Source: a virus
Length of the DNA: 64,000 nt
Strand: one strand, 5' to 3'
Virus record (IMG/VR): IMGVR_UViG_3300015245_000002
Location: 19,745-83,744 of that record
In this document: positions 1 through 64,000 of the stretch, one piece after another
How the letters are laid out: each line of letters opens with the position of its first letter
How positions within the stretch are numbered: the first letter of the stretch is position 1
Notes under the pieces: generated by a model
What the model saw: only the letters and a program-made list of their open reading frames with translations
Databases searched by the model: none
Told to the model about the DNA's origin: nothing
Program-made: the position numbers and the translations under genes

Positions 1-293
1 GCGGCCACGATCTCGAGCAGCGCCGGTGCAGCGTTGCGAAGGTCGGCGATCGCGATGGCATCGGAGGCGACGCCGAATGGAGAATTGCAGCAACCGCAGC
101 CACCGATCACGAGCGTAGCAGCGGTTCCCTGCTTGCTGTCATCGACAGTAATACTGACGTCTTCGGCGCTCGATGGCGCGATTTCGGTGTAGACAAGCTT
201 CTCATTCATCTCGTACTGCCATGAGCCAGCCTTCCAGGGACCGGCGGTCATGCTGGCTACGGACCGCTGCAATTCGTCGATGCTCGGCATCAT
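1..293 (-). CDS. Phage early protein of unknown function (partial, runs off the window)
   Basis: Ninety-seven codons are visible before the window edge. The ATG at 293 overlaps the stop of the upstream gene (ATGA) and has a GGAG six bases upstream. The protein ends, as far as seen, in a stretch reading LRNAAPALLEIVA. That resembles the NAAPALL segment repeatedly seen in Ead/Ea22-like phage early proteins, which is a weak family hint. A Gly-Cys-Gly-Cys-Cys cluster sits in the middle. Last visible gene of the minus-strand early operon. Confidence 0.7.
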   Translation of the reverse strand, partial: MMPSIDELQRSVASMTAGPWKAGSWQYEMNEKLVYTEIAPSSAEDVSITVDDSKQGTAATLVIGGCGCCNSPFGVASDAIAIADLRNAAPALLEIVA

Positions 294-439
294 GTCGTCT
301 CTCCTTTGTCGGCCGTCGCTGGCGTCTGCTGCGCCCTCACGCCAGCCTCGAACCCTCGTCTGTGTGCCATCGCGAACAGGTACGTGTCCGCGATCCACAC
401 GGCGCCGACAGACACCGGAATCCACCACCAATGAATCAC
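290..439 (-). CDS. Small single-pass membrane protein
   Basis: A 49-residue protein. GTG start overlapping the previous stop (GTGA) and stop overlapping the next start (ATGA). The first 23 residues (IHWWWIPVSVGAVWIADTYL) form an aromatic, hydrophobic segment likely to cross the membrane, followed by a short charged tail. No family recognised. The tight coupling on both sides is the main evidence that it is translated. Confidence 0.6.
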   Translation of the reverse strand: MIHWWWIPVSVGAVWIADTYLFAMAHRRGFEAGVRAQQTPATADKGETT

Positions 440-684
440 GCCTCACCGCCATGTGGTCGCCCAGGCGTCAGCCAGCTCTGCGCCGCGATGGAAGCGGACA
501 AGCGGGCGTTCTCAGCCTCCAACTCGCAAACACGCCTCGCGGACCATTCCGCGCTGGCGAACCTCACCGCTGCCGCGAAGCGTTCCTCGCGGAGGTCGAT
601 GCGCAGCGCGGTGATGATGCGAGCCGATGACCGGATGGCTTGCAGCGCGACGAGGAGCGACAGGATGGCGAGGAGCGCGATCAT
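436..684 (-). CDS. Small membrane-anchored coiled-coil protein
   Basis: An 82-residue protein. Residues 1-17 are hydrophobic (IALLAILSLLVALQA) and form a membrane anchor. Residues 20-72 are rich in Ala, Arg and Glu with heptad-like spacing, suggesting a cytoplasmic helix or coiled coil. Its ATG shares one base with the upstream stop. Size and topology resemble an Rz-type spanin inner subunit, but there is no neighbouring lysis gene, so I do not make that call. Confidence 0.6.
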   Translation of the reverse strand: MIALLAILSLLVALQAIRSSARIITALRIDLREERFAAAVRFASAEWSARRVCELEAENARLSASIAAQSWLTPGRPHGGEA

Positions 685-980
685 CAGGTGCCGCCCAGGA
701 TCCGAGAGATCACGGCGCGGGCTGCGTTGACCATAGACGTGTGTTTCCTGGACACGCTGTCGACGCAGCCGGCGACCGGGTTGTTACAGATCAGGCGATC
801 GGCGTATCTGAGCGCGTCGATGTCTGTGTCGGACAGTACAGATCGATCGTCGAGGCGTAACAGCAGTGCATCCCGCTCCGCCACCAACGCCGCGGCGACC
901 TGATGCGCATGATCGAGCTGAGCCGACATCTCCGCGACCGCCTGTACGTGTTCGCATCTCTCGTCGACGATGATAGTCAC
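684..980 (-). CDS. Small helical protein, unknown function
   Basis: A 98-residue protein. I place the start at GTG 980 rather than at an upstream ATG. The GTG overlaps the stop of the upstream peptide gene (GTGA) and has a GGAGGAG site at proper distance, and the upstream extension is low-complexity Arg. The N-terminal half is a probable coiled coil (QLDHAHQVAAALVAERDALL). Cotranslated with the lanthipeptide-like genes. No family recognised. Confidence 0.65.
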   Translation of the reverse strand: MTIIVDERCEHVQAVAEMSAQLDHAHQVAAALVAERDALLLRLDDRSVLSDTDIDALRYADRLICNNPVAGCVDSVSRKHTSMVNAARAVISRILGGT

Positions 981-1231
981 TGCGGCTCCTCCGTGCCGCA
1001 CACGTCGCTGCCTCCGCCGCCGAGTGTGCCGCCGCCGCCGCCGGGCGGCCACGGACACACCGCTGGGCAACTCGCTCCGCCAGATCGACCGCCGCATCCG
1101 TCACTGCATGTGGCGTAGAAGGTGACCGGGACGGTCTGCGGTCCAGCGCCCCGCACGCCGCCAAGACTGGCAGACGCCAGGAGACGGATGGTGTCGGAAT
1201 TCAGGTGCAACTTCTTGTCGTGTCGCTTCAT
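977..1231 (-). CDS. Lanthipeptide-like precursor peptide, copy 2
   Basis: An 84-residue peptide. Residues 6-29 (KKLHLNSDTIRLL, then SLGGVRGA) match the class I lanthipeptide leader pattern K-L-x-L-x-x-E/D-T-[IV]-R-x-L...G-[GA], which ends at a Gly-Gly/Ala cleavage-type site. The remaining 55 residues are a core rich in Gly, Ser and Thr with five Cys. It aligns without gaps over residues 1-29 with the peptide at 1481-1735 and has the same length. ATGA and GTGA overlaps tie it into the early operon. No LanB, LanC, LanM or transporter is in the window, so any modification would need host or off-window enzymes. The family call is by motif only. Confidence 0.6.
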   Translation of the reverse strand: MKRHDKKLHLNSDTIRLLASASLGGVRGAGPQTVPVTFYATCSDGCGGRSGGASCPAVCPWPPGGGGGTLGGGGSDVCGTEEPQ

Positions 1232-1476
1232 TTGATCCCCATCGAGATTGTTTCAATCAGTTGCATGATCGGCACCCCTGTATTCCTGGAGCAAGCGGAC
1301 AACCTTGCGTACGTATCGCCCGACACCGATATGCTGCCGCGTGTGGATCGGTTGTGTGGCGATCGCTGCATCACGGCTCCGCACCGAGGACATGGCGCCG
1401 ATGGTGCAGCGAGCCCCAGGGTGCTGACGCTGATGCGCCCGTGACTGGGGCAAGTATATTTGGCCGGTCCGCTCAT
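1228..1476 (-). CDS. Small zinc-binding, ribbon-helix-helix-like protein
   Basis: An 82-residue protein between the two lanthipeptide-like genes. The N-terminal half has a Cys/His pair and a CPRC pair (YTCPSHG and PCPRCGAV), probably a small zinc ribbon. Residues 46-82 read GSISVSGDTYARLSACSRNT, a strand followed by helices as in ribbon-helix-helix DNA-binding proteins. It could regulate the operon. Start 5 bases after the upstream stop; stop overlaps the next ATG. Confidence 0.6.
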   Translation of the reverse strand: MSGPAKYTCPSHGRISVSTLGLAAPSAPCPRCGAVMQRSPHNRSTRGSISVSGDTYARLSACSRNTGVPIMQLIETISMGIK

Positions 1477-1480
1477 GACG

Positions 1481-1735
1481 CTACGGAGATCCGCCGTTGC
1501 CGCAGTCGAGCGACGCAGCGTTGCACGTCGGCATGTTCACCGACATGAACTGGCACTGATTCGCTGTGCATGCAGCATCGAAGCTGTTGCAAGTCATGAC
1601 CCGCGAGCAGTCGCAGGTTGCACCGAACGTTGGGTTCGGCACGGATGCGCCGCCCCATGCCCTGCCGAGCTGCGGAGAGGTCAGTGAGCGGACCGCTTCT
1701 TTTCGAAGGTGTAGCCTTTGGGAGATCTTGTGCAT
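1481..1735 (-). CDS. Lanthipeptide-like precursor peptide, copy 1
   Basis: An 84-residue peptide. Residues 6-29 (QRLHLRKEAVRSL, then QLGRAWGG) form a class I lanthipeptide-type leader ending in Gly-Gly. Identical positions shared with copy 2 are L8, H9, L10, R16, L18, S20, L23, G24 and G28. The core (30-84) has seven Cys and many Ser, Thr and Asn, including ATCDC and NMPTCNAAS. A clear ribosome site (AGAGGA) precedes the ATG. It lies directly downstream of the recombination nuclease. Function in a phage is unknown: a bacteriocin, a toxin or a decoy substrate are all possible. Not proven to be modified. Confidence 0.6.
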   Translation of the reverse strand: MHKISQRLHLRKEAVRSLTSPQLGRAWGGASVPNPTFGATCDCSRVMTCNSFDAACTANQCQFMSVNMPTCNAASLDCGNGGSP

Positions 1736-1743
1736 GTTGTCCT

Positions 1744-2865
1744 CTAAAACGGTGAATCTGCCACTGGTTCGTCGTCAGTCGTGACGAGCTGCGGCTTGGT
1801 GTCGTATTCCTCGATCACTGTCGTAGACTTGCGCTCGGATCCGCCGGCGGCCCGAACCGCCTCGATCACGGCCTTCGCCGCGCCGCGCTTGCCCTTGAGC
1901 GCCGCGTCGAGCCGAGTCTTCGTGGCGACACGCGCGACCGCAGCGTCGGCCGTTGCTTGGTCGTGCAGCCGCTTGACGGTCTCGTAGACCACGTCACCGT
2001 CGAGCTTTTCGTTGCCGAGCTTGTGGTGCGGGCCGAATGTCTTGCCTAAGCGCAGTTGGATCGGTCGCTCAGCGGCCCGCGCATGCAACGCGGCGTTGAG
2101 CCTTGATACAACAATCTTGATCCGCTGCAGTAATTCATACGCCTCCGCCGCTTCGGTGTCGTCCTGGAACGGGATCATCGCTTCGATGCGTACCGCGATC
2201 TCTCCGGTTCCAGCCTGAATCGCGAGTGCTTTTTGTTCGGGGCACGACAAAAACGCGTGGCAGTATTTGCAGTGTGGTCCGGTACGCAACGTTTTGTCGG
2301 TTGAAATCAACATGTCCCGCAACCGAACGAAATGAGCGTCGAGTTCGAGCACGCCAAGTGTAGCGATGTCAGCAGGAAGCCACGACGCACCGAGATAGAC
2401 GATTGCTACGGTGACCTCGTCACGACCAGAAGCTCGAGCAACCGCGAGCGCTGCGCATGCGAGCTGCCGGTTGTCGGCTGCGGACGTGACTCGCTCAAAG
2501 CCCTTGTAGTCCACGACGAGGATTCGCCGCTCGCCGTAGACGATCAGGTCAATCGTCCCAGGGATCTCGAACGGTCGAAGTCCGGTGTAGTCGCGCCATG
2601 CGATGTGACCAAGAGCGCGCGCCGTGTCGTCGCTGGTGTCGATCGCCATGGCACATTCAGCCGACAGAACATCGCCGGGCTCGAGGAGCTTGCGTACCTG
2701 CCACGGAAGATCTTCGTTCGCGCCAAGCACCACCGCCGCTTCCGCATCCCCGTGCCGATCGTTGCCCTGATCAGCATACGTCGTGTGGTAGTCGTGCTGC
2801 GGCAGGTGAGCGGAGCCTGGGCATGCCAGGACGCGCTCCACGGACGAAAACGAATGACGGATCAT
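1744..2865 (-). CDS. PD-(D/E)XK exonuclease with Fe-S cluster (Cas4/RecB-like, DUF2800-like)
   Basis: A 373-residue protein; ATG 2865 is chosen because it lies 3 bases after the upstream stop and the longer frame starts with low-complexity Arg. Nuclease motifs: GTID (D106) and VVDYK (D119, K121). Cysteines C15 and C199-x2-C202-x5-C208 match the four-Cys iron-sulfur arrangement of Cas4/AddB-type nucleases. In phages such proteins act as the exonuclease partner of a single-strand annealing protein, and the RecT-like gene is two genes upstream. The C-terminal 90 residues are helical and basic. Confidence 0.8.
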   Translation of the reverse strand: MIRHSFSSVERVLACPGSAHLPQHDYHTTYADQGNDRHGDAEAAVVLGANEDLPWQVRKLLEPGDVLSAECAMAIDTSDDTARALGHIAWRDYTGLRPFEIPGTIDLIVYGERRILVVDYKGFERVTSAADNRQLACAALAVARASGRDEVTVAIVYLGASWLPADIATLGVLELDAHFVRLRDMLISTDKTLRTGPHCKYCHAFLSCPEQKALAIQAGTGEIAVRIEAMIPFQDDTEAAEAYELLQRIKIVVSRLNAALHARAAERPIQLRLGKTFGPHHKLGNEKLDGDVVYETVKRLHDQATADAAVARVATKTRLDAALKGKRGAAKAVIEAVRAAGGSERKSTTVIEEYDTKPQLVTTDDEPVADSPF

Positions 2866-2867
2866 GG

Positions 2868-3179
2868 CTACGGCGCCTCGGTCCAGGAGCTCGGCGCCTC
2901 TTGGTCCACGACGAGTCTGTCGTGATGTTCCAGCGCGTCGCACAGCACGCCAATCACCTCTCCTTCGTTGCGCATGGCGATCGCCTTTCTGACCGCCTGC
3001 AGTACGACGCGCGCTGCATCGAGCTCGTTCATGATCGAGCGCAGCGCGTTCGATGCCTCGCCTTGCGGAGGATGCCAATGTTCGTCGTATCGCAGGATGC
3101 TGACCCTATAGTCACCAGATGGGACGACGAAGGTGAACTTGCCTCCATCAACACGGACACGGCGATCCTGATTGTTCAC
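2868..3179 (-). CDS. Hypothetical protein between annealing protein and exonuclease
   Basis: A 103-residue protein with a GTG start overlapping the RecT-like stop (GTGA). The N-terminus looks beta-rich (GKFTFVVPSGDYRVSIL) and the remainder helical with many acidic residues. No family recognised. Its place in the recombination cassette suggests an accessory role, which is inference only. Confidence 0.65.
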   Translation of the reverse strand: MNNQDRRVRVDGGKFTFVVPSGDYRVSILRYDEHWHPPQGEASNALRSIMNELDAARVVLQAVRKAIAMRNEGEVIGVLCDALEHHDRLVVDQEAPSSWTEAP

Positions 3180-4054
3180 GACACCTCACCCGTGCTTGCG
3201 TCGGATTGCGTCACGGGGACCACAGGCGGCATCGCTTCGACCGATGACGAACCGCCTGATGTAGGGCGCCGCTTGAGGTCTGCCACCTTGGCCTTGTACT
3301 TCGCGTTGATCGCCTCGTACGCGGGATGTCCGGGCTTGAGCCCGCGCTTGGAAAAGCGATTGGCAATCACTTGGCATTCGGACATCGAGTCTGCGACGTC
3401 CAGTTCGGCGAACTCCTGGTAGTCGCTGGTGTTGAACGGCGGTGGAGTCGTTTGTGCGTCGGTGAACTCGGCGTCGATGACATCGGATTGCGTAGCGGCG
3501 GATGAAGCCTGCGCCACAGTGCTCGGCTCGCGATCGGCGATCTCGTCACTGGTGAAGCAGCCAGCGAGCACGTCCGGGTAAACGTCGCGTGCGAGCTCTG
3601 ACTTCGCACGCGACGCCAGCATTGCGCGCGGAAAGGTCCGCCAGTTGTCCTTCTGGTGCAGCGCCGCTGACTTGGCCATCTCGATCGTCCACGTGCACTT
3701 CTGCTCGGGCTCTCCTCGGCGCTTCGTCACGTACGTGACGCTCCTGTCGGTCCCCTCGCCGGAACGGCGGAAGTACTCCGCCTTGCCACTGCCGAGCACG
3801 ACCGCGACCATGGCGTCTGCGGTCATCACCGGCTTGCCAGAGATGATGTTGAAGCTACGTAGCGACGCCATCGAGTACAGGCCGAGTTCCTGACCGGCCA
3901 TGATCTGCATCAGGACGTCTGGAACCTTGCCCTTGAGGGCGTCGGGCAGTAGGGAGGACTTCGCAAGACGTTCCGCGAGGTCAATCACTTCGGCGAGGGT
4001 GCGCGGAACGATAACCGTCGTAGTCTGGCGGACCAGTGCGTTTTCTTCGCTCAC
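3176..4054 (-). CDS. RecT-like single-strand annealing protein
   Basis: A 292-residue protein with a GTG start overlapping the SSB-like gene (GTGA). The central segment (QIMAGQELGLYSMASLRSF, SGKPVMTADAMVAVVL, then a KCTWTIEMAKSAAL block and DNWRTFPRAMLASRAKSELAR) is the pattern of a widespread phage family usually annotated RecT-like. It would anneal complementary strands during phage recombination. The neighbours support this: SSB-like protein upstream, Cas4-type exonuclease downstream. The last 110 residues are a variable, probably disordered tail. Confidence 0.7.
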   Translation of the reverse strand: MSEENALVRQTTTVIVPRTLAEVIDLAERLAKSSLLPDALKGKVPDVLMQIMAGQELGLYSMASLRSFNIISGKPVMTADAMVAVVLGSGKAEYFRRSGEGTDRSVTYVTKRRGEPEQKCTWTIEMAKSAALHQKDNWRTFPRAMLASRAKSELARDVYPDVLAGCFTSDEIADREPSTVAQASSAATQSDVIDAEFTDAQTTPPPFNTSDYQEFAELDVADSMSECQVIANRFSKRGLKPGHPAYEAINAKYKAKVADLKRRPTSGGSSSVEAMPPVVPVTQSDASTGEVS

Positions 4055-4662
4055 CGCAGCACCTTGGCGATCTGCGCGACGGTGCGGTCATACGCTGACG
4101 AGCAGGAGATGAACGGGATCGCATCCTCGTCACCCGGCGGCGGAATGTCATCCGATGGCGGCGCCCCACTGTACATCTGACCGCTCTGACCGCCGGCGTC
4201 TTCCGCCAGTGCGGCACGCAGGGCAGCGTCGGAATCGGTCAGGTTCTCCTGGCTCGACGCCTTGAGTGGCGCCGGACCGCGACCGATGCTGTTCGGCTTC
4301 ACCCAGATCGGCGCAGGCCCAACCCTGCCGCCGCGGTCCCACTCGTCAAACCTCTTCCCCCTCCTCATCTCAATGTGCTTGATCTCGATGGTCGACTCGC
4401 CGCCGGTTGCCTTGACCCATTCTGCGACATCGCTCTCGATCGTGGCCAGCGTCTGGCATTTCCAGCCAACCGCCTTGCAGGTCCGCGCGATGTACGGCGC
4501 CTGCTTGTTGTTAACCGCCTCTTCGTACGTGTACATCTTCCCTTTGTGCTCACCCTTGGTGATCTCGACATTGATCCGAACCACCGGGATATTGCGACTG
4601 TCGTCTCCGTAAAAACCGTCGAGAACTTTGCATGGCCAAAAACCAGCTGCGATATCTGACAT
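4051..4662 (-). CDS. Probable single-stranded DNA-binding protein (DUF669-like)
   Basis: A 203-residue protein. Start at ATG 4662, which has an AAGGA site 8 bases upstream; the frame is open further up but without coding character. Residues 1-110 look like an OB-type beta domain (WPCKVLDGFYGDDSRNIPVV, INVEITKGEHKGKMYTYEE). The tail is acidic and Pro-rich (DDIPPPGDEDAIPF), like the protein-interaction tails of SSBs. First gene of the recombination cassette, downstream of a TATAAT promoter. Assignment rests on domain shape and context. Confidence 0.6.
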   Translation of the reverse strand: MSDIAAGFWPCKVLDGFYGDDSRNIPVVRINVEITKGEHKGKMYTYEEAVNNKQAPYIARTCKAVGWKCQTLATIESDVAEWVKATGGESTIEIKHIEMRRGKRFDEWDRGGRVGPAPIWVKPNSIGRGPAPLKASSQENLTDSDAALRAALAEDAGGQSGQMYSGAPPSDDIPPPGDEDAIPFISCSSAYDRTVAQIAKVLR

Positions 4663-4825
4663 TTTTGTGTGTCCTTGTATTTTCCGTCGGTGGACCGCTG
4701 ACGAGTCGAACGTCAAAACCCGGTCGATCCAGATCTCGGCAGGCTGTCCTGGCTCAGCCTTGGGTGTCTCGTCCGTCCAGCTGGGATTAGCAGCATGCAG
4801 CCGGATCGGCACAACCGAGAAAGCG

Positions 4826-4856
4826 ATTATAGCCCTAGAGCGGACTCGTTGGGCAA
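4826..4856 (-). promoter_or_regulatory. Promoter for the recombination cassette
   Basis: A perfect TATAAT at 4826-4831 on the minus strand, with TTGCCC 19 bases upstream (4851-4856). It is followed by about 160 bases of leader before the SSB-like ATG at 4662. Such an AT-rich hexamer stands out in this GC-rich sequence. The 19-base spacing is longer than ideal, so the -35 assignment is tentative. Confidence 0.5.
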
Positions 4857-4997
4857 GAGTATAAGGCCGTCCGTGAGTGAGAACGCAACGCGGCAATGGG
4901 AGTGCGACTGAGTGTGGCATCCGCAAAGCTCGGCAACGGCGCTGCCGGATCTGGCGATCCAGACATCGATGTTGTGGCGAGACAGGGATACCTTCAC
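4827..4997 (-). CDS. Doubtful small ORF
   Basis: A 56-codon frame whose GTG overlaps the stop of the upstream membrane-protein gene (GTGA), which is the only real support. Composition is unremarkable, with a short Cys/His cluster (LCGCHTQSHSHC). Its stop overlaps the TATAAT of the promoter. No family recognised. Confidence 0.35.
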   Translation of the reverse strand: MKVSLSRHNIDVWIARSGSAVAELCGCHTQSHSHCRVAFSLTDGLILLPNESALGL

Positions 4998-5200
4998 GTC
5001 CGCACCACACGGCGCATGCGAACAGTTTCCTCGCGCCCGATCACTGGAATGCGAGATCCCAGCGATTGTCGACGGGGCCATGCCGACCAAACGATCAGGG
5101 CAGCGCACCCGATCGCGGTTCCGGTCATCGAGTACCATCCGGTCGACCAGAAGCTAACCTGGCCGACGAACAGGGCGAAGAGGACGAGCAGAGCGGTCAC
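4994..5200 (-). CDS. Small two-helix membrane protein
   Basis: A 68-residue protein starting at GTG 5200, overlapping the upstream stop and preceded by GGAG. Two hydrophobic segments (TALLVLFALFVGQVSFW and TGTAIGCAALIVWSAW) are separated by a short turn, followed by a basic tail likely to be cytoplasmic. Unknown function. Similar small membrane proteins recur next to regulators elsewhere in this genome (8811, 9975, 34276). Confidence 0.65.
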   Translation of the reverse strand: MTALLVLFALFVGQVSFWSTGWYSMTGTAIGCAALIVWSAWPRRQSLGSRIPVIGREETVRMRRVVRT

Positions 5201-5724
5201 TTGACGGCTCCGAGGAGGCGGTCGATGAGCGCGCATGCGACATGGACATCCCGGACTGCAGTTCCGACTCTCCAGTCGTGGCCACCCTCATCCAGGTGGA
5301 GGCGGATCAACTGAAACCCACGTAGTTCTGCGTCGGTAATCGTGTACGCACCGATCGGCGACGACGGCGCCAGCCGCAACCTCGCCAGTTCACGTAGCCA
5401 CGCCAGACCTCGCTCGACGCGAGCGGTCCGCATCGCCTGGTCCTCCAGGATCTTGATCTCAGTAGCGAGACCGTCATCGGTCGCAGTGGACTGCCTGCCG
5501 ATCCACCCCATGCCAGCGCGTTCTGCCTCGAGATCGGACTCCAACTTTCGGATGCGCTCTGCGTATAGCTTCGCTTCTTCGATGCGAGCCCACAGAGCCT
5601 CGCGAAGTGCCACAAACTCGGCGGTCCGCTCGTCCCTGCTCCGCTTGAGCTCATCCAGCGCATCGCGTAGTTGTGGATCGATTTCGGTCTGCAGCCAGCT
5701 GTCGAGATCGTCGTCGGTGATCAC
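5197..5724 (-). CDS. Coiled-coil protein of unknown function
   Basis: A 175-residue protein, GTG start in a GTGA overlap. Residues 15-75 are almost continuous charged helix (LDELKRSRDERTAEFVALRE), predicted coiled coil. The C-terminal 60 residues are a globular mixture ending in VACALIDRLLGAVK. No family recognised. Part of the early minus-strand operon. Confidence 0.7.
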   Translation of the reverse strand: MITDDDLDSWLQTEIDPQLRDALDELKRSRDERTAEFVALREALWARIEEAKLYAERIRKLESDLEAERAGMGWIGRQSTATDDGLATEIKILEDQAMRTARVERGLAWLRELARLRLAPSSPIGAYTITDAELRGFQLIRLHLDEGGHDWRVGTAVRDVHVACALIDRLLGAVK

Positions 5725-5900
5725 GGTCCACCGTCCGGTAGCGACATGACGCCGTCAGCGCCGACGTACCCGCCGCGCAGGTTCGCGCCGCGCAGGACGA
5801 GCGATTCAACCGCTTCACGAATCGGCTGAGTCGACCCGTCTGGAACATCGACGGTGCGGATGCCTGCGTCGGTATAGCGGTTTTTGATTGTAACGATCAT
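5721..5900 (-). CDS. Small protein of unknown function
   Basis: A 59-residue protein with ATGA overlap upstream and GTGA overlap downstream. It begins MIVTIKNRYTDAGIRTVDVP and contains a short LVLRGANLRGGYVGAD stretch that looks like one coil of a pentapeptide-repeat helix. Too short for that fold alone, so function is left open. Double coupling argues for translation. Confidence 0.65.
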   Translation of the reverse strand: MIVTIKNRYTDAGIRTVDVPDGSTQPIREAVESLVLRGANLRGGYVGADGVMSLPDGGP

Positions 5901-6262
5901 GGATTTCTCTCGATCTCTGTCGTGTCAGGCGGGACATTCGGCCACTGATCCGCGAGTGGCCGGTCGATGGACCATGGGTAATAAGTCTCACCGTGGGTCA
6001 ACATCGAAAGCCATCCCTCGGTATCGATCCACGCGTCGAGGGCATACCCGACCCGCGCGAGAGTTCTGGCTATGTGATCGATAGTCTCCGCGGCATCCGA
6101 GTCATTGCTCGGGACAATACCCTTGGTGGCTCCGCATCTACAACTGTAGCCGATCCAGAGATCGGACAGATCACCGGTATACTGGTACAGCGAACTCTCG
6201 AAATCGGTGCTAGTTCCATCGGCATAGGCGTACGACCACCGATGACTACACTTATCAGTCAC
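5897..6262 (-). CDS. Hypothetical acidic protein
   Basis: A 121-residue protein with a C-x(n)-H and CRC arrangement (DKCSHRW, YSCRCGAT) that may bind zinc. Trp/Tyr-rich in the second half. The ATG is 5' of a TGA overlap with the following gene. Unknown function. Member of the early operon. Confidence 0.65.
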   Translation of the reverse strand: MTDKCSHRWSYAYADGTSTDFESSLYQYTGDLSDLWIGYSCRCGATKGIVPSNDSDAAETIDHIARTLARVGYALDAWIDTEGWLSMLTHGETYYPWSIDRPLADQWPNVPPDTTEIERNP

Positions 6263-6531
6263 CTCAACACCTCCTCCGGTATCCCTGCCGTGTTGACGTC
6301 ATCCGACATCATGGGCACGGCCTCCCGGCTCGCAATCACCGCTGCAATGTAGCCTCGCCGTTTCGACTGCATCAGGCCGCACGAAGCGGCCATGCTGCTA
6401 TCCGGATCCGGGCAGCTCATGGCGATCTCGCCGATGGCATCACACAGCGCGGCGATGGCAGGCATCGGACGGCTACCGGCCGCTGCGAGGGCATGCGCGG
6501 CCAGCGCCTTGATCAGTCCGTTGTCGGTCAC
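6259..6531 (-). CDS. Hypothetical helical protein
   Basis: A 90-residue protein starting at GTG 6531 (GTGA with the upstream gene), preferred over an upstream ATG in low-complexity sequence. The first half is Ala-rich helix (LIKALAAHALAAAG). No family recognised. Confidence 0.65.
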   Translation of the reverse strand: MTDNGLIKALAAHALAAAGSRPMPAIAALCDAIGEIAMSCPDPDSSMAASCGLMQSKRRGYIAAVIASREAVPMMSDDVNTAGIPEEVLR

Positions 6532-7133
6532 GATTTCACCTCCGTGCACGCCGCGTCCGTGCACGCCGCATCCACGATCGAAAGCCGCCGACCGATTCGC
6601 GAGGCCAGCCGAAGCGCGGCGTACAGCGCCGTGGTGATCTTCACGACCTCGACGGGTCGTCGATCCTCGAAGGCGACGTCGTCGGCAGGCGGCACCGCGA
6701 GATCCGCCGCGAGCTCGGCGACGGTCCGCCCGGTGATTGCCAGCGCGGCGCGACCAAACATGGCATCAAGCCTGTCCCGCGCTGCCAGCTCCGCGGCCAC
6801 GTCGGCGATGTGAAGCTGCAGCGCTCTTCGCGCCCGCTCGGAGCGCTGGAATGAATCACGCAGATCCAACAGCGTGCCGCAGAGCTGCAGGACATGGCGC
6901 GGCGACCCGAGCAGCATGCCGAGCTCCGGGCGAGACGGGTCGGCGGCGACGTCGGCCATGGCGAGCATGGAATCAGTGAGTCGACCGAAGTCCGGATCGT
7001 CGAGATCGGGCAGCGGGGTGACCGGCTCGCGGAGCGCCGGGAGATCCATGCGGGTCCCGGTGCGTGACATGATCTCGACAGCCTCGTAGGGCGCCGTAAG
7101 ATGGCCATCTTCGTCGTAAAACGGGTGAAGCAT
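6528..7133 (-). CDS. Hypothetical helical protein
   Basis: A 201-residue protein with a good ribosome site (AAGGA, 8 bases before the ATG). Mostly helical: several Leu- and Ala-rich segments, including a long amphipathic stretch near residues 95-125. The C-terminus carries two DAACT repeats. No recognised family. Between the repressor-proximal genes and the recombination cassette. Confidence 0.7.
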   Translation of the reverse strand: MLHPFYDEDGHLTAPYEAVEIMSRTGTRMDLPALREPVTPLPDLDDPDFGRLTDSMLAMADVAADPSRPELGMLLGSPRHVLQLCGTLLDLRDSFQRSERARRALQLHIADVAAELAARDRLDAMFGRAALAITGRTVAELAADLAVPPADDVAFEDRRPVEVVKITTALYAALRLASRIGRRLSIVDAACTDAACTEVKS

Positions 7134-7178
7134 TTGCTGAATCCTTGTTGTGGAGCCGCGGGATGCGGCGCAGTCAGT

Positions 7179-7556
7179 TCAGTCGACGACCGGAAACTCG
7201 CACTCGGTGGCCGCGCTCCACGCGGCCCGAAACTCCTGCCGATCACTGCACAGATCGATCAGATCGCTTCCGGCGTCGCGATCGCTCGCTCGAAGGTCGC
7301 CGAGCCTGCCATAGAAGATCGCCCAGATCCTCGCCGTGGGCGACCGCGGATCATCTACGCCAACGAACGACTGCTCTGCGGTATCGCGCAGATACCTGAT
7401 CACGCAGGCGACCTCCGCGGCGCTCTGCTCCCGAGCGGTCACTGACTGGAACGCGACCCGGCTGTCGAGGCCGATTGCGGCATAGGAGGTATGGCGCAGC
7501 GCGTGGTCGGAAGTGGCGATGGCCACGCGCTGGCAGTGGGAGACGGCTGGGGTCAC
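7179..7556 (-). CDS. Hypothetical protein
   Basis: A 125-residue protein, start overlapping the upstream stop by four bases. Composition is typical of a soluble alpha/beta protein; no motif recognised. Cotranscribed with the operator-controlled gene at 7553. Confidence 0.65.
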   Translation of the reverse strand: MTPAVSHCQRVAIATSDHALRHTSYAAIGLDSRVAFQSVTAREQSAAEVACVIRYLRDTAEQSFVGVDDPRSPTARIWAIFYGRLGDLRASDRDAGSDLIDLCSDRQEFRAAWSAATECEFPVVD

Positions 7557-7762
7557 GACCGCACCTCGTCCCCGCCGAAAGTCGGAAGATCGCGGGTTCG
7601 CGTGCGGCCAATCGTCGGCAGCACCATAGTGACGGTGTGGCTCTCCGTGCGCATCGCAGCGCTCGGCGACGGCGGAGCCAATGTGCCCTGTGCGACGAGC
7701 TGATCACGCGGAGACCAGCCGGTGGGGAGGACTTCGGTGGTACGTCCGGGTCGGTTCGTCAT
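7553..7762 (-). CDS. Small repressor-controlled protein
   Basis: A 69-residue basic protein (MTNRPGRTTEVLPTGWSPRD). The start is set at ATG 7762 because a promoter (TTGACG-N17-CACGGT) ends exactly six bases upstream, giving a leaderless mRNA; an alternative in-frame GTG lies 15 bases earlier. First gene of the minus-strand early operon. Its promoter overlaps an operator, so it should be silent in a lysogen. Function unknown. Confidence 0.55.
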   Translation of the reverse strand: MTNRPGRTTEVLPTGWSPRDQLVAQGTLAPPSPSAAMRTESHTVTMVLPTIGRTRTRDLPTFGGDEVRS

Positions 7763-7763
7763 A

Positions 7764-7776
7764 TGCACACCGTGCA
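7764..7776. promoter_or_regulatory. Operator O1
   Basis: Perfect inverted repeat TGCAC-ACC-GTGCA. It covers the -10 region of the minus-strand promoter at 7769-7797, so a bound repressor would block transcription of the early operon. Confidence 0.6.
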
Positions 7777-7797
7777 CTCTCCAAGCCCCGCCGTCAA
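7769..7797 (-). promoter_or_regulatory. Early leftward promoter
   Basis: On the minus strand, TTGACG (7792-7797), 17 bases, then CACGGT (7769-7774), then six bases to ATG 7762. The -35 is near consensus and the -10 is weak. The geometry is identical to the other leaderless promoters in this window. Confidence 0.55.
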
Positions 7798-7806
7798 CCC
7801 CTAAAA

Positions 7807-7819
7807 TGCACTCTGTGCA
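7807..7819. promoter_or_regulatory. Operator O2
   Basis: Perfect inverted repeat TGCAC-TCT-GTGCA, 43 bases from O1 and just upstream of the -35 of the leftward promoter. The same half-sites recur at the rightward promoter (8515-8534). Confidence 0.6.
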
Positions 7820-7831
7820 ACAGCCGCGAAT

Positions 7832-8035
7832 CTATTGAATGTTTCCCGTCGGGATCAACGCGGCTCGAGCGAGCAGATCGGCGGGGGACGTCACCGGGGT
7901 CTCGTAGATCGAGACGTAGACCAGCATCAGGTGCAGCACAATCTGAAATCTCGCCGGATCTATGGCGATCAGCTTACGAGCGGCCTCGGCGAGTGCCTCT
8001 AGCCCTGACTCCACTGCCACCGTGCGGATCGCCAT
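7832..8035 (-). CDS. Small helical protein overlapping the repressor 3' end
   Basis: A 67-residue protein (LEALAEAARKLIAIDPARFQ then a hydrophobic helix). Its ATG lies inside the last 20 codons of the repressor frame, an overlap of 62 bases, larger than usual here. It may be a translation-coupled partner of the repressor. The start could also lie further downstream. Confidence 0.5.
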   Translation of the reverse strand: MAIRTVAVESGLEALAEAARKLIAIDPARFQIVLHLMLVYVSIYETPVTSPADLLARAALIPTGNIQ

Positions 8036-8462
8036 TGGTCGACGACACTACCGCAGTGAGCGATTTTGTCACAATGCCTCGTGCGATTTCTTTTTGCGCC
8101 ACCCCGTCGATCACATCCAGGGCTTCTGCTCTGGCAGCGTGTGCCGCAAGTTCCTCCTGTGCGCGACGTACAACAGCGAGCATTTCGGATGCCGCGCGTT
8201 CCGTCGGCGCGATGAAAAACGGAGGTGGTACGCCGAGCGCCGCGCTGATTCCGTTGGCGAGGGCCACGCTTCGACCGACACCGTCCTTGAATTTCGAGAT
8301 CGAATCAGACTTCCACTCATGACCGTTCGGTCGTCCAGCATGCGCGCTTGCAGCGCGTGCAATATCTGCGTTCTTGATCGAAGGGCTGTCGAGCAGTGGG
8401 ATCGCCTTGCGGAGCCACCACTCAGGTAGATCCGGGTTACCGGCTCGCTCTTTCCTAGACAT
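7974..8462 (-). CDS. Phage repressor-like DNA-binding protein
   Basis: A 162-residue protein transcribed away from a Cro-like gene, the layout of a lambdoid immunity region. The N-terminal 85 residues are helical, with a plausible helix-turn-helix (IKNADIARAASAHAG, then DSISKFKDGVGRSVALAN). The remainder is Ala/Glu-rich helix and a basic tail. No S24 peptidase domain is visible. A TAATAT sits six bases before the ATG, suggesting a leaderless message as for lambda cI. It is the likely ligand of the TGCAC operators (inference). Confidence 0.6.
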   Translation of the reverse strand: MSRKERAGNPDLPEWWLRKAIPLLDSPSIKNADIARAASAHAGRPNGHEWKSDSISKFKDGVGRSVALANGISAALGVPPPFFIAPTERAASEMLAVVRRAQEELAAHAARAEALDVIDGVAQKEIARGIVTKSLTAVVSSTNGDPHGGSGVRARGTRRGRS

Positions 8463-8468
8463 TACAAA

Positions 8469-8474
8469 ATATTA
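8469..8474 (-). promoter_or_regulatory. Repressor -10 element
   Basis: TAATAT on the minus strand followed by six bases and the repressor ATG. No good -35 at 17 bases (TCCTGT), so this would be a weak or activator-dependent maintenance promoter. Confidence 0.4.
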
Positions 8475-8507
8475 CGCGATGACGCGTGGCTACAGGATAC
8501 ATGACCA

Positions 8508-8536
8508 TTGACGTTGCACGGTGCACACTGTACAAC
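8508..8536 (+). promoter_or_regulatory. Rightward early promoter with overlapping operators
   Basis: TTGACG (8508-8513), 17 bases, TACAAC (8531-8536), then eight bases to ATG 8545. The spacer holds TGCAC-G-GTGCA (8515-8525) and TGCAC-ACT-GTACA (8522-8534), matching operators O1 and O2. A protein bound there would exclude RNA polymerase. Confidence 0.65.
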
Positions 8537-8544
8537 GAACAGAG

Positions 8545-8814
8545 ATGTCGGATCCGAGAGATGCCCTTCGCGCTGCGATGCGCGATCGGGGCTACACGCA
8601 CGAGCGACTGCTGCTTGAATCGGGCCTGAAATGCGATCTAAGCTCCCTGAACCGCAAGCTAAACGGCGGTCAGGGACTCGAAGCACATGAGGCACGTGAT
8701 CTTGCACGCGTACTCGGCGTGCGCGTCGCCGGCATCGACCGCATGCTGGCGCTGGCCGACACCATCGGCGCCATTGCGACGTGGCCCGCGGATCGAAGGA
8801 GAGGTGAGTCATGA
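8545..8814 (+). CDS. Cro-like helix-turn-helix regulator
   Basis: An 89-residue protein. ATG 8545 is preferred to a GTG at 8521 because the latter lies inside the promoter. Residues 5-60 (DALRAAMRDRGYTHERLLLE, then LSSLNRKLNGG and ARDLARVLGVRV) fit an XRE/Cro-type HTH. First gene of the rightward operon and divergent from the repressor, so probably the lytic-side regulator. The ATGA coupling to the next gene is clear. Confidence 0.7.
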   Translation: MSDPRDALRAAMRDRGYTHERLLLESGLKCDLSSLNRKLNGGQGLEAHEARDLARVLGVRVAGIDRMLALADTIGAIATWPADRRRGES

Positions 8815-9029
8815 TCGTAGGCGAAACAAGTAGCCACCCGGGCGATGGTCCACAACAGGACCATGCGTACAGTGCAACCGGAAAGCAATCCGGAGTGTTG
8901 TGGTCGGTCGTCGCGGCGTACGTCGCGATCGTCGCCCTCGGACCGCACGACATTGCCTGGCTCGCTCTGGTCGGCGTGTCGTTGTCTGCCACGGCTCTAC
9001 TGATCGTCATCCTGGACCGGGACGCATGA
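8811..9029 (+). CDS. Small two-helix membrane protein
   Basis: A 72-residue protein. Residues 28-44 (SGVLWSVVAAYVAIVAL) and 48-68 (IAWLALVGVSLSATALLIVI) are hydrophobic, so two membrane helices are likely. ATGA overlaps at both ends. Placement right after a Cro-like gene resembles small phage membrane proteins involved in exclusion, but nothing in the sequence proves this. Confidence 0.65.
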   Translation: MIVGETSSHPGDGPQQDHAYSATGKQSGVLWSVVAAYVAIVALGPHDIAWLALVGVSLSATALLIVILDRDA

Positions 9030-9826
9030 CGCCGGAAGACGTAATCGTGAGGATGAGCAGACTCAGAGTTCCGCTCGCGCATGTCGCGGCGCATCTGGCC
9101 ATGCACGATCGGATCTCGATCGCCGCAGCGGCTCGCATCGTCGCGGATCTGACAGGCGAGCGCGTCATGGCAGCTGCTGCTGTCGCGGCGTGGCGGAAGC
9201 TGTACCCAGGTCGCCGGCCATTCGACCGCGAGCTACGTCCGCGATCGTCCAATTCGCAGTCGGCTAAGGCCGTCGAGTGGATCGAGGCCAACGGCGGGTC
9301 GCTGACCGACGGTGCACTTAGGTTCGGCGTCACCGCACAGTCAGTGTCTCGGCGCTGGCATCGGGTCCACGGGGACACTCCGACGCCGCTGGGACAGCGC
9401 AGCGCCCGGGTACGAGTCGAGGTGGTCGAGCTGCTACGGCGAGGCATGAGCCTGCGAACTGCGGCCCGCGTCGTTGGGACCTCGCACAGCACTGCGGAGC
9501 GGTTCGCGAAAGCCGCTGGAGTCTCCACGGTAGAGATTGCTGCGCAGCGGAGAGCGGAGGTCCGCCAGCGGATCGTCGCGGAACTGGCTGCTGGAGCGAC
9601 CCTGCAGGATGCCGGGATCAACGCTGGCGTCTCTCGTCGCCTCGCGACGTGCCTCGCCGCCGAGGCCGGCGTCCGTCCTGCAGCACGGAGCAGCCGCCGC
9701 GACGGGTGCATGGCTCGCGCAGTAGCGCTGGTCCACGGCGGGATGAGCGTGGTGGCGGCTTGTAGGTCCGAGCGCTGCTCGGAGACGGGCGTGTACATCA
9801 GGACCAGGGAATTGAGGCAGAGGTGA
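9026..9826 (+). CDS. Protein with tandem helix-turn-helix domains
   Basis: A 266-residue basic protein with at least four HTH-like units in a row: VAAHLAMHDRISIAAAARI, LTDGALRFGVTAQSVSRRWH, MSLRTAARVVGTSHSTAERF and TLQDAGINAGVSRRLATCL. It resembles an array of Mor/transposase-type HTHs but has no catalytic domain. It is similar to the protein at 29223-29762, including the shared AVEW segment before the second unit. Likely a DNA-binding regulator. Start fixed by ATGA overlap. Confidence 0.6.
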   Translation: MTPEDVIVRMSRLRVPLAHVAAHLAMHDRISIAAAARIVADLTGERVMAAAAVAAWRKLYPGRRPFDRELRPRSSNSQSAKAVEWIEANGGSLTDGALRFGVTAQSVSRRWHRVHGDTPTPLGQRSARVRVEVVELLRRGMSLRTAARVVGTSHSTAERFAKAAGVSTVEIAAQRRAEVRQRIVAELAAGATLQDAGINAGVSRRLATCLAAEAGVRPAARSSRRDGCMARAVALVHGGMSVVAACRSERCSETGVYIRTRELRQR

Positions 9827-9975
9827 CCCGCCGAGAGCGTCGAGCCGCGGTGATCGCGAAGCGGCTGGCAAGCAAGACGCGCGGCGCGGTACCACCGCTG
9901 CTCGAAGGATCGGCACGAGCCGATGATCCGAAGTGGCATGTGGTGTGGGTGGACACGGATAAGGAGCAGATCTGA
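9823..9975 (+). CDS. Small basic protein
   Basis: A 50-residue protein, GTG start in a GTGA overlap; its stop shares a base with the next ATG. Starts with a basic helix (TRRERRAAVIAKRLASKTRG) and ends acidic. Unknown function. Confidence 0.55.
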   Translation: MTRRERRAAVIAKRLASKTRGAVPPLLEGSARADDPKWHVVWVDTDKEQI

Positions 9976-10172
9976 TGATGCGATGGGTTCGAGGCTGGAG
10001 TTTATTCGACTGGGTTCTCTTGGTTATCGTGATCACGTTCGCCGCGAGCCAGTTCAGCTACGCGGTCGACTGGGTAGATCGACGATCGTGTCGCACCAAC
10101 GGCGGCCGAGTCATTGAAAGTGAGCATCATGACTGGCGCTGCGCAACGACACCGCCAGAGCGTGCGCCGTGA
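9975..10172 (+). CDS. Single-pass membrane protein
   Basis: A 65-residue protein. Hydrophobic helix at 9-29 (SLFDWVLLVIVITFAASQF) and a C-terminal part with two Cys that may form a disulfide outside the cytoplasm. The start overlaps the previous stop by one base. Unknown function. Confidence 0.6.
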   Translation: MMRWVRGWSLFDWVLLVIVITFAASQFSYAVDWVDRRSCRTNGGRVIESEHHDWRCATTPPERAP

Positions 10173-10348
10173 GCGCCCCACCATGCATCTGGTGCCACGA
10201 CGCCAACTGCTCACCGAGGAATTCACCCGAGCATTACTGCCTGGACTGCGAGGCGCCACTCGAACCGTGTCAGTGTCGTTCGGGCTGCCCAGGCGGACAG
10301 TGCTCGGGTGGATGTCGCTCAACTCCAGAGGTCGGGTACATCCCATGA
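10169..10348 (+). CDS. Cysteine-rich small protein
   Basis: A 59-residue protein with ten Cys: C6-x2-C9, C14, C24-x2-C27, then a Cys/Gly-rich tail (CQCRSGCPGGQCSGGC). The first four could form a zinc ribbon. GTGA overlap upstream and ATGA downstream support it over a longer frame that also crosses this stretch. Unknown function. Confidence 0.6.
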   Translation: MSAPPCIWCHDANCSPRNSPEHYCLDCEAPLEPCQCRSGCPGGQCSGGCRSTPEVGYIP

Positions 10349-10578
10349 CAATCTCGATCACCGTCCACTCGGCCCGCGAAGTCTCCGTCCACGATGAGCC
10401 AGGCCCGATCGCTCGACTCATCGGACGGCGCCGCAGGGACTATGCCGCCTTCCTCGCCGTCGATGACTGGTTCGGGCCGGACAACCGATCACTGCCGGAT
10501 CGGCTGCAAGATCGGATCGATCGCGCAGTGACGCGGTGGTTCGCGCAGAACCGAATCGACGGACTCAAGAGACAGTAG
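10345..10578 (+). CDS. Hypothetical protein
   Basis: A 77-residue protein starting at the ATGA junction. An internal basic and aromatic helix (ARLIGRRRRDYAAFLAVDDW) is followed by RIDRAVTRWFAQNRIDGL. No family recognised. Confidence 0.6.
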   Translation: MTISITVHSAREVSVHDEPGPIARLIGRRRRDYAAFLAVDDWFGPDNRSLPDRLQDRIDRAVTRWFAQNRIDGLKRQ

Positions 10579-10608
10579 TTCCCGACACCGTCGGGTAGGA
10601 GCTCACAG

Positions 10609-11196
10609 GTGACATACACGAGTCGTAGGCCGCGCGTCCTGGTAGACGTCGACGGTGTGCTGGCCGATTTCATGGGCGCAGCGCTGAAAATCATCAATCG
10701 AGAGCTCGGGACTCTTCACGTTATCGAGGACGTGACCGAGTTCGATTTCGCCAAAGCACTCGGCCTGAGCGCCATGGATGCCACGACGGTCAAACGCGCC
10801 ATCGGCAACGAACCAAGGCTTGCGGCCGGACTCGGCGTTCTGGCCGGCTCGGTTGATGGCATGCGCGCGCTACGCAGCGTCTCCGACGTCTACATCGTCA
10901 CTTCATCCTGGGACAGCAACGAGACATGGGAGTTCGATCGCAAGGCGTGGTTGCGCAGGAACTTCGACATCCATCACCACGAAATCGTGTTCACCGCGGC
11001 CAAGCATGTCTGCGGAGGCGACTTCCTCGTCGATGACAGGACCGAGACGCTCGTGCGATGGCAAGCCGAGCATCCGAGTGGCCGCGCTGTGCAGTGGCGG
11101 ACGTTGCACAACCGGCGCGACGAGTGGAATGGAATCAGCACAGCGTCCTGGGGCAAGATCATCGATCTCGTTCGTCGTCGAGTCGGGTGTCCATGA
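10609..11196 (+). CDS. 5'(3')-deoxyribonucleotidase-like HAD phosphatase
   Basis: A 195-residue protein with a GTG start 7 bases after AGGAG. The HAD motif I reads DVDGVLAD (residues 13-20; nucleophile D13, acid/base D15). YIVTSSW is motif II and GGDFLVDDRTETL is the motif IV region. This matches the NT5C/YorS-type nucleotidases of phages, which dephosphorylate deoxynucleoside monophosphates and shift nucleotide pools during replication. Not overlapping its left neighbour; ATGA overlap on the right. Confidence 0.85.
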   Translation: MTYTSRRPRVLVDVDGVLADFMGAALKIINRELGTLHVIEDVTEFDFAKALGLSAMDATTVKRAIGNEPRLAAGLGVLAGSVDGMRALRSVSDVYIVTSSWDSNETWEFDRKAWLRRNFDIHHHEIVFTAAKHVCGGDFLVDDRTETLVRWQAEHPSGRAVQWRTLHNRRDEWNGISTASWGKIIDLVRRRVGCP

Positions 11197-11360
11197 TCCG
11201 CGTCAACCACAGTATGATCGGCCCATTCGACGTGCGCTGCCCTACGTGCAGCGCAGGCATTGGCTCGGCATGCCACAGCGATCGTCGGCGATCGCTGATC
11301 GATCCGACTCCGCCGCCGCACCCGTTGCGAGTCACACGAGCAGCAAGAGGTAACAGATGA
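11193..11360 (+). CDS. Phage zinc-finger protein
   Basis: A 55-residue protein with CPTCSAGIGSACHSD followed by a His and Arg about 15 residues later (PHPLRVTRA). This is the short C-x2-C-x7-C...H pattern of a phage zinc-binding family that probably contacts nucleic acid. ATGA overlaps on both sides. Confidence 0.7.
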   Translation: MIRVNHSMIGPFDVRCPTCSAGIGSACHSDRRRSLIDPTPPPHPLRVTRAARGNR

Positions 11361-11647
11361 TCCGCGTCACCATCGCCCTATCAGGCGACAGATTTCACTC
11401 GATCCTCGCCTATGTCTATGGGGACTGGGCAGTGCACAGCGACGGCACCCCCGAGGGGTGGAGAGTCACGCTGCTGAATTCCGGCCGCAGCGCGAACCCG
11501 ATCAGCATGTCAAAAGCCGGCGCCCGGCGTGCCGCGGCCTGGCTCCAGAGACACATCACCCACGACGAGATCCTCGACTGGGCAGAGCTCAACGAAAGCG
11601 TCAAGGCACGGATCCAGCAGGGCATCGAGATCGGAGCGGATAAATGA
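11357..11647 (+). CDS. Hypothetical protein
   Basis: A 96-residue alpha/beta protein (IRVTIALSGDRFHSILAYVY, later KAGARRAAAWLQRH). No family recognised. Start and stop each lie in ATGA overlaps. Confidence 0.65.
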   Translation: MIRVTIALSGDRFHSILAYVYGDWAVHSDGTPEGWRVTLLNSGRSANPISMSKAGARRAAAWLQRHITHDEILDWAELNESVKARIQQGIEIGADK

Positions 11648-11913
11648 CCCAACGACGGTCCTACTCCAGGTGGAACCCTAAGACCGGAGATGTCGACTGG
11701 ATCGATCCATCCACGCCGGTCACGCCGCCGCGGGTCCGCTCACGTATCGAGACTGACGATGAGGTCCGGGCACGGCTCACGCCAGCGCATCACGCGCAGA
11801 ACCCGCACTATCCGCCGGAGCACTTCCGCGGGACGCATGGTCGATCGCTCGACGACTTGCTCAAGATCTACGGACTACCGCCCAGGCGGTATGTCGACGA
11901 GGTGATCTCATGA
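11644..11913 (+). CDS. Hypothetical protein
   Basis: An 89-residue, Pro/Arg/His-rich protein (PVTPPRVRSRIETDDEVRAR, SLDDLLKIYGLPPRRYVDE). Probably partly disordered with one C-terminal helix. ATGA overlaps at both ends. Unknown function. Confidence 0.65.
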   Translation: MTQRRSYSRWNPKTGDVDWIDPSTPVTPPRVRSRIETDDEVRARLTPAHHAQNPHYPPEHFRGTHGRSLDDLLKIYGLPPRRYVDEVIS

Positions 11914-12170
11914 AGGCCCCCGGCAGACGCACTCGCGAAGATGCAGCCCTGATATGTGCGGTCGCAGAGAGCACGTTCGCCGGCATGGGATACCGCGCGA
12001 TCGGAAGGTGGCTCAATGTCAGCAGAGCTGCGTGCGATCTTGCCATCAGCGCCGAGTCGGCAGTGTTTGACGTATCCGTCGATGGCACACAAGGCGATGC
12101 AGAGGCCGAATCTCTACTGCGCTGCGGCTGGTGCCCTGGTGATCTGATCGAGCGCAGGGGTGCGAAATGA
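11910..12170 (+). CDS. Small HTH-like protein
   Basis: An 86-residue protein. Residues 10-45 (EDAALICAVAESTFAGMGYR, IGRWLNVSRAACDLAI) look like a helix-turn-helix. Ends with a CGWCPGD motif. Next to other HTH genes (12167, 12520). Function unknown, DNA binding inferred. Confidence 0.6.
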   Translation: MKAPGRRTREDAALICAVAESTFAGMGYRAIGRWLNVSRAACDLAISAESAVFDVSVDGTQGDAEAESLLRCGWCPGDLIERRGAK

Positions 12171-12523
12171 CCCCGCTCGCGCTCCACCGCGCCGAGGTCC
12201 GCCGTCTACGGGCCAGCGGCTACCACACCACGAGTCGGGTCCGAGTCGCGGTCCGCTACGCCGTGATCATGGACTGCTCCATCACCGAGGCGGCTCGTGT
12301 CCTCGGGGTCTCCGCCGGCGGCGTCTGGCATGCCTGGGATCGGATGTTCCCGGATCTACCGCATCCGCTGGAACCAGCGGGCCGGGCCGGACGCGGTGAG
12401 TACGCGCTCGAGCTCGTCGACAGTGGCATGTCCACGCGGGCCGCAGCCGCTACAGCCCGCGTGTGCGTTCAGACCATTTACGGCGCGCGATCGAGACGAC
12501 GCGCGGAAGCGCGGGGGACGTGA
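12167..12523 (+). CDS. Protein with two helix-turn-helix units
   Basis: A 118-residue protein. HTH-like units are CSITEAARVLGVSAGGVWHA (about 43-62) and MSTRAAAATARVCVQTIYGA (about 88-107), similar in spacing to the tandem units of the 9026-9826 protein. Basic tail. ATGA and GTGA overlaps. Likely DNA binding. Confidence 0.6.
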   Translation: MTPLALHRAEVRRLRASGYHTTSRVRVAVRYAVIMDCSITEAARVLGVSAGGVWHAWDRMFPDLPHPLEPAGRAGRGEYALELVDSGMSTRAAAATARVCVQTIYGARSRRRAEARGT

Positions 12524-12702
12524 AGCCGCTGCGCAAGATCGCCAGCGACGCGGTTCGTTTCTTCTCTAAGACCATGCGATCCGGCAATGGCCGTCTCGAG
12601 TGGATCGGCGGGATCGTTCGCGCTACCGCAATTCACATGGGGATATCGCCACCCACAGCATATGGTGCCGTGGGTGGTGCAAACTGGAAGTATGTAAAAT
12701 GA
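12520..12702 (+). CDS. Small basic protein
   Basis: A 60-residue protein starting at GTG 12520 (GTGA). Contains VRATAIHMGISPPTAYGAV, a possible HTH. Stop overlaps the methyltransferase ATG. Unknown function. Confidence 0.55.
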   Translation: MKPLRKIASDAVRFFSKTMRSGNGRLEWIGGIVRATAIHMGISPPTAYGAVGGANWKYVK

Positions 12703-13268
12703 GTAGCGCCTACAGCGTAATCGTCGCAGATCCACCTTGGGCACCGCGCGACAAGTTGCCTGGCAAGACCCGCGGCGCGGCCAAGCAGTACCGTGTGCTA
12801 TCGACGCCGCAGATCTGCTCGTTCCTCGTCGACAACAGCGTCCGGGTCGCCGATAACGCGCTGCTGTTCCTCTGGAGGATCGCCAGCATGCAGCGCGACG
12901 CGCTGGACGTCGCGCTGGCCTGGGGGTTCGACGTCAAGGCCGAGTTCGTGTGGCGCAAGCTGACGCGGACCGGAAAACCGCACTTCGGCATGGGCCGATA
13001 CGTCCGCAACGGTCACGAGGTGTGCCTGATCGGTGCACGCGGTCAGGCGGCCAAGTTGATCGCCAGCCACAGCGTGCGATCGGTGTTCGAGGCGTCGGTG
13101 CCAGCCGACGCAGACGGCAAGATCATCCACAGCAAAAAGCCCGAGGCGTTCTGGACCGAGGTCGTCGAGCCGCTGACCACCGGCTACGGCATCGAGCTGT
13201 TTGCGCGCACACGGCGACTCGGCTGGGACGCGATCGGCGATCAACTACCCGCGCAGGAGGCCACATGA
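12699..13268 (+). CDS. MT-A70 family adenine methyltransferase
   Basis: A 189-residue protein. The catalytic DPPW motif is at residues 11-14 (IVADPPWAPRDKLPG). Later motifs include NALLFLWRIASM and the AEFVWRKLTRTGKPHFGMG block typical of MT-A70 DNA N6-adenine methyltransferases such as the phage Ime4-like enzymes. It would methylate adenine in phage DNA, perhaps against host restriction. Start fixed by the ATGA overlap; longer upstream frame rejected. Confidence 0.85.
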   Translation: MSSAYSVIVADPPWAPRDKLPGKTRGAAKQYRVLSTPQICSFLVDNSVRVADNALLFLWRIASMQRDALDVALAWGFDVKAEFVWRKLTRTGKPHFGMGRYVRNGHEVCLIGARGQAAKLIASHSVRSVFEASVPADADGKIIHSKKPEAFWTEVVEPLTTGYGIELFARTRRLGWDAIGDQLPAQEAT

Positions 13269-13924
13269 GGCGCCCGGTCGCCGCCCGCCCCTCCTCCTGC
13301 GCGATCTGCGTCGATCGCCCGCCGACGGTGTACCGCCAGCTCGAGGGCGACGATTTCTCCTGCTGGATCTGCTCGGAGTGCGACGGGGAGTCGATCGCAC
13401 CGGCGCGCCCGCGCCGTGACCGTGGCTACGAAGTCCCTGAGCGCTCGGTTCGGTCCGGAAGCACTCTCGAGCAGTTCAGAACCGGATCCGCTCTCGTGGC
13501 TCCCGCCACCTCGCCGCGCGTCCCGTACATCGGACGCGACCCGACGCCTGGGTTCTTGCTCGTCAAGGTCCCGCGCAGCCGTGCGCGAGTCCCCATCGAT
13601 CGTCGCCAAGCGCTGGACACCCTCAGCGGGAAGCCTTGGTTCGCAGAGGTCCGCTACGTCGGCTGTGATGTTCGCTGGTACGTGTTCGAGCGTCCCGATG
13701 ACAAGCTTTCCGCAGCCGCGCGGCGGGCACCGACGTACGACGTAACGGAAGCGCTGAAACAGATGAGTTCTACGTCGCGCGAGCGCGAGTATCAGGCCGA
13801 CCGCCGCGATGCGGCGCGCGCCGCTGGCAGTTGCATCAACGAAACGAACGCGGGCACACACGGAATGGCGACGGATGGTGTCAGGTGTGCGACGTGCGCG
13901 GCAACGCATCGGAGGTCGGCATGA
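13265..13924 (+). CDS. Zinc-ribbon protein of unknown function
   Basis: A 219-residue protein. Residues 13-46 carry CAIC...CWICSEC, a likely zinc ribbon. The central part is globular (GFLLVKVPRSRARVPIDRRQ, EVRYVGCDVRWYVFERPDD) and the C-terminus has another CATC pair. An overlapping frame at 13416-13745 is rejected as less protein-like. ATGA overlaps at both ends. Confidence 0.6.
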   Translation: MRRPVAARPSSCAICVDRPPTVYRQLEGDDFSCWICSECDGESIAPARPRRDRGYEVPERSVRSGSTLEQFRTGSALVAPATSPRVPYIGRDPTPGFLLVKVPRSRARVPIDRRQALDTLSGKPWFAEVRYVGCDVRWYVFERPDDKLSAAARRAPTYDVTEALKQMSSTSREREYQADRRDAARAAGSCINETNAGTHGMATDGVRCATCAATHRRSA

Positions 13925-14343
13925 AGCTCATCGATCTCAAGGAACTCTGCAAGTTGTACATCCCCAAGGCGTCGAGGCACCCCGCGTCGATCCGCGGTCC
14001 CGGAGACTGGTGGCCGGCGCACGAACTCGGCCACCTGCTCACGGTGCCGCGGCGGACGATAGGTAAGCCGCTCTTCGGCATGGATACCACCACGGGCACA
14101 TGGGCGCCGGACTTCGATCGGGTCTCCGCCTATGAGATCGCCGCGATGTTCATCAGCGAACGGCTGCTCGTGGCGTGCGGCAGGACCGACCTGTTCGACG
14201 AGGAGGTTGCCAACACGGACCCCGAAATCAAGGAGTACGGTTCCCGATCTCGCGCATCGCAGATCTTGCGCCGAAGGTGCCCGCGGGTATCGACCACACG
14301 CGCGGGGCTCGAGCGGATGTGCCGTCGGGCGGTGGGCAGATGA
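13921..14343 (+). CDS. Candidate zinc metallopeptidase (HELGH, ImmA/IrrE-like)
   Basis: A 140-residue protein with WWPAHELGHLLTVP: H34, E35 and H38 form the HExxH zinc motif. A downstream acidic helix (SAYEIAAMFISERLLVA, E72) could supply the third ligand as in ImmA/IrrE peptidases. That family cleaves phage or mobile-element repressors to trigger induction. Here the gene sits in the rightward early operon, not beside the repressor. Start at ATGA 13921. Family membership is by motif only. Confidence 0.55.
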   Translation: MKLIDLKELCKLYIPKASRHPASIRGPGDWWPAHELGHLLTVPRRTIGKPLFGMDTTTGTWAPDFDRVSAYEIAAMFISERLLVACGRTDLFDEEVANTDPEIKEYGSRSRASQILRRRCPRVSTTRAGLERMCRRAVGR

Positions 14344-14609
14344 CCCCTGTCTGGATCCGTACTCACCGCCAGTGGTGCGTGCTCCGCTACGCCGATCCGT
14401 CCGGCTGCATCTCCACGCTCTGCCTCGATAGCTATGAGCGGCCCACGGGCCTCATGCTGCGCACCACGGATCCAGGCGCGGATGCCTGCACCGCGTGCCG
14501 AAACGAGATCCGTGCGGGTACGCAGGGCGCGGCCGTGGCCGTCGGAAGAGTGAAGACAAGGGACCTCAGACCACCGGTTGAAGTGGAGATCGAGGAGTGG
14601 GGACCATGA
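14340..14609 (+). CDS. Small zinc-ribbon-like protein
   Basis: An 89-residue protein with four Cys arranged C...C then CTAC (WCVLRYADPSGCISTLC, DACTACRNE). Probably a structural zinc site. ATGA overlaps at both ends. Unknown function. Confidence 0.6.
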   Translation: MTPVWIRTHRQWCVLRYADPSGCISTLCLDSYERPTGLMLRTTDPGADACTACRNEIRAGTQGAAVAVGRVKTRDLRPPVEVEIEEWGP

Positions 14610-15046
14610 AGCTAAAAATAGTCCCGATGACAGTGACAGCAGCAAGGGCCTTTGTGAAGGAACACCACAGACATCTTCCGGACATCCAGGGCGGACTATT
14701 CGCCGCCGGAGTATCGATTGATAACGAAACCAAGGGAGTGGCCATCGCCGGAAACCCAGCGCGCGTTTGGCAGGGAACGGGGCGAATCGTAATCGCACGT
14801 GTTGCGACCGACGAGACGCGCAATGCGTGCTCAATGCTTTACGGATCACTGTGTAGGGCAGCCGCTGCCCTGGGGTACATCGAAGCGTGGACGTATACGC
14901 TTCCCGACGAACCAGGAACGTCATTACGCGCGGCAGGATTCACGCTGATCGGCGTATCTGCCGGTGGAGAACACAATCGTCCATCGCGCCCACGCGGCCC
15001 GGCCGTTTGCCCACAGCCCAAACAGCGATGGATGAGGAAATTGTGA
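14606..15046 (+). CDS. XF1762/Mom-like GNAT-fold protein
   Basis: A 146-residue protein. FVKEHHRHLP near the N-terminus and the block VATDETRNACSMLYGSLCRAA followed by YTLPDEPGTSLRAAGF match the XF1762 family of phage proteins, related in layout to Mu Mom. Mom-like enzymes use a GNAT fold to modify adenine in phage DNA and block restriction. It lies among adenine methyltransferase genes, which fits a DNA-modification role, but that role is inferred. ATGA start, GTGA end. Confidence 0.7.
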   Translation: MKLKIVPMTVTAARAFVKEHHRHLPDIQGGLFAAGVSIDNETKGVAIAGNPARVWQGTGRIVIARVATDETRNACSMLYGSLCRAAAALGYIEAWTYTLPDEPGTSLRAAGFTLIGVSAGGEHNRPSRPRGPAVCPQPKQRWMRKL

Positions 15047-15180
15047 CCGATCCATTTCACGAACTCTGCCAAATCCTGCGCGAGATCGGGGCAACGCTGA
15101 CCTATTACGGCGGGCGGGGACCATTGAGCCGTTCGCCGGCGCCGCTGGGTACTCGCTCCGATACCCAGAGCGGCAGGTGA
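15043..15180 (+). pseudogene. N-terminal fragment of a DNA adenine methylase (frameshifted)
   Basis: A 45-codon frame starting at GTG 15043. It carries TLTYYGGRG, the N-terminal motif of Dam-type (D12) methylases. The expected continuation, TIEPFAGAAGYSLRYP, is in the -1 frame from about 15118 and leads directly into the next ORF. About a dozen residues normally between the two motifs are also missing, so a small deletion that is not a multiple of three fits best. Confidence 0.6.
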
Positions 15181-15773
15181 TCCTCGTCGAGAAGTATCAC
15201 GTCATCGCCGAGATCTGGCGGTGGCTGATCGGCGCCGACCCGGCGGAGATCCGCGCCATCCCGGAGGTCGATGCGGTCGCGGATCTACCCGAGTGGGTGC
15301 CACAGGGGGCGCGGTGGCTGGTGGGGTTCTCGATGAACTCGGTGGCGTCGACTCCGAGGCGAACACTATCTGCCGGACGACGGATGCTGCGAGCCGCAAA
15401 CCGTCAGTTCGAGGGATGGACGCCGAGCCTGCGAGACCGCGTCTCCCAACAGGTCACAGCGATTCGGCATTGGCGCATCGTCGAAGGCGACTACACCGCA
15501 GCGCCAGATATCGAGGCCACGCAGTACATTGACCCTCCGTACCAAGGACGGCCAGGTTCTCACTACACGCATGGCAGCAGAAAAATCGACTACCCTGCTC
15601 TCGCGCGCTGGTGCCGCGCGCGCCGCGGCCAGACCATCGTCTGCGAGTCAGCCACAGCCGACTGGCTCCCGTTCGTGCCGTTCGGCTCCGTGCGTGGCAT
15701 GTCCGGCGCCGCGTCCCGCGAAGCGATCTGGTGGTCGGACTCGGCGAAGCAACAAGAGCTGATGCCGTGGTGA
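15177..15773 (+). CDS. DNA adenine methylase, C-terminal part (D12 class)
   Basis: A 198-residue frame with GTG start in a GTGA overlap. It contains the catalytic motif IDPPY (in QYIDPPYQGRPG) and the D12-class ending REAIWWSD. The frame is open upstream of the GTG through EPFAGAAGY, the AdoMet-binding motif, so the true N-terminus is encoded in the preceding, frameshifted ORF. As a stand-alone protein it would lack AdoMet binding and probably be inactive. Either a decayed gene or a sequence error. Confidence 0.7.
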   Translation: MILVEKYHVIAEIWRWLIGADPAEIRAIPEVDAVADLPEWVPQGARWLVGFSMNSVASTPRRTLSAGRRMLRAANRQFEGWTPSLRDRVSQQVTAIRHWRIVEGDYTAAPDIEATQYIDPPYQGRPGSHYTHGSRKIDYPALARWCRARRGQTIVCESATADWLPFVPFGSVRGMSGAASREAIWWSDSAKQQELMPW

Positions 15774-15979
15774 CCTCCGACCTCTGCTCCAATTGCCACC
15801 GCCCCGCGATCGCACTCGCCATCCTCACCCACCACACCGGTCCGTATCAGCTCTGCGCGAGCTGCTACGGGCATGACGGCGAGCGGCGCGCGCCCGCGCC
15901 GGCCTGGTCCACTGCACCGGCGCCAGCACCGAAGACATCCACCCCGCGCCATATCACTCGAGAAATGGACCTCAAATGA
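15770..15979 (+). CDS. Small zinc-ribbon protein
   Basis: A 69-residue protein with LCSNCHRPAIAL and LCASCYGHDGERR, a C-x2-C...C-x2-C zinc ribbon, then an Ala/Pro-rich linker. GTG start in a GTGA overlap. Unknown function. Confidence 0.65.
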   Translation: MTSDLCSNCHRPAIALAILTHHTGPYQLCASCYGHDGERRAPAPAWSTAPAPAPKTSTPRHITREMDLK

Positions 15980-16266
15980 CCGCCATCATCCTTCCGCGCC
16001 AGTACGGCGTAAAGCTCGTGTGCAATGGCTGCGGCGCGACCCAGCGAACCGCCATGTGCGGGATCCGCGCGAGCCGCAAATGGTTCGCTACCCATGGTTG
16101 GGGCCGCGGATCGTACCGCGGATCGCGCTACCGGACACCTACGACGTCGTATGACCTATGTCCGGTCTGCCTCGCCGTGGACCACACAGCCAAGGCAGCG
16201 CGCGGTGCCAGGCGCGCCGCGCAGATCACGGCCCGCGACGCGAAGAGGAAGCAACGCGCGGCGTGA
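15976..16266 (+). CDS. Small zinc-ribbon protein
   Basis: A 96-residue protein. VCNGCGATQR and LCPVCLAVDH form a C-x2-C pair set around a basic, aromatic middle; the C-terminus is a very basic helix. Likely nucleic-acid binding. Overlaps the helicase start (GTGA). Confidence 0.65.
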   Translation: MTAIILPRQYGVKLVCNGCGATQRTAMCGIRASRKWFATHGWGRGSYRGSRYRTPTTSYDLCPVCLAVDHTAKAARGARRAAQITARDAKRKQRAA

Positions 16267-17600
16267 CCGCGCTTCGTCCATATCAGGAGCGCGCGATCGA
16301 AGCGCTCCGCCGCAGTTACACCAGCGGACGCCGCGCACCTTGCCTCGTTCTTCCCACCGGATCAGGGAAAACGGTCATCGCGGCCACGATCATATCCGGC
16401 GCTCAGGCGCGCGGAAACAGGGCACTATTCGTCGCGCCGCGTCGCGAGCTCATTCAACAGACCGTCCGCAAACTAGCCGACGCAGGGATCTGGGATGTGC
16501 GGGTAATCCAGGCGTCGAACGACACCGGTCGGCCCGACGCCCCGGTGATCGTTGGCTCGATTCAGACCCTGACCATGGCGCGCTGGCTCGGCCAACTCCC
16601 ACCGGCCGAGCTCGTGATCCCGGACGAATGCCATCATCTAGTCTCCGATCACTGGAGTAAACTGGCCGCCGCTTATCCACAGGCGCGCTGGCTCGGGCTC
16701 ACCGCGACACCAGAGCGCAGCGATGGCCGGCCGCTGGGCGATGTCTTCGACGATCTGATCGTCGGCGCTTCGGTTCGCGAGCTCATGGAACTCGGCTACC
16801 TCGTCCCATGCCGCGTCTTCGCGCCGCCAGAGGCGCTCGAAACCGCACAGCTCGCAACCGATCCGGTCGCGGCATATATGACTTATGGCGAAGGCGGCAG
16901 AGCCATCGTGTTCTGCGTCACCGTGGATCACGCGACCCAGGTCACCGCCGCGTTCATCGCCGCAGACATTCCGGCCGGCCTGGTCACCGGATCCTGCGCA
17001 GTTGCAGATCGCTCCAGTGTTCTGCAGCGCTTCTCCGCTGGCGAACTCCGGGTCTGCGTCAACGTCAACGTGTTGACCGAAGGCTTCGACGATCCGCCGG
17101 TGTCGTGCTGCATCCTGGCCCGCAAACCACAACACGCTGGCACGTTTTTGCAGATGGTCGGCCGCGTACTGCGCCCCGCGCCGGGCAAATCCAGAGCAAC
17201 CGTCGTAGATCTCTGCGGCTCGGTACACGAACATGGTCCTCCTGACCTGGAACGCGAATACAGCCTTGACGGCAAGGCGATCAGCGGCGTCGGGCGCATT
17301 CCGATACGGCAGTGTCCGAGCTGTGGATGTGTGTTTCGCGCCGGACCGCAGGCATGTCCGGAATGCGGAACACAACTGCCCGCGCATGTCGTAGAGTCGC
17401 CACGATCGGTCGGTGTCGGGCTCGTCGATATCGCCACGTTGCCCCGCGCGCTAAAACGCGTCTATACCTTGTCAATCACGGCGAAATTCCCCGGTAGGTG
17501 CCATAAGTGCACCGGATCTATCGATCCTGGTCAGCAAATCTATTGGGCCAAAGGCGAGAAACCACGACACGTCGAGTGCCGTAACGCGGAGGCTGTATGA
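16263..17600 (+). CDS. Superfamily 2 DNA helicase
   Basis: A 445-residue protein. Walker A PTGSGKT (31-37), DECHH box (121-125), TATPER motif (147-152), and a C-terminal RecA-like domain with VNVLTEGFDDP and QMVGRVLRP (motif VI). Then a zinc ribbon (CPSCGCVF...CPECG) and a second Cys/His unit near the end (CHKCTGS...HVEC), like those in nick-binding proteins. Resembles the SSL2/RadD-type helicases phages use in replication and repair. Start at GTG 16263 (GTGA); the longer frame is rejected. Confidence 0.85.
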   Translation: MTALRPYQERAIEALRRSYTSGRRAPCLVLPTGSGKTVIAATIISGAQARGNRALFVAPRRELIQQTVRKLADAGIWDVRVIQASNDTGRPDAPVIVGSIQTLTMARWLGQLPPAELVIPDECHHLVSDHWSKLAAAYPQARWLGLTATPERSDGRPLGDVFDDLIVGASVRELMELGYLVPCRVFAPPEALETAQLATDPVAAYMTYGEGGRAIVFCVTVDHATQVTAAFIAADIPAGLVTGSCAVADRSSVLQRFSAGELRVCVNVNVLTEGFDDPPVSCCILARKPQHAGTFLQMVGRVLRPAPGKSRATVVDLCGSVHEHGPPDLEREYSLDGKAISGVGRIPIRQCPSCGCVFRAGPQACPECGTQLPAHVVESPRSVGVGLVDIATLPRALKRVYTLSITAKFPGRCHKCTGSIDPGQQIYWAKGEKPRHVECRNAEAV

Positions 17601-17950
17601 GCCGCTCTCAGCAAGAAACGTTGATCATGGATCAGATCCGGCTCGCCCTGGGCCGAGATCCCGGTGTGCTGTTGTTCCGGAACAACATCGGTTCAGCGCA
17701 GATGCACGGTGGGTTCCGCGTCACTTTTGGTGTCGGCGGCCCTGGCGGAGCGGATTTACTGGGCATTCTCGACGCGCGCCCGCTGGCCATCGAGGTAAAA
17801 TCCGCCACCGGGCGGCAGTCACCGGAGCAGCGGCGTTTTCAGGTCCTGTGGGAAGCGCGCGGTGGGATCTATCTGATGCCGCGCAACGTCGACGAAGCGG
17901 TTGCTCAGGTATCCGATGCACGGTCCGCGTCTCGCGCCGGCGGCCAGTAA
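17597..17950 (+). CDS. VRR-NUC domain nuclease
   Basis: A 117-residue protein. The VRR-NUC/PD-(D/E)XK motifs are GGADLLGIL and LAIEVKSATGRQSPEQRRFQ. Typical single-domain phage VRR-NUC length. Such nucleases are thought to resolve branched DNA and usually sit next to a helicase and primase, as here. ATGA start; its TAA shares a base with the primase ATG. Confidence 0.85.
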   Translation: MSRSQQETLIMDQIRLALGRDPGVLLFRNNIGSAQMHGGFRVTFGVGGPGGADLLGILDARPLAIEVKSATGRQSPEQRRFQVLWEARGGIYLMPRNVDEAVAQVSDARSASRAGGQ

Positions 17951-20016
17951 TGGTCACGATCAGTCGCTTCGTCGGGCTGCTGAAGACGGACGCCGAGGCC
18001 ATTCAGATCGATCTGGATCAATGGCTGGACTCGCTCGCGCTCGAGCCCAGCGAGGACTACTCGGGGCAGTTCTACCATCCCGGTTGGAGCCCGGTGCTCT
18101 ACGACCCGCCGAAACGGGCCGCATCGAACGTGCGCCATGTCTATGCGCTCGTACTTGATCACGATGACGGCGCGACATGGAATTCCCTCGCGACGCTCTG
18201 GCAGCAAAGTGCCGGCGTTATCTACACGACGAAGTCTCACACCGCCGATAAGCCTAGATACCGAGTTATCCTTGCGCTGTCGAGACCTGTGTCCCCACTT
18301 GAGTACGCCAAGATTTGGCGCTGGGGGGCGGATCGCAGCGCCGCCGCGAGTTGCCCCGTGGACGAGCAGTGCAAGGACGTGTCCCGGTTCTGGTATGACC
18401 CCACCACGCCGCCAGGTGGCTGGCGCGCGCAGCGCCTGAGCGGATCCGCGACCGATCCGGACGTTATCCTCGCCGCCGCACCTGCGCCGCCGCAACTTCG
18501 CGTCGTCAGGACTCAGGCCACACCGACACCCGATGACAAGATCCGTCGAGCTCGTGCCTATCTCGCCAAGATCCCCGGCGGAGTCAGTGGTTCATCTGGT
18601 CACACCGCCACGTTCAACGCCGTGGCGGCGGTCCTTCTCGGGTTTGACCTCTCAGAACCAGACGCGCTGCGCTTGATTACCGAGGACTATAATCCGCGCT
18701 GCGATCCACCATGGTCAGAGAAAGATTTACAACACAAGATTTCATCTGCAGCTCAGCGCTGCAAGCGCGAGCGTGGTTATCTGCTCACCGACAGGAGCCG
18801 GGTATCAGACACCAGATCTGCCGCGGCTCAGGCCCCGCAGCCCGCCGAAGATCTGGACGTTGACTGGGCATCAAAACTTCTGGTCTCGGACAAAAATAAG
18901 ACACGCAAGGCATATTACAACACCGCATTATTCGTCAGGCATCACCCAGAGTTCCGCGGCAGATGGTCCATGGATCTAATGACGAGACTGCCCTGGTTCG
19001 ATGACACTGTCATGGATCCGTCGATGGTGCACCATATCCGCGGTCAGGCCGACTGCAGGCTCGGCTACACGCCACCGGCAACCGACGTCGAGGCTGCGAT
19101 CGTATCTGCGGCAATGGATCGCCAGTTTCACCCGATCCGGCAATACCTGCGCTCATTGGACTGGGATGGTGAGCCGCGACTGTCAGCCATGGCACGCGAT
19201 TACTTCGATAGCGATGATGCACTCCACTCCACCATGCTCCGTATGTTCATGATCGGGGCTGCGGCCCGGGCCCTGTGGCCCGGCTGTAAGCATGACACCG
19301 CATTGATGCTGGTCGGCGCTCAGGGCACCCGGAAATCTACGTTTTTCAAGATTCTGGGTGGGTCATGGCACAGTGATACCTATCTAGATCTGGGGAATCA
19401 TCGAGACGCGACCATGCAGCTTCATGGCGCATGGATCTATGAACTGTCTGAGCTCGAAAACGTACTGGCCGGCAAGGCCGAGTCCCGGATGAAGGCCTGG
19501 ACCTCCTCGACTCACGACAATGTCAGACTGCCGTATATGAAGACTACCTCGCAGCTCGCACGCGGCACCGTACTCGCCGGTACCACGAACCGAACCCGGT
19601 TCCTGACCGACGAGACCGGATCGCGACGAAGTTGGATCATCCCGGTTACGGGGATGATCCCGTTTCAACTGCTCGAGTCCTGTCGCGATCAGTTGTGGGC
19701 CGAGGCGTGCGCGGCGGCAGAAGCAGGCGAGCCATGGTGGCTGGACGGATCCGACGACCGCGCGCGCGAGGACCGGAATCAGGCCTATATTGACGAAGAT
19801 TCATGGGAAGAGATTATCGCCCTCTGGACCGTTGGGCGTGAGATCACTTCAATGTCTGAAACACTTTCAGAGGCACTAAAGCTTGATGTAGGTAAACATG
19901 ATAGATCATCGCAGATGAGAGTGGCGAAAGCGCTCAGGAGGTTGGACTGGGTCAGGCGTCGGCGCGGGGGCATTTGGGTGTACGAAAGGACCATTGCCAG
20001 TAACGTGCCATCATGA
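17950..20016 (+). CDS. VapE/D5-like primase-helicase
   Basis: A 688-residue protein. The N-terminal 200 residues fit a primase-like domain (HVYALVLDHDDGATWNS, YTTKSHTADKPRYRVILALS). The C-terminal half is the VirE/VapE ATPase with Walker A GAQGTRKST (near 456-464), ELSELENVLAG and a GTTNRTRFLTDETGSRRSWI block. It would unwind and prime phage replication and is followed directly by the candidate origin. The start ATG shares a base with the upstream stop. Last gene of the long rightward operon. Confidence 0.85.
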   Translation: MVTISRFVGLLKTDAEAIQIDLDQWLDSLALEPSEDYSGQFYHPGWSPVLYDPPKRAASNVRHVYALVLDHDDGATWNSLATLWQQSAGVIYTTKSHTADKPRYRVILALSRPVSPLEYAKIWRWGADRSAAASCPVDEQCKDVSRFWYDPTTPPGGWRAQRLSGSATDPDVILAAAPAPPQLRVVRTQATPTPDDKIRRARAYLAKIPGGVSGSSGHTATFNAVAAVLLGFDLSEPDALRLITEDYNPRCDPPWSEKDLQHKISSAAQRCKRERGYLLTDRSRVSDTRSAAAQAPQPAEDLDVDWASKLLVSDKNKTRKAYYNTALFVRHHPEFRGRWSMDLMTRLPWFDDTVMDPSMVHHIRGQADCRLGYTPPATDVEAAIVSAAMDRQFHPIRQYLRSLDWDGEPRLSAMARDYFDSDDALHSTMLRMFMIGAAARALWPGCKHDTALMLVGAQGTRKSTFFKILGGSWHSDTYLDLGNHRDATMQLHGAWIYELSELENVLAGKAESRMKAWTSSTHDNVRLPYMKTTSQLARGTVLAGTTNRTRFLTDETGSRRSWIIPVTGMIPFQLLESCRDQLWAEACAAAEAGEPWWLDGSDDRAREDRNQAYIDEDSWEEIIALWTVGREITSMSETLSEALKLDVGKHDRSSQMRVAKALRRLDWVRRRRGGIWVYERTIASNVPS

Positions 20017-20040
20017 TTGGTAAGACCAATTCACTATATC

Positions 20041-20070
20041 GATCCAACCTAACGCCTAAAAGGTTGGATC
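20041..20070. repeat. Inverted repeat, origin-type iteron pair 1
   Basis: Perfect 10-base arms (GATCCAACCT and its complement) around a 10-base spacer. The same core recurs in the longer repeat at 20136-20246. Confidence 0.7.
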
Positions 20071-20135
20071 AATTGGCTGTTGGGCATGAGGTTGGGCAGG
20101 TCTTCAAGTGCTAATTATGACTAGTCTTTCCGACC

Positions 20136-20246
20136 CTGATCCAACCTTACCAACCTATATATATATATATATAATAAATATATATAATAGGGGTAGGGGG
20201 TAGAACTCGCGGCCGGGTTGTCAGTAGGTTGGTAAGGTTGGATCAG
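20136..20246. repeat. Candidate replication origin: 22-base inverted repeat flanking an AT tract
   Basis: Arms at 20136-20157 and 20225-20246 are perfectly complementary over 22 bases (core GATCCAACCTTACCAACC). The 67-base loop contains about 30 bases of pure A/T (TATATATA...AATAAATA) and then a G-rich stretch. The placement after the primase-helicase, the repeated GGTTGGATC core and an AT tract in a GC-rich genome suggest initiator sites beside an unwinding element. The whole gap 20017-20376 has no convincing ORF. Confidence 0.6.
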
Positions 20247-20376
20247 CAACCAAAACATGAACTAAATCATTAACTTAACATGTGGCCAACGTTGGGCGAA
20301 GGTTAGATCGGTTGGTCATGCGTACTAAAACCTACTAGTAGCATTTCACAGTACCGCAAATGAAGGTGACTCACCA

Positions 20377-21036
20377 ATGAACGACAGCGAATCCAACGAC
20401 CAGGACTCGGACCCCGCCGAAAAGGCTTCTGGCTTGCCCGTGGCGCAATTGGAGTTGGACGACCGGCCGCAGGGTTATCCGGCTCCGCGCGAGCTCCTGG
20501 AGCATTTGGTGAAGGAGCCACCGCATCCTGTCACGCACCCCAATAGTGCGCTGATGTGGTCAAATAGGCTACGAGAGCTAGTAGCAGATATGCGTACAAA
20601 TTACGACATGTCACCATCGGAACCAGCCGCACCTTGCACGCTGGACGATCTGCTCGATGCGCAGCAGGCGTTAGGCGTACTCCGAACGGAAGCGCTTGGC
20701 GCTCGCAACGCGCTGGCGCGCGAGCTCGAGCGAATCGACGGAGAGCACTCGTCGAGCCTGACGGATTGCGCGGAGCGAGCCGCGAAGCTGCTGGCCGACG
20801 GCCCGGTGGGCATCGTAAGGCGCTGCGAGACCCTTGGCACCATCCTAGGCGAGATGGTTCGACAGGCCGAGCGCCACGACCTAGGCAACCTGGACGACGA
20901 ATTTGAGCGCGTTGTTTCGACGGCCAGGGAAGCCCTGGCGGCGTCGACGTCTCCGACGCCACGACCGGCCGCATCCGCGAGCTCGAGCACGCACTCGCCG
21001 CGGTGGAGTTCATCGTGGAGTTGCTTACCGAGATGA
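20377..21036 (+). CDS. Hypothetical helical protein, possible -1 frameshift near 20940
   Basis: A 219-residue protein with ribosome site GAAGGTGA. Residues 1-190 read as a normal acidic helical protein. The last 30 residues (Ser/Thr/Pro/Trp noise) look out of frame, while the -1 frame there reads GRIRELEHALAAVEFIVELL. Either the annotated stop is genuine and coupled by ATGA to the next ORF, or one base is missing around 20935-20945. Confidence 0.55.
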   Translation: MNDSESNDQDSDPAEKASGLPVAQLELDDRPQGYPAPRELLEHLVKEPPHPVTHPNSALMWSNRLRELVADMRTNYDMSPSEPAAPCTLDDLLDAQQALGVLRTEALGARNALARELERIDGEHSSSLTDCAERAAKLLADGPVGIVRRCETLGTILGEMVRQAERHDLGNLDDEFERVVSTAREALAASTSPTPRPAASASSSTHSPRWSSSWSCLPR

Positions 21037-21197
21037 GCCCGGGTGACACGCCACGGAAGGGACGGAACTCGTCGACAGTCTCGACGGCCCCGACCCGGGA
21101 AGCCGTCGATGCCGTCGGTGACGCCCAGTGTGTCTACGCCACCAAACCGGACGGATACACTATCGCGCACGCGCACCGCGTCTGCGGTGCGCGATAG
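21033..21197 (+). CDS. Small ORF, possibly the 3' part of the upstream gene
   Basis: A 54-residue frame from ATG 21033 in an ATGA overlap. It continues the -1 frame described for the gene at 20377-21036. Hydrophilic, no motif. If the upstream gene is frameshifted, this is its C-terminus. Confidence 0.45.
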   Translation: MSPGDTPRKGRNSSTVSTAPTREAVDAVGDAQCVYATKPDGYTIAHAHRVCGAR

Positions 21198-21387
21198 AAA
21201 GCCGCGCACCACCCGCGAGATCGCGCTCGCCGCCAAGGCCATACATCTCTGGGTGAACGAGGGCAGCGTCCCGGCGGCAGTCGCCCGAATGGGCACCATG
21301 GATCCGCCGCTGCAACTCGTTCAACAGGGCGAGAACGATCGGGGGCACCCGCTGTATATCCTAGCTCCGACGGAGACGTCACTATGA
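21187..21387 (+). CDS. Small hypothetical protein
   Basis: A 66-residue protein from GTG 21187, overlapping the previous gene by 11 bases. Contains a helix (TTREIALAAKAIHLWVNEGS) and a strand-rich end. A 19-codon ATGA-linked frame (21384-21443) follows but is too short to support. Unknown function. Confidence 0.5.
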   Translation: MRDRKPRTTREIALAAKAIHLWVNEGSVPAAVARMGTMDPPLQLVQQGENDRGHPLYILAPTETSL

Positions 21388-21468
21388 ACACACGAATCCC
21401 GGGCCGCCTCGGCGCGGATCGACGAGAGCAACAGAGGAGGTAAGCCGAGGCCGATGTCCGGAATGGCG

Positions 21469-21492
21469 AAGCCGCCCTGGCAGGGGCGGCTT
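21469..21492 (+). terminator. Hairpin downstream of the rightward genes
   Basis: AAGCCGCC and GGCGGCTT form a perfect 8-base stem with an 8-base loop, followed by TTCTT-like sequence without a full U tract. Could be a terminator or RNA element. Confidence 0.4.
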
Positions 21493-21512
21493 CTTGATCG
21501 ACACCGAGGGGT

Positions 21513-21547
21513 TAGCCTCAGAGGGACCGTCAGTACCCTTGAGGCTA
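21513..21547. other. Second hairpin in the gene-free stretch
   Basis: TAGCCTCA-G-AGGG pairs with CCCT-TGAGGCTA: 12 base pairs with one bulged G and a 10-base loop. The stretch 21444-21708 carries this, the flanking hairpins and a weak ORF (21454-21616) that I do not accept as a gene. Confidence 0.4.
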
Positions 21548-21617
21548 GCGCGTTGCCGCTCCTCGGTCAACTACAGTGGCACGAAGAGGTAACTGGACAA
21601 ATGCGCGTCAAATAGCT

Positions 21618-21661
21618 GAAAGCAGAGCGGGCTCCGATTCGTCGGGGCCCTCTCTGCTTTC
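21618..21661. terminator. Bidirectional terminator between convergent operons
   Basis: A long imperfect hairpin, GAAAGCAGAG...CTCTGCTTTC with inner GGGC/GCCC pairs. The A run on one side and T run on the other give a U tract on either transcript. It lies between rightward genes ending near 21387 and leftward genes ending at 21709. Confidence 0.65.
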
Positions 21662-21708
21662 GGTCGGCGCGATCCCGGGGTGGTCGGCGATCACGCCATG
21701 GCTTCGGC

Positions 21709-22005
21709 TCAGCGCGAGCGCTTGCCGCCGCGAGCCGCCGCGAGCTGCGCCGTCAACTCCTCGTCCCGCTCCAGCACGCCCTGTGCGCGCTCGGAGGTCT
21801 TGGAGACGAGCGTGTACAGCCGCTTCAGGGTCCGCTTGTGCTTCCCCGTCGGGGTCACGGGCAGGTTCGTTACCGCTTCGTCGGCGGTGACCGCAAGGGC
21901 CTCGATCTCGACGAGGCCATCGTAGACCAGCGAGATCGTCGTCAGGATCTCGGGGTCCAGGTTGTGGGGTGGCACGTGGTACACCGTACGAATATATTCG
22001 CGCAA
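21709..22005 (-). CDS. Hypothetical helical protein
   Basis: A 98-residue frame; the first codon is TTG 22005 without a clear ribosome site, so the start is uncertain. Residues 60-95 are a basic coiled-coil-like helix (RTLKRLYTLVSKTSERAQGV). Last gene of a leftward accessory operon. Function unknown. Confidence 0.55.
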   Translation of the reverse strand: MREYIRTVYHVPPHNLDPEILTTISLVYDGLVEIEALAVTADEAVTNLPVTPTGKHKRTLKRLYTLVSKTSERAQGVLERDEELTAQLAAARGGKRSR

Positions 22006-22026
22006 CGGGGAGGGGGTCGGCGCGGT

Positions 22027-22353
22027 TCAGATCCGCAGCACGGCCTTCGGCCGGACACGCCATTCGCCATCCGGCAGTTGATCGAAATCTCCGCTGAGGT
22101 ATCCGAGATCCACATCGACTGCATCGACGCGAGTCACATGCCACGTACTATCGCGCTCGTCGAGCACGCGACACATGTCGCCGACCCGCCACCCGCCAAC
22201 GGGATGCGCCCTGATGTCGCCGAGCCCAACGGTCATGCTCGTCATCGCGAGATCGAATAGCTCGGCGGTAAGATCGCCGGTGATCCTGGCATCGAACCAG
22301 TGAGCGCCCTCGCGGAGCCGTACCTGTACTACCTGTCCAATTTCGTAGCTCAT
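22027..22353 (-). CDS. Small beta-rich protein
   Basis: A 108-residue protein with a good GGAAGG ribosome site. Two similar SH3-like halves: YEIGQVVQVRLREGAHWFDA and GWRVGDMCRVLDERDSTWHV. The same kind of unit begins the proteins at 25315 and 27136. Possibly binds nucleic acid or peptide. Unknown function. Confidence 0.65.
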   Translation of the reverse strand: MSYEIGQVVQVRLREGAHWFDARITGDLTAELFDLAMTSMTVGLGDIRAHPVGGWRVGDMCRVLDERDSTWHVTRVDAVDVDLGYLSGDFDQLPDGEWRVRPKAVLRI

Positions 22354-22440
22354 AATTTTACCTTCCCGCCGCTCCCGCGGCGATTCAAAAACAGATGACG
22401 ACAGGAATCTGTGAAACGGGGTCCTGTCGTCGGATACGGA

Positions 22441-22683
22441 TCAGATCCGCGCGACCTTGGCGCCGAGAACCATCAGTTGGTGGGCCTCTTCCGAGGTCAG
22501 CCAGCGCTCCTCGGTGTAGGGCGAGATCCGCGCTGCGTTCCAACGCTCGGCTGCATCGAGCTTTGCCTCGATGGCCTCTGACTCGACGTAGTACGGCCCC
22601 CATCCGACTAGACCGCCCATCCAATGCTGCTCCGGCGAGGTCCGTATGGCGAGATGCCAGACCGTGACGAGATACTTATTCAC
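22441..22683 (-). CDS. Hypothetical protein
   Basis: An 80-residue protein starting at GTG 22683 (GTGA). Trp- and Tyr-rich N-terminal half (HWMGGLVGWGPYYVESEA) then amphipathic helix. No family recognised. Confidence 0.6.
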   Translation of the reverse strand: MNKYLVTVWHLAIRTSPEQHWMGGLVGWGPYYVESEAIEAKLDAAERWNAARISPYTEERWLTSEEAHQLMVLGAKVARI

Positions 22684-22943
22684 GTGATCCCTCCGATCAC
22701 GGCCGAGCACTTAGGCTCGGTCCGGTCAGTGACATCGGCCCAGTCGGCCATCTCCACCGTGCCATAGATGTAATTGTTGGCTCCCGGCGTGGAGGTGTGA
22801 ATCCGGCTGTCCAGGGCGACGACGCGATAGACCTCGCCGTCGTTCCCCGCAACGAAGTCCCCTACGTCGGGGAACCCGTTTCCCCGCTCGTGGATGGTTG
22901 AACTGACTGCGCTGAGTGCTTCATATCCGTCCGTGATCGTCAT
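22680..22943 (-). CDS. Hypothetical protein expressed from a leaderless promoter
   Basis: An 87-residue protein. ATG 22943 is preferred over an upstream ATG because promoter hexamers end six bases before it; the longer frame would run through the promoter. Contains VGDFVAGNDGEVYRVVALDS, a beta-rich SH3-like segment. Function unknown; likely regulated through the palindrome in its promoter. Confidence 0.65.
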   Translation of the reverse strand: MTITDGYEALSAVSSTIHERGNGFPDVGDFVAGNDGEVYRVVALDSRIHTSTPGANNYIYGTVEMADWADVTDRTEPKCSAVIGGIT

Positions 22944-22949
22944 GTTGTT

Positions 22950-22978
22950 ACTGTACGTACAGAAGTGCCCGGTGTCAA
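22950..22978 (-). promoter_or_regulatory. Leaderless promoter with CTGTACGTACAG operator
   Basis: TTGACA (22973-22978), 17 bases, TACAGT (22950-22955), six bases to ATG. The perfect palindrome CTGTACGTACAG covers the -10. A near-identical copy lies at 28830-28858. Confidence 0.75.
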
Positions 22979-23068
22979 GCCCGATCTCTCCCCACGAGTG
23001 ACGCCGTGTGCACCGCCGGCGGAGGAGAGGATCCGCGGGGCACGGCGTCACGCCTAGGGAGGGATCGG

Positions 23069-23419
23069 TCATAGCCAATGCATGCAAGCGGCCAGACCGC
23101 TAACGGCCGCGAGCAGCAGCGCTGCGTTACGCGCGGCGTCGCGGAGCGCAGAGCGGTGATGGGGTAGGGGCGTAACTGCCAGCACGACCTGCTCCGGCGC
23201 CGTGTACGCGGGTGCCTCGGTCCGCAGGTGCAGCTCGCGGCGGCGCGCGTAGATCGCCAGGTCGGGGAGCGTCGCGGCCCACACCTCGGCCGCGTTGCGG
23301 GTGTCGATCTCGACCGACCGGACGCGTGGCGCAGGATAGACGCGCACCTGGATCTCGTCGCCCGGGAGTTCGAGCGCGTCTAGCCAACGCGGGCTGTTGC
23401 GGGTGGTGGCCTTACTCAC
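23069..23419 (-). CDS. Hypothetical protein with C-terminal membrane helix
   Basis: A 116-residue protein with GTG start in a GTGA overlap. A soluble N-terminal domain is followed by a hydrophobic C-terminal segment (AALLLAAVSGLAACMHWL), suggesting a tail-anchored protein. Ends upstream of the promoter at 22978. Function unknown. Confidence 0.65.
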   Translation of the reverse strand: MSKATTRNSPRWLDALELPGDEIQVRVYPAPRVRSVEIDTRNAAEVWAATLPDLAIYARRRELHLRTEAPAYTAPEQVVLAVTPLPHHRSALRDAARNAALLLAAVSGLAACMHWL

Positions 23420-23781
23420 GGGTCACGTCCGATCAGCGCAATGGCCTCGCACGTGAAGAACATAGCGCCGATGTCGGCCTCCGGCTGCGTCGGCTCGGGC
23501 GCCTCGGCATACCTGAGTTGCGCAGCGTCGACATCGATGCGCCGCTGTTCCAAGATGCGATCCTCACACCAGTTGCGGGCCTCCTCCGCGGTCATTGCGA
23601 GGATCTCCGTGAGGCGTTCGGGCGCAATCGTGGCGCCCGAGCTCGTCCAATAGTCGAGGACACTCCTTGACGCCAGCACCATGAGTCGGTGCTCCTCGCA
23701 GTCAAGAGCAAACGCATGGATGTCATCGTCGGTGATGGTGTCGTGCCACACGCACGGGTCCCGAGTCGGTAGCCAAGTCAT
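23416..23781 (-). CDS. Hypothetical acidic protein
   Basis: A 121-residue acidic protein, ATG preceded by AGGA. Helical (ERLTEILAMTAEEARNWCED). No family recognised. Coupled by GTGA to the membrane-anchored protein downstream. Confidence 0.65.
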   Translation of the reverse strand: MTWLPTRDPCVWHDTITDDDIHAFALDCEEHRLMVLASRSVLDYWTSSGATIAPERLTEILAMTAEEARNWCEDRILEQRRIDVDAAQLRYAEAPEPTQPEADIGAMFFTCEAIALIGRDP

Positions 23782-23787
23782 GATTTC

Positions 23788-24006
23788 CTAGACTTTGGCC
23801 GCGATGAGCAGATCACCGCGCCGGGTGACCAGTTGCGTGCGCTCCATCAGGTTGATCATGCTCTCATACCCGGCGAGAGAGTCGAACGCGGGCATCATCT
23901 CGGCATAGAGATGGCCGCTCGGTTTGCCGCTCGCTCCAGCGGACGCAACGATGGTGTATGCAATGCGGATAAGGTCGATGACTGCGGATGCTTGCGCGTT
24001 CGTCAT
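23788..24006 (-). CDS. Small helical protein
   Basis: A 72-residue protein with an ACAGGA ribosome site. Mostly hydrophobic helix (ASAVIDLIRIAYTIVASAGA) then MINLMERTQLVTRRGDLLIA, possibly winged-helix-like. Unknown function. Confidence 0.65.
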   Translation of the reverse strand: MTNAQASAVIDLIRIAYTIVASAGASGKPSGHLYAEMMPAFDSLAGYESMINLMERTQLVTRRGDLLIAAKV

Positions 24007-24024
24007 GATGTCCTGTAGTTATGG

Positions 24025-24270
24025 TTACGATGCGCAGTCGTAGCAGCGGCAGTCGCTGCGGTCGGTGCAGTAGCCCGCGTACCCCTTCACTGCGGCTGCG
24101 GATCCGTGACCGCGTCCGAGGGTGCTCGATTGCGGGCGCGGAGTCTGTCCGGCATGGATCCGGCATCGCACCTGCCAGCCCGTCGTCGTCTTGGTTGCTG
24201 TACCCGCTGCTGCTGCCACCGAGCACGAGCAGACCGAGCATCGACCGGGGTACTTGTTTGCGATCGTCAT
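24025..24270 (-). CDS. Cysteine-rich zinc-binding protein
   Basis: An 81-residue protein beginning MTIANKYPGRCSVCSCSVAA and ending with CTDRSDCRCYDC; seven or more Cys in two clusters suggest two metal sites. ATG 24270 is fixed by a promoter seven bases upstream. First gene of the leftward operon. Confidence 0.65.
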   Translation of the reverse strand: MTIANKYPGRCSVCSCSVAAAAGTATKTTTGWQVRCRIHAGQTPRPQSSTLGRGHGSAAAVKGYAGYCTDRSDCRCYDCAS

Positions 24271-24277
24271 GTTGAAA

Positions 24278-24306
24278 GTTGTAATGCACGTTCGCCCCGC
24301 GCGCAA
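24278..24306 (-). promoter_or_regulatory. Leftward half of a divergent promoter pair
   Basis: TTGCGC (24301-24306), 17 bases, TACAAC (24278-24283), seven bases to ATG 24270. Shares TGCATTAC and TTTCAAC with the opposing promoter. Confidence 0.6.
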
Positions 24307-24321
24307 GCGAAATCTTTGGCC

Positions 24322-24350
24322 TTGCGTAACGGTCGCGGATGCATTACGGT
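24322..24350 (+). promoter_or_regulatory. Rightward half of a divergent promoter pair
   Basis: TTGCGT (24322-24327), 17 bases, TACGGT (24345-24350), eight bases to ATG 24359. Around the -10 it reads TGCATTAC..TTTTCAAC, nearly a copy of the leftward promoter. Confidence 0.6.
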
Positions 24351-24358
24351 TTTCAACG

Positions 24359-24472
24359 ATGAGACTACAGAAGCAGGTCCAACGCGCGCAGCTGACTGAC
24401 TGGTCGCTGGCTGTCACCGCTTGGGCGATTACCTCGGCGATTGGTGCTGCGATCGGCTGGGCGGCGCTGTGA
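24359..24472 (+). CDS. Small single-pass membrane protein
   Basis: A 37-residue protein. Residues 15-37 (WSLAVTAWAITSAIGAAIGW and on) form one membrane helix after a short basic N-terminus. Expressed from a leaderless promoter and coupled (GTGA) to an RHH-like gene. Unknown function. Confidence 0.55.
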   Translation: MRLQKQVQRAQLTDWSLAVTAWAITSAIGAAIGWAAL

Positions 24473-24666
24473 GCCACGGCGGTTCTCGCCGTGGAAGCGG
24501 GCGCGGCAAGCTCGGAGACGACAAGCTGACCGCGGTCATCGCGGCGACACGGCTCACTAGCGGTGAGCGGCAACTCATCGAGGAAGCTGCGGCTCAGGAA
24601 GGGTTGAGCCTCGCTGGGGCGGTGCGGCGGGCATTGGCAGAATGGGTGCAGAGGGTGCTGAAATGA
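24469..24666 (+). CDS. Ribbon-helix-helix-like protein
   Basis: A 65-residue protein from GTG 24469. KLTAVIAATRLTSGERQLIE, then EGLSLAGAVRRALAEWVQRV, fit the strand-helix-helix pattern of Arc/CopG-type DNA-binding proteins. Possible regulator of the divergent promoters beside it. Inference only. Confidence 0.6.
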   Translation: MSHGGSRRGSGRGKLGDDKLTAVIAATRLTSGERQLIEEAAAQEGLSLAGAVRRALAEWVQRVLK

Positions 24667-25088
24667 GGACATGGATGATGTACGCGCATTGCAACGCGCG
24701 CGGCCAACTGATGCATATCGGCACTCGTCGGTTCGTAGAGCTTCACGATCTGCCAGATCCGATTGTCCCGGTCCTAGTTGAGGAAATCGAAGGCGATCCG
24801 AAGACGCCAGAGGTCACTCACTATGGCTGGCAGGAATTCGACCGGCCGCACGGAGCAGACAAAGGCTTACCTTGCATGATCCAGGTCCGGTGCGGATCGA
24901 CCGAACAACAATTGCAGATGCCGTGGATGATTCTCAACATATGCTTCCCATATGGCATGAAGTTGGAGGTTGATCATGGTAGCGGTCGCATGCTCGCGCT
25001 GAGAATTACAGAGAGGACTGAGGATGAAGACTTCGCTCGCGCGTTCGAGCATTGGAAGCGCCGCATCGCGGCAGGAGGTGACGAGTGA
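24663..25088 (+). CDS. Hypothetical protein
   Basis: A 141-residue protein starting at the ATGA overlap. Mixed alpha/beta, no motif. The C-terminus is an amphipathic helix (EDEDFARAFEHWKRRIAAGG). Unknown function. Confidence 0.65.
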   Translation: MRTWMMYAHCNARGQLMHIGTRRFVELHDLPDPIVPVLVEEIEGDPKTPEVTHYGWQEFDRPHGADKGLPCMIQVRCGSTEQQLQMPWMILNICFPYGMKLEVDHGSGRMLALRITERTEDEDFARAFEHWKRRIAAGGDE

Positions 25089-25318
25089 CTGAGGACGAAA
25101 TCCAGGAGCGCTTGAAGATTTGTCAGGCGCTGCTCGCGAGCATCACGGCGACCAACCCGAATGAGGTTCTGGTTACGATACTCGATCAACTCGTCGAGCT
25201 GTCGTGCGGCGCCAACCCGGCGCTCAGGAGTCTGATGAGAATGAAATTCTACGAGGCCGTTTGCGAGAAACTGAGCCGCAACTTGTTCCCGCGACTGGGC
25301 GAAAGGAGTGAGTCGTGA
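25085..25318 (+). CDS. Small helical protein
   Basis: A 77-residue protein, all-helical (DEIQERLKICQALLASITAT, LVTILDQLVELSCGANPALR). GTGA overlaps on both sides. No family recognised. Confidence 0.65.
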   Translation: MTEDEIQERLKICQALLASITATNPNEVLVTILDQLVELSCGANPALRSLMRMKFYEAVCEKLSRNLFPRLGERSES

Positions 25319-25851
25319 TCTACGCGGTGATCTACGAGGTGATCTACGAGGTAGGCGAGCTGGTGCAGGCGAATACCGGCGAGTGGAAGATCGGAGATGA
25401 GTGCTGGGCGACGAGTCCATTCTCTCGTTACCCGGCGGGGGAACCACGATTCGGTGTTATCGCTGAGGTCGCCGCCGAGCGCATCTCCGTTCGTTTCAGC
25501 GACGACTGTGTTTCGCATTACTACGATGACACCTTCCACAGATTGAGCCGCGTGGCGCCGCCTCCGGTATGCGAGGTTCTTCTCATCGAGAAGGTGCCAC
25601 CATCTGATCCGCTCGACGCAGTCATCTCGCCCGGCGACACGCTGCGCGCACTTCTCGCGGTCGATCGTTTCAACCAACGAGAAGCCGACGATTGCCCGAT
25701 CCGTCTCACCGCCATTCAGCGCGTAGCGGTGTCGTCTCACCGCTCCGCCGAGTTCCGCGCTCTCGTCGCCGCGGGCCCATCGGTCGACGCCGCTCGCTGG
25801 CGCAAGGATCAGCAGCCCAGCGTGTGGCTGGACTGCGCGGAGGACATGTGA
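25315..25851 (+). CDS. Hypothetical protein with SH3-like N-terminus
   Basis: A 178-residue protein. It opens with tandem YEV repeats (IYAVIYEVIYEVGELV) from a 12-base DNA duplication, then a beta-rich part (WKIGDECWATSPF, PRFGVIAEVAAERISVRFSD) like a Tudor/SH3 unit. The second half is helical. Unknown function. Confidence 0.65.
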   Translation: MIYAVIYEVIYEVGELVQANTGEWKIGDECWATSPFSRYPAGEPRFGVIAEVAAERISVRFSDDCVSHYYDDTFHRLSRVAPPPVCEVLLIEKVPPSDPLDAVISPGDTLRALLAVDRFNQREADDCPIRLTAIQRVAVSSHRSAEFRALVAAGPSVDAARWRKDQQPSVWLDCAEDM

Positions 25852-26216
25852 CCGCGCTCTGCACCCACGGCGAGCCGCTGTGCCCTCACGGCGACTGCGC
25901 AGCGCGCTGCACACCATGCCTGATCGCGCCGTGGAACTGGCGGGCTGCCGAGAAGCTGGCCGCGCGCTGGAGTCCGCTACTGGATGCAGCAGCGCTGCTG
26001 CTTGTGAACATGGGCTACACTGCCCGCGTGACGCAGGTGGTGCAGTCTGATGGCATTGGCGGTCGCCGCGTACTCGTGCTTGATGCGGTCGAGAAAGACG
26101 GACGCATCGTCGGCGGACGCGAGGTCTTCGAGGTCGTCACCGCCGTAGAGCAGGTGGACTGGACGTTCACGTTCACGCACACGTTGAAGTGGCTGTGGCG
26201 GGAGGTGACCCCGTGA
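25848..26216 (+). CDS. Hypothetical zinc-binding protein
   Basis: A 122-residue protein from GTG 25848 (GTGA). N-terminal Cys/His cluster CTHGEPLCPHGDCAARCTPC, probably zinc binding. Then helix and a strand-rich end. A longer upstream frame is rejected. Confidence 0.65.
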   Translation: MTALCTHGEPLCPHGDCAARCTPCLIAPWNWRAAEKLAARWSPLLDAAALLLVNMGYTARVTQVVQSDGIGGRRVLVLDAVEKDGRIVGGREVFEVVTAVEQVDWTFTFTHTLKWLWREVTP

Positions 26217-26611
26217 ACTGTCCTGCCTGTGGCACGCCGATCCCAAGGGTCGTCAAGCCGACCCCATGCCGCAACATCGATTGCAAGAACCAGTACGCGG
26301 CAGTGTGGGCGGTCGCATCGGCGTCGGCATATAAGCTTACTGTGCAGTTGGACACCGACGTGCATGCTGTACGTCAGCGGTTGCCACGCCGTGTGAACAT
26401 GGTTCTTGAGTGGTTCCGTGATGCGTGGGAATGCTGGACGTTGAACCTAGTGCGACCAGACGTAGGATGGAAGCTGGACATGGAGAAAACCATGGTGGTT
26501 CAGATCGCAGATTTCAGCCCGGCTCGTGATTCGGTGGCGGGCACCACCTCCGACACGCCGGTGTTCCGGCCGACGACGCGGGTGCAAGGTCTCACGAGCA
26601 ACTTTCCGTGA
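26213..26611 (+). CDS. Zinc-ribbon protein
   Basis: A 132-residue protein from GTG 26213. Starts NCPACGTPIPRVVKPTPCRN then CKN, a zinc ribbon in the first 25 residues. The remainder is alpha/beta with no known motif. Confidence 0.6.
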   Translation: MNCPACGTPIPRVVKPTPCRNIDCKNQYAAVWAVASASAYKLTVQLDTDVHAVRQRLPRRVNMVLEWFRDAWECWTLNLVRPDVGWKLDMEKTMVVQIADFSPARDSVAGTTSDTPVFRPTTRVQGLTSNFP

Positions 26612-27024
26612 TCGACGTCGACGTCGACGTCGACGTCGACGTCGTGTCGCCGTCGGGCCCATGGTGGACGCCGGAGCGCGAGCAGGCGTTCGTCCTGACG
26701 CTCCAGGGTGTCCCGCAGCACCAGGTCGCGGCCGAGCTCCAGCGTGACCGCCACACGGTTGCGCGGTGGGCGGAGGACGATCGCTTCACGCAGCGGCTGT
26801 TCGACGAGAACGCGTCGCGGTTCAAGGCGTCGCGGCAACGCCGGGCGATGCAGACCCTGCGGCTCACGGACAAGGCGGAGCACCTCGCGACATCGCCGCT
26901 CTGCAAGCAGTTCGCTCCGTGGTCGCCGACGTCTTCCAGTACCCGCGGATCGCACTGCAGCGGCACAACGGCAACGTGCTGGCGATCTACCCGATCGGCG
27001 AGAGCAATGAGAAGTACGAGTTGA
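26608..27024 (+). CDS. HTH protein with (Val-Asp) repeat, probably frameshifted
   Basis: A 138-codon frame from GTG 26608 (GTGA). After five Val-Asp repeats comes WWTPEREQAFVLTLQGVPQH and AAELQRDRHTVARWAEDDRF, an HTH as in small terminase-like or sigma-like proteins. From about residue 93 the frame turns to Ser/Thr noise, while the -1 frame reads RDIAALQAVRSVVADVFQYP and runs to 27062. A missing base near 26880-26890 would join them. Confidence 0.5.
   Translation: MIDVDVDVDVDVVSPSGPWWTPEREQAFVLTLQGVPQHQVAAELQRDRHTVARWAEDDRFTQRLFDENASRFKASRQRRAMQTLRLTDKAEHLATSPLCKQFAPWSPTSSSTRGSHCSGTTATCWRSTRSARAMRSTS
26612..26643 (+). repeat. GTCGAC hexamer microsatellite
   Basis: About five tandem GTCGAC (SalI-type) hexamers encode the Val-Asp repeat. 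In-frame copy changes would lengthen or shorten the N-terminus of the protein at 26608. Confidence 0.8.
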
Positions 27025-27135
27025 ACAGCCTGCAGATCGTGATGTCACGCCGGCGGATCTGACTTTTATGGAGCGTCACCACGGGCTCGGTGGTCGACAT
27101 CGATGCAGTCGGACGCCTAGCCGGCCGTGCTCTTC

Positions 27136-27876
27136 CTATTGCACTGTCTCGTTACAGTGCGTGATCGCGAACGTCCCCGTGCCTGACGTCACCGCCTCGT
27201 AGTAGTGCCCCGCTGGCACGTCGTACTCGAGAGACCACGGCGTGGTCACGCCGACTCCGATCCCGAGCGTCACGGCGCAGGACTGGTTATCGCGTACCGT
27301 GGTCGGCGTCGTCGCGCTGTCCGATCGAAGCTCCACCGTACCGCTCGCAGTCACCGTCGAAGTCCACGTACCGCTCACGCGCACCCGCGTCCCGCGGCTA
27401 TCGCTGCGCACCGCCGATGGGTTGCGGGCCGTGTTCAGCGCCAGAGACACCGAGGTCCCGGCCGTGGCCTGTGCGCACCTCGAGCTCGCATCAGGCACTG
27501 CGGTTATGGCCGACGCCACGTCGGCGAACGTCGGTAGCGCTTGTACCGCGGTCAATAATGCCTGGTTCCCGAAGTCGGGATCCCCGATCTCGTTGAGTGC
27601 CGCGTTGGCCTGGTTGTTGGTCGAGATCAGATCTGACGCGTTTGCCAACCAGCCGGTAAGGCTCAGATTTGAGCTGTCGTACTGTCCCGTGCCTGAGCCC
27701 GCGGAGACGCCAGCGACGTGCTTGATCAGCACGCCCGGCGGCTCGCCGGTGGGCCATGCCGCACCGTCGCCGTAGGCGTCCAGATCGACGGTACTGGCGC
27801 CGATCGCCGTGACCCTGGCTCCGTGCCAACGGCCGGAGGCGGACTGATATCTGATTGCGTCACCAATGGTAGGCAT
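27136..27876 (-). CDS. Hypothetical beta-rich protein
   Basis: A 246-residue protein. The N-terminal 45 residues (GDAIRYQSASGRWHGARVTA) are SH3-like. The C-terminal 120 residues are Ser/Thr-rich beta sandwich (RVRVSGTWTSTVTASGTVEL) ending in HCNETVQ. It looks like a small virion or surface protein but lies in an accessory operon. The 73-base gap to 27062 holds only a weak hairpin. Confidence 0.6.
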   Translation of the reverse strand: MPTIGDAIRYQSASGRWHGARVTAIGASTVDLDAYGDGAAWPTGEPPGVLIKHVAGVSAGSGTGQYDSSNLSLTGWLANASDLISTNNQANAALNEIGDPDFGNQALLTAVQALPTFADVASAITAVPDASSRCAQATAGTSVSLALNTARNPSAVRSDSRGTRVRVSGTWTSTVTASGTVELRSDSATTPTTVRDNQSCAVTLGIGVGVTTPWSLEYDVPAGHYYEAVTSGTGTFAITHCNETVQ

Positions 27877-27913
27877 GCCACTGGGGTAACGCTGGGGTAG
27901 TCAGCGGGGCCAT

Positions 27914-28084
27914 TCACCGGGCGCGGCGCGCCGCGGCGAGTAGTTCGTCTCTGATCCAGTCCGAGGCCGTTGCGCCGGCGGGAACCGCTGCGGCGAGCTC
28001 TTGCTGCTCCTCGGGAGAGACTCGCACAGTGGGCAGACGCCGGCTGCGTGCGGATCCGGTAACCGGGGGTCGCCCGGACCTCAT
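27914..28084 (-). CDS. Small RHH/antitoxin-like protein
   Basis: A 56-residue protein from ATG 28084 (ATGA). LPTVRVSPEEQQELAAAVPA then ASDWIRDELLAAARRAR gives a strand-helix-helix pattern. Probably a DNA-binding regulator. No toxin-like partner recognised. Confidence 0.6.
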   Translation of the reverse strand: MRSGRPPVTGSARSRRLPTVRVSPEEQQELAAAVPAGATASDWIRDELLAAARRAR

Positions 28085-28605
28085 GGAATCACCGCGCAGC
28101 AGAAGATGGGCCACCATCCTCGCTCCTCGAGCCGGACCCAATCGAATGGCTCACCGCCGCGGCGCGCCGGCACCGGGCGGTGCTCGGCGATCACGTCCAC
28201 GTAGATCCGGCGCGGCTCGGGGTTCGTCACCACGACGCGTGTACCCACGGGATCGGACGGAAGCGCCGTCCGCAGTCCGGGCGCCGGTGTTGCGTCGGGC
28301 AACTGTCGCGTCAACCCGCATGTCGTGCACGGATACGCCGTCGAGCCGTGACCGCGTTGTGTGGTGGGTCCGCGTACGCAAGGCGCGCCACATGGAGCGC
28401 TGTGCCGGGCGATACAGCGATACTGCGGGTGCGGAGTCATCAGGCCATCGTAGTACTGCACATGCTCCTGGGTGAGGCCACAGCCATCGCAGGGGCGGGT
28501 AACGATCTCGGTGGTGCGCACGCAGCGCTGACACACGAGATCGAGATCTCGGAGCGGCGTGCAGGTACCGGGCTCGCCGCAGAGCTGGCATCCGCGGGGC
28601 TTCAT
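28081..28605 (-). CDS. Protein with multiple zinc ribbons
   Basis: A 174-residue protein with repeated CxxC units: CQLCGEPGTC, CQRCVRT, CDGCGLTQEH, CIARHSAPCGAPC and CTTCGLTRQ. At least three zinc sites are likely. The C-terminal 50 residues form a separate small domain (YVDVIAEHRPVPARRGGEPF). Function unknown. Confidence 0.65.
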   Translation of the reverse strand: MKPRGCQLCGEPGTCTPLRDLDLVCQRCVRTTEIVTRPCDGCGLTQEHVQYYDGLMTPHPQYRCIARHSAPCGAPCVRGPTTQRGHGSTAYPCTTCGLTRQLPDATPAPGLRTALPSDPVGTRVVVTNPEPRRIYVDVIAEHRPVPARRGGEPFDWVRLEERGWWPIFCCAVIP

Positions 28606-28823
28606 GAACCGATCGCCTTGACGCAGAGCGCCCGGGCGACCTCGTCGGAATCGACGAGCGCGGGGTAGATACCGAGCGCCTCGAGAGCGGCCCGATGCTC
28701 TCCGACCTCAGCGATTTCCGGCCACTCGGTTAGTGCCACGTTGCAGATCGCGACCTGGAGATGGTCACCAGCGATGTTGGCTTCTTTGCGGAGTGTGCGG
28801 ATCTGGTCGTCGGTGATGTTCAT
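28602..28823 (-). CDS. Small protein expressed from a leaderless promoter
   Basis: A 73-residue acidic helical protein (DDQIRTLRKEANIAGDHLQV). ATG 28823 is set by the promoter six bases upstream. Downstream genes are coupled by ATGA. Unknown function. Confidence 0.65.
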   Translation of the reverse strand: MNITDDQIRTLRKEANIAGDHLQVAICNVALTEWPEIAEVGEHRAALEALGIYPALVDSDEVARALCVKAIGS

Positions 28824-28829
28824 GCTTCT

Positions 28830-28858
28830 ACTGTACGCACAGAAGTGGGCCTCGTCAA
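28830..28858 (-). promoter_or_regulatory. Leaderless promoter with CTGTGCGTACAG operator
   Basis: TTGACG (28853-28858), 17 bases, TACAGT (28830-28835), six bases to ATG 28823. The spacer ends CCACTTCTGTGCG and the palindrome is one base off the copy at 22950-22978. The two operons are probably co-regulated. Confidence 0.75.
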
Positions 28859-28881
28859 GCCCAGTCAGCCGGAGGCCCGCC

Positions 28882-29244
28882 TTACCGCTTCGCGGCAGCA
28901 TTTGCCACGGCAGTTAGCCATGCGCTCACTGCCGAGTGGCCGGCGCGCTTCGTCGCCCCGGCCCATGCCTTGAACTGCAGCGGATCGGGGCGCAGTTGCA
29001 CTGCCTTGCGCGCAGCGGTGGCCAGGCGCGGCTGTCGCCGCACCAGCAGACCGACATCAGCCTCTGCCATGGTCCACGTGCCATCGGGCTCGCGTCGCGC
29101 TGGCACCCTGCCGCGGGTTACGAGCGTGTGTGCATGGGACCGGGATATACCTTGGGCTCGAGCCGCGGCGACGAGGGTAACGCGGCCGAGCGGAGCGGTT
29201 GCAGGTGGTCGGCCTCGTGGGATCACTTGTTGCCTCGCAGACAT
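28882..29244 (-). CDS. HTH protein, excisionase/MerR-like
   Basis: A 120-residue protein from ATG 29244. RVTLVAAARAQGISRSHAHT then LVTRGRVPARREPDGTW is a MerR/excisionase-like HTH reading a basic wing. Overlaps the upstream gene by 22 bases. It could be an excisionase or just a regulator; no integrase is in the window. Confidence 0.55.
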   Translation of the reverse strand: MSARQQVIPRGRPPATAPLGRVTLVAAARAQGISRSHAHTLVTRGRVPARREPDGTWTMAEADVGLLVRRQPRLATAARKAVQLRPDPLQFKAWAGATKRAGHSAVSAWLTAVANAAAKR

Positions 29245-29762
29245 GCCAATGCATTGTACAAGCCGCTCACAGAGCACCCCTCGAACTTGGAGGCAGACGA
29301 GATCGACACGCGGCCCTCAACGACTTGTTTTACGGCTCGTGCGATCGCTGCATGGCGGTCTGCAGCTCGCAGCTGGCCAAGCGTGGGAGACTCACTATAC
29401 GTTCGTCTCCATTCGAATCGAACGGCCTGGCGTGTGACGCCGAAGCGCTGGGCTGCTGCGAGCGGTGTGCAGCCCTGATCGAGCATCCATTCGACAGCGC
29501 GCTGTGATGGAGATCTGGAATGGCAAATGCCCATTCGCCGGCCCGATGTTTTGACTCCTGGGTAGATCAGCGACCATGCCGCATATACCGAATGGTCCGA
29601 TACCGGAACGCCGGTAATTTCGGACAGGTCACGCGCTGCCTGCACGAGCTTCACCCCAGCGATCATCGCGTAGTGCGCTGCGACCCGAGACAGAGCGGTA
29701 GCTGGTGGCGTCAGCGGTGCGCGCGGTCGACCCGCTCCGGCACGGCGTCCGCCGCGGGTCAT
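29223..29762 (-). CDS. Tandem helix-turn-helix protein, paralogue of the 9026 protein
   Basis: A 179-residue protein. The block SQRAVEWMLDQGCTPLAAAQ, RFGVTRQAVRFEWRRTY matches in order and spacing the AKAVEWIEANGGSLTDGALR, RFGVTAQSVSRRWHRVH block of the protein at 9026-9826. A third unit (SISSASKFEGCSVSGLYNAL) follows. Likely DNA binding. ATGA start. Confidence 0.6.
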   Translation of the reverse strand: MTRGGRRAGAGRPRAPLTPPATALSRVAAHYAMIAGVKLVQAARDLSEITGVPVSDHSVYAAWSLIYPGVKTSGRRMGICHSRSPSQRAVEWMLDQGCTPLAAAQRFGVTRQAVRFEWRRTYSESPTLGQLRAADRHAAIARAVKQVVEGRVSISSASKFEGCSVSGLYNALACLRGNK

Positions 29763-29992
29763 GGGCGCAACGCCTGCAATATGAGCTTGCGCAGGTCACC
29801 CAGCGACAGCCGCGGGAAGATCTGCCGCAGGAGTTTGACGGCGTGCGTTTCGCCGATGTCAATGTCACGTGGACTGTATCCGACGTCAGCGAGGACCATG
29901 CGGGCCAGCTCGACCATCTGGGAGTGCGTGTAGGACACGGTCTCGCCGCGCTCGTTGATGTGGTAGTAGGGCTTGAGGCCGACGGAGATCAT
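29759..29992 (-). CDS. Small hypothetical protein
   Basis: A 77-residue protein (YHINERGETVSYTHSQMVEL, then AVKLLRQIFPRLSLGDLRKL). Helical, basic. ATGA overlaps at both ends. Confidence 0.65.
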   Translation of the reverse strand: MISVGLKPYYHINERGETVSYTHSQMVELARMVLADVGYSPRDIDIGETHAVKLLRQIFPRLSLGDLRKLILQALRP

Positions 29993-30240
29993 GGCGTCAC
30001 CGTCCTAGCCCGCCGCAGATCGTCGCGCATCGCATTTCGCTCACTCTGGACTCGAAGCAACAGCACGAACACCGCGTGGATGTGCTCGACGGCGTGTTTG
30101 GCCCAAGCGTCGGTCTGCGACAGGTAGCCCTTGGTGCCGGGGATTGGATCGGGTTCCATGTTCAGGGCTGACTCTGCGGAGATCAGCTCGCTGATTGCTC
30201 CGTTGACGGCGTCTTCGTGGTCGAAGTGTGGGGCGCTCAT
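29989..30240 (-). CDS. Small helical protein
   Basis: An 83-residue helical protein (ISELISAESALNMEPDPIPG, HAVEHIHAVFVLLLRVQSER). ATGA overlap at both ends. Unknown function. Confidence 0.65.
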   Translation of the reverse strand: MSAPHFDHEDAVNGAISELISAESALNMEPDPIPGTKGYLSQTDAWAKHAVEHIHAVFVLLLRVQSERNAMRDDLRRARTVTP

Positions 30241-30416
30241 GGCTTGCTCCAGTCATGGCCCGGATCTCGAGCTTTTGAAGCCAGCGAGAGCGTCACACCG
30301 AGGTCGCGCCGGGTCGGTCGAGACAGCATCACCTGCGTGGTCTCGTGATCGGCGAAGCGCCAGGTTTCGAGCGGGTCGCCGAGGATCAGCATGCCGTCGG
30401 GGTTGTCGTCGGTCAC
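30237..30416 (-). CDS. Small hypothetical protein
   Basis: A 59-residue protein from GTG 30416 (GTGA); the longer 172-codon frame is antisense-type Arg-rich sequence. Contains a strand-rich part (DGMLILGDPLETWRFADHET). Unknown. Confidence 0.6.
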   Translation of the reverse strand: MTDDNPDGMLILGDPLETWRFADHETTQVMLSRPTRRDLGVTLSLASKARDPGHDWSKP

Positions 30417-30649
30417 TTGGCCTCCTTGTCGTAGTACTCCACGTCCCACTCCTCGGCTGTCATCACCTTGGCGCAGATCGCGCACACGCGGGTCTGGCAT
30501 TCCGGTACGTAGCCAACGGCGGGCTCGAGGCACTGCGTCTCGAGGTGCAGCGTGCCGTAGTCGGGCTCGGGGGAGCTGACCTCGACCATCTCGCACTGCG
30601 TCGCGGTCGGCGCCACGTGCGGCTTGCCGATGTTGCTCTTGAAGCTCAT
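30413..30649 (-). CDS. Small hypothetical protein
   Basis: A 78-residue protein with three or four Cys (ECQTRVCAICAKVMTAEEWD), possibly zinc binding. Acidic C-terminus. Unknown. Confidence 0.6.
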   Translation of the reverse strand: MSFKSNIGKPHVAPTATQCEMVEVSSPEPDYGTLHLETQCLEPAVGYVPECQTRVCAICAKVMTAEEWDVEYYDKEAK

Positions 30650-30652
30650 TGG

Positions 30653-30844
30653 TCAGATCTCGATCTTGTTGGTTTTGTCGCGCCGACATGCGCGGCATTC
30701 GTGCGACAGCCTCTTTGCCGTATGGCATCCGGCGTGATGCGCGCACAGGTCGCACTTCTGGCCCTCATAGTCGAGCCCATGCTTGCCCGTCGGGCACATT
30801 CCGCTCCATGGCTTGCTGGACGACTTTGCGTACGGCTTGCTCAT
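30653..30844 (-). CDS. Small zinc-finger protein
   Basis: A 63-residue basic protein: CPTGKHGLDYEGQKCDLCAH then CHTAKRLSHECRACRRD, two Cys/His pairs. Likely binds metal and perhaps nucleic acid. Confidence 0.6.
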   Translation of the reverse strand: MSKPYAKSSSKPWSGMCPTGKHGLDYEGQKCDLCAHHAGCHTAKRLSHECRACRRDKTNKIEI

Positions 30845-31062
30845 GGCGTGAGGCTCCGCCCGAGCATGTCGTCGAGCATGATGCGGGATTCGCGGTCAAG
30901 TGAGTCTCCGATCGACCGCATCACGATGATGGTGCGGCCCGCTCGCCTCGCAGCCTCATGACTGCTCTTGTCGTCCGCCAGGGTCCGGACAAACTCCGCC
31001 GCCCAGACCATGCGCTCGCCGGGGGACAGCGTCCGGTCGTCCTCGATCCGGCGATCGGTCAT
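30841..31062 (-). CDS. Small helical protein
   Basis: A 73-residue protein from ATG 31062 (ATGA). Helical (LSPGERMVWAAEFVRTLADD). No family recognised. Confidence 0.6.
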   Translation of the reverse strand: MTDRRIEDDRTLSPGERMVWAAEFVRTLADDKSSHEAARRAGRTIIVMRSIGDSLDRESRIMLDDMLGRSLTP

Positions 31063-31343
31063 GGGGTCTCCTTGCGCTTGATTGGGCGATAATCCAGGTA
31101 CCCTAGATCTGGCTCTAGGGCCAGCCCGAGGCGCTCTGCCACGATACGGCAGAGTTCCGCATGACTCGCCATCCGGATCATGGCGCAAGCATCTCTCTCG
31201 ATAATGCCAGCGCCAACGTATTCGTGCCGCTCACGGAGTCGATGTGCAGCGGCTAGCCGCTGGACAGCTTCGGCTGAGGAGTGTGAATAAGCGCGTTCCC
31301 GCTCGTCGTACGTGGCGAGCTTCAGTAGGTCTCGTTCGGTCAC
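31059..31343 (-). CDS. Hypothetical protein
   Basis: A 94-residue helical protein (EAVQRLAAAHRLRERHEYVG), start in a four-base overlap. Unknown function. Confidence 0.6.
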   Translation of the reverse strand: MTERDLLKLATYDERERAYSHSSAEAVQRLAAAHRLRERHEYVGAGIIERDACAMIRMASHAELCRIVAERLGLALEPDLGYLDYRPIKRKETP

Positions 31344-32038
31344 TTGTTATCTCCATTGCGGGCCTCGGCGCGGGTCGCGAGGCCGCCATCGCGCTTGAGG
31401 ATGGAGACCAGGCGTCGTCCACCATCGTGGCTGTCAACCCAATGCGCTCGTCCGGCATGAATCACCCGGATCGCGGTCGCGAAGTAACACGGCTCCTCCA
31501 CTTGGGCACCGGACGGCAGAGCGCCACGCAACCACGCCGCGAGGGGCGGAGCCCACCCACCCGATCCTCCGTCGAGCATACGGATCAGGCTGATGCTGAT
31601 GACCTCGGCGCAGATACGCCGGGCCTCGGAGCGCGTTGCCGGTGCGCCATTCCATGGCCACACGAGATCCGTGACGTCACCGTTGCCATCGACGTCCTGT
31701 GTCTCCCATCGGGAGAGTGCGAGATCGCAGCACTCAACCTGACGATCGTCGCCATCCTCCACGGCTGCCTCGCGTAGTCTGACGATCTCCGCGACGGTGA
31801 TCTCGATCTCCATCTTGCGCGCGATGGCGCCGTCGGGACGGGCGGTGTCGATGTTGCCGATGAGGTCGACAACGGCGCTCTCGTCGCAGGGAGCGAAGCA
31901 CCACTCGTCCACGACCGACGCGATACGCCCAACCGCCCACCCCTCACCTGCGAGCGCCGCGGTACAGAGGTGCGCGAAGTCTATCTCGTTGTTGGTAACT
32001 GCGAAGCTGCGGAGGGACTCGATGGCCGTCTTATTCAT
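31340..32038 (-). CDS. Hypothetical protein, first gene of a leftward operon
   Basis: A 232-residue protein of mixed alpha/beta type with several internal Cys. ATG 32038 sits six bases after a promoter, so the message is probably leaderless. Downstream, ten small genes (31343 to 28882) follow with ATGA/GTGA coupling. No family recognised. Confidence 0.65.
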   Translation of the reverse strand: MNKTAIESLRSFAVTNNEIDFAHLCTAALAGEGWAVGRIASVVDEWCFAPCDESAVVDLIGNIDTARPDGAIARKMEIEITVAEIVRLREAAVEDGDDRQVECCDLALSRWETQDVDGNGDVTDLVWPWNGAPATRSEARRICAEVISISLIRMLDGGSGGWAPPLAAWLRGALPSGAQVEEPCYFATAIRVIHAGRAHWVDSHDGGRRLVSILKRDGGLATRAEARNGDNK

Positions 32039-32044
32039 GCCATC

Positions 32045-32073
32045 ACCATGCCCCTCCCCGAGCCTCTTGTCAA
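32045..32073 (-). promoter_or_regulatory. Leaderless promoter of the 32038 operon
   Basis: Perfect TTGACA (32068-32073), 17 bases, CATGGT (32045-32050), six bases to ATG 32038. Weak -10 but exact geometry. Confidence 0.6.
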
Positions 32074-32092
32074 CAACGGACCGAATGAAACT

Positions 32093-32542
32093 ATGCTTAC
32101 GGTGCTATTCGCCTCCCCCGCCGGGCCCACCGCATGCTCGCGATCGAACATGCCAACCGATCCTCCTACCATCAACTTCGACGCTGTGACCCGCAACCCG
32201 GTATACGCTGAGGTCGTCGTGACCGCGAACGCGGTCGATCCGGCCACTGGAAGCAACCCCGGCTCGATCGACACTTCGACCACGCTCACGTTCGATTTCC
32301 TCCAAGGGGGGCCGGGCCCGGCCCCCGCCGCGGTGAATATCACCGAGATCGGGCAGGCGGCCGGGGCCCGAGTCCTGCGCTTCGCGCCTGGCATCACCAC
32401 GAGCGGCCAGCCCTGGAGCGTGCGAGTTTCCGCTGCGGGTCGCACCGGGACCGTGACGTTCAGCGGGACCACGCCTGCGCCGGCTGACGTCAGCGGTGTG
32501 AGCTGGAACGGTGTCGGGCCGCAGGTCACGCCGCCCGCGTGA
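32093..32542 (+). CDS. Small secreted- or virion-type beta protein
   Basis: A 149-codon frame if started at ATG 32093; ATG 32150 (130 residues) is equally possible. Beta-rich and Thr/Gly-rich (TSTTLTFDFLQGGPGPAPAA, WSVRVSAAGRTGTVTFSGT), like an Ig-type or decoration domain. Divergent from the 32038 operon. Unknown function. Confidence 0.5.
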   Translation: MLTVLFASPAGPTACSRSNMPTDPPTINFDAVTRNPVYAEVVVTANAVDPATGSNPGSIDTSTTLTFDFLQGGPGPAPAAVNITEIGQAAGARVLRFAPGITTSGQPWSVRVSAAGRTGTVTFSGTTPAPADVSGVSWNGVGPQVTPPA

Positions 32543-32646
32543 TCGCCCTTATGCTCGCGCTGGCCACTGGGCGTATCCCGTGCTCGTCGGCGCAGCGGAC
32601 CGCGGCTGTGTGGTGGATACGCGTGCGCGGTCCTGTGCTATCCTGA
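32539..32646 (+). CDS. Doubtful 35-codon ORF
   Basis: GTG 32539 overlaps the preceding stop. Hydrophobic start (IALMLALATGRIPCSS) could be a signal or membrane segment. Nothing else in 32647-32793 looks coding. Low support. Confidence 0.3.
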   Translation: MIALMLALATGRIPCSSAQRTAAVWWIRVRGPVLS

Positions 32647-32793
32647 TCTCAGGGTGCAGTCCGCCATAGGAGCGATGGGAGATCCATCGACCGCCGACCC
32701 CGATGTTGGGATGTGCGTCGGGGAGTTCATTGAACAGCGGACACCCGACTTATCTAGTTCCGTACCGCGTGTGTCGAGAGCGCTCGAATGGTG

Positions 32794-32842
32794 TACAGTG
32801 ATCGTCATGGGTGAGTTCAACCCCGTGCACGATGCCTGCTGA
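32794..32842 (+). promoter_or_regulatory. Possible promoter and leaderless mini-ORF before 32832
   Basis: TACAGT (32794-32799) is followed after seven bases by ATG 32807, which opens an 11-residue ORF (MGEFNPVHDAC). Its stop at 32840-32842 overlaps the start of the zinc-finger gene at 32832. No good -35 at 17 bases. Could be a leader peptide coupling translation. Confidence 0.35.
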
Positions 32843-33461
32843 GAAGCTTTCGTACCTGGACCGCAAGTCCATCGGGCGCTGTGTGCAGGATGGCTGCGAC
32901 AGGGAGGCGGCACCCGACATCAACAGGTGCATCATGCACCATCGGCGTGCGCTGAAGTCAGCCGCGGAGTCTGCGGCTCGCAGGCGCGAGGTGAGGCTAG
33001 CCGACGGCCTGTGCGTGAGGTGTCCGGTCGGCAATGTCAGGAAGGTCTGGCCGGCTACTAGTGACACCTGTTTGGCCTGTCGAGTCCTGCGCCGCAGGAT
33101 CAGAAAGGCCGACGGTACGCGCGATAAGGAGCTAGATAGGGACGCCGCCATCGCCGCGGCTACCCGCACCCACGAGGACGGACGAACTCGCTACCATGGT
33201 CAGGGCAAGCGCGGGCAGCAACCCCAGGCGCAATTGAACCGACAGGATATCGGCATGGCGCGCCGAGCAATCGACGCCGGCGAACAGGGGCTCGAGCTCC
33301 TCGAGACCGAGGAGGTCAGGGCGCTGCCGCGGATTCAACGGAGTGACGTCAAGCAAGCCGCGGCGCATCAATTGGATCGAGCGACACGGCACATCGACGA
33401 TGTGCTCGAGCGGCTGGGACATTTTGGAAAGAAACACGGACGTAGAACAGGTGACGAATGA
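32832..33461 (+). CDS. Zinc-finger protein of unknown function
   Basis: A 209-residue basic protein. RCVQDGCDREAAPDINRCIMH is a Cys/His finger; CVRCPVGN...CLAC a second. The middle is a basic linker and the C-terminal third helical (DVKQAAAHQLDRATRHIDDV). Resembles HNH-lacking phage zinc-finger proteins. ATGA overlap to the next gene. Confidence 0.65.
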   Translation: MPAEKLSYLDRKSIGRCVQDGCDREAAPDINRCIMHHRRALKSAAESAARRREVRLADGLCVRCPVGNVRKVWPATSDTCLACRVLRRRIRKADGTRDKELDRDAAIAAATRTHEDGRTRYHGQGKRGQQPQAQLNRQDIGMARRAIDAGEQGLELLETEEVRALPRIQRSDVKQAAAHQLDRATRHIDDVLERLGHFGKKHGRRTGDE

Positions 33462-33820
33462 GCGCCGCACGTCCGGGTCGCCCCGTCTCCGTGTACACAC
33501 GAAAGCGCGTCCTGGAGCGCCTGCGTCGTGCTCGATTGCGCATCGCACGTCAGTGTGTGGGGTGTGCTGCGCCGGTCGAGGCTGGGTGCTTATGTGACAC
33601 CTGCGCTGGCTTGAGTCGTGCCTCGCAGGCCAAAACAGCGCACCGGAGACGGCAGCTCAGGGTCTGCCGCGAATGCGGCAAGCGGCGCACGGAATTCGGC
33701 TTTACAAGGTGCTCCAACTGCCGTGAGAAGCGAGCGCTGGTCCCGAGCAGACAGCCAGCCGCGCGGCGGCTTGAAGGCGAACGCAGGAAGCGGCAAGGCC
33801 GCAAGACAGGAGACGAGTAG
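33458..33820 (+). CDS. Basic zinc-ribbon protein
   Basis: A 120-residue Arg-rich protein with QCVGCAAPVEAGCLCDTCAG and VCRECGKRRTEFGFTRCSNC, two zinc ribbons, the second like those of HNH-adjacent phage proteins. Ends with the same RKTGDE-like tail as its upstream neighbour (RRTGDE). Confidence 0.65.
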   Translation: MSAARPGRPVSVYTRKRVLERLRRARLRIARQCVGCAAPVEAGCLCDTCAGLSRASQAKTAHRRRQLRVCRECGKRRTEFGFTRCSNCREKRALVPSRQPAARRLEGERRKRQGRKTGDE

Positions 33821-34279
33821 ATGAGCGAAGACACCGATCCCCACCGTCGCCTCGCCACGGAACTGGCCGGCCCACTCGAGACGAGCACGGTCGGGATTCC
33901 GATCATGCGGGCGCCGTCGCCCGAGATGACGCCTGATATAAAGCGCAAACTTGCGGCGATTCGTGCCTCGGCCGGCCCGCTGCTCGGCGTGCTGAACGAC
34001 GGGGCATGGACCGAGCTCGCCGCCGCAGTGGCCGACGTCCCGCCTGGCGCTGTCAGCAGCGACGCCCCGGCGTGGTTGATCCGGCTGCACAGCGCTGCGT
34101 GCGATGTGGTCGGGAAGGAGAGCATCGCCCAAGGCGATGTCGTCTACCTGTGTTCGGGTGGACCGGCGATGACGGTGGAGTTCATCGCCGGTGGCCAAGC
34201 GCTGTGCGCATGGGGGGATGACACGACGACGGAGTACGCCAAATTCTCCGTCGTCGCGCTGACCAAGGTCAGGCCGTGA
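33821..34279 (+). CDS. Protein with YodC/DUF2158-like C-terminus
   Basis: A 152-residue protein with ribosome site CAGGAG. Residues 105-150 (GDVVYLCSGGPAMTVEFIAG, then CAWGDD..EYAKFSVVAL) match the small DUF2158/YodC beta domain often found in phages. The N-terminal 100 residues are unrelated helix. Function of the family is unknown. Confidence 0.65.
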   Translation: MSEDTDPHRRLATELAGPLETSTVGIPIMRAPSPEMTPDIKRKLAAIRASAGPLLGVLNDGAWTELAAAVADVPPGAVSSDAPAWLIRLHSAACDVVGKESIAQGDVVYLCSGGPAMTVEFIAGGQALCAWGDDTTTEYAKFSVVALTKVRP

Positions 34280-34479
34280 GCGCGGAGCGCTGGTGGCAGT
34301 GGCCAGCGTTTACGCTTTTGGCGCTCTTCACACTTCACGATGCGAGGATTCTCATCCGCAAGGCGTGGATCGCGCCGAAGACCACTGTGCCGATGCGCAA
34401 CATGGGGCAGCCGTTGATCTGGTCAACTGTGTGGGTCACGTTGACACTGGCCGTGGCGCTGACGATGGTGCCGAAGTGA
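34276..34479 (+). CDS. Small two-helix membrane protein
   Basis: A 67-residue protein with GTG start. Hydrophobic segments WPAFTLLALFTL (about 9-20) and LIWSTVWVTLTLAVALTMV (about 47-65). GTGA overlaps. Unknown function. Confidence 0.6.
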   Translation: MSAERWWQWPAFTLLALFTLHDARILIRKAWIAPKTTVPMRNMGQPLIWSTVWVTLTLAVALTMVPK

Positions 34480-34829
34480 GCACCAAGGTCCTCCGCGAAA
34501 CTCACCGCATCCCAGCGCTTCACGGTGGAGATGCGCTCGGTTCCTTCACGCTGCGACTGTACTGGGACACGCGGTCCGATGGTCGCGTAGGTTGGGTGGA
34601 GTTCGAACTGTTCGAGGTCGTTGGTACCGGCGGATCGCCGTCGCTCGACGGCGCCAGGGCAGTAGCCTCCGGCATGGTGGAGTGGGACGGATGTACGCAG
34701 TTCGAGGTGGCCAACGTTCATATCGAAGAGCTGTGCGATCTCGAGAACCTGTTCCACGGGATCCGCGAGACCCGGAAGCTATGCGCCAAGGCGATGGCGT
34801 GGAGCACGCGCAATTGGAGCGGAGTATGA
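34476..34829 (+). CDS. Hypothetical protein
   Basis: A 117-residue beta-rich protein from GTG 34476 (LGSFTLRLYWDTRSDGRVGW, EFELFEVVGTGG). No family recognised. ATGA overlap downstream. Confidence 0.6.
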   Translation: MSTKVLRETHRIPALHGGDALGSFTLRLYWDTRSDGRVGWVEFELFEVVGTGGSPSLDGARAVASGMVEWDGCTQFEVANVHIEELCDLENLFHGIRETRKLCAKAMAWSTRNWSGV

Positions 34830-35149
34830 TCTATGTTGAGCACTCTCGGTCTCATCGTGAGGCGTCCATGAAGCTTCCGCGGCACATCTCGATGCGCATC
34901 AGCCACAACCCGCACGCCGGCGACTACCAACCACTCGAGGAATGGCTACACCTGCAGATCTACTTGGAGGCCTGTGCCGGTTTCTCGCAGGATGAGTTCG
35001 TTTCTCCAGCCGATTTGGCCGAGATCCTGTCACGCGGCGAGGTGTGGGAGATCAACTGGAACCCGGACACGCCGGTCGGCTCGTGCACCGTGATCGCTGC
35101 AACGCTGGAGCGCGCGCTGGAACTGGCGTGCGCGGGAGACGATCTGTGA
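34826..35149 (+). CDS. Hypothetical protein
   Basis: A 107-residue protein from ATG 34826 (ATGA); ATG 34868 is an alternative. Alpha/beta with VWEINWNPDTPVGSCTVIAA near the C-terminus. Unknown function. Confidence 0.6.
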   Translation: MIYVEHSRSHREASMKLPRHISMRISHNPHAGDYQPLEEWLHLQIYLEACAGFSQDEFVSPADLAEILSRGEVWEINWNPDTPVGSCTVIAATLERALELACAGDDL

Positions 35150-35271
35150 CCGTTCGCCGCTGCCCCCAGTGCTCCGCACCGCTTCGGCGTGATCTCCGCC
35201 ACCTGAACGGTGACGATTCTCAGTTCTGCGACCTCAACGAGACCGCGTTGGCCATGGACGTGCCGTGCTGA
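35146..35271 (+). CDS. Tiny zinc-ribbon protein
   Basis: A 41-residue protein from GTG 35146: RRCPQCSAPLRRD...QFCDLNE, a Cys-x2-Cys...Cys pattern. Coupled on both sides. Low complexity of evidence beyond that. Confidence 0.5.
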   Translation: MTVRRCPQCSAPLRRDLRHLNGDDSQFCDLNETALAMDVPC

Positions 35272-35444
35272 TCTCCCTCCCCTGCGGCGCGACCTGGCTC
35301 ATGGACTCTATCCACCGCGGACTCCATGGCCTACCAACTCGGTTCACGCAGATCGGGGTGACAAGAGCTTCGCTGGAGCGAGTGATGACGATCGCGCCTC
35401 CAAATCGTCACCTCACCACCCCTACCAGTAAGCTGATCAAGTGA
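35265..35444 (+). CDS. Small hypothetical protein
   Basis: A 59-residue frame from GTG 35265, overlapping the previous gene by seven bases and the small terminase gene by GTGA. No motif. It fills the otherwise empty gap before the packaging genes. Confidence 0.5.
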   Translation: MLISLPCGATWLMDSIHRGLHGLPTRFTQIGVTRASLERVMTIAPPNRHLTTPTSKLIK

Positions 35445-35920
35445 CCGCAGACGGACGACGACGTAATGCCCGCAATTTTGTGGCCGGTAAGGGCAACCCG
35501 CATTGGGAGAAAGGCAAGAGCCAGAACCCCGGCGGCAGGCCCAAGGCCGACAAGGTGATGCGGCAGATGATCGCCAGCGAGACGTGCAACGGCCGCGAAC
35601 TCGCGGCCTATGCTCTTGGCGTGATGCGCTCCACCAATACGGTCAAACTCAAGGACGACACCGTGTACAAGTTCACGGATTTGCCAACCGACGGCAAGAG
35701 CCGGAACTACGCCCATGACTGGCTCACCGTGCGCGTGGCCGGCAAGGCGCCGTTAGTCGTGACGGTCGAGGCGCACGAAAGCGATGCCGAGTCGCCCGTG
35801 AACTTCGATGCGCTCACCGATGCGCAGCTCGAAGCGCTCGAGGCGCTCGATCGCGCCTCGGAGCCCAAGCCGGATGTGCCCGATGAGGACGCTGTACCCG
35901 CCGCAGACGGCCAGAACTGA
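35441..35920 (+). CDS. Small terminase-like protein (DUF5681-type)
   Basis: A 159-residue protein from GTG 35441. NPGGRPKADKVMRQMI is the GNPGGRPK-type motif of DUF5681 proteins found just before large terminase genes. The acidic C-terminus is typical. It would recognise phage DNA for packaging. Direct neighbour of the large terminase, overlapping it by 38 bases. Confidence 0.6.
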   Translation: MTADGRRRNARNFVAGKGNPHWEKGKSQNPGGRPKADKVMRQMIASETCNGRELAAYALGVMRSTNTVKLKDDTVYKFTDLPTDGKSRNYAHDWLTVRVAGKAPLVVTVEAHESDAESPVNFDALTDAQLEALEALDRASEPKPDVPDEDAVPAADGQN

Positions 35921-37769
35921 GATCGCCGCTGGGGCCAGGGAGGCGCTGGCGCGGAGACGTAGACTCGTCAGCGCCGATGCCGCCAGGGAATCGTTCGCCG
36001 AGTTTTGTCGGCAAGCTATTGTGGCTGGCGAGGTCGAAGGAATCACGCGCGTTGAATGGGGTAGGCATCTTGAACTTCATTGCTGGGAAGTTCAGATGCA
36101 GCTCGAGTCCTGGTTGGTGGCCAACGGCCACGGCACCGAGGAGATGGTGCAGCGCCAGCGCGGAGCATGGGAGCGAACCGGCGCGACCTGGGAGGATGGC
36201 GATTCGGATCCGTGGCTCCGTTACGTATTGGTGCAGAACGCGATCGACAATCTGCCGCCGGGCACTCTCAAGAGCACGATCGTCATGGTGCTGGCCTTGC
36301 CGTGGATCTGGCTGTGGTGCGCCACGTTCTCGATGGGCGCGCTATCCGGGATTGATGCCAACGTCGGCCGCGACTCGCGCGCCTGTCGCGAACTCGTGCG
36401 CAGTGCGTGGTATCGTGAGACGTTCGGGATCTCATGGACCGACTGCACCATCGACGATCCGCTCGATCCGGGCGATGCCCTCGATCTGACGATCAAACGA
36501 GACGCCGACGCCGTGGAGGCCTGGGCCACATCGGCTGGAGGTAAGCGTATCTCGCGAACCATCACCAGGGGGCTTACGGGCGCGCACGTTGACGGAATTT
36601 TCCTCGACGATCCAGACGATGCGGATCGCGTCTACAGCGAGCCCGACAGACTTCGTCCGCAGAACCGATGGGCCCGAGTTGTTGAAACGCGCGTCAACAG
36701 TGATCACAGTTCGATCCGCCGAGTCTTGCAGCAGGTTACCCATCCCGAAGGCTTCACGACCTACGTGCTATCGATCGCGCGATGGTCTCCGGCGCGCCCC
36801 AAGGGTTGGTCGTTGTTCTGTTTACCGGCCGAGTTCGGCTTCGGTCCCGATGATGCGCCGGCTGAGACGCCATACGGGACCCGGGACTGGCGCAGTCTCA
36901 AGGGGGAAACACTACATTCGCGACTATCGCCTGGCGTGCTCGCGGATCGCAAGCTCAAGATCCCAGGCTACGAGTACCAGTTCAATCAGCGGCGAGACAC
37001 ACTGACCGGCGGAGATTTCGAGCGTCGCTTCGCCAAGTTCTTTATTTTTGAAGGCGAGCGCATGCCGACCCGTGCGCGTCCGTTGATGTGCGTGACGCGG
37101 CTCGATTGTCCGCCGCTAATCGTCAAGCAATCATCACTCGATCGATGGACGCTGAGCGTTGACGCTGCGAACAGCATCGATCCGGATCCAAAAGGAAAAA
37201 CCAGCGCAGTCGGCCTGATCGTCGGCGCGACTCGAGCTGACGACAGGTTCATCGTTGATGATCGCACTCGAGTCCTCGGTGCGTCGGCGACCTATCTGGC
37301 GATCTACGAGGCCATCGTCGCCTGGCCGATCGCCTGCGTTTTGGTCGAGCTCAAGGCGATGGGCCCCAGCGTGATCGCCGAGATTAGGCTGACGATTCAG
37401 CGCGGCTGGTATATCCATCCAACATCGAGCGAGCGGATCGATCTGCTCGGCCCGGACGGGCGCCGTCCTCGCTGCGAGGTTGAGGCGTTCAAGCCTGGCA
37501 AGGACAGTAAGGAACAGCGTTGGCAGGGCATGCTTCCGGACTGGCAAGGCGGACGCATATACATGCACGACGGTGCGGACTGGCTGGATCCGACGGTAGA
37601 TGAGAACCGCCGGACGCTGGACGAGGGATTCGTCGGGGAAATTTCAGCCTTGCCGAAATCACGGCGTACAGATCGAGCTGATGCGACCGCGCAGTTTATC
37701 GCCAAGTACCGCGGACCGCCTGTGTCTCGCCCCTCCTACTCCGGCTGGGTCGTCCCGATAGCGCGCTGA
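35883..37769 (+). CDS. terL: Terminase large subunit
   Basis: A 628-residue protein from ATG 35883. Walker A-like PPGTLKSTIVM (about 124-134), Walker B GIFLDDPDD (about 237), and a C-terminal nuclease domain beginning LSVDAANS (about 423) with later acidic residues. Packages phage DNA into the prohead and cuts it. The N-terminal 90 residues are extra basic helix. Ends just before the first late promoter element. Confidence 0.85.
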   Translation: MRTLYPPQTARTEIAAGAREALARRRRLVSADAARESFAEFCRQAIVAGEVEGITRVEWGRHLELHCWEVQMQLESWLVANGHGTEEMVQRQRGAWERTGATWEDGDSDPWLRYVLVQNAIDNLPPGTLKSTIVMVLALPWIWLWCATFSMGALSGIDANVGRDSRACRELVRSAWYRETFGISWTDCTIDDPLDPGDALDLTIKRDADAVEAWATSAGGKRISRTITRGLTGAHVDGIFLDDPDDADRVYSEPDRLRPQNRWARVVETRVNSDHSSIRRVLQQVTHPEGFTTYVLSIARWSPARPKGWSLFCLPAEFGFGPDDAPAETPYGTRDWRSLKGETLHSRLSPGVLADRKLKIPGYEYQFNQRRDTLTGGDFERRFAKFFIFEGERMPTRARPLMCVTRLDCPPLIVKQSSLDRWTLSVDAANSIDPDPKGKTSAVGLIVGATRADDRFIVDDRTRVLGASATYLAIYEAIVAWPIACVLVELKAMGPSVIAEIRLTIQRGWYIHPTSSERIDLLGPDGRRPRCEVEAFKPGKDSKEQRWQGMLPDWQGGRIYMHDGADWLDPTVDENRRTLDEGFVGEISALPKSRRTDRADATAQFIAKYRGPPVSRPSYSGWVVPIAR

Positions 37770-37801
37770 TTTCGCCCCATTGCACCTCGCGCGCCGACAC
37801 T
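37767..37801 (+). promoter_or_regulatory. Late promoter element, portal gene
   Basis: TGATTTCGCCCC (37767-37778), 17 bases, GACACT (37796-37801), six bases to GTG 37808. No ribosome site is present. Confidence 0.75.
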
Positions 37802-37807
37802 TCAGCG

Positions 37808-40252
37808 GTGAAGTGGCGATTTCCGTGGAGCCGCGAAGCGGCCGTTATCGATAAGGCCGCGGCTGCCGGCCCGGGGGGCTTCACGCCAACAGTGACTGTC
37901 CCGCCGCCCACGAAGCCAGCCGGCGCCGACGGCACGGCGATCATCGGCGGTTTCGTCGTCTCGGGCGAGCGCGATCCGAAGCTGACCTCGCTCAACAAGT
38001 GGGTGACCTACGACAACGCGACGCTCAACGTCGCGATCATCGGCTCAGCGATCAACGTTTGGACGCAGCTCGCGGGCTCGGCGACTTGGAGTGTCGAGCC
38101 GAACAAGCGCGGCGGCGCGGATGCGCAGCGGGCCGCGGATCTCGTGCAAGAGGGCTTGCTCGATGCGCAGCTCTCGGTGCCCTGGCGGCAGATCGTACGC
38201 CGCCAGATCATGAAAAAGTTCCGTGGTTTCGCGATGCACGAAATCGTGTTGCGGCGACGGAGCGACGACATGATCGTCGTCGGGGATATCCAGGACAGGC
38301 CGCAGTGGACAATATACCGCTGGAACAGGCCAGATCCGCAGGCTGAATGGGAGGGCGTCGAGCAGCTCACTCAGCAGGGTTACTCGAGTACGTACTACAT
38401 CCCGCGCGAGCGGCTGTTCTACAGCGTCGAGAATACGCTGTCGCCGAACCCGGAAGGCGTCGGACTCCTGCGGCAGATGGCCGAGAGCGTGCGCGTGCTG
38501 GAGATCTACCAGCGGCTCGAGGGTGTCGGTTTTCAGACCGAGCTCGGTGGGGTGCCGATCGCCAGGGCGCCGTTATCGAAGATCGCTCAGGATCTCGGCA
38601 CACAGGGCAAGTCAGATCTGGAGATTCAGGTCGCTGTCAGGGAGAAGGTCTCGATGCTCGAGGCATTCCTGCGTAGCCACAACCGGAACCCCGAGTCTGG
38701 CCTGATGCTCGACAGCGCGACCTACACGAACCGGGACGCGTCGCTCACCCCGAGCTCGATCTACGAGTGGGCCTTCGATCTGATCAAGTCCTCGGGTGGA
38801 GACATGGGCTCGATCGGTACGGCGATCGGACGTGTCACCCGCGACATCGCCCGGGTCATGTGCGCGGAGTGGCTACTCCTCGGCGGCGAGGATAGCGGCG
38901 GCGCGTACTCGATGCACGCGGACAAGACGGCCATGTTTGGCCTCGTCGTGAACTCCGCGCTAAACGACGTGGCCGACGACGCTCGCCGGGACATCGCGAC
39001 GCGGCTCGTGGCGCTCAACGGCCTGGATCCGGAGCTCTGCACGCCGCGTCTGGTCGCTGCGCCCGTCGCCACGGGTGCGGTCAAGGACGCATGCGCAGCT
39101 CTCGCTGCGCTGTTCCAGGCCGGGCTCAATCCGACCGATCCAGCCATCAACGTGCTGCGCAGTCGGATGGATCTGCCGCCGGCGCCCTCGATCGACGAGA
39201 CGGATCTACTCCTGCCCCGCGGCACGGAGATCGAGCGTCTTGGAGCCGATGGGCGGATCGAGGCGGTCGAGGCCGCGACGGGGCAGCCTGTCGGCCCTGG
39301 GGCCGCACCGACCGACGCCGCACCAGGCAAGCCTGGGAACGCGAACGCGCGATCCGTGGGGAAATACGCGCCCGATCAGTCAAGGGATGAGCATGGGCAA
39401 TGGTCCAGCGGAGGTGGCGGTGGCGGTGGCGGGGCGTGGACGCGCGCCTTTGACTCTCGCGATCACATGCGAGAGATCGAGATTCACCGATCTACCGAAT
39501 CCGAGCACCGGGCCGCGGCCAGTGATCTAAAATCAAAGATCGGCGAGCTCCGAAGTCAATCGAAAGACGCAACGCCGGGCCGGGCCGCGCAAATCGATCG
39601 TCGTATCGGTCGACTGCAGGCGCAGCACGACGAGCATGTCGGGATCGCGCATGACGCCGCATCCGCGCGGCGTGCCACGCAGGCAGATCTCGCGGGTCGC
39701 CGCGCCTCGCATGCTCAGGGCTTACGCGATCAGGCCGATGCCCGTCGCGAGGCAGATGCGCATCAGGTACAAGACGAGCGAGACGCGATCGGCAGAGTCG
39801 GCGGTATGCGGATCGGCGGTGAAGGCGATCACGGCGCCGAGGGCGAGAGCAGCAGCCCCGTTCCGCACTACTCGGATACGCCCGATCACCACATGGGGAT
39901 CGGTACAGGTGAACGGATCGCTGGCGAGCCTGTCGTGGCGCCAGTGGTGCCCCAACGGGGACTGACCTCGGAGGACTGGGCGGAGCGTGGCCGTGCGAGC
40001 CACGCCGAGTGGGCCGCGGCGCAGGATCATCAACGACTGCAAGCCGAGACCGCGGCGCGCCAAACGGCCCGCGCCAACGATGAATACAAGCAACGGGAGC
40101 AAGGCGCCCGTGATCTGCCAGTAGCCAGCGCCAGGCCCAGTCTCGGGCAACGGCTACGCGGGATGCTGGGCAGCAAGAAGGCATCGGCCACTGCGGTCGA
40201 CTTGCTCGAGCTTGAGGCGATGCTCGATGAGCACGAGGAGCCGACGAAGTGA
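37808..40252 (+). CDS. Portal protein (DUF935-like) with extended C-terminus
   Basis: An 814-residue protein. Residues 60-470 follow the Mu gp29/DUF935 portal pattern (KFRGFAMHEIVLRRR, YIPRERLFYSVE, GLLRQMAESVRVLEIYQRLE). The C-terminal 330 residues are an extra region: KYAPDQSRDEHGQWSS linker, poly-Gly, then long charged coiled coil. It forms the head vertex ring through which DNA enters. GTG start set by the late promoter. Confidence 0.8.
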   Translation: MKWRFPWSREAAVIDKAAAAGPGGFTPTVTVPPPTKPAGADGTAIIGGFVVSGERDPKLTSLNKWVTYDNATLNVAIIGSAINVWTQLAGSATWSVEPNKRGGADAQRAADLVQEGLLDAQLSVPWRQIVRRQIMKKFRGFAMHEIVLRRRSDDMIVVGDIQDRPQWTIYRWNRPDPQAEWEGVEQLTQQGYSSTYYIPRERLFYSVENTLSPNPEGVGLLRQMAESVRVLEIYQRLEGVGFQTELGGVPIARAPLSKIAQDLGTQGKSDLEIQVAVREKVSMLEAFLRSHNRNPESGLMLDSATYTNRDASLTPSSIYEWAFDLIKSSGGDMGSIGTAIGRVTRDIARVMCAEWLLLGGEDSGGAYSMHADKTAMFGLVVNSALNDVADDARRDIATRLVALNGLDPELCTPRLVAAPVATGAVKDACAALAALFQAGLNPTDPAINVLRSRMDLPPAPSIDETDLLLPRGTEIERLGADGRIEAVEAATGQPVGPGAAPTDAAPGKPGNANARSVGKYAPDQSRDEHGQWSSGGGGGGGGAWTRAFDSRDHMREIEIHRSTESEHRAAASDLKSKIGELRSQSKDATPGRAAQIDRRIGRLQAQHDEHVGIAHDAASARRATQADLAGRRASHAQGLRDQADARREADAHQVQDERDAIGRVGGMRIGGEGDHGAEGESSSPVPHYSDTPDHHMGIGTGERIAGEPVVAPVVPQRGLTSEDWAERGRASHAEWAAAQDHQRLQAETAARQTARANDEYKQREQGARDLPVASARPSLGQRLRGMLGSKKASATAVDLLELEAMLDEHEEPTK

Positions 40253-40890
40253 CCATCTTCACCCAAACCATCGGCTCGAACTCCTACGAGGTCTACGGGG
40301 GACTCACCGCTGCACTGGCGTACCTGACCGCAGCGGCGGATGATGGTGCGGTAGCGTTCATCGGGCTCGATGCAGACAACCAGGTCAGGCGTCTGGTCGG
40401 CGCGACCCGCTACATCGACTCGATGTCGTGGGTGGGCGCCCCGACGGGGCTCGCAGGTGCCACGCCGACCACGCTGCAGTTTCCGCGCACCGGACTCACC
40501 AACGGACTCATGCAGCCGGTGGATAGCACCACGGTGCCGCTGGTCGTGGTCGAGGCAGCGTTCGAAATGGCTGCGATCCTCTCAGGGGACTCGAGCGCAG
40601 CGGCGAACGTCGACACCGGAAGCAACGTGCAGAGCCTTGGTGCCGGCCCGGCGAACCTGTCGTTTTTTAGGCCGCAGTCCGTGGCCGACGGCAACGCGAC
40701 CCGGCTACCGACTGTGGTGGACCGGCTCATCGGCAGGTGGCTGGCCTCGAGCGGCAGCACGGTGGTTGCGGGGATCGCTACGGGCGTGGATGGACGCAGC
40801 GACTTCAGAGAGGCGGCGTGCGGCAGGTGTGGGGCCACGAGCGGGTGCCGCTGCGTGAGGGGTGTGCGGGATGTTAAGTGGCCGGTGTAG
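40249..40890 (+). CDS. Head-tail connector protein (DnaT-like family)
   Basis: A 213-residue protein. YGGLTAALAYLTAAADDGAV, RLVGATRYIDSMSWVG and TLQFPRTGL match the phage connector family misnamed DnaT-like. It would join portal and tail. The last 40 residues contain a Cys cluster (ACGRCGATSGCRC) unlike the rest and may be an unrelated extension. GTGA start. Confidence 0.7.
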   Translation: MTIFTQTIGSNSYEVYGGLTAALAYLTAAADDGAVAFIGLDADNQVRRLVGATRYIDSMSWVGAPTGLAGATPTTLQFPRTGLTNGLMQPVDSTTVPLVVVEAAFEMAAILSGDSSAAANVDTGSNVQSLGAGPANLSFFRPQSVADGNATRLPTVVDRLIGRWLASSGSTVVAGIATGVDGRSDFREAACGRCGATSGCRCVRGVRDVKWPV

Positions 40891-40903
40891 ATTGTCGCTG
40901 ACG

Positions 40904-40938
40904 TGATCTCGCCCCATCCCGTCACCCGCCGCGATGCT
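40904..40938 (+). promoter_or_regulatory. Late promoter element, adaptor gene
   Basis: TGATCTCGCCCC (40904-40915), 17 bases, GATGCT (40933-40938), six bases to GTG 40945. This decides the start codon of the gene against an upstream in-frame GTG at 40903. Confidence 0.75.
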
Positions 40939-40944
40939 GTCCTC

Positions 40945-41322
40945 GTGGCTCTCAACATCGCCAAAACGATCGCCTCGGCCCTTTCCAAGGCTGGCAAGCC
41001 GTTGGGCGTGAAGTCCTGCACGCTGCTCAAGTCGAGCCCCGGCACCCGCGCTCCAGGCGCCACTGCCAGCGGCACAAATCCGACCGTGACGAGTTACGCG
41101 GCCGTCGGCATGGTCACGGCTTATGCGACCGAGATTTTGCCCGACTCCACGATCGCGGTGAAGAAGCGCTCCGTGCTGTTGCTTGGCGCGACCATCGTGG
41201 GCGGTGCTATGCCGGCTCCAGGCGACCGCATCGTCATCGGTGGCGAGACGCTGACCATCGATCCGGGTGGCGCCAAGGCGGATCCGGTCCAAGCCACTTG
41301 GCAATGCGAGACCACGCTGTGA
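40945..41322 (+). CDS. Head-tail adaptor or minor tail protein
   Basis: A 125-residue protein starting at GTG 40945 (VALNIAKTIASALSKAGK). Basic N-terminal helix followed by a beta domain (SVLLLGATIVGGAMPAPGDR, TLTIDPGG). Size, position and fold type fit a head-tail joining protein. Ends one base before the next gene. Confidence 0.6.
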   Translation: MALNIAKTIASALSKAGKPLGVKSCTLLKSSPGTRAPGATASGTNPTVTSYAAVGMVTAYATEILPDSTIAVKKRSVLLLGATIVGGAMPAPGDRIVIGGETLTIDPGGAKADPVQATWQCETTL

Positions 41323-41323
41323 C

Positions 41324-42304
41324 ATGCGGACCGCCGCCGACGCTCAATCCCTGATCGGCAACACCGCCGCTGCGGTCAAGCATGCCTGGATCGCGCTCGT
41401 GGTTCGGCTGCGGGCCGCGAACCCGCCGGACGCGCTCCAGCACCGGCTGCATGCCATGGAGCCGGTGCTCGGCACTGATCCAGCGGCTCGCGCCCTGGCC
41501 GCTGCGTATACTTCGCAGTTCGTGGCCACGGGCGCCGCGGTCGCGGCAGATGCGACGCAGCAGTCGGCCGCTTCGGTCCGCAAGGACGTCGGCTCACCCG
41601 CCGACGTGATCGGGTTCGATCCAATCGCCCAAGGCGTGTTGACTTGGGCCGAGCGTAACCGGCTCGATCTGATCCGGGGCATCACATCCGAGCAGCGGAT
41701 CATGATCCGTTTCGCGCTCAGCGAGGCGCAGTCCAGCGGCGAGAGTCCGCTGACCACGGCACGGGTGATCCAGGAGTCGATCGGACTGAGCGAGCAGCAA
41801 CTCGAGTGGGTGCAGAGCTTCGAGCGATCCCTGCGCGCCGGTCAGCTCTCCGCAGCCGCGGATCGCGCTCTGGTCGATGGCCGCACCGCGCGCATGCTGC
41901 GGACCGCGGACGAGCTCGCGCCCGCGCAGATCGATCGCGCTGTCTCCAGGTACCGCGACAAGATGATCACGTTCCGTGCTCAGACCATCGCTAGAACCGA
42001 GGCCTCGCGCATCGTGGGTCAGGGTACAACCGAGATGTACGATCAGGCGATCGAGCGCGGAGACTTAGTCGCGACGCAGCTCGAATGCACGTGGAATCAC
42101 AGCCCGACGGCCAAGGATCACAGCCACGATCGCGACTTCCATGTTTCGATGCACAAGCAGACTCGCGCATGGGGTGAGCCGTTCGTCTCGGGCCTCGGCA
42201 ACGAACTCATGTATCCGTGCGATCCAGACGCGGAGCCGAAGGAGACCGTGAACTGTCGTTGTGCGCGTACGGTACGACTGAGACCGAGGCGCAGTTTGGT
42301 GTAA
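41324..42304 (+). CDS. Phage head morphogenesis protein (MuF-like)
   Basis: A 326-residue protein. The C-terminal half carries the MuF domain signature (QTIARTEASRIVGQGTTEMY, CTWNHSPTAKD and ending CRCARTVRL). Minor head protein delivered or required for head assembly. The N-terminal part is Ala-rich helix. Confidence 0.8.
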   Translation: MRTAADAQSLIGNTAAAVKHAWIALVVRLRAANPPDALQHRLHAMEPVLGTDPAARALAAAYTSQFVATGAAVAADATQQSAASVRKDVGSPADVIGFDPIAQGVLTWAERNRLDLIRGITSEQRIMIRFALSEAQSSGESPLTTARVIQESIGLSEQQLEWVQSFERSLRAGQLSAAADRALVDGRTARMLRTADELAPAQIDRAVSRYRDKMITFRAQTIARTEASRIVGQGTTEMYDQAIERGDLVATQLECTWNHSPTAKDHSHDRDFHVSMHKQTRAWGEPFVSGLGNELMYPCDPDAEPKETVNCRCARTVRLRPRRSLV

Positions 42305-42334
42305 TCGCCCCCAGGTGCCAGCGGGCACGAAGCT
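42300..42334 (+). promoter_or_regulatory. Late promoter element, protease gene
   Basis: TGTAATCGCCCC (42300-42311), 17 bases, GAAGCT (42329-42334), six bases to ATG 42341. Confidence 0.75.
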
Positions 42335-42340
42335 TGCTGT

Positions 42341-44362
42341 ATGCCCGCAGCGCCATACTACAGGCTTCGAATCAAGAGCCTGAAATTCATTTCTGCCGTC
42401 GATGCAGGCGCGCAGGGACCCATCGCAAATGTGGCGCTGATCAAGCGCGCGCCGACCGGGGATGACGTCGATGCGACTTGTCGGGTCGTCAAGGTCGACG
42501 AGAAAATGGGCCTTGTCTTCGGGTGGGCCCTGGCCACATCGCTTGACGGCGGCGAGACGCCACATGTCGATCTCCAGCAGGACGCAATCGTCGGTGACGA
42601 CGAGCTGATCAAGATCGCCGCGGAGTTCATGGAGGCTTCTGCGGCGTCGGACGTGATGCACGATGACAGCCCCGACGGGAAGATCGTGTTCTGTATCCCG
42701 CTCACCAAGGCGGTGACCGACGCTCTTGGCATCGCGTCCAAGGTCCACGGCCTGGCGATCGGCATGCGACCGTCGCCGGAGACGTTTGCGCGGTTCGTGA
42801 GCAAGGAGCTCAACGCGTTTTCCATTGCCGGCATCGGCGAGCGAGAGCTCGTTGCGAAGACTGACGTGCCGGCGTGCTCGAGCTGCGGCAAGTACGGCAA
42901 GGCAGACGACGAGACTTGCAAGGATTGCGGCAAGGCGATGAAGGCTGCGACCACCAAGTCTGTCCTCTCCACCGCGGACAAGGACTCGCTGCCAGACAGC
43001 GCGTTTCTGTTCGTCGAGAGCGGTGGCACCAAGGAAGGCGGCAAGACGACCCCGCTCTCGTTGCGGCACTTCCCGTATCGCGACAGCGCCGGGAAACTGG
43101 ATATCGTGCACTTGCGCGCGGCGTGCAGCGATATCCCGAAGTCTTCGTTGCCCAAGGATGTTCGCGACAAGCTCCAGGTCAGGGCCGAGAAGTTGCTCGG
43201 ACAGCAACACATGGCGGCGAAGCGCGCCGCCGTTTCGGTCCCTGGCCAGGTCGCCAAGGGTACCGTCCTGACCAGCGCCGTCGACGGCCATGCGCACTCG
43301 ATCGTGCTCACGGATCCGGCTGACAAATGGCGCTGCGGCGCATGGTCCACGAGCTATCAGGCCAGCGAGGGCTCGGACATGACCCACAACCATGCGCTGA
43401 CCTACGACGAAGCGACCGGAGTCATCACCGTTGGTGAGGACAGCGGCCACACGCATACGGTCGACGCGATCGTGCCGATTGGACTTCGGGCCGCGGCGGT
43501 CTCCGACGAGTCGAGTGATGGCGTCTGCGCGGCGCCACCTGTCGACGATGATGATGGGTCCGGGCCGACGATCGTTATCGTCTCAGCGCGAGCCCCTGAA
43601 GGTATTTCGCCCCCCTCAACCCAAGCACGTAGCGTGAAGAGTAAGGACAAGGAGCCCACTGTAATGGCCGACCACAACGATGTGATTCGCGCTCTCCAAA
43701 CGGAGAACGCACTGCTCAAGAGCATGGCCACGCTGACCGACGCGCAGCGGGCCCACCACGACAAGCTGATTTCCAAGGGCGTCAAGAGCGATGCCGATGC
43801 ATTCCTGTCGCTCACCTCGACGCAGCGGAATGTGGTTCTCGGCGAGATCGCCAAGGCCAACACCGAGGTCTACACCTCCAAGAGCACCGGGCGCGTCTAC
43901 CGCAACGATGACGCCATCGAGATTATCGAGGCGGCCCGTCAGACCGATGCGATGGCCGAGACCATGAAGCGTCTCGACACCGAGCGTACCGAGTTGGACT
44001 TCTCCAAGCGCGGAGCGGTCGCCTTCGCAAATTTCGCGAAGGGCGTGAAGGGCAACCTACACGGCCGATTCATGAAGGCGCTGGCTGGTGAGTTCACTGA
44101 TCCGGCCGAATTCGCCGAGGCCGAGCGTGCATTCAAGCAGGCCAATGTGGCACTCGCCGAACTCACCAAGGTCCGTGGCTACACGCCGAGCGAAGAGGAG
44201 TCTGGCGCGAACGTGGCGCAGAAGAAACTGCACGTCGCCGTCGACGAATTCGCCAAGGCACACAAGCTTTCCTACCCAGTTGCCCTCGAGCGCGCGACTG
44301 CGCCCGGCGGTGACGATGAGATCCGTCGCCTCTACAACGACGCGATGGCCGAGCAGAACTGA
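42341..44362 (+). CDS. XkdF-like head maturation protease fused to scaffold
   Basis: A 673-residue protein. Residues 40-150 match the XkdF/S78-type serine protease (GLVFGWALATSLDGGETPHV, ASDVMHD, GLAIGMRP). A zinc ribbon (CSSCGKYGK...CKDCGK) follows near 180-205. Residues 442-673 are a helical scaffold region that also has its own start (43664). As in lambda C/Nu3, the full protein would be the protease and the short form the scaffold. Confidence 0.8.
   Translation: MPAAPYYRLRIKSLKFISAVDAGAQGPIANVALIKRAPTGDDVDATCRVVKVDEKMGLVFGWALATSLDGGETPHVDLQQDAIVGDDELIKIAAEFMEASAASDVMHDDSPDGKIVFCIPLTKAVTDALGIASKVHGLAIGMRPSPETFARFVSKELNAFSIAGIGERELVAKTDVPACSSCGKYGKADDETCKDCGKAMKAATTKSVLSTADKDSLPDSAFLFVESGGTKEGGKTTPLSLRHFPYRDSAGKLDIVHLRAACSDIPKSSLPKDVRDKLQVRAEKLLGQQHMAAKRAAVSVPGQVAKGTVLTSAVDGHAHSIVLTDPADKWRCGAWSTSYQASEGSDMTHNHALTYDEATGVITVGEDSGHTHTVDAIVPIGLRAAAVSDESSDGVCAAPPVDDDDGSGPTIVIVSARAPEGISPPSTQARSVKSKDKEPTVMADHNDVIRALQTENALLKSMATLTDAQRAHHDKLISKGVKSDADAFLSLTSTQRNVVLGEIAKANTEVYTSKSTGRVYRNDDAIEIIEAARQTDAMAETMKRLDTERTELDFSKRGAVAFANFAKGVKGNLHGRFMKALAGEFTDPAEFAEAERAFKQANVALAELTKVRGYTPSEEESGANVAQKKLHVAVDEFAKAHKLSYPVALERATAPGGDDEIRRLYNDAMAEQN
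43602..43635 (+). promoter_or_regulatory. Internal late promoter element for the scaffold
   Basis: GTATTTCGCCCC (43602-43613), 16 bases, TAGCGT (43630-43635), inside the protease gene. Unlike the others it is followed by a ribosome site (AAGGAG, 43649-43654) and ATG 43664 rather than an immediate start. Confidence 0.5.
43664..44362 (+). CDS. Nested scaffold protein (in-frame internal start)
   Basis: Internal ATG 43664 in the frame of the protease gene, with AAGGAG nine bases upstream. Gives a 232-residue helical, charged protein (MADHNDVIRALQTENALLKS) typical of head scaffolds, which guide capsid assembly and are then removed by the protease. The internal promoter-like element adds support. 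Alternative: only the fused form is made. Confidence 0.65.
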   Translation: MADHNDVIRALQTENALLKSMATLTDAQRAHHDKLISKGVKSDADAFLSLTSTQRNVVLGEIAKANTEVYTSKSTGRVYRNDDAIEIIEAARQTDAMAETMKRLDTERTELDFSKRGAVAFANFAKGVKGNLHGRFMKALAGEFTDPAEFAEAERAFKQANVALAELTKVRGYTPSEEESGANVAQKKLHVAVDEFAKAHKLSYPVALERATAPGGDDEIRRLYNDAMAEQN

Positions 44363-44374
44363 GGAGCGAGGAAC

Positions 44375-45079
44375 ATGGCATTCGATTGCTCAAATCCATT
44401 TTCACTGCCGGCTGGCGTCGATCTGAGTTCGTCGCAGTACTGCGCGGTCACCACCGACTCGTCTGGCAACCTCGCGCTACCCAGCGCCGGCGGCATGGCG
44501 CTCGGCATCCTCTACACTGCGCCGATCATCACCAAGGCCGGTGAGGTCTACGGGCCCGGCTCCGGCATTCGCAAGGCCAAGTACGGCGGCACGGTCACCC
44601 TGCCCGCGGCGCTCAAGCTCGATTCGTCGGGCCGGTTTGTCACGGCATCGGCGACGGATATCGCAACTGGATCCGCAGTCGCGATCGCGATCGACGCAGG
44701 TGCGATCAACGAGATTCACAGCGTCATCTTCTTTGGTGGCGCCTCTCCGGTGGCCCTTGGCGTCGGTTTCGACGACATCGTGCTCGGTACGACTGCGCCC
44801 AGCGCGCTGACCCAGGTTACCTTTGCGCAGGTCACCGGAACCAAGACGGGCGTCCTCGCGTCCGGTGCATTCACGGGGCAGCTGAAGCGGATCGTCCAGT
44901 CCGTTGCCGCGTCAACTCCGGTCGGCACGATCACCGGCGCGTTCAAAACGCTGGCCGGTGCGGCGGCAACCACGCTCACGCTCGGTACCGCCGTCGCGAC
45001 AATCGCAGATTTCGTCTGGGACGGGGCTGCATGGCGCGCGACGAGCGCAATCACCGGCACCAGCTCGTCTCTCGCCTGA
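44375..45079 (+). CDS. Capsid decoration protein (DUF2190-like) with extra domain
   Basis: A 234-residue protein with a strong GAGGAGCGAGG ribosome site. Residues 1-120 are the DUF2190/Gp-D-like beta barrel (YTAPIITKAGEVYGPGSGIR), preceding the major capsid gene as usual. Residues 140-234 form a second Thr/Ala-rich beta region. Probably stabilises the capsid surface. Confidence 0.65.
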   Translation: MAFDCSNPFSLPAGVDLSSSQYCAVTTDSSGNLALPSAGGMALGILYTAPIITKAGEVYGPGSGIRKAKYGGTVTLPAALKLDSSGRFVTASATDIATGSAVAIAIDAGAINEIHSVIFFGGASPVALGVGFDDIVLGTTAPSALTQVTFAQVTGTKTGVLASGAFTGQLKRIVQSVAASTPVGTITGAFKTLAGAAATTLTLGTAVATIADFVWDGAAWRATSAITGTSSSLA

Positions 45080-45115
45080 TCACCCTCTGAACAAAGACGC
45101 AGGAGCACCAGTATC

Positions 45116-46183
45116 ATGTCGATCGACTTCGCTCACCGAAACCCCGCGGGCCGCATGGATCGGTTCGCGAAGAACAGCCCGGACCCGTCCACCGTGTACG
45201 TGGTTCCGGCGCTCACGACCATGTCAGTTGGCTTCATGTTGAAGCCGCAAACCATGGTCTCCAACCGGCTTTGCCCCTCGGTGCCGGTGACGATCCAGCA
45301 GGGCAAATACGCCAACTACCCCCGTGGCTTTTTCTTTCGCGACGACATGCAGAAGCGTGCCGATGGCGCCGAGAGCGCCGGCGGCGGCTTCAATGTCGAC
45401 TGGTCGAACGGCTACAACGCCGATGTCTGGGCGTACCACACCGATCTCGGCCCCCAGGCGCGCGCGAACTCGACGCAGGTCGATCTGGATCGCTCGGCAA
45501 CGATGCTGGTCAGCAACAAGGCGTTGCTCAAGCGGGAAGTGCTGTTCCTGTCCACGTTCTTCAAGACTAGCGTGTGGACCACGCAGGTCGTCGGCGCGAC
45601 GTCCGGCGGCGGCGGCGTCGCTGGCGTTAACTTGACCTGGAAGGACGACAGCGCGAAGCCGATCAAGCAGATCAAGGCTGCGGTTCGGTCGCAGCAAGTC
45701 GCGGCCTCCGGCTACAAGCCGAACAAGGCGACGTTCTCGCCTGACCTCTGGGATCTGTTCTGCGAGCATCCGAACGTGACGAACCGGGTGAACGCCGGCC
45801 AGACCCCCGGGGGGCCGGCCGAGGTCACCACGCAGATGGCGGCTGGCTGGCTCGGACTTGACGAGGTCCTCGTGGCCGAGTCGGTGCGCACGACCAGCGC
45901 AGAGAACAGCAGCAACACCGGAGTCGGTGATGCGTTCAACTATATCGCTCCGGCCGGCCAATTGATGCTGACCTACACCCCGCCGGCGCCTGCGATGCTC
46001 GAGCCCAGCGCGTTCTACTTCTTCGACTGGGTTGCTGACGGCATGGTCGGCTCGTACGGCAACGCGGTGAGCCGCTGGTTCAACCAGGATCGCAAGGCGT
46101 TCCGTTACGAGATCGAGATGGCGACGGACTGTCACCTGATCTCGGCCGATCTCGGCACGATGATGAGCAACCTGAACGCCTGA
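45116..46183 (+). CDS. Major capsid protein
   Basis: A 355-residue protein with ribosome site CAGGAG. Fold pattern of HK97-type capsids for this cluster (FFFRDDMQKRADGAESAGGG, ATFSPDLWDLFCEHPNVTNR, GWLGLDEVLVAESVRTTSAE). Placed between scaffold/decoration and tail-completion genes. Assembles the icosahedral head. Confidence 0.8.
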   Translation: MSIDFAHRNPAGRMDRFAKNSPDPSTVYVVPALTTMSVGFMLKPQTMVSNRLCPSVPVTIQQGKYANYPRGFFFRDDMQKRADGAESAGGGFNVDWSNGYNADVWAYHTDLGPQARANSTQVDLDRSATMLVSNKALLKREVLFLSTFFKTSVWTTQVVGATSGGGGVAGVNLTWKDDSAKPIKQIKAAVRSQQVAASGYKPNKATFSPDLWDLFCEHPNVTNRVNAGQTPGGPAEVTTQMAAGWLGLDEVLVAESVRTTSAENSSNTGVGDAFNYIAPAGQLMLTYTPPAPAMLEPSAFYFFDWVADGMVGSYGNAVSRWFNQDRKAFRYEIEMATDCHLISADLGTMMSNLNA

Positions 46184-46190
46184 GGATTTC

Positions 46191-46433
46191 ATGGCGCGCA
46201 AGGCATTCGATCTGACCCGTGAGGCAGTTGCTTCGACTGCGTTCACGTATGCCGGGGCCACGTACGCCAAGGGCGCGCGGTTTCCGCATCGGGATCTGAG
46301 TATCAGCGATCACGACGTCGCGAACCTGTTCCGGTGCGAGCGGATCGATTTCACGGACAGGGCGTATCAGGCCCCGCCTCCTCCTCCACCGGCCGCGAAG
46401 CAGCAGCAGAACCCGCTCCTCGCCCGGAAGTGA
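46191..46433 (+). CDS. Small head-tail protein
   Basis: An 80-residue protein with ribosome site GAGGA. N-terminal basic beta segment (STAFTYAGATYAKGARFPHR) and Pro-rich linker (PPPPPPAAK). Typical small gene after the capsid; exact role unknown. Confidence 0.6.
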   Translation: MARKAFDLTREAVASTAFTYAGATYAKGARFPHRDLSISDHDVANLFRCERIDFTDRAYQAPPPPPPAAKQQQNPLLARK

Positions 46434-46436
46434 CCC

Positions 46437-46913
46437 ATGGCTTCGATGACCGAAGCCATGGCCGAGCTCAGAGCGCAGGTGGCCGACGCCGCCAAGGCGC
46501 TCACGCTCGGCGTTGCGGCTGAGCTCACCGAGGCATGCCCGGTCAAGACTGGGCATGCGCGGCGCAATTTCGTGCCGAGCATATCCGCACCCGGCACCGG
46601 CGAGGATGACGGCGCGGCCCAAACAGCCGGCACCGAGTCCGTGTTGAGCTATCGGATCGGGGACGGTGATCTGTACGTTGTCAACAACGTCCCGTATATC
46701 GGCCAACTGATCCTCGGCAGCTCGATCCAGGCCCCGGCCGGTTGGGATCTGGTCGCGATCGACGCTGCGGTTGCCGATGTGAATCGGCAGTTCGGTGTGT
46801 CGATTGACGTGTCGTCCGCGGGCCAGGCCGCGGATCGTGGTGCGCAGGCCGCGGAGAATCTCGTCGCGGCAGTGGCCGGCGGCAGTGGGTTCGGCCCCAC
46901 AGGTGACGAATGA
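46437..46913 (+). CDS. Tail completion protein (HK97 gp10-like)
   Basis: A 158-residue protein. TEACPVKTGHARRNFVPSIS and YVVNNVPYIGQLILGSSIQA are the signatures of gp10-type tail completion or neck proteins, followed by an Ala-rich tail. ATGA overlap to the terminator gene. Confidence 0.75.
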   Translation: MASMTEAMAELRAQVADAAKALTLGVAAELTEACPVKTGHARRNFVPSISAPGTGEDDGAAQTAGTESVLSYRIGDGDLYVVNNVPYIGQLILGSSIQAPAGWDLVAIDAAVADVNRQFGVSIDVSSAGQAADRGAQAAENLVAAVAGGSGFGPTGDE

Positions 46914-47338
46914 CCGAGTCGCAGATGCGCCAGCTCGTCATGGGCACATTCGCGGCTGGTTGGCGCGCGGCTAGGCCAGATGTACCGCTGTGGCTCGAGA
47001 ACGAAGCGCAGCCGACGGCTGACCTGTTCGTGCGGCTGATCATAACACCGACGACGAGCCAGCAGACAACGATGGGGCAGGTCGGGAACCGGCGGGTGCG
47101 CCGCAACCTGTGGCTCCAGGTGAAGATGTGGGCGGCACAGGATGTCGGCAGCGTTCAGTTGGCCGACCTCGGGGACGCCGCACAGAAGTTGCTGGAGCAG
47201 AAGTCATTCCCGTCCCCGGTCGTGCCCGACGAACCGGTTACGACGTACACCGCGCAGTCGCAGGGTTCGCCGAGTGTTCAGGGCAGATGGATGATGAGCT
47301 TGATGCGGATCCCGGCGTGGTATGCGGAGATGAAGTAG
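46910..47338 (+). CDS. Tail terminator protein
   Basis: A 142-residue protein. Pattern of the tail terminator/DUF4128 family: N-terminal VMGTFAAGWRAARPDVPLWL, then VQVWAA-like basic strand and a conserved tail ending RIPAWYAEMK. Caps the tail tube. ATGA start. Confidence 0.7.
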   Translation: MTESQMRQLVMGTFAAGWRAARPDVPLWLENEAQPTADLFVRLIITPTTSQQTTMGQVGNRRVRRNLWLQVKMWAAQDVGSVQLADLGDAAQKLLEQKSFPSPVVPDEPVTTYTAQSQGSPSVQGRWMMSLMRIPAWYAEMK

Positions 47339-47369
47339 AGCGGAGCGCGGTGGAGTCGAACGCCACCTG

Positions 47370-47404
47370 CGATTTCGCCCCGCACCCCCTCTTCGCCCGA
47401 CGCT
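47370..47404 (+). promoter_or_regulatory. Late promoter element, tail tube gene
   Basis: CGATTTCGCCCC (47370-47381), 17 bases, GACGCT (47399-47404), six bases to ATG 47411. Confidence 0.75.
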
Positions 47405-47410
47405 GGCCCT

Positions 47411-48946
47411 ATGTCCAGCCTGCCTGTCGCCAAGGCCGAAGCCGCAAATCTGATCGTGGTCAAGGAGACCGCACTGGGCACCCCGGCGGCTGCCGGTGGC
47501 CAGACCCTGCAACCAAACGCCGATGGAATCGGCAACTTTTATCCGCAGATCAAGACGGTCGCGCCGAGCCCGCTCTCGAAGCTGCGGCAGATGGAAGCGC
47601 CGGTCATCGTCGATGTCGACGCCAAGCCGACGCTGACACAGGACTTGACCAAGGATGTTACCGACGCATTCGCTGAGGGCATGATGATGGCCAAGGCGAA
47701 ACACTCGGGCGGCACGGGGGTGGCGTACTTCACGAACAATCTTCCGACGCCGACGGTCACTGCGCGGACCACGACCGCGTACACGGTTTCCGCCGCTGGC
47801 GCGCTCCAGGCCGGCACGCTGGTCGTGCCGCGCGGTTGGATCACGGGCGCAAACGCGACGGCCAACGCGACGCTGCAGGTGGTCGGGGCGAGCTCGACTT
47901 CGACATCGATCCCGGTCGCGGCTGGCGTTGCCGAGACCCCGTCGGGGTACACGGTCACGCTCGAGGTGGCAGGGTTCCGTGGTGCCTCGGGAGACATTCA
48001 ATTGAACGGATCAGGGAACCTGATCTCGACCGCAGCTGACTTCACGACGATGGGCCTGAACGTTGGCCAAGTGATCTATGTCGGCGGCACCATCGGATCC
48101 GGCCACGACTTCGCAACCGCGGCATATCGTGGCTTCGCCAAGATCACCGCAATTGCAGCCGCGCTGCTCACGCTCGAGCGGCGGCAGTGGACGGTCGCCA
48201 GCGCCGATACCGGAAGTGGCAAGACGATCGATCTGTACTGGGGTCGCTGGCTTCGCACCGTCGCGTTTACTGACGCGGACTATCTCGAGACGAGCTACAA
48301 CATGGAGCTCGCGTATCTCAAGCTGTCAGCCGGCACGACCGACGAGTACGTGTACTCGAACGGGAACTACATCGATCAGGTCAAGATCAACTCGCCGGCG
48401 CAGAACCTACCGACGGTCGAGTACAGCTTCCTGGGCACCACGATCGCGGATCCAACCACGACCCGCGCCACCTACGGCGGCGTCGCCGCGAGCCCGCTCG
48501 GGATCGATCGCTACAACACCGTGACCCGCGAGCCGTACCTGTCCCTGCGCAAGAAATCAGACGAGTCGGTGGTCAGTGACGACATCGAGACATGGGCGCT
48601 GACCTACATGAACCACGTCTCTGCGCAGAAGCAGCAGGGGACGCAGGGCACCAAGCGCGTGATCGTTGGCAAGGCCGAGGTCGGGCTGTCGGTGACCGCC
48701 GCGGCGACCAGCGACGCCGCGATGATCGCGTGCTCGCAAAACACCACGCTGACTTTCGGCGCTGGGTTCAACAGCAGCGACGGCGGGATCTTCTTCGACG
48801 TGCCGAGCGTGAAGTGCACCAATGCACCTCCGAAGTTCCCGGCGAACAGCCAGGTCATGCTCGATCTGACCGCCGCGGGGTTTCGCGATTCGGTCGGCAA
48901 CTACACGCTTGCGGTGTCGCTGTTTCCGTACTTGCCGGTGGTGTGA
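47411..48946 (+). CDS. Major tail tube protein
   Basis: A 511-residue protein. N-terminus (IVVKETALGTPAAAGGQTLQ) and C-terminal KRVIVGKAEVGLSVTAAATS, SSDGGIFFDVPSVKC fit tail tube proteins of this length, with an internal Ig-like insertion near 120-200. Polymerises into the tail tube. Confidence 0.75.
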   Translation: MSSLPVAKAEAANLIVVKETALGTPAAAGGQTLQPNADGIGNFYPQIKTVAPSPLSKLRQMEAPVIVDVDAKPTLTQDLTKDVTDAFAEGMMMAKAKHSGGTGVAYFTNNLPTPTVTARTTTAYTVSAAGALQAGTLVVPRGWITGANATANATLQVVGASSTSTSIPVAAGVAETPSGYTVTLEVAGFRGASGDIQLNGSGNLISTAADFTTMGLNVGQVIYVGGTIGSGHDFATAAYRGFAKITAIAAALLTLERRQWTVASADTGSGKTIDLYWGRWLRTVAFTDADYLETSYNMELAYLKLSAGTTDEYVYSNGNYIDQVKINSPAQNLPTVEYSFLGTTIADPTTTRATYGGVAASPLGIDRYNTVTREPYLSLRKKSDESVVSDDIETWALTYMNHVSAQKQQGTQGTKRVIVGKAEVGLSVTAAATSDAAMIACSQNTTLTFGAGFNSSDGGIFFDVPSVKCTNAPPKFPANSQVMLDLTAAGFRDSVGNYTLAVSLFPYLPVV

Positions 48947-48955
48947 GCGCGCGTG

Positions 48956-48989
48956 GGCAATCGCCCCGCTCGTGCCGCGGCGCGACGCT
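48956..48989 (+). promoter_or_regulatory. Late promoter element, chaperone gene
   Basis: GGCAATCGCCCC (48956-48967), 16 bases, GACGCT (48984-48989), seven bases to ATG 48997. Confidence 0.65.
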
Positions 48990-48996
48990 GAGATGC

Positions 48997-49431
48997 ATGA
49001 CGGACTTCGGACTCGATCGCTACGACCTGTCTCGGATCACTCGGCGCATCCCGCTGCCGGAGATCTCACCGGATCCGGCCAAGCCGTTCACGCTGATCGT
49101 GTGCAGCGCGAGCAACGGGAACCGCGGTTACCGAAACGCGTTGTTCAAGCGCAGCAAGCAAGACGACGCAGTGACAGATCCACTGGTCAGAGACGAAGCG
49201 GCGCTCGCAGAGCTTGCTCAGGACCTCGCCGGAACGGTGATCGTGGGCTGGGAGAATGTGTTCGAGGACGGCAAGCCGCTGGCGTTCAGCGCCGAAGCAG
49301 CGAACCGCCTCGTCGTTGAGCTCCTGACGCGCGTCCGCGATGTTTGGAACGCCCGCGTGGCTCCGGTGATCTGGTCCGATCCCGGCAGCTTTCGCACCGC
49401 GCCGGATCCGGTCGAACTGGGAAAAGAGTAG
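48997..49431 (+). CDS. Tail assembly chaperone (first frame)
   Basis: A 144-residue protein. Position between tail tube and tape measure, length and the GGGAAAA slip site three codons before its stop fit the gpG-like chaperone. It binds the tape measure protein during tail assembly. Sequence itself (PFTLIVCSASNGNRGYRNAL) is not distinctive. Confidence 0.7.
   Translation: MTDFGLDRYDLSRITRRIPLPEISPDPAKPFTLIVCSASNGNRGYRNALFKRSKQDDAVTDPLVRDEAALAELAQDLAGTVIVGWENVFEDGKPLAFSAEAANRLVVELLTRVRDVWNARVAPVIWSDPGSFRTAPDPVELGKE
49419..49425 (+). other. Programmed -1 frameshift slippery site
   Basis: GGGAAAA read as G-GGA-AAA in the chaperone frame, a canonical X-XXY-YYZ heptamer, followed by GAG TAG. A -1 slip enters the downstream frame at AGA GTA GCG. 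Confidence 0.8.
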
Positions 49432-49829
49432 CGGCGTGGCTCGCCTGGCAGGCCAGCACCGCCGCATCGATACAGGGCTTTGAGCGCGAGATCGAGCGAA
49501 CTACCACGTCGGTCGGCGCTCGGGCACAGGCCGAGCAACAGCTCGCCCGGATCCGCGGGACCGAGCCGCCGCGGGACTACGCGGCCCATACCTGTCTCCG
49601 GGCCTGGGGCGACCTCGGCACGTGCAGGCAGATCGGCATGGCTGTCGGCGAGATCCCGTGGACCGCGATCGAGCGGTGGGCCGAGGTTGAGTTTGGAGAC
49701 GATCGCGAAGCCAAGTTGGTTCTGATCACTGTCATCCGTCGGCTCGACGTCGATTTTATCTCAGCGATGAGAGCGGAGCAGCAGAAGGACAAAACGCTCG
49801 GAGCGAACCGAGCCCGAGGGCGCACATGA
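49425..49829 (+). CDS. Tail assembly chaperone frameshift extension (gpGT-type)
   Basis: About 134 residues in the -1 frame (RVAAWLAWQASTAASIQGFE, EIERTTTSVGARAQAEQQLA), without a plausible own start. Fused to the first frame it gives the long chaperone form found in lambda-like tails. Its stop overlaps the tape measure ATG. Confidence 0.75.
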   Translation, partial: RVAAWLAWQASTAASIQGFEREIERTTTSVGARAQAEQQLARIRGTEPPRDYAAHTCLRAWGDLGTCRQIGMAVGEIPWTAIERWAEVEFGDDREAKLVLITVIRRLDVDFISAMRAEQQKDKTLGANRARGRT

Positions 49830-52800
49830 GCATCGATCTAGTGGTCAAAATCGACACGAGTCAGGCCGTTCCGGCTGTCGACAAGCTCGACGACGGGCTG
49901 CAGGGCGTTGCCACGAGCGCGACCAAAGCAGGTGCAGCCGGCAAGGCTGCGGGCAAGGATATCGCCGACGGCATGGGCACGGCTTCGTCCGGCACGAAGA
50001 AAACCGGAGACGAGTTCGAGGCGCTGGCGAATCGTCAGCGTTCGATGCTCGAGCGAATCAAGGCGCCATGGCGCGAGTATTCCGCCGACATCAATTCGGC
50101 GATGACGCTGCTCCGCCAGGGCAAGATCACGACCGAGGAGTACGGGACGGAACTGGCCAGACTGCAGTCCAAGCGCGACGCGTTCGTTCGAGGCAGCATG
50201 ACGCCGGAGCTCCAGCGCGAAGCCGCGGCCCTCGAGCGCATCAACGCACCAATGCGCGAGTACGAGGCCAACGTCGCAGCGCTGAACTCATTGCTACAGA
50301 AGGGCGAGATCGAACTCGGCGTGTACAACCGCGAGCTCGAGCGGGTGCAGGACAAGCAGAGCAAGGGGCTGGGTCCGGTCCTGGGTCCGGTCCAGCAGCA
50401 GGCCGGAGGCGGGGGCACCGAAGGCGAACGTGGTATCGGTGCACAGATCGGTGGCGTGCTCGCGGGTCAGCTTGGTCCAGCTGGATCTATCGTCAATAGT
50501 GTTACCGAAGGGGGCGCATTGATGTTCGCCGGGATCACGGCTGGCGCCATTGCGCTCGGCCGCGAACTCATGAACCTAAGTGACGGATGGTCACTGCTAC
50601 AGAACCGGGTCATGCGGTTCACTGAGGACGGCCACTCGGCTAACGAGATCCTTGCGAATCAGGCAGTTTTGTCAGGGGAGCTCCATGCGTCACTGGAGAG
50701 CACCGTAGGCTTGTATACCAAGTTTCGCGAGGTCACGTACGAACTCAACCTCGGCCAGGCGAGGCAAGCTGTCTTGACCAAGGAGATTGGCGAAGCAGTC
50801 GTCGGATCCGGCGGTAGTGTAGAAGAGGCAACCGGACTTGTTCAGCGTCTTAGTCTGGCGTTTTCGTCGGGAGCGGTACAGCAACGCGAACTGCGCAGCG
50901 TGATGAAAGAGTTCCCTGAGATCGCAACAGGCTTTACCGAAGCAACCGGCAAAAGTCGCCAAGAACTGCTAGCGCTGGCGAGTAAGGGCGAACTCGCATC
51001 GGAAACTCTTCTCGGTACTTTTGACAATATGTCCCAAAAGATGGGGCAGCGGGTTGGGAAGCTGAACCGAACATGGTCTGAGATGTTCGGCCACTTCGCC
51101 GACGAGGCCAAGATCGCATTCTCGGACGCCACCGAGGCGGCCGGGAAGTTTCTGGCCGGTCCCGTGATGGCGAAGCAGATTACCGATTTCGAGACTTCTT
51201 ACCGACTACTCCAGCGTCAAGCCGAGGTCGAACGCCGAATCAGTCAGGAACGAGAGCGCGTTTCCCGTCTCGCGCCTGTCGCTGAGGCCGGCAATGCACT
51301 CGGTATCAACATCGGTGCATTCTCCTCGGAGCAAGTCAACGCACTGGACGCTGTGCGGATCCGGATGAGCGAAGTTGGGATCGTCATCGCAGACTCCTTC
51401 AAGGATGCGCGCAGCCGAGCCACACTATACGCTACCAAGATTGACGAGATCAAAGACTCCAAGGCAGCGGAAGAAATTGCAGCTGACGCGAAGCGAATCT
51501 ACGAGGCGATGTACGGCGCAGATACCGCCGTGCGCGATCAGACGAGACATTGGGCGGAGCTTTCCGATCAGGTCAGGCTAACCGCTGGAGTCGTCGACAA
51601 GTTGAATTTTAAATCAGGCATACTTGGCGGCGTCGGGGATGCATTCAAATTCGGTGGTCTCCCGCCGGAGCAGCTCGCGCAGATGCGCCGTGACGCTGCA
51701 CTGCAGGCGGCTGATGCAAAGACAGCAGTCGACGATCATCGGTACGGCGCCAGCACGGTCACCTACGCGCAGGATCTCAATAAGGCGAAGACAGAACTTG
51801 AGGCGCTCAATCGAGCCCACCGTGATGGCGTGGTAACCGGCGAAGCGTTCCGTACTAAATACGACTCGCTCATGACCACGATCAACGACGGGCTCCTTCC
51901 GTCTATGATCAAGCTTCGAGAGGAGATCAACCTCCCGATGCGGCAGTTCGCCCTGGACACGGCTGCTGCTAACGCGCTGCTGAAAGACGGGACGTATACG
52001 CTGCAGCAGTACCAGATCGAGATGCAAAAGCTGGCCGACACCGCCGGCCAGGGCGCATCGTGGAAGGAGCGGCAAGGGATCCAGGATCTGCTCGATGGTC
52101 GACAGGCGACTGTGGGCAAGTACCTTCACGGATTCAACCCGGCACAGGAGTCGCGGATCGACGCAATCGACAAGTCCAGTGGGGCGCCGATCGACGACTA
52201 CATAAAGCGCCTGAACGACATCAACGCGGCGACCGCGAAGCTTAAGTTGAGCACCGAGGTCGTGGCGACGCTGCAGGATCAGGCGCGGGAGCAGTTCGAC
52301 TCCTCGGCTGCAGCGGTGACCCGCGCGACCGTTGCCATCGCAGGATACAGGGAGCGGCTGGCTCAACTGGGCGCCCAACACAGCCAAGGCGCGCTCAGTG
52401 ACGAGCAGTACCAGAGCTCCGTCGCTGCGCTCGATCGCGAGCGCGCGATCCTCGCCGAGTACGCACAGCCGGCCGCGAACTACAAGCGGGCGCTTGAGGA
52501 CATCGCCGGGGCCCAGAAGGATCTCGGGCTGACCGAAGACAGCGCCTCGGTCCGTCGCCGCAAGGCCAAGGACGACTACAATGCGGCGACAGAGGCGCTG
52601 CAGAAGCAGAAGGGGCCGCTACAGGAGTACGAGGCGGCGTTGAGGAAGATCAACACCGCCGAGCGCGATCAGGAAGTCAGCGAGAGCAAGGCTGAGACGC
52701 AGCGAGAGAAAGCTCGCATCACCTATCTGCAGGCGACCGAGGCCGGTGAGACCTTCGCCGGATCCTTCGAGATCCAGATCCGTCAGTTGAACGAATCCAC

Positions 52801-53359
52801 GAAGGAGTTCGGCGCGACGTTCGCGAAACTTGCCGTCGACGACATTGGCAAGTTCTCGGACGCGCTCGTCGATGCGGCGAACGGCGGCAAGATCTCGTTC
52901 TCATCGCTGGCGAGCTCGATGCTGTCTGACCTCGAAAAAATCGCCGCGCGCGCGCTCGAGGTGAAGGCGATCACGTCGCTGTTTGGAGCGATCGGGGGCG
53001 GTAGCGGAGGCGCGGAGGCCGACGCATTCAGCACGGCCACGAGCTGGCTCCCTGGTTTCGCCACCGGCGGCTCATGGACCGTCGGCGGTTCCGGATCTGG
53101 CGATACCCAACTCCAGATGTTCCGGGCCACGCCCGGCGAGCAGGTCACGGTCACCCCGGCCAGTGCTTATGTGAGCGGGGGCGCTGGCGGATCGCAACCG
53201 ACTGCGCGGACCGCGCAGCCGGTGATCCACATCCACAATCACATCGATCCTGCGACGACGATCGCTGCGCTCGACAGTCGCCAGGGCAGTAAAACCGTGG
53301 TCAACCAGATGCGCGCGAACCGTGGCGCGGTGCGGAGCTTCCTCGGGATCAGGGGGTGA
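49826..53359 (+). CDS. Tail tape measure protein
   Basis: An 1177-residue protein, the longest in the window, as expected for a long tail. N-terminal coiled coils with repeated RIKAPWREYSADINSAM-like units (also RINAPMREYEANVAALNSLL), a hydrophobic stretch near 230, and the lambda-family C-terminus (SFSSLASSMLSDLEKIAARA, GFATGGSWTVGGSG). Sets tail length. ATGA start. Confidence 0.85.
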   Translation: MSIDLVVKIDTSQAVPAVDKLDDGLQGVATSATKAGAAGKAAGKDIADGMGTASSGTKKTGDEFEALANRQRSMLERIKAPWREYSADINSAMTLLRQGKITTEEYGTELARLQSKRDAFVRGSMTPELQREAAALERINAPMREYEANVAALNSLLQKGEIELGVYNRELERVQDKQSKGLGPVLGPVQQQAGGGGTEGERGIGAQIGGVLAGQLGPAGSIVNSVTEGGALMFAGITAGAIALGRELMNLSDGWSLLQNRVMRFTEDGHSANEILANQAVLSGELHASLESTVGLYTKFREVTYELNLGQARQAVLTKEIGEAVVGSGGSVEEATGLVQRLSLAFSSGAVQQRELRSVMKEFPEIATGFTEATGKSRQELLALASKGELASETLLGTFDNMSQKMGQRVGKLNRTWSEMFGHFADEAKIAFSDATEAAGKFLAGPVMAKQITDFETSYRLLQRQAEVERRISQERERVSRLAPVAEAGNALGINIGAFSSEQVNALDAVRIRMSEVGIVIADSFKDARSRATLYATKIDEIKDSKAAEEIAADAKRIYEAMYGADTAVRDQTRHWAELSDQVRLTAGVVDKLNFKSGILGGVGDAFKFGGLPPEQLAQMRRDAALQAADAKTAVDDHRYGASTVTYAQDLNKAKTELEALNRAHRDGVVTGEAFRTKYDSLMTTINDGLLPSMIKLREEINLPMRQFALDTAAANALLKDGTYTLQQYQIEMQKLADTAGQGASWKERQGIQDLLDGRQATVGKYLHGFNPAQESRIDAIDKSSGAPIDDYIKRLNDINAATAKLKLSTEVVATLQDQAREQFDSSAAAVTRATVAIAGYRERLAQLGAQHSQGALSDEQYQSSVAALDRERAILAEYAQPAANYKRALEDIAGAQKDLGLTEDSASVRRRKAKDDYNAATEALQKQKGPLQEYEAALRKINTAERDQEVSESKAETQREKARITYLQATEAGETFAGSFEIQIRQLNESTKEFGATFAKLAVDDIGKFSDALVDAANGGKISFSSLASSMLSDLEKIAARALEVKAITSLFGAIGGGSGGAEADAFSTATSWLPGFATGGSWTVGGSGSGDTQLQMFRATPGEQVTVTPASAYVSGGAGGSQPTARTAQPVIHIHNHIDPATTIAALDSRQGSKTVVNQMRANRGAVRSFLGIRG

Positions 53360-53360
53360 T

Positions 53361-53771
53361 CTACTCTGATCCGACGCACTCGAAGAAGTGCGCGGAGACC
53401 GTCTCCGATGTCGGAGAGGTGAGCATGCAGCAGCCGAGATGACCGCCCGTACTGTCGTTCGCAACGAACGTTGCGCCACAGGCTACGGACGGACCGATCG
53501 GATTGTTCGAGGCGTCGTGGTCCCGTGCGGCGGGACACGCCGGGAGATCGTCACAGGGTCGGCCGAACTTGCGCCCGTTCGGCGTGCAGTCTGGCATTTG
53601 GATGCACGCTGACGCGCACGCGGTTACGACTGCAGAACCCGCCGCAGTTGACCAGCCCTGATCGCAGCCGGTAAGCAGCATGTCGTGGACCGGCTGCGGC
53701 GTTGCGACGTCGGGAGGGGCGGATGGCTCCGAGGTGCAGCCGGCCAAGATCAGGATCAAAAGAAGCTTCAT
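53361..53771 (-). CDS. Antisense lipoprotein moron, cysteine-rich
   Basis: A 136-residue protein on the strand opposite to all surrounding tail genes. Signal MKLLLILILAGC has a lipobox (L-A-G-C, C12). The mature part has about a dozen Cys (TACASACIQMPDC, PCDDLPACPAARD, LGCCMLT). TACGCT lies six bases before ATG 53771. Likely a host-surface lipoprotein made in the lysogen, for example superinfection exclusion. Function is inference. Upstream 31 codons are rejected. Confidence 0.7.
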   Translation of the reverse strand: MKLLLILILAGCTSEPSAPPDVATPQPVHDMLLTGCDQGWSTAAGSAVVTACASACIQMPDCTPNGRKFGRPCDDLPACPAARDHDASNNPIGPSVACGATFVANDSTGGHLGCCMLTSPTSETVSAHFFECVGSE

Positions 53772-53816
53772 GCGCGGAGCGTAACCATGTTCAGGGCTGG
53801 GTGGAAGAGGCGGGGG

Positions 53817-53851
53817 TGATTTGGACCCATGCGCGTCCGGTAAGCGAGCGT
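53817..53851 (+). promoter_or_regulatory. Late promoter element, 53857 gene
   Basis: TGATTTGGACCC (53817-53828), 17 bases, GAGCGT (53846-53851), five bases to ATG 53857. A divergent copy of the late element. Confidence 0.55.
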
Positions 53852-53856
53852 AAGCC

Positions 53857-54309
53857 ATGGCCAATTACGGCGCAGAGATCACGAAGGGTACCACGAGCAC
53901 ATCGGTCGGTATCGCCTCGCTCGAGGCCCCCGCATCGAGCATGCGCAGGATCAAACTGTACGATGTGTGGCTAGGCTCCGATGCCGGTACGCTCGGAACT
54001 AGCGATTTTCGTTTCGAATTTACACGATCGACAACGGCAAGCACCGGAACCTCGGTGACCCCGTCGCTGCTCGATCTGGCCGATGTGGCGTGTGTCGCCT
54101 TGGTCAAGACGAACCTCACCGTCGAGGGAACCACTGCCGGGCTCATCCCCAAGGCTGTCGCGATGTCGGAGCAAAACACGGTGCGGTGGGTCGCGAATCC
54201 AGGCAGTGAACTCGTGATTCCAGCCGTCGCATCGGCCGGGATCATTCTCCGCACGCCCGTCGTCGGCAACACCGTCGGTTTCGCTGGAACCTTCGAATTC
54301 TCGGAGTAA
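53857..54309 (+). CDS. Virion protein, tail-associated
   Basis: A 150-residue beta-rich protein (SVGIASLEAPASSMRRIKLY, AGIILRTPVVGNTVGFAGTF). Looks like a small tail or fibre-attachment domain; similar in style to the protein at 59852. Its stop shares a base with the next ATG. Confidence 0.6.
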   Translation: MANYGAEITKGTTSTSVGIASLEAPASSMRRIKLYDVWLGSDAGTLGTSDFRFEFTRSTTASTGTSVTPSLLDLADVACVALVKTNLTVEGTTAGLIPKAVAMSEQNTVRWVANPGSELVIPAVASAGIILRTPVVGNTVGFAGTFEFSE

Positions 54310-54638
54310 TGCCCATGATGCTCAATGATGACCACTACGATCATGCTGGTCTGCGTGCCGAAGTTCTCGCGGTCCTCGACGCGCAGATCGCGCAGAACCC
54401 AACCCATCACCTGACCGGGGCGCTCATGTCCGCCAGGGAGCAGGTCGCTGCGATGACCGCAGATCACGCTGGCGTGTCGATCAAGCTCAGCGAGCATGTG
54501 TGGCCCCAGGAGCCTGGCACCACGGTCGCCATTTCATGCTCCGAGTTCCCGGCATGGGTGCAGATCCGAACGCCGGCGAAACGCAAGCCGTACGTGCATC
54601 CGGTACCGCCGATGAACATCGGAAACTCGAAGACTTGA
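54309..54638 (+). CDS. Hypothetical tail-region protein
   Basis: A 109-residue protein; first half helical (HAGLRAEVLAVLDAQIAQNP), second half beta. ATG 54309 in TAATG. Possibly a minor tail assembly factor. Confidence 0.6.
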   Translation: MPMMLNDDHYDHAGLRAEVLAVLDAQIAQNPTHHLTGALMSAREQVAAMTADHAGVSIKLSEHVWPQEPGTTVAISCSEFPAWVQIRTPAKRKPYVHPVPPMNIGNSKT

Positions 54639-54640
54639 TC

Positions 54641-54904
54641 ATGCGGCGTGCGCGCGCGGAGCAAGGCGTGCTGATCACGACGTGCGGCAGTCAGCACGTG
54701 GAGCAATCGACGATCACGTGCTGTCACTGCGGGTCGCTGACGATTATCCCAGTTCGGGCATCCGCCGACGAATGCGGCGGGTTCTGTCGTCGGTGTATGC
54801 GGCAGACCTGCGCGGCATGTGCGGACCAGGGCTGCACACCATTCGAACGACGACTGGAGAAGGCAGAGGCTCGCGGCCGACTTCTGGCCAGCATGGGGTT
54901 GTAG
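54641..54904 (+). CDS. Tail-region zinc-finger protein
   Basis: An 87-residue protein starting at ATG 54641. Cys pattern CCHCGS...CRRCMRQTCAACADQGC followed by TPFERRLEKAEARGRLL, a family commonly seen in phage tail modules. Probably a small zinc protein; role unknown. Confidence 0.65.
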   Translation: MRRARAEQGVLITTCGSQHVEQSTITCCHCGSLTIIPVRASADECGGFCRRCMRQTCAACADQGCTPFERRLEKAEARGRLLASMGL

Positions 54905-54907
54905 ATC

Positions 54908-56875
54908 GTGTCGACGGCTACCGATCCGTCGCCTCGCCGATCGCCGCGCGCGGCGTATGCGGCGGCGGTGTTCACGGTACCTGCGGATCTCACCGTTCCG
55001 ACGCCGCAGGCAACGCGCGCGGTCTACCCGGATCGGGTGCCGGGCCTGCCGTCACTTGCGGCCTACATGCCCGCGGTGTTCTCGCCGCAGCATCAGATCA
55101 CTGCTCCGACGCCGCAGGCACTAAACGGGGTGTTTCCGAGTTCGCTGCCTGGGCGTCCATGGCGCGCGGCCTACATGCCTGCGGTGTTCTCGCCGCAGCA
55201 TTTTATTACGCCGGTCACACCACCGACTCCAGGATTCGGTCCGCAAGGCGTCGCGACGCTTGAGCTCGGGCTCGAGCCGGGCACCAAGATCACCTACTCG
55301 TGGCCAACCGCCATTTTCAAGAGCTACAACGGCAACGAGCAACGGATCTCGCTTGGCGCGATCCCAAGGATCAAGATCGAAGGCGTCGCGTTTCTGCACG
55401 ATACACAGAGCCGCGACGTCCGCTCGGCGCTGATGCGATACGCGGCCCAAGGCTCGGTATTCCTCCTCGGCATGTCCAACGAGGAGGTTCGCGTCGCGGT
55501 CGACAGCGTGAACACGACGATCACGTTGAACAGCACGAGGAACGTGGACTGGCTCCAGGTGGGCCAGCGCGCGCTCGTGGTTGCGGGGGACGATACGTCC
55601 GTGAGCGTGGTGATCCAGTCCGTGTCGTCGCCGACGACCGTCGAGATCGCCACGTTCAATTCCTCGGGGTCGCCGACGTTTGGCGTCCTCGGTAGCATTG
55701 GCCTCGCCGGGGCGCGCTTCATGCCGCTTCTACAGGTCGTGCTCGAACCGCAGCAAGGGTTCGCGCGCTACCCCGTGGGCGCCGACCTCTGGTCGATCAA
55801 TGCCACGGCCAGCTCGTATGGTTGGGCAGGGACCGACAGCATGGGCATCGGCACGACAGTCACGACGTATTACAGTGGGCCCAATGTCGCGATCGCCAAC
55901 GTGACCGAGAACGATCTTGTCATCTGGGATCGCGGAAACGATGTCGAAGACACTGCGAGCGAGTCCATGCTGGCGCTGACCGAGCTCGTTGATCTGGGCG
56001 CGATCCCGTTCACGGCGGGTGCTGCGGTAAGCCCGGATTGGATGCGCACGATCAAATTTGCCTCAAGCGGCGTCGATGACTGGCAGTGGGCCAAGGGGAT
56101 CTTGCGCCATTGCCGCGGCGCCCAGGTCGCGTTTGCGTTGCCCAGTGGTCGCGCGGATCTGATCTACCTCGGCGTGGCGCCACCCAGCGTGACCCCGGGC
56201 GGGATCATGGTCGCGAGCGGCGCGGTCGCCGGCGGAAACGACTACCAGGCATGGTTCGCCTCCGGGCTCTACACACGGCTCGCGCTGACTCTTTCGACCG
56301 GCTCGATGCAGTACGTCACCGTGCGATCCGTGGTCGACGACAATGCCGGGACGCTCACGCTCACACTTGACCAGTCACTCGATGGCGTAGTGACCAAGGT
56401 TGCGTTCCTCGAACAGGTCAGGCTGGAGAGCGGCGACGTTGAGACGACCTGGGACAGCGGCCAGTTCGCGATCGAGATGCAGGCACGGGTGAGCCGCGAA
56501 GTGCTGACGCTGCAGCGCGGTGTCCTGTTCGACAAGATCATCTCGATTTTCAATCCGAACACCTTCCCGCTGCCCCCGGATGACCAGACCTTCGGGGGTG
56601 CGCTGGGTCAGAACACGTTGATCAACTGGAGCGGCGATCGTGGCTGCAATCTCTGCGGGATCACGAACAGCTCCGGGATCTACGCCAACGGGCTGGTCGT
56701 GTGCGTGGTCAACGTCGGGAACACCTCGCAGACGTTCATCACGTCGCCTGAAAACACAGGGTTCCCGGCGTTCGTGCGCCTGCAGGGCAAGCTCCACGTC
56801 GATACCGGGATCGCGATCTGGTACCGCTATGATGCGTTCATCCAGCGTTGGGTTCAGTTCGCCTGCACGGGTTGA
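54908..56875 (+). CDS. Distal tail protein with repeated N-terminus
   Basis: A 655-residue protein. N-terminal Pro-rich repeats end in AAYMPAVFSPQH twice and a third degenerate copy. The body (PRIKIEGVAFLHDTQSRDVR, TWDSGQFAIEMQARVSREVL) and its location before the BR0599 gene suggest a distal tail or baseplate component. GTG start. Confidence 0.6.
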   Translation: MSTATDPSPRRSPRAAYAAAVFTVPADLTVPTPQATRAVYPDRVPGLPSLAAYMPAVFSPQHQITAPTPQALNGVFPSSLPGRPWRAAYMPAVFSPQHFITPVTPPTPGFGPQGVATLELGLEPGTKITYSWPTAIFKSYNGNEQRISLGAIPRIKIEGVAFLHDTQSRDVRSALMRYAAQGSVFLLGMSNEEVRVAVDSVNTTITLNSTRNVDWLQVGQRALVVAGDDTSVSVVIQSVSSPTTVEIATFNSSGSPTFGVLGSIGLAGARFMPLLQVVLEPQQGFARYPVGADLWSINATASSYGWAGTDSMGIGTTVTTYYSGPNVAIANVTENDLVIWDRGNDVEDTASESMLALTELVDLGAIPFTAGAAVSPDWMRTIKFASSGVDDWQWAKGILRHCRGAQVAFALPSGRADLIYLGVAPPSVTPGGIMVASGAVAGGNDYQAWFASGLYTRLALTLSTGSMQYVTVRSVVDDNAGTLTLTLDQSLDGVVTKVAFLEQVRLESGDVETTWDSGQFAIEMQARVSREVLTLQRGVLFDKIISIFNPNTFPLPPDDQTFGGALGQNTLINWSGDRGCNLCGITNSSGIYANGLVVCVVNVGNTSQTFITSPENTGFPAFVRLQGKLHVDTGIAIWYRYDAFIQRWVQFACTG

Positions 56876-56909
56876 GTTTTCGCCCCGGGGCCGCGCGGTC
56901 GCTGACGAT
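56875..56909 (+). promoter_or_regulatory. Late promoter element, 56916 gene
   Basis: AGTTTTCGCCCC (56875-56886), 17 bases, GACGAT (56904-56909), six bases to ATG 56916. Confidence 0.7.
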
Positions 56910-56915
56910 GGCTGT

Positions 56916-57269
56916 ATGGGGCTACCCCTATTCGGCACGGTCATCGACTACAGCGTCGCGAGTAACAACTCGGAGATCGTGCTCGCGCTGGGCACGGTCA
57001 CGTTCGTCAACCTGACCAGCAGCAGCGATTTTCTCAACGTCATCGGGATCCAGAACACCGGCGGCAACGTCGACGGATTTCTGGTTTGCTTCGTCAACAA
57101 GGGTCCGTTCGGGATCGTTTTCTTACACAACTCGTCGCTCGAGTCCACGGTCGGGAATCGTCTCCTGAATTTCAGCCTCGCGAGCAAGCTGATCGCGAGC
57201 GCGACGTCAGCGGCGTGGCGTTACGACGGCGGCACGAACCGCTGGCATCACCTCTGGAGCTCGTTCTGA
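56916..57269 (+). CDS. Small beta-rich virion protein
   Basis: A 117-residue protein (TVIDYSVASNNSEIVLALGT, GNVDGFLVCFVNKGPFGIVF). Resembles the C-terminal part of the 54908 protein (VVCVVNVGNTSQTF; WYRYDAFIQRWVQF vs WRYDGGTNRWHHLW), so it may be a duplicated tail domain. Confidence 0.6.
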   Translation: MGLPLFGTVIDYSVASNNSEIVLALGTVTFVNLTSSSDFLNVIGIQNTGGNVDGFLVCFVNKGPFGIVFLHNSSLESTVGNRLLNFSLASKLIASATSAAWRYDGGTNRWHHLWSSF

Positions 57270-57270
57270 T

Positions 57271-58152
57271 ATGGCGACGACATTTGACGAAGACGAGCGC
57301 TCGACGAGCCAGAGTCGTCCGATTGATCTCTTCACGATCATGACGCCCACGACCGGGACGTACCGGATCACGTCACACGAGACCGATGTCTCCTATGGTG
57401 GGTTCACGTACACCGCCACCACCGCGAGTCGCGGCAATTTCGCGCTGCAACCGGACAGCTCACAGAACGAGCTCATCGTCTACCTGCCGATCTCGCATCC
57501 GTTCGTCCAACGCTTCGCCAGCGGGATCCCGGAGATGGGCGTAACGATCACGCTGGTTCGGATGCAGTCGCTGAGCGCCCAGGCCGGTCAGTTGTGGACC
57601 GGATACGCGCAGTCGCTGAGTGTTGACGGTCATGTCGCGATGATCCGCGTGCCAGGCCTGACCGCGGATGCGTTCAAGACACAGTTACCGACGGTCGGGG
57701 CTCATACCACGTGCAACCATCGGCTGTTCGACGGGCGCTGTGCACCGAATCCCGGCGGGGAGTGGCCGACGGGGCTGGGGGCAGGGAGTGGCGGTCCGGA
57801 TTTTGCGGCGTTTCAAATTTCGAGCTCGATTGCGTCGGTATCAGCTGACGGCAAGACGATCACACTGTCATCAATTGGCGATAATCAGGATAGATGGGCG
57901 CAGTACGGAAGGATCATTCTCAGCAACGGAGATGCACGTTATATTGTTAATCAGATCGGAACTACGATTACGATTACGAAACCGTTCTACTCGATAACTA
58001 CTGGCGTAGTGATTGAGTCTGGATGCGATCATTCTATCTTTGCCTGCAATGCTAAGTTCAACAACATCTACAATTTTGGCGGTCATGCGCGGATGACCTC
58101 AGAGTCCGATCCGTGGCATCCGGGCGGACTCGGAATCGTGGTTCAGGTCTGA
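57271..58152 (+). CDS. Baseplate hub protein (DUF2163 / BR0599 family)
   Basis: A 293-residue protein. The C-terminal half has the BR0599-type Cys motif (TTCNHRLFDGRCAPNPGG and FACNAKFNNIYNFGGHARMT), as in gene-transfer-agent and siphophage tail tips. Residues 1-150 are the DUF2163 beta domain (DLFTIMTPTTGTYRITSHE). Codon use is slightly AT-richer near the end. Confidence 0.75.
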   Translation: MATTFDEDERSTSQSRPIDLFTIMTPTTGTYRITSHETDVSYGGFTYTATTASRGNFALQPDSSQNELIVYLPISHPFVQRFASGIPEMGVTITLVRMQSLSAQAGQLWTGYAQSLSVDGHVAMIRVPGLTADAFKTQLPTVGAHTTCNHRLFDGRCAPNPGGEWPTGLGAGSGGPDFAAFQISSSIASVSADGKTITLSSIGDNQDRWAQYGRIILSNGDARYIVNQIGTTITITKPFYSITTGVVIESGCDHSIFACNAKFNNIYNFGGHARMTSESDPWHPGGLGIVVQV

Positions 58153-58153
58153 A

Positions 58154-59815
58154 ATGTGGGGCCTAATCATCGAAGCCGCGATTCTGACTGGCTCATATAT
58201 CTATCATCGTTGGTTCGAGGATCAGCCGGCGGTGTTGCGCTGGCAACCAATGGTGCTGCCTCGCACCGCGGAGGGCACACCGCTGCCGCTCGTTTATGGC
58301 AGTTGTCGAGTCCGAAATCCGGTGATGGTCTGGTCGGGCAACAACATCACTCCGGGGGATGCATATCATCCGTTTGATCCCGGAGTCGGAGACGGCGGAG
58401 TAAATCCGCAAAATCCAATCGCGGACCATTTCAGTGTCGATATGATCTTCGTGCTGGGGATTCCTCCATATTCTCCGCCGAATACCCAATTTTCAGCTGG
58501 TGCTGCGTTTGTCGGACTGTGGTACGGAGATTCCAGAGTACTAAATCTATTCACAGATAAAACTGATGGCCTCGGTGGGCAGATTGGATCCGAACTGACT
58601 AGGTTCTATGCTGGTCGTTTGTTTTTCCCGGGAGAGATCGGACAGGATCTGACTCCGCTTCAACGCGATGAGTTCAACATCGCCGGCATGTTCTATTCCG
58701 GAGACACCGCCGGAAAGTTCCCCCTCGATGCAACCGACATCCAGCCGTTCTTCATCTTCTTTGATCGTGGCGGTCTCGGTCAGATCCTCGCAACGTACCC
58801 GGACCGCGTTTACTATTCGACCAATGCTGGCGCCGGTAATTGCTCCGCCTTGACTGCGCTCACACAGGCCGGCGACGCCAACAAGATGGGCGCAATACGC
58901 AATCAGGTCGGTGTGTACCTGCACGTCGGACTTGGCCAATCGTCATCGATTAGCGGATTCTCATTCGAGATCTATGCGACGACAAACTTTACGGCCTCTG
59001 ACCTCGGCATCGCAGACTGGCGCTCGCCGACAGGTATCCACATCGATATGCGCTCCGAATGTGATCCTGCTGCAGTGCTCTACGATATTCTCACGAGCTC
59101 GTGGGGCAAGCTTGGGATCGGGACGACACGCATCGATATCGCCAGTTTTCAGTCCGCGAGCCAGACACTGTTCGACGAGTTTAATGGCTACTCGAGGTGC
59201 ATCGACCAGGGGACCGACGCATCACAAATCATTCAAGAGCTGCTCCAGCAGATGGATGCTGTGCTCTATGAGGAACCGTCGTCTGGTAAGTTGACGCTCA
59301 AACTGATCCGGTTCGATTACAATTCGGCGTTGCTTGATGATGTGAACCCAGGCAACGCAACGCCGGAGGGCTCCGGATGGTATTCAGTGCAGTCGTGGGC
59401 CGAGGTGACGAATCAGGTTAAGATCACCTGGACGAACCGCAGCCTATCCTATCAGGACGCGATAGTCACCGCGCAGGATTCGGTCGTTGCAATCAATAAC
59501 GGTGGCCGGATTCGCACTGCGTCGCTGTCGTTTCCTGGTGTCTGCACCTCGACGTCGGCAACGCGAATTGCAGCCCGCGAACTCAATGCGATAAGCCAGC
59601 CGATGGTCAAGGCAACGGTCAAGGTCAGCCGAGCATTTTACCAGCACCGCCCCGGAGATGTTGTCACGTTCACGTGGCCGGATCTGGGGATCAACAAAAT
59701 GGTCATGCGAATCGCCGGGGTTGACTTCGGCCAACTTCATGATCCGTCGATTACGATGCAACTAATGCGGGACGTGTTCGACGTGCAGGGCGGTGCCTTC
59801 CCCTACAATCGATGA
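58154..59815 (+). CDS. Tail tip / host-specificity protein
   Basis: A 553-residue protein. N-terminal RTAEGTPLPLVYGSCRVRNP is the pattern of J-like or GTA gp15-like tip proteins; hydrophobic N-terminus (LIIEAAILTGSYIYHRW). Central hub repeats and a C-terminal Ig-like part (VKATVKVSRAFYQHRPGDVV). Probably contacts the host receptor. AT-richer than neighbours. Confidence 0.7.
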   Translation: MWGLIIEAAILTGSYIYHRWFEDQPAVLRWQPMVLPRTAEGTPLPLVYGSCRVRNPVMVWSGNNITPGDAYHPFDPGVGDGGVNPQNPIADHFSVDMIFVLGIPPYSPPNTQFSAGAAFVGLWYGDSRVLNLFTDKTDGLGGQIGSELTRFYAGRLFFPGEIGQDLTPLQRDEFNIAGMFYSGDTAGKFPLDATDIQPFFIFFDRGGLGQILATYPDRVYYSTNAGAGNCSALTALTQAGDANKMGAIRNQVGVYLHVGLGQSSSISGFSFEIYATTNFTASDLGIADWRSPTGIHIDMRSECDPAAVLYDILTSSWGKLGIGTTRIDIASFQSASQTLFDEFNGYSRCIDQGTDASQIIQELLQQMDAVLYEEPSSGKLTLKLIRFDYNSALLDDVNPGNATPEGSGWYSVQSWAEVTNQVKITWTNRSLSYQDAIVTAQDSVVAINNGGRIRTASLSFPGVCTSTSATRIAARELNAISQPMVKATVKVSRAFYQHRPGDVVTFTWPDLGINKMVMRIAGVDFGQLHDPSITMQLMRDVFDVQGGAFPYNR

Positions 59816-59845
59816 ATCGACCCCCGCCCGCCGCCGAGCGAACCT
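59812..59845 (+). promoter_or_regulatory. Late promoter element, 59852 gene
   Basis: ATGAATCGACCC (59812-59823), 16 bases, GAACCT (59840-59845), six bases to GTG 59852. One of the weaker copies. Confidence 0.5.
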
Positions 59846-59851
59846 CATCCG

Positions 59852-60715
59852 GTGAGCTACCCCGGCGCGCAACACTCGGCATCGCGATGGACCGCGACCG
59901 TGTACTCGATTGCGGCCAGTACGCGGCCGGCGGTCGGCATGGGCACGAGTACCACGCCGGGGAACAACACGTACGGGACCGCCGTCACACTGATCAGCGG
60001 TGCGAACCTGACCTTCGACTGCTGCGAGTTGGTGGTCTGCGTCAACAATGCCGCGATTTCGGCTACGGCGCGCGACACCGTTGCCGCGCTGCTCGTTGAT
60101 CCAGCTGGCGGAGCGTCGTTTACCTCGATCGCGGATCTGGTCTGCGGTCCATGCTCTGGATACGTCACCGCGAACGTCGGTTTTGGCGGCACGATATTCC
60201 GCCTCCCGCTTTGGATCAAAGCCGGAACGAGCATCGGCATCGCCACGGCGGTGAACTCAGCCACGGTCACCGCGCTCAATGCGTTCTGTCGCGTCAATGG
60301 CCAGCCGAGCGATCCGCGGACCGCGCCGTTCATCGGTACCTATATCGACCAGTTCGGCGTGTCGCTGGCGACTAGCGCCGGCACGACCGTCACGCCGGGC
60401 ACGACCACCGATGGCGCCTACGCGCTCATCGGTACGACAACGCGCCCCCTGTACGCGCTCGAGTTCGGCTACGGCATCAACGATGCGACCATGACCGCTG
60501 CGGTTTGCGATGTCGACATCGCCGCAGGGGACGGCACCACGAACACCGTGATCATTCCGAGGTGGCCGGTGGCGACGAGCGCCATCGAGGCGGTCTCGAA
60601 GTTCCCGGCCCTGGCCTACACCTCGATCGCTGCCAATGTGGGGCTCTACGCGCGGGCGCAGTGCTCGAATACGCCTGACAGCGCAAACTCGGTTGCAATC
60701 TACGGAGTTGGGTGA
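59852..60715 (+). CDS. Tail fibre or virion protein
   Basis: A 287-residue Thr/Ala-rich beta protein from GTG 59852 (TVYSIAASTRPAVGMGTSTT, MTAAVCDVDIAAGDGTTNTV). Likely a fibre or decoration domain of the tail tip. No family recognised. Confidence 0.6.
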   Translation: MSYPGAQHSASRWTATVYSIAASTRPAVGMGTSTTPGNNTYGTAVTLISGANLTFDCCELVVCVNNAAISATARDTVAALLVDPAGGASFTSIADLVCGPCSGYVTANVGFGGTIFRLPLWIKAGTSIGIATAVNSATVTALNAFCRVNGQPSDPRTAPFIGTYIDQFGVSLATSAGTTVTPGTTTDGAYALIGTTTRPLYALEFGYGINDATMTAAVCDVDIAAGDGTTNTVIIPRWPVATSAIEAVSKFPALAYTSIAANVGLYARAQCSNTPDSANSVAIYGVG

Positions 60716-60718
60716 ACC

Positions 60719-61849
60719 ATGGCTGTTCCGTTTACCCCGACGACAGGTAGCGCGAGTGCCGGCGCGAGCGAGATCTCGTTGATCAGTGGGACGACGTCGT
60801 TACAGGCGTCAACCACGGCTGGTGATGTCGAGATCTGGATCGATCTGTCCAACATGGTGGTGGGTGACCAGTACCAGGTTCGCCTCGTCGAGAAGGTGAA
60901 CGGGGGCACGGCTGCCAACGCGTTCATCTCCTTCCCCAAGGATGTCCAGGTCGGGCTGTACCGGGTCGGTCCGTTGCGCGTAAGCGAGGGGTGGGATCCG
61001 CGTCTGAAACTGACGAGCGGTAGCGCGCGTACCGTCAACTGGTCGATCCGCCAGTACGTCGGCGATGTCAACGCGCTCACGCTCGGCTCGGGCGCGGTGA
61101 CCGCGACGGCGATCGCCAGTTCGGCCATCACGAGCGCGAAGTTCGCGACCGATGCGCTCGATTCGAATGCGCTTGCGGCCAGTGCTGTCACAGAGATCCA
61201 GACCGGACTCGCGACGTCAACGGCGCTCGCCAGTGTGCAGACCGACACGACGACGCTCACAGGGCGCCTGACGAGCACTAGGGCCGGACTGCTGGATAAT
61301 CTCGACGCGACAGTCTCCAGTCGAGCGGCATCGGCCACGGCGCTGTCAACCGCCACATGGACGAATGCCCGTGCAGCCGAGATCGACAACCTCGACGCAG
61401 CGGTGACCACGCGCGCGCCGGCCAGCACCGCGCTTAGCACCGCCACGTGGACCAACACGCTCGCCGCGCTGATCACTTCCATGCTCGATGTCGCGGTCAG
61501 TACTCGGGCATCGGCTGCGGCGCTCGCTGCGGTCGCTGCGCAGTTACCGGCCACGCTCGACGGTAGCGGGAATATCAAGGCCGGGGTGCAGTCGATCGTG
61601 GGTGCAGCTGCGACGACGATCGCCGACACGGTGATGAACTACGCGATCGAATCCGGCTGGACCAACGCGGCAACGTTCATCACACAGGCGCGCGTCATGT
61701 TCGGCATCATCGTGAATAAGGCGAGCGGCCTGGCTATCACGACCGGAAGTACCGAGCACTTTCGCAACGCGGCAGACACCAAGGATCGCGCTGTTTACGC
61801 AGTCGCCACCGATGGCACGCGTACCCCGACCACCGTGGACGGGACCTGA
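60719..61849 (+). CDS. Tail fibre with coiled repeats
   Basis: A 376-residue protein. Residues 1-110 form a head domain (VAVPFTP-like, LISGTTSLQASTTAGDVEIW). Then repeats of the type TALSTATWTNARAAEIDNLD, AAVTTRAPASTALSTATWTN form a long coiled stalk. Typical fibre stalk; binding domain not evident. Confidence 0.7.
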   Translation: MAVPFTPTTGSASAGASEISLISGTTSLQASTTAGDVEIWIDLSNMVVGDQYQVRLVEKVNGGTAANAFISFPKDVQVGLYRVGPLRVSEGWDPRLKLTSGSARTVNWSIRQYVGDVNALTLGSGAVTATAIASSAITSAKFATDALDSNALAASAVTEIQTGLATSTALASVQTDTTTLTGRLTSTRAGLLDNLDATVSSRAASATALSTATWTNARAAEIDNLDAAVTTRAPASTALSTATWTNTLAALITSMLDVAVSTRASAAALAAVAAQLPATLDGSGNIKAGVQSIVGAAATTIADTVMNYAIESGWTNAATFITQARVMFGIIVNKASGLAITTGSTEHFRNAADTKDRAVYAVATDGTRTPTTVDGT

Positions 61850-62049
61850 TGCATCTGGGGCAACATTTCGGGCAGCATGTGGGCCAGCACTTCGGTGCGA
61901 TCGGCGGGCCGATCGTCCTCGCGCCGACGCTACCGATCTGCGTGCACGTCACCTCGCTGTCCACGCTCTGCGCCGTCTCCGCAGGCATGAGCGTGCAGAT
62001 AATCGACAACAGCATCCACGCGACGATCGTGCGAGGCCCCTGTGACTGA
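61849..62049 (+). CDS. Small protein with GQHF repeats
   Basis: A 66-residue protein starting HLGQHFGQHVGQHFGAIGG, a His-rich short repeat that may bind metal, then a hydrophobic stretch. Overlaps the fibre stop and the next start. Unknown. Confidence 0.5.
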   Translation: MHLGQHFGQHVGQHFGAIGGPIVLAPTLPICVHVTSLSTLCAVSAGMSVQIIDNSIHATIVRGPCD

Positions 62050-62362
62050 TTCGATCACATTCCAGATTCGCCAAGGGGATTTGCTGCCAGCGATCACGGT
62101 GCAAGTCTTCAACGTGATCGGCGCGGTTGATCTCACTGCGTTCAGTGGTGGAATCACGTTCCGCATGGTCAAGGGTACGACAGTGATCACGGGCGCTGCG
62201 AGCGGTACCTCGGGTGGGCTCGCCACGTATCAGTGGCAGAACGGCAACACGGACATCGCCGGGATCTATGCCGCAGTGTTTGTCGGCATCGACGGTGGTG
62301 GTAGGCACGAGACGTTTCCGACCGCGCAGAACCTGTCCGTAGTGATCGTCGCGGCGATTTAG
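62042..62362 (+). CDS. Baseplate upper protein-like (BppU N-terminal type)
   Basis: A 106-residue beta protein from GTG 62042: ITFQIRQGDLLPAITVQVFN, GGITFRMVKGTTVITGAAS, a pattern shared by BppU-type fibre attachment domains. Probably anchors the adjacent fibre or beta-helix protein. Confidence 0.65.
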   Translation: MTDSITFQIRQGDLLPAITVQVFNVIGAVDLTAFSGGITFRMVKGTTVITGAASGTSGGLATYQWQNGNTDIAGIYAAVFVGIDGGGRHETFPTAQNLSVVIVAAI

Positions 62363-62389
62363 ACCCCCTCGGCCTGGTCGGGTGAGCCT
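62355..62389 (+). promoter_or_regulatory. Late promoter element, beta-helix gene
   Basis: CGATTTAGACCC (62355-62366), 17 bases, GAGCCT (62384-62389), six bases to GTG 62396. Confidence 0.6.
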
Positions 62390-62395
62390 GCTTAC

Positions 62396-63820
62396 GTGAA
62401 CCGAATACTCTGTGTGCTGGTCGTCCTCGGTGCCTGCGGTGACAACCTCACCGAGCCGATCACCGGGGAATGGGTGGACTACGGTGCCGCAGCGAGCGGT
62501 CCGCCGCACGCGCAGGACGTGACCGCTGTGATCTGCGACGGCACGACCGATACTCGAGCGGCCGTTCAGGCCGCAATCAACGCCGGTGGACTCGTCCAGC
62601 TACTCCCAGGTGGCGTCTGCGCTATCGCCGCGCCGAGCGCGGGCGCTGTCGCCGATCTCGTGCTGCCGCTGTGTCCTGTCGGCGAGACGTGCACGCTGGA
62701 CTGCGCCGGCAGCACGCTGCTCCAGGCGCCTGGCCAACCCCCGAGCGCGCGGCTCATCGATGTGTCCGGCGCCGGATGGACGATCCGCAACTGTGTGCTC
62801 GACGGCAATGCCGCGGCGCAGCCCCTGTGCGCGCTGACCAAAAACGGCGTCACGTCGCAGGTGCCATGTGAGCACCGGGCCGGCGTGTTCGGGCGCGCGC
62901 CGGTGACGATCGAGTTCGTCACGTCGCACAACTCGTCCGGGGACGGTTTCTCGCTGTACACCGGAACCGGCTACGTGCTGGATCACGTCACGGCGATCGG
63001 CAACCTGCGAGATGGTTTCAGCTGCGTCGGCAACGCTGGCGGGATCGCGATCACGAACTCCACGTTCACGGGTAACACGGCACAGCAGGTCGACCTCGAG
63101 CCGGCCACCTGCAACGATGTGACGTTGCGCGACTCGCTGCTCGACGGCGCCGGGGCGTCGAGCGACTATGTCCTGGCCATCGCGCACGGCGATCGCTTCG
63201 TCGCTGACCACAACGTCATCAATGGGCCGATCGACATCGTCCACTCGCACGGCGTTGTGCTCGAGCGCAACATCGGCACGAACACAACCACGAGTTCGAA
63301 CGTCCTCGTTTATGAGGACAGCGACGCACGGCTGACCGACAACACGTTCACTGCGACCGTGGCCAGGAGCGTGGTGCAGGTCACCGGGATCAGCGTTGCT
63401 GGCGCTCAGCCGTCGGCGACGCTGATCGGTAACACGCTGACGAGCAACGGCACCGCCGCCCTGGTCTATGCCCAGGGCGCGGGCACGATCACGTTGACCG
63501 GCAACACGCTGAACTGCACCACCGCGGGCCTCGCGGTCATGGCTCGGTCCTCGCTCCCGACGTTTTCATTCCAGCGTGTCGAGATGCGCGACAACGCGAT
63601 CGCGGGCTGTGCGCGGGCAATCGCGGTGAGCGGAATCGGCGGGACGGCGACGGTCGGCCAGTTGATCATGAGCGGCAACAGCGCAGGTACCGCGACGTCA
63701 ATCGCGGACGATGGTACCGGCGCGCTGCAGTTCGCGTTGGTCGATGCGCCAATCCTGAGGTGGCCGGTAGGCGCCGTCCTGACGGCCACGACGGCCGGAA
63801 CGATGATGACGCGGCCGTGA
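62396..63820 (+). CDS. Right-handed beta-helix protein with lipoprotein signal
   Basis: A 474-residue protein. The first 14 residues (VNRILCVLVVLGAC) are a lipoprotein signal with lipobox ending at C14, followed by GDNLTEP as in many myxobacterial lipoproteins. The body is a pectate-lyase-like beta helix with repeated N-x-(F/I) turns (ITNSTFTGNTAQQVDLEPAT, LTDNTFTATVARSVVQVTG). Either a tail spike that kept a host export signal or a host-surface lipoprotein. Expressed from a late-type element. Confidence 0.7.
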   Translation: MNRILCVLVVLGACGDNLTEPITGEWVDYGAAASGPPHAQDVTAVICDGTTDTRAAVQAAINAGGLVQLLPGGVCAIAAPSAGAVADLVLPLCPVGETCTLDCAGSTLLQAPGQPPSARLIDVSGAGWTIRNCVLDGNAAAQPLCALTKNGVTSQVPCEHRAGVFGRAPVTIEFVTSHNSSGDGFSLYTGTGYVLDHVTAIGNLRDGFSCVGNAGGIAITNSTFTGNTAQQVDLEPATCNDVTLRDSLLDGAGASSDYVLAIAHGDRFVADHNVINGPIDIVHSHGVVLERNIGTNTTTSSNVLVYEDSDARLTDNTFTATVARSVVQVTGISVAGAQPSATLIGNTLTSNGTAALVYAQGAGTITLTGNTLNCTTAGLAVMARSSLPTFSFQRVEMRDNAIAGCARAIAVSGIGGTATVGQLIMSGNSAGTATSIADDGTGALQFALVDAPILRWPVGAVLTATTAGTMMTRP

Positions 63821-64000
63821 ACGACGACGAGGACACGCCGCGCAGTTGGGTTCGCCCCAGGGTGCGCACTTCAGGCCATGGAGTGCCGACGGATTATGAA
63901 GATCCGATCGACACCGGGGTGTTCGATCTGCTCGATCGGGAAGTATCCGATGAGGAGCACGAGATCGTGCGTCGCAGCAGACGCCCGAGCGATGCGCCGC
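63817..64000 (+). CDS. Partial gene, runs off the window
   Basis: About 61 visible codons from GTG 63817 (GTGA overlap). Acidic and basic low-complexity start (NDDEDTPRSWVRPRVRTSGH). Continues beyond the edge. Could be an assembly or lysis gene; not recognisable yet. Confidence 0.5.
   Translation, partial: MNDDEDTPRSWVRPRVRTSGHGVPTDYEDPIDTGVFDLLDREVSDEEHEIVRRSRRPSDAP

Follow-up and report, generated by a model that had tools for sequence, protein, structure and literature searches.

In this study, we describe a repeated bipartite element that stands directly upstream of virion genes in a lineage of uncultivated phages, and these elements very probably represent a phage-specific class of late promoters with leaderless starts, read by host RNA polymerase under the direction of a factor that the phage makes or recruits. 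The DNA analysed (the window, 64,000 nucleotides) comprises bases 19745-83744 of the IMG/VR virus record IMGVR_UViG_3300015245_000002 (83,744 bases in total). Its source is a siphovirus-like phage, which encodes an integrase and an RNA ligase in the left arm, a VapE-type helicase-primase, and the terminase, portal, major head, tape measure and tail genes on the right side. The closest cultured relatives (RDJL, KPP23 and RHph phages) are distant, their head and tail proteins being about 30-35% identical, and we found no isolate of the phage's own group. The terminase recovered no relatives when used as a query against viral contigs, the sole relative among GTDB genomes was a 25% capsid match in Petroclostridium that lacks the element, and a tRNA search for a clue to the host returned no tRNAs. 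Relatives were gathered by means of the head protein and the tail protein and, separately, by means of the DNA pattern alone: a scan of IMG/VR with AATCGCCCC-N16/17-GACGCT-N5/7-ATG returned the known members plus four new contigs of the same kind. These genomes have a GC content of 63-69%, and the apparent sources of the first IMG/VR relatives point to soil as their apparent habitat. Gene starts were predicted from a simple coding score together with the element itself. One relative, IMGVR_UViG_3300034816_000006 (L026-L029; 76,195 bases), seems to be circularly closed and permuted, since its tape measure gene spans the contig end into the start, and is thus probably a complete genome. At L008:8427-9299 and L008:17266-18267, an RNA ligase and a HAMP-domain protein were noted in the phage's left arm.

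Nine elements precede start codons on the plus strand of the window. The first, TTCGCCCC-N17-GACACT-N6 (37771..37807), lies before the GTG at 37808 of the portal gene (814 aa), followed by CTCGCCCC-N17-GATGCT-N6 (40908..40944) before the GTG at 40945 (125 aa) and ATCGCCCC-N17-GAAGCT-N6 (42304..42340) before the ATG at 42341, which opens a fusion of a prohead protease and a scaffold-like part (673 aa; Peptidase_S78_2 match, E=5.6e-4). Further downstream, TTCGCCCC-N17-GACGCT-N6 (47374..47410) stands before the ATG at 47411 of a tail protein (511 aa), ATCGCCCC-N16-GACGCT-N7 (48960..48996) before the ATG at 48997 (144 aa), TTCGCCCC-N17-GACGAT-N6 (56879..56915) before the ATG at 56916 (117 aa) and ATCGACCC-N16-GAACCT-N6 (59816..59851) before the GTG at 59852 (287 aa). 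The remaining two have weak boxes with an imperfect -35 (TGGACCC at 53822, TAGACCC at 62360), namely TTGGACCC-N17-GAGCGT-N5 (53821..53856) before the ATG at 53857 (150 aa) and TTAGACCC-N17-GAGCCT-N6 (62359..62395) before the GTG at 62396 of a beta-helix protein (474 aa). All nine boxes reported in the initial annotation of this DNA were recovered where it had placed them, together with the distance from the CGCCCC hexamer to the start codon (35 at seven sites, 34 at the two before 53857 and 59852) and the spacings of exactly 17 and 6 at six sites. The boxes themselves had been drawn too long, as the core is the shorter WTCGMCCC and the leading TGAT or TGAA is partly the stop codon of the upstream gene, and an intragenic tenth copy had been overlooked.

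Across the clade, the element reads WTCGMCCC-N16/17-[G>T]ANNNT-N5-7-(A/G)TG. In the profile of 52 sites, the -35 box consists of W, T, C (49/52), G, M, C, C and C, and after 16-17 bases the -10 box consists of G, A, N, S, M and T, followed by 5-7 bases, the last mostly C, and then by ATG or GTG. The A at -11 (52/52) and the T at -7 (51/52) were both partly selected by the search, and position -12 is G in 42/52, C in 6 and T in 4. In large contigs, T at -12 (TAGCGT, TACCGT, TAGCCT) was observed in most portal copies and in all internal copies, the others having mostly G, and T versus G might possibly mark two strength classes of the element. In 200 Markov-1 nulls, which keep the dinucleotide content, strict sites at starts average 0.055 for the window, where seven are observed; in 16 loci, 33 strict elements were counted and such nulls give 0.2. 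Pairs of TCGMCCC and GANNNT within the clade are concentrated at spacers N16 (18) and N17 (19), no other length between 10 and 24 having more than three. Both strands of 413 kb together contain 68 strict sites, each of which lies before a gene start or at a conserved internal site: 52 have RTG at 5-7 bases, 12 are internal, and four have the start just beyond this range or a better start codon nearby (d=7, 8, 8 and 11). An open scan in which no start codon was required returned 52 RTG, two CTG and no TTG at 5-7 bases, and in both CTG cases ATG or GTG follows a few bases further on. Strict matches in non-members (two in L015, two in KPP23) resemble background. L010 and L023 have no strict site, the only copy in L023 having a -10 that begins with C.

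The element recurs before orthologous virion genes of other uncultivated phage contigs, as the initial annotation had proposed to check by motif discovery in related phages. It precedes the orthologues of the tail gene at 47411 in 12 of 13 contigs and those of the capsid (major head) gene in 0 of 13, although counts across contigs are not independent events because the contigs are related. The thirteenth tail-gene orthologue, in the sister lineage L013, has AGGAGG where the element would stand, and the major head gene copies inspected within the clade have AGGAGC instead of the element. For the portal gene the element was found in six contigs, its orthologues including G005, G007 and G014 as well as G015 (d=8) and L020 (d=11); for the protease gene at 42341 in eight contigs (orthologues in L002, L003, L005, L020, G007, G005 and G014); and upstream of the gene at 48997 in nine contigs. 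The weak boxes of the window have perfect counterparts in relatives, at 10207 in L004 and 9819 in L022 for the gene at 53857, and at 11564 in L026 for the gene at 62396. For the gene at 56916, the element in L004, G005 and G014 stands before the next gene instead. The element before 40945 occurs in the window only, among eight orthologues, and is thus the least supported of the nine. The distant cultured relatives KPP23, RDJL Phi 1, RHph_Y5A and Ottawa use Shine-Dalgarno (SD) sites throughout and are without the element system.

Genes behind the element lack ribosome sites, as had been noted from the window alone: an SD match of at least 5 was found in one of 48 element genes against 82 of 232 other genes (Fisher p=4e-7), and the SD signal at element genes is not above that of random DNA. 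The SD-like sites at tail-gene and head-gene orthologues without the element, together with the use of SD sites in the cultured relatives, indicate that element and SD site are mutually exclusive. A pyrimidine occupies -1 in 42/48 element genes and in 140/232 others, as expected of a transcription start, and the purine at +1 is partly built in, since the 48 genes were found with ATG or GTG required. The geometry had been interpreted in the initial annotation as that of a promoter whose mRNA begins at the start codon. This interpretation gains from the conservation at orthologues, the SD exclusion and the bases at -1 and +1, and likewise from two further features treated below, the leaderless primary-sigma-type promoters in the same register and the internal copy placed off a start codon. 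With the element, its geometry, its conservation and these parallels established at the level of DNA, late promoters whose mRNA would begin with the start codon have good support, transcription and the 5' ends themselves being predicted.

The same genomes carry leaderless promoters of the primary sigma type. The pattern TTGACN-N17-TANNNT (once N18), followed by 6-7 bases and ATG, was found at eight non-element genes against 0.15 expected, including TTGACA-N17-TACAGT-N6 (22950..22978, minus strand) before the ATG at 22943 and TTGACG-N17-TACAGT-N6 (28830..28858, minus strand) before the ATG at 28823. Both of these share TCTGTNCGTACAGT (22950-22963 and 28830-28843, minus strand), and in one of them a palindrome, CTGTACGTACAG, extends across the -10; this region might possibly be an operator of a phage repressor. 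If the -35 of the late element is counted as TCGMCC, a spacer of 17-18 bases and six bases to the start codon place it in the register of the TTGACN promoters, and a spacing of 16-18 with about six bases to the start, as for a primary sigma promoter, is likewise found at the late elements. This identical register favours a promoter over a translation signal. The initial annotation was thus right that the boxes are not the sigma70 consensus, with WTCGMCCC in place of TTGACA, but the distance from the sigma70 plan is smaller than it held, as TCGMCC keeps the TTGACN register and A(-11) and T(-7) are retained. No excess of sigma70 consensus was found in the late block (32-51 kb). In cluster O mycobacteriophages, SigA-type leaderless promoters have been described whose predicted start is the start codon's first base (PMC4351075), and mycobacteria translate leaderless ATG and GTG mRNAs efficiently (PMC4633059). 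Here, too, both ATG and GTG serve, and the early promoters look just like those of cluster O, while the late elements have different boxes at -35 and at -12, and each large contig contains them at six or more places. The host of the present phages is likely to be able to translate leaderless mRNAs with either codon.

The overlooked tenth copy, TTCGCCCC-N16-TAGCGT (43606..43635, plus strand), lies inside the protease gene and has no start codon at +1. It was found in 12 of the 13 contigs that cover the place (missing in L010), always with N16 and always with TACCGT, TAGCGT or TACGGT. In most contigs an SD-like site follows and then an in-frame ATG 13-37 bases downstream. In the window a nested in-frame ORF (43664..44362, plus strand; 232 aa, scaffold-like) begins behind AAGGAG and would be served by this copy. 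The protease and scaffold-like halves, matched by position, are encoded by two genes side by side in RDJL Phi 1 (gp71 and gp72) and RHph_Y5A, and thus the internal start probably yields a scaffold-like protein. The T that opens the internal TACCGT-type -10 is the third base of its codon, and 12/12 copies retain it, whereas 6-14% of third positions are T; a protein-level cause of the internal copy was ruled out, as synonymous positions are constrained. Being uncoupled from a start codon, the internal copy argues against a translation signal and for a promoter. A scaffold gene nested in frame within a protease gene is known from lambda C/Nu3, and the arrangement here is alike in this respect, but differs in that a conserved late element, from which transcription may start, precedes the internal start. 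Large proteins that vary between contigs were also observed beside or fused with the protease gene (L002 1015-3402, L005 147-3149, L018 735-3368 and L003 4531-9243), and the product of L018 735-3368 has no Pfam match.

On these grounds we propose that host RNA polymerase, redirected by a factor that the phage makes or recruits, would read WTCGMCCC at -35 and [G>T]ANNNT at -10 across 16-17 bases, and would start RNA about six bases downstream of the -10, which at virion genes is the first base of ATG or GTG. The resulting leaderless virion mRNA would be translated without an SD site, the downstream genes of each short operon would rely on ordinary SD sites, and the conserved internal copy would give a leadered mRNA with an SD site inside the protease gene for the nested scaffold-like protein. 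The factor might be a diverged or host alternative sigma, or an activator that remodels sigma.

The A and T retained in the -10 are those on which melting by sigma70-family factors depends, but a non-TTGACA -35 combined with a G preference at -12 makes the primary sigma alone unlikely. It is quite conceivable, though short of probable, that a sigma of distinct specificity reads the late promoters, be it a diverged one of the phage or an alternative one of the host. The G preference suggests reading by a different region 2.4, and TCGMCC sits exactly where TTGACN sits in the early promoters. Salmonella phage 7-11 (phiEco32-like) has eight bipartite late promoters of this kind with a 16-base spacer, read by the phage sigma SaPh711_gp47 (PMC8948821). 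Both systems thus place a repeated, clade-specific, non-sigma70 bipartite element before late genes, polymerase redirection being demonstrated for 7-11 and suggested by sequence here, but the consensus differs (GTAAtg-16-aCTA in 7-11, WTCGMCCC-16/17-KANNNT here), and the placement on start codons predicted here is not known from 7-11. The sigma of 7-11 is known, whereas a search of the larger contigs with five sigma profiles (Sigma70_r2, r4 and r4_2 from Pfam, TIGR02937 from NCBIfam, phrog_1740 from PHROG) gave nothing over the cut-off, although a strongly diverged sigma could escape profiles. The weak r4_2 matches (window 12167-12523; L027:16408-17733) are helix-turn-helix arrays, lie below the cut-off and do not occur in all members, and were set aside. 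The product of window 8900-9826 likewise consists of helix-turn-helix repeats that match sigma region 4 weakly, and the L027 protein is related to the product of window 8834-9826. Contrary to the initial annotation, a dedicated late sigma or activator would not in itself be new, since those of phage 7-11, the phiEco32 sigma, T4 gp55 and Mu C are already known; the novelty lies in the consensus, in a leaderless arrangement that recurs at most of the clade's late operons, in the internal copy with its leader and in the absence of a recognisable sigma.

Alternatively, a small phage protein might bind the -35 and the host holoenzyme in place of the sigma4 contact, like T4 AsiA/MotA or Mu C, a possibility that we entertain only tentatively. 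AsiA/MotA acts at the middle promoters of T4 and C protein at the late promoters of Mu, in both cases as a phage activator that takes over the -35 contact at a set of phage promoters; here the -35 keeps the sigma register, -12 is changed as well, and no homologue was identified. Late regulators are often encoded just before terminase genes, and a gene for a 216-aa zinc-finger-like protein (32811..33461, plus strand), with paired Cys/His motifs and a conserved DGRxRYHGQ..RGQQ, occupies this position, heading the late block, in each of the four contigs that extend over it (G000, G005, G007 and G014). BLAST outside the structural block found in common to G000, G005 and G014 only the VapE helicase-primase, a VRR-NUC-like nuclease, a small-terminase-like gene and the 216-aa protein, the last being the only possibly regulatory gene of unknown kind among them. 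By its position this protein appears to be the best candidate for the factor that reads the late element, and the retained A(-11) and T(-7) of a primary -10 would suit an activator. However, a place before terminase would also suit a packaging role, and an activator alone leaves the G preference at -12 unexplained. The 216-aa protein has no match in 50,697 phage records and no Pfam family, its predicted structure has a pLDDT of 59, and a fold search with this model gave no hit with E below 0.9, the top matches, to M. tuberculosis sigma A, not being significant. The adjacent gene (33458..33820, plus strand; orthologue L028:16135-16458) encodes a second zinc-finger-like protein of 120 aa with a weak Q-like PHROG match (E=0.12). 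In its boldest form, this proposal holds that a zinc-finger-like phage protein, neither a sigma nor a known activator and with no known homologue beyond the clade, directs host RNA polymerase to a GC-rich -35/-10 pair at each late operon and thereby makes the whole virion programme leaderless, which would be a new class of late-gene switch; this seems rather unlikely to us.

It is very improbable that the element acts in translation initiation or otherwise at the RNA level rather than as a promoter, in the manner of the start-associated sequence (SAS) of cluster K mycobacteriophages (GGGATAGGAGCCC), which lies 3-7 bp before the start and contains the SD (PMC3203893). Like SAS, the element is a conserved sequence that keeps a short, constant distance to many start codons within one phage clade, and here it takes the place of the SD site. 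But SAS is one box that includes an SD, whereas the present element has two boxes and no SD, and the SAS box is absent from the aligned late elements. Moreover, the element has the spacing and the A and T positions of a promoter, as well as a register in common with the early leaderless promoters of primary sigma type. Its internal copies lack a start codon at +1 and carry an SD further on, and the elements gave no consensus fold and no Rfam family. Chance, or a product of GC-rich coding sequence, can be dismissed for practical purposes: GC-rich boxes might be expected in such GC-rich genomes, but the null expectations are far below the observed counts (0.055 vs 7 in the window, 0.2 vs 33 in the 16 loci) and the element is kept at orthologous genes of diverged contigs.

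For an uncultivated phage lineage, the element provides a code by which late promoters can be read from sequence and which predicts operons, exact transcription starts and start codons, and it serves as a search handle, as the DNA pattern alone finds members of the group. It raises the question of what reads a promoter with a non-primary -35 and -12 but the register of the primary sigma, and of how a phage would express most of its virion operons from leaderless messages. The pattern suggests that a viral factor redirects host RNA polymerase in this little-known group of uncultured phages.

Follow-up and report, generated by a model that had tools for sequence, protein, structure and literature searches.

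A gene near the end of the 64,000-base stretch of viral DNA analyzed here (the window) encodes a beta-helix protein that begins with a lipoprotein signal sequence. We give a probability of about 0.5 to the reading that this is a late, exported, envelope-anchored protein acting on polysaccharide, which probably alters the host surface around lysis. On this reading, the infected (or lysogenic) host cell exports it as a lipoprotein, and it is not a spike of the virion. The open reading frame, the signal sequence, the beta-helix match, the gene order and the recurrence of such genes in other phages were observed directly. Beta-helix depolymerases of phages are usually regarded as parts of the particle. 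If our reading is correct, the same fold is also sent to the host envelope, and phages would also work on the polysaccharide coat from the side of the host cell.

The virus record is 83,744 bases long, and the window is its final 64,000. The first and last 77 bases of the record are identical (a direct terminal repeat at window positions 63924 to 64000 and L002:1-77, L002 being the locus at the record's start), and the map is therefore circular. It follows that the downstream neighbors of the beta-helix gene lie at the start of the record, where the gene cut by the window's end continues (Table 1). Upstream are the tape measure gene and several tail genes. The frame directly before the beta-helix gene has a 47% identical homolog beside other tail genes in a related phage, L073/G013. 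A search for the host by terminase alignment against genome_contigs found no relative.

Table 1. Features of the beta-helix gene and its surroundings (positions are those of the window unless prefixed L002)
Feature	Position	Strand	Remarks
Upstream gene, 106 aa	62042..62362	+	No Pfam or PHROG family
Intergenic gap, 33 bases	62363..62395	+	GGTGA at 62381-62385, possible ribosome-binding site (own reading)
Beta-helix lipoprotein gene	62396..63820	+	474 aa, GTG start; position confirmed
Lipoprotein signal MNRILCVLVVLGAC	62396..62437	+	Direct reading, scored by pattern and comparison
Right-handed beta-helix, best Pfam stretch	62762..63220	+	Residues 123-275, Pfam
183-aa membrane-protein gene, first part	63817..64000, on to L002:445	+	One hydrophobic segment near C terminus (own reading)
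Small membrane protein	L002:442-558		By eye
Holin-like protein	L002:565-810		By eye; no Pfam or PHROG match
Second lipoprotein	L002:807-1208	+	By eye; lipobox LGAC with its Cys as residue 17, GTG start; no Pfam or PHROG match
Amidase_2 endolysin	L002:3593-4450		Further downstream

The first-pass annotation had placed a late-type element ahead of the gene, which we did not find. The intergenic gap contained no sigma-70-like promoter, the promoter type covered by our search, and a 20-base piece of the gap had no second occurrence in the window at up to 3 mismatches. The stop of the beta-helix gene is overlapped by 4 bases (GTGA) by the 183-residue membrane-protein gene. Such an overlap is not special by itself, because 45 of the 125 same-strand neighbors in our own gene calls for this phage have one. 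The second lipoprotein gene likewise overlaps the holin-like gene.

The N terminus of the window protein has the features of a lipoprotein precursor, namely, a positive n-region, a hydrophobic h-region and a lipobox closing on Cys. It reads MNRILCVLVVLGAC followed by GDN, with one Arg and the lipobox L-G-A-C, whose Cys (codon TGC, 62435 to 62437) is residue 14. The 10 mostly hydrophobic residues before Cys14 have a mean Kyte-Doolittle value of 3.24. The GTG start is the earliest in-frame start past the stop of the upstream gene (62360 to 62362). Among 1,000,000 random N termini drawn with this phage's amino acid composition, the signal pattern occurred at a frequency of 6.5e-4, and the pattern together with an equally strong hydrophobic stretch occurred at 1e-6, a value that gives an order of magnitude only since it rests on a single case. 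In real sequence, a slightly different pattern was matched by 6 of the window's 2,209 possible starts and by 4 of the 685 elsewhere in the record. The usual motif rule for lipoproteins places the Cys between residues 15 and 35. The window copy, with Cys at 14, marginally misses that range, being one residue short; across the six phage copies described below, the Cys is at residues 13 to 16.

An alternative that we consider unlikely is that the protein is a virion tailspike or depolymerase, its hydrophobic N terminus being coincidental, unused, or left out by translation that begins downstream. Our rough gene caller did prefer a later GTG, at 62414, which would shorten the signal. In addition, residues 15 to 122 of the window copy, in which no Pfam family scored above its cut-off, leave room for a short attachment part. 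Against this, an alignment discussed below has the helix part beginning somewhere in residues 5 to 77, which leaves little room for a head domain, a weak argument, and the window copy is rich in Cys. Past the lipobox, 12 of 459 residues are Cys; the figure for 24 called structural genes is 60 of 7,702 (p=6e-4). Such an excess would be expected if the protein is exported; one tail-region product (59900 to 60715) is as Cys-rich (2.95%), and the mean of all called genes is 1.5%.

Other phages provide the strongest support for the signal. Related IMG/VR phages were found via terminase and endolysin alignments, and two of them have a beta-helix gene with a lipobox N terminus, L072/G012 (MDIKTLLALCLAAC) and L073/G013 (MTNLPKALTLSLLVAC). 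Scans with these two copies added L087 (MVRFLAMLFLVGC), L091 (MTMKHLIILVLASC) and L090 (MNRHALLILPFIIAC), and the patterns that retrieved the added three lie outside the signal. All five are of a length similar to that of the window protein. The lipobox Cys is present in all six copies and is one of 26 invariant columns in a six-way alignment. For the five other copies, we chose the starts ourselves inside longer open frames; in G012, L087 and L091, the stop of the preceding frame overlaps the chosen start by 4 to 10 bases. The claim that the first 14 residues form a lipoprotein signal ending LGAC was thus borne out, and a coincidental lipobox could be rejected because every copy carries one. 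The same finding weighs against a virion tailspike, since tailspikes fold in the cytoplasm and do not need export.

The beta-helix itself was confirmed by Pfam. The window copy matched PF13229 (Beta_helix) with an E value of 1.4e-11 and 44.7 bits versus a cut-off of 25.9. When 14 relative records, many of them fragments, were searched with PF13229, 2 scored above the cut-off (G012 and G013); the window protein, searched in the same 14 records, found none. NosD, an exported beta-helix protein, was tried as an identity and rejected. Its family PF05048 matched the window copy just past the gathering cut-off (E=1.3e-5, 25.2 bits versus 23.6) and below the Beta_helix score, whereas the NCBIfam NosD subfamily model, TIGR04247, gave no match to the window copy up to an E value of 0.1 and 13.2 bits with the G012 copy versus a cut-off of 300. 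None of the three proteins compared with the PADLOC defense families (the window and G012 copies and the second lipoprotein) matched any of them.

How firmly the window copy belongs with the others varies with the evidence considered. The five other copies are clear mutual homologs, with 28 to 73% identity and E values of 2e-33 or better, whereas the window copy is 18 to 21% identical to them. By blastp, it matched the G013 copy with an E value of 3.6e-7 and the other four at 0.13 or worse. A profile of the five gave 2.5 bits on the window copy, equal to the best of 200 shuffles (2.5 bits). An hhalign comparison gave an E value of 0.0012 and a probability of 19% over residues 5 to 77 only, with six controls at 0.12 to 0.62. 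The window copy is an outlier with weak sequence homology, and what links it to the other five is its position, length, fold and signal. Fast divergence of an ortholog could explain this, as could independent replacement by a gene of like kind, and the source of the window copy may have been a captured host lipoprotein, as the first-pass annotation had proposed.

Wider searches gave no further relatives of the window copy. Against phages, it had nothing at an E value of 0.01 or below and one match at an E value of 7; confirmed relatives were absent in IMG/VR, PDB gave no sequence match, and tblastn against plasmids found no relative. A single scan of genome_contigs with exact short peptide patterns did not find a cellular relative. 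The G012 copy against phages and the G013 copy against plasmids gave no match. The window's own record did not come up when IMG/VR was scanned with the other copies, possibly because it lies outside the searched set. Such a protein was not described in the literature titles and abstract openings among the matches listed.

Gene order is conserved in part of the group. The same membrane-protein gene follows the beta-helix gene with a 4-base overlap in four of the six phages, the window phage, G012, L087 and L091 (E values for the window membrane protein of 1.9e-15 with G012, 3e-13 with L091 and 9e-5 with L087). A holin-like gene, recognized by eye, comes after it in all four. The second lipoprotein could be read in three (the window phage, G012 and L087) and was not identified in the L091 locus; the L087 and L091 loci were examined to 1.1 and 2.2 kb past the beta-helix gene. 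An amidase endolysin lies further downstream in the window phage and G012. Lysis genes thus follow closely on the beta-helix gene in the window phage and G012, as the shared membrane-protein gene does in L087 and L091. This fixed place would suit an auxiliary lysis protein that works, like a spanin, alongside the lysis genes on the outer membrane or on attachment to the matrix. We think that role very improbable, since the cassette already has a separate second lipoprotein and is also present in G002, a record without a Beta_helix match, and since the L090 and G013 copies are located elsewhere.

Those two copies also bear on the tailspike alternative. The G013 beta-helix gene is on the strand opposite the tail and lysis genes, the tail genes of this phage being 37 to 47% identical to those of the window phage. 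The L090 copy is in a contig of 117 kb whose examined stretch has 43% GC, and it begins 0.7 kb beyond a terminase gene (phrog_675, E=8e-117). No tail gene was recognized by eye in its surroundings, where two neighbors were searched and both were terminase genes. The beta-helix gene is therefore not always in the tail module. That all six copies have a lipoprotein signal, and that two of them lie apart from tail genes, favors a protein located in the infected cell's envelope. As a separate observation, the beta-helix lipoprotein in the stretch L090:3464-7425 is 49% identical to that of L072, a possible transfer between unlike phages.

Structure prediction, which the first-pass annotation had recommended for the active site, succeeded for one copy and failed for another. 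A single-sequence AlphaFold model of the window copy had a pLDDT of 35.5 and was unusable, while the G012 copy, modeled from a six-sequence alignment, reached a pLDDT of 80.2 and a pTM of 0.83. The N-terminal helix of the G012 model is of low confidence, as a cleaved signal would be. In VIA-align comparisons, the A-modules of AlgE6 and AlgE4, which are right-handed beta-helices, ranked at the top, both with a Z-score of 34.3 and with rmsd values of 2.4 over 335 residues and 2.2 over 327 residues, respectively. They were followed by phi29 gp12 (31.7), the Sf6 tailspike (31.0) and a CBA120 tailspike (30.5). RbmB, a polysaccharide lyase of Vibrio cholerae whose gene is bacterial and not of a phage, gave 30.3 over 305 residues; NosD gave 28.7, and HK620 gave at best about 28. 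Foldseek also listed AlgE modules first (E=4.8e-8), yet with TM-scores of 0.29 to 0.37 on the query, which are low, unlike the VIA-align Z-scores. A profile of all six copies found AlgE4 with an E value of 1.5e-6.

The likeness to AlgE does not extend to the catalytic motif. YG-x-DPH is the catalytic motif of AlgE-type mannuronan C5-epimerases, and it is absent from all six phage copies; to our knowledge, AlgE proteins are not phage lipoproteins. The charged or His residues invariant in the six-way alignment are, in window numbering, R119, H160, D183, R205 and E235. These are candidates for an active site, provided that the outlier is correctly aligned. The window copy lacks several polar residues common to the other five. 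The fold of the G012 copy is also that of the Sf6, HK620 and phi29 gp12 proteins, and two of the five other copies match the tail spike family phrog_2234 within the helix (G012, 2.9e-8; G013, 2.9e-4). Both observations, like the position of the window gene directly after tail genes, speak for a virion tailspike, which differs in having no counterpart to the lipoprotein signal found in all six copies.

A further alternative is a non-catalytic, carbohydrate-binding surface lipoprotein that would exclude superinfection by masking a receptor or would bring about lysogenic conversion by a temperate phage. The missing AlgE motif and the polar residues lost from the window copy are in keeping with it, as is the tyrosine integrase that the window phage encodes. 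T5 Llp and the Cor proteins are phage lipoproteins that exclude superinfection, and the Llp gene adjoins that of the receptor-binding protein pb5, so that a phage lipoprotein gene near receptor-binding or tail genes is not without parallel (PMC9586334). Llp, however, is small and jams FhuA from the periplasm (PMC9586334), unlike a 460-residue helix; the Cor proteins are small too, and the window copy, with 474 residues in all, is too large for the class of small lipoproteins that bind a TonB-dependent receptor. T5 Llp-type lipoproteins are a precedent by analogy for position and purpose, not for fold. No sigma-70-like promoter of the gene's own was seen, and the invariant Arg, His, Asp, Arg and Glu lie well inside the helix and would resemble an active site if the outlier alignment is right. 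We regard a non-catalytic protein as improbable, if less so than a virion tailspike.

A surface-displayed polysaccharide enzyme, one of the possibilities raised at the outset, fits best with the signal in all copies, the position near lysis genes and the G012 fold; its catalysis is a conjecture from that fold. It may be a receptor-modifying hydrolase, as first suggested, which would act through candidate catalytic residues on a putative receptor. A fold typical of polysaccharide enzymes and a place beside lysis genes make alteration of surface polysaccharide or exclusion of superinfection the most economical role. The protein would be expressed together with the late tail and lysis genes, Sec would carry it over the inner membrane, and Cys14 would be lipidated. 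The sorting rule for position +2, established in Escherichia coli, applied to the Gly found there, would probably direct it to the outer membrane. The beta-helix may then act on a surface or matrix polysaccharide in the manner of a lyase, epimerase or hydrolase. Stripping or altering the polysaccharide around the dying cell would allow progeny to escape without re-adsorbing to the cell or its debris. Because the gene adjoins lysis genes, this is the most likely use; superinfection could be blocked instead.

The similar genes in several other phages suggest that phages of this kind modify the surface of a cell that they are about to leave. A broader proposal, tentative and in our estimate rather doubtful, is that these proteins form a previously undescribed class of receptor-destroying phage enzymes that stay on the cell: a depolymerase fold joined to a lipoprotein signal, produced along with the lysis genes, anchored in the envelope, neuraminidase-like in keeping progeny from sticking to the cell or its debris, and moving between unlike phages. 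Were the envelope reading true, "tailspike" annotations near lysis genes would deserve a check for signal peptides, and avoidance by progeny of re-adsorption to capsule or matrix debris would become directly testable.

Several minor observations concern the same regions. Two tail-region genes at window positions 60719 to 62362 correspond to L073:2-1496 at 45 to 47% identity in permuted order: the window phage has them behind its hub genes, and L073 has them ahead. A pentapeptide-repeat protein (PF00805, E=7.7e-41) is encoded beside the tyrosine integrase (L002:12009-12752 and L002:12992-14161, both on the minus strand). Close to the endolysin gene, on the opposite strand, a 79-residue open reading frame (L002:4712-4951, minus strand) has a lipobox-like start, MLGKWMWTAVLLSAC. 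At the position of the second lipoprotein, lipobox-like sequences were seen by eye in L072, L087, L070, L073 and G002. In L071:8173-9072, L073:7727-8863 and L087:7568-8125, one uninterrupted frame spans both the holin-like segment and the second lipoprotein; the window phage has two separate genes, and the difference may reflect a fusion or an in-frame internal start.
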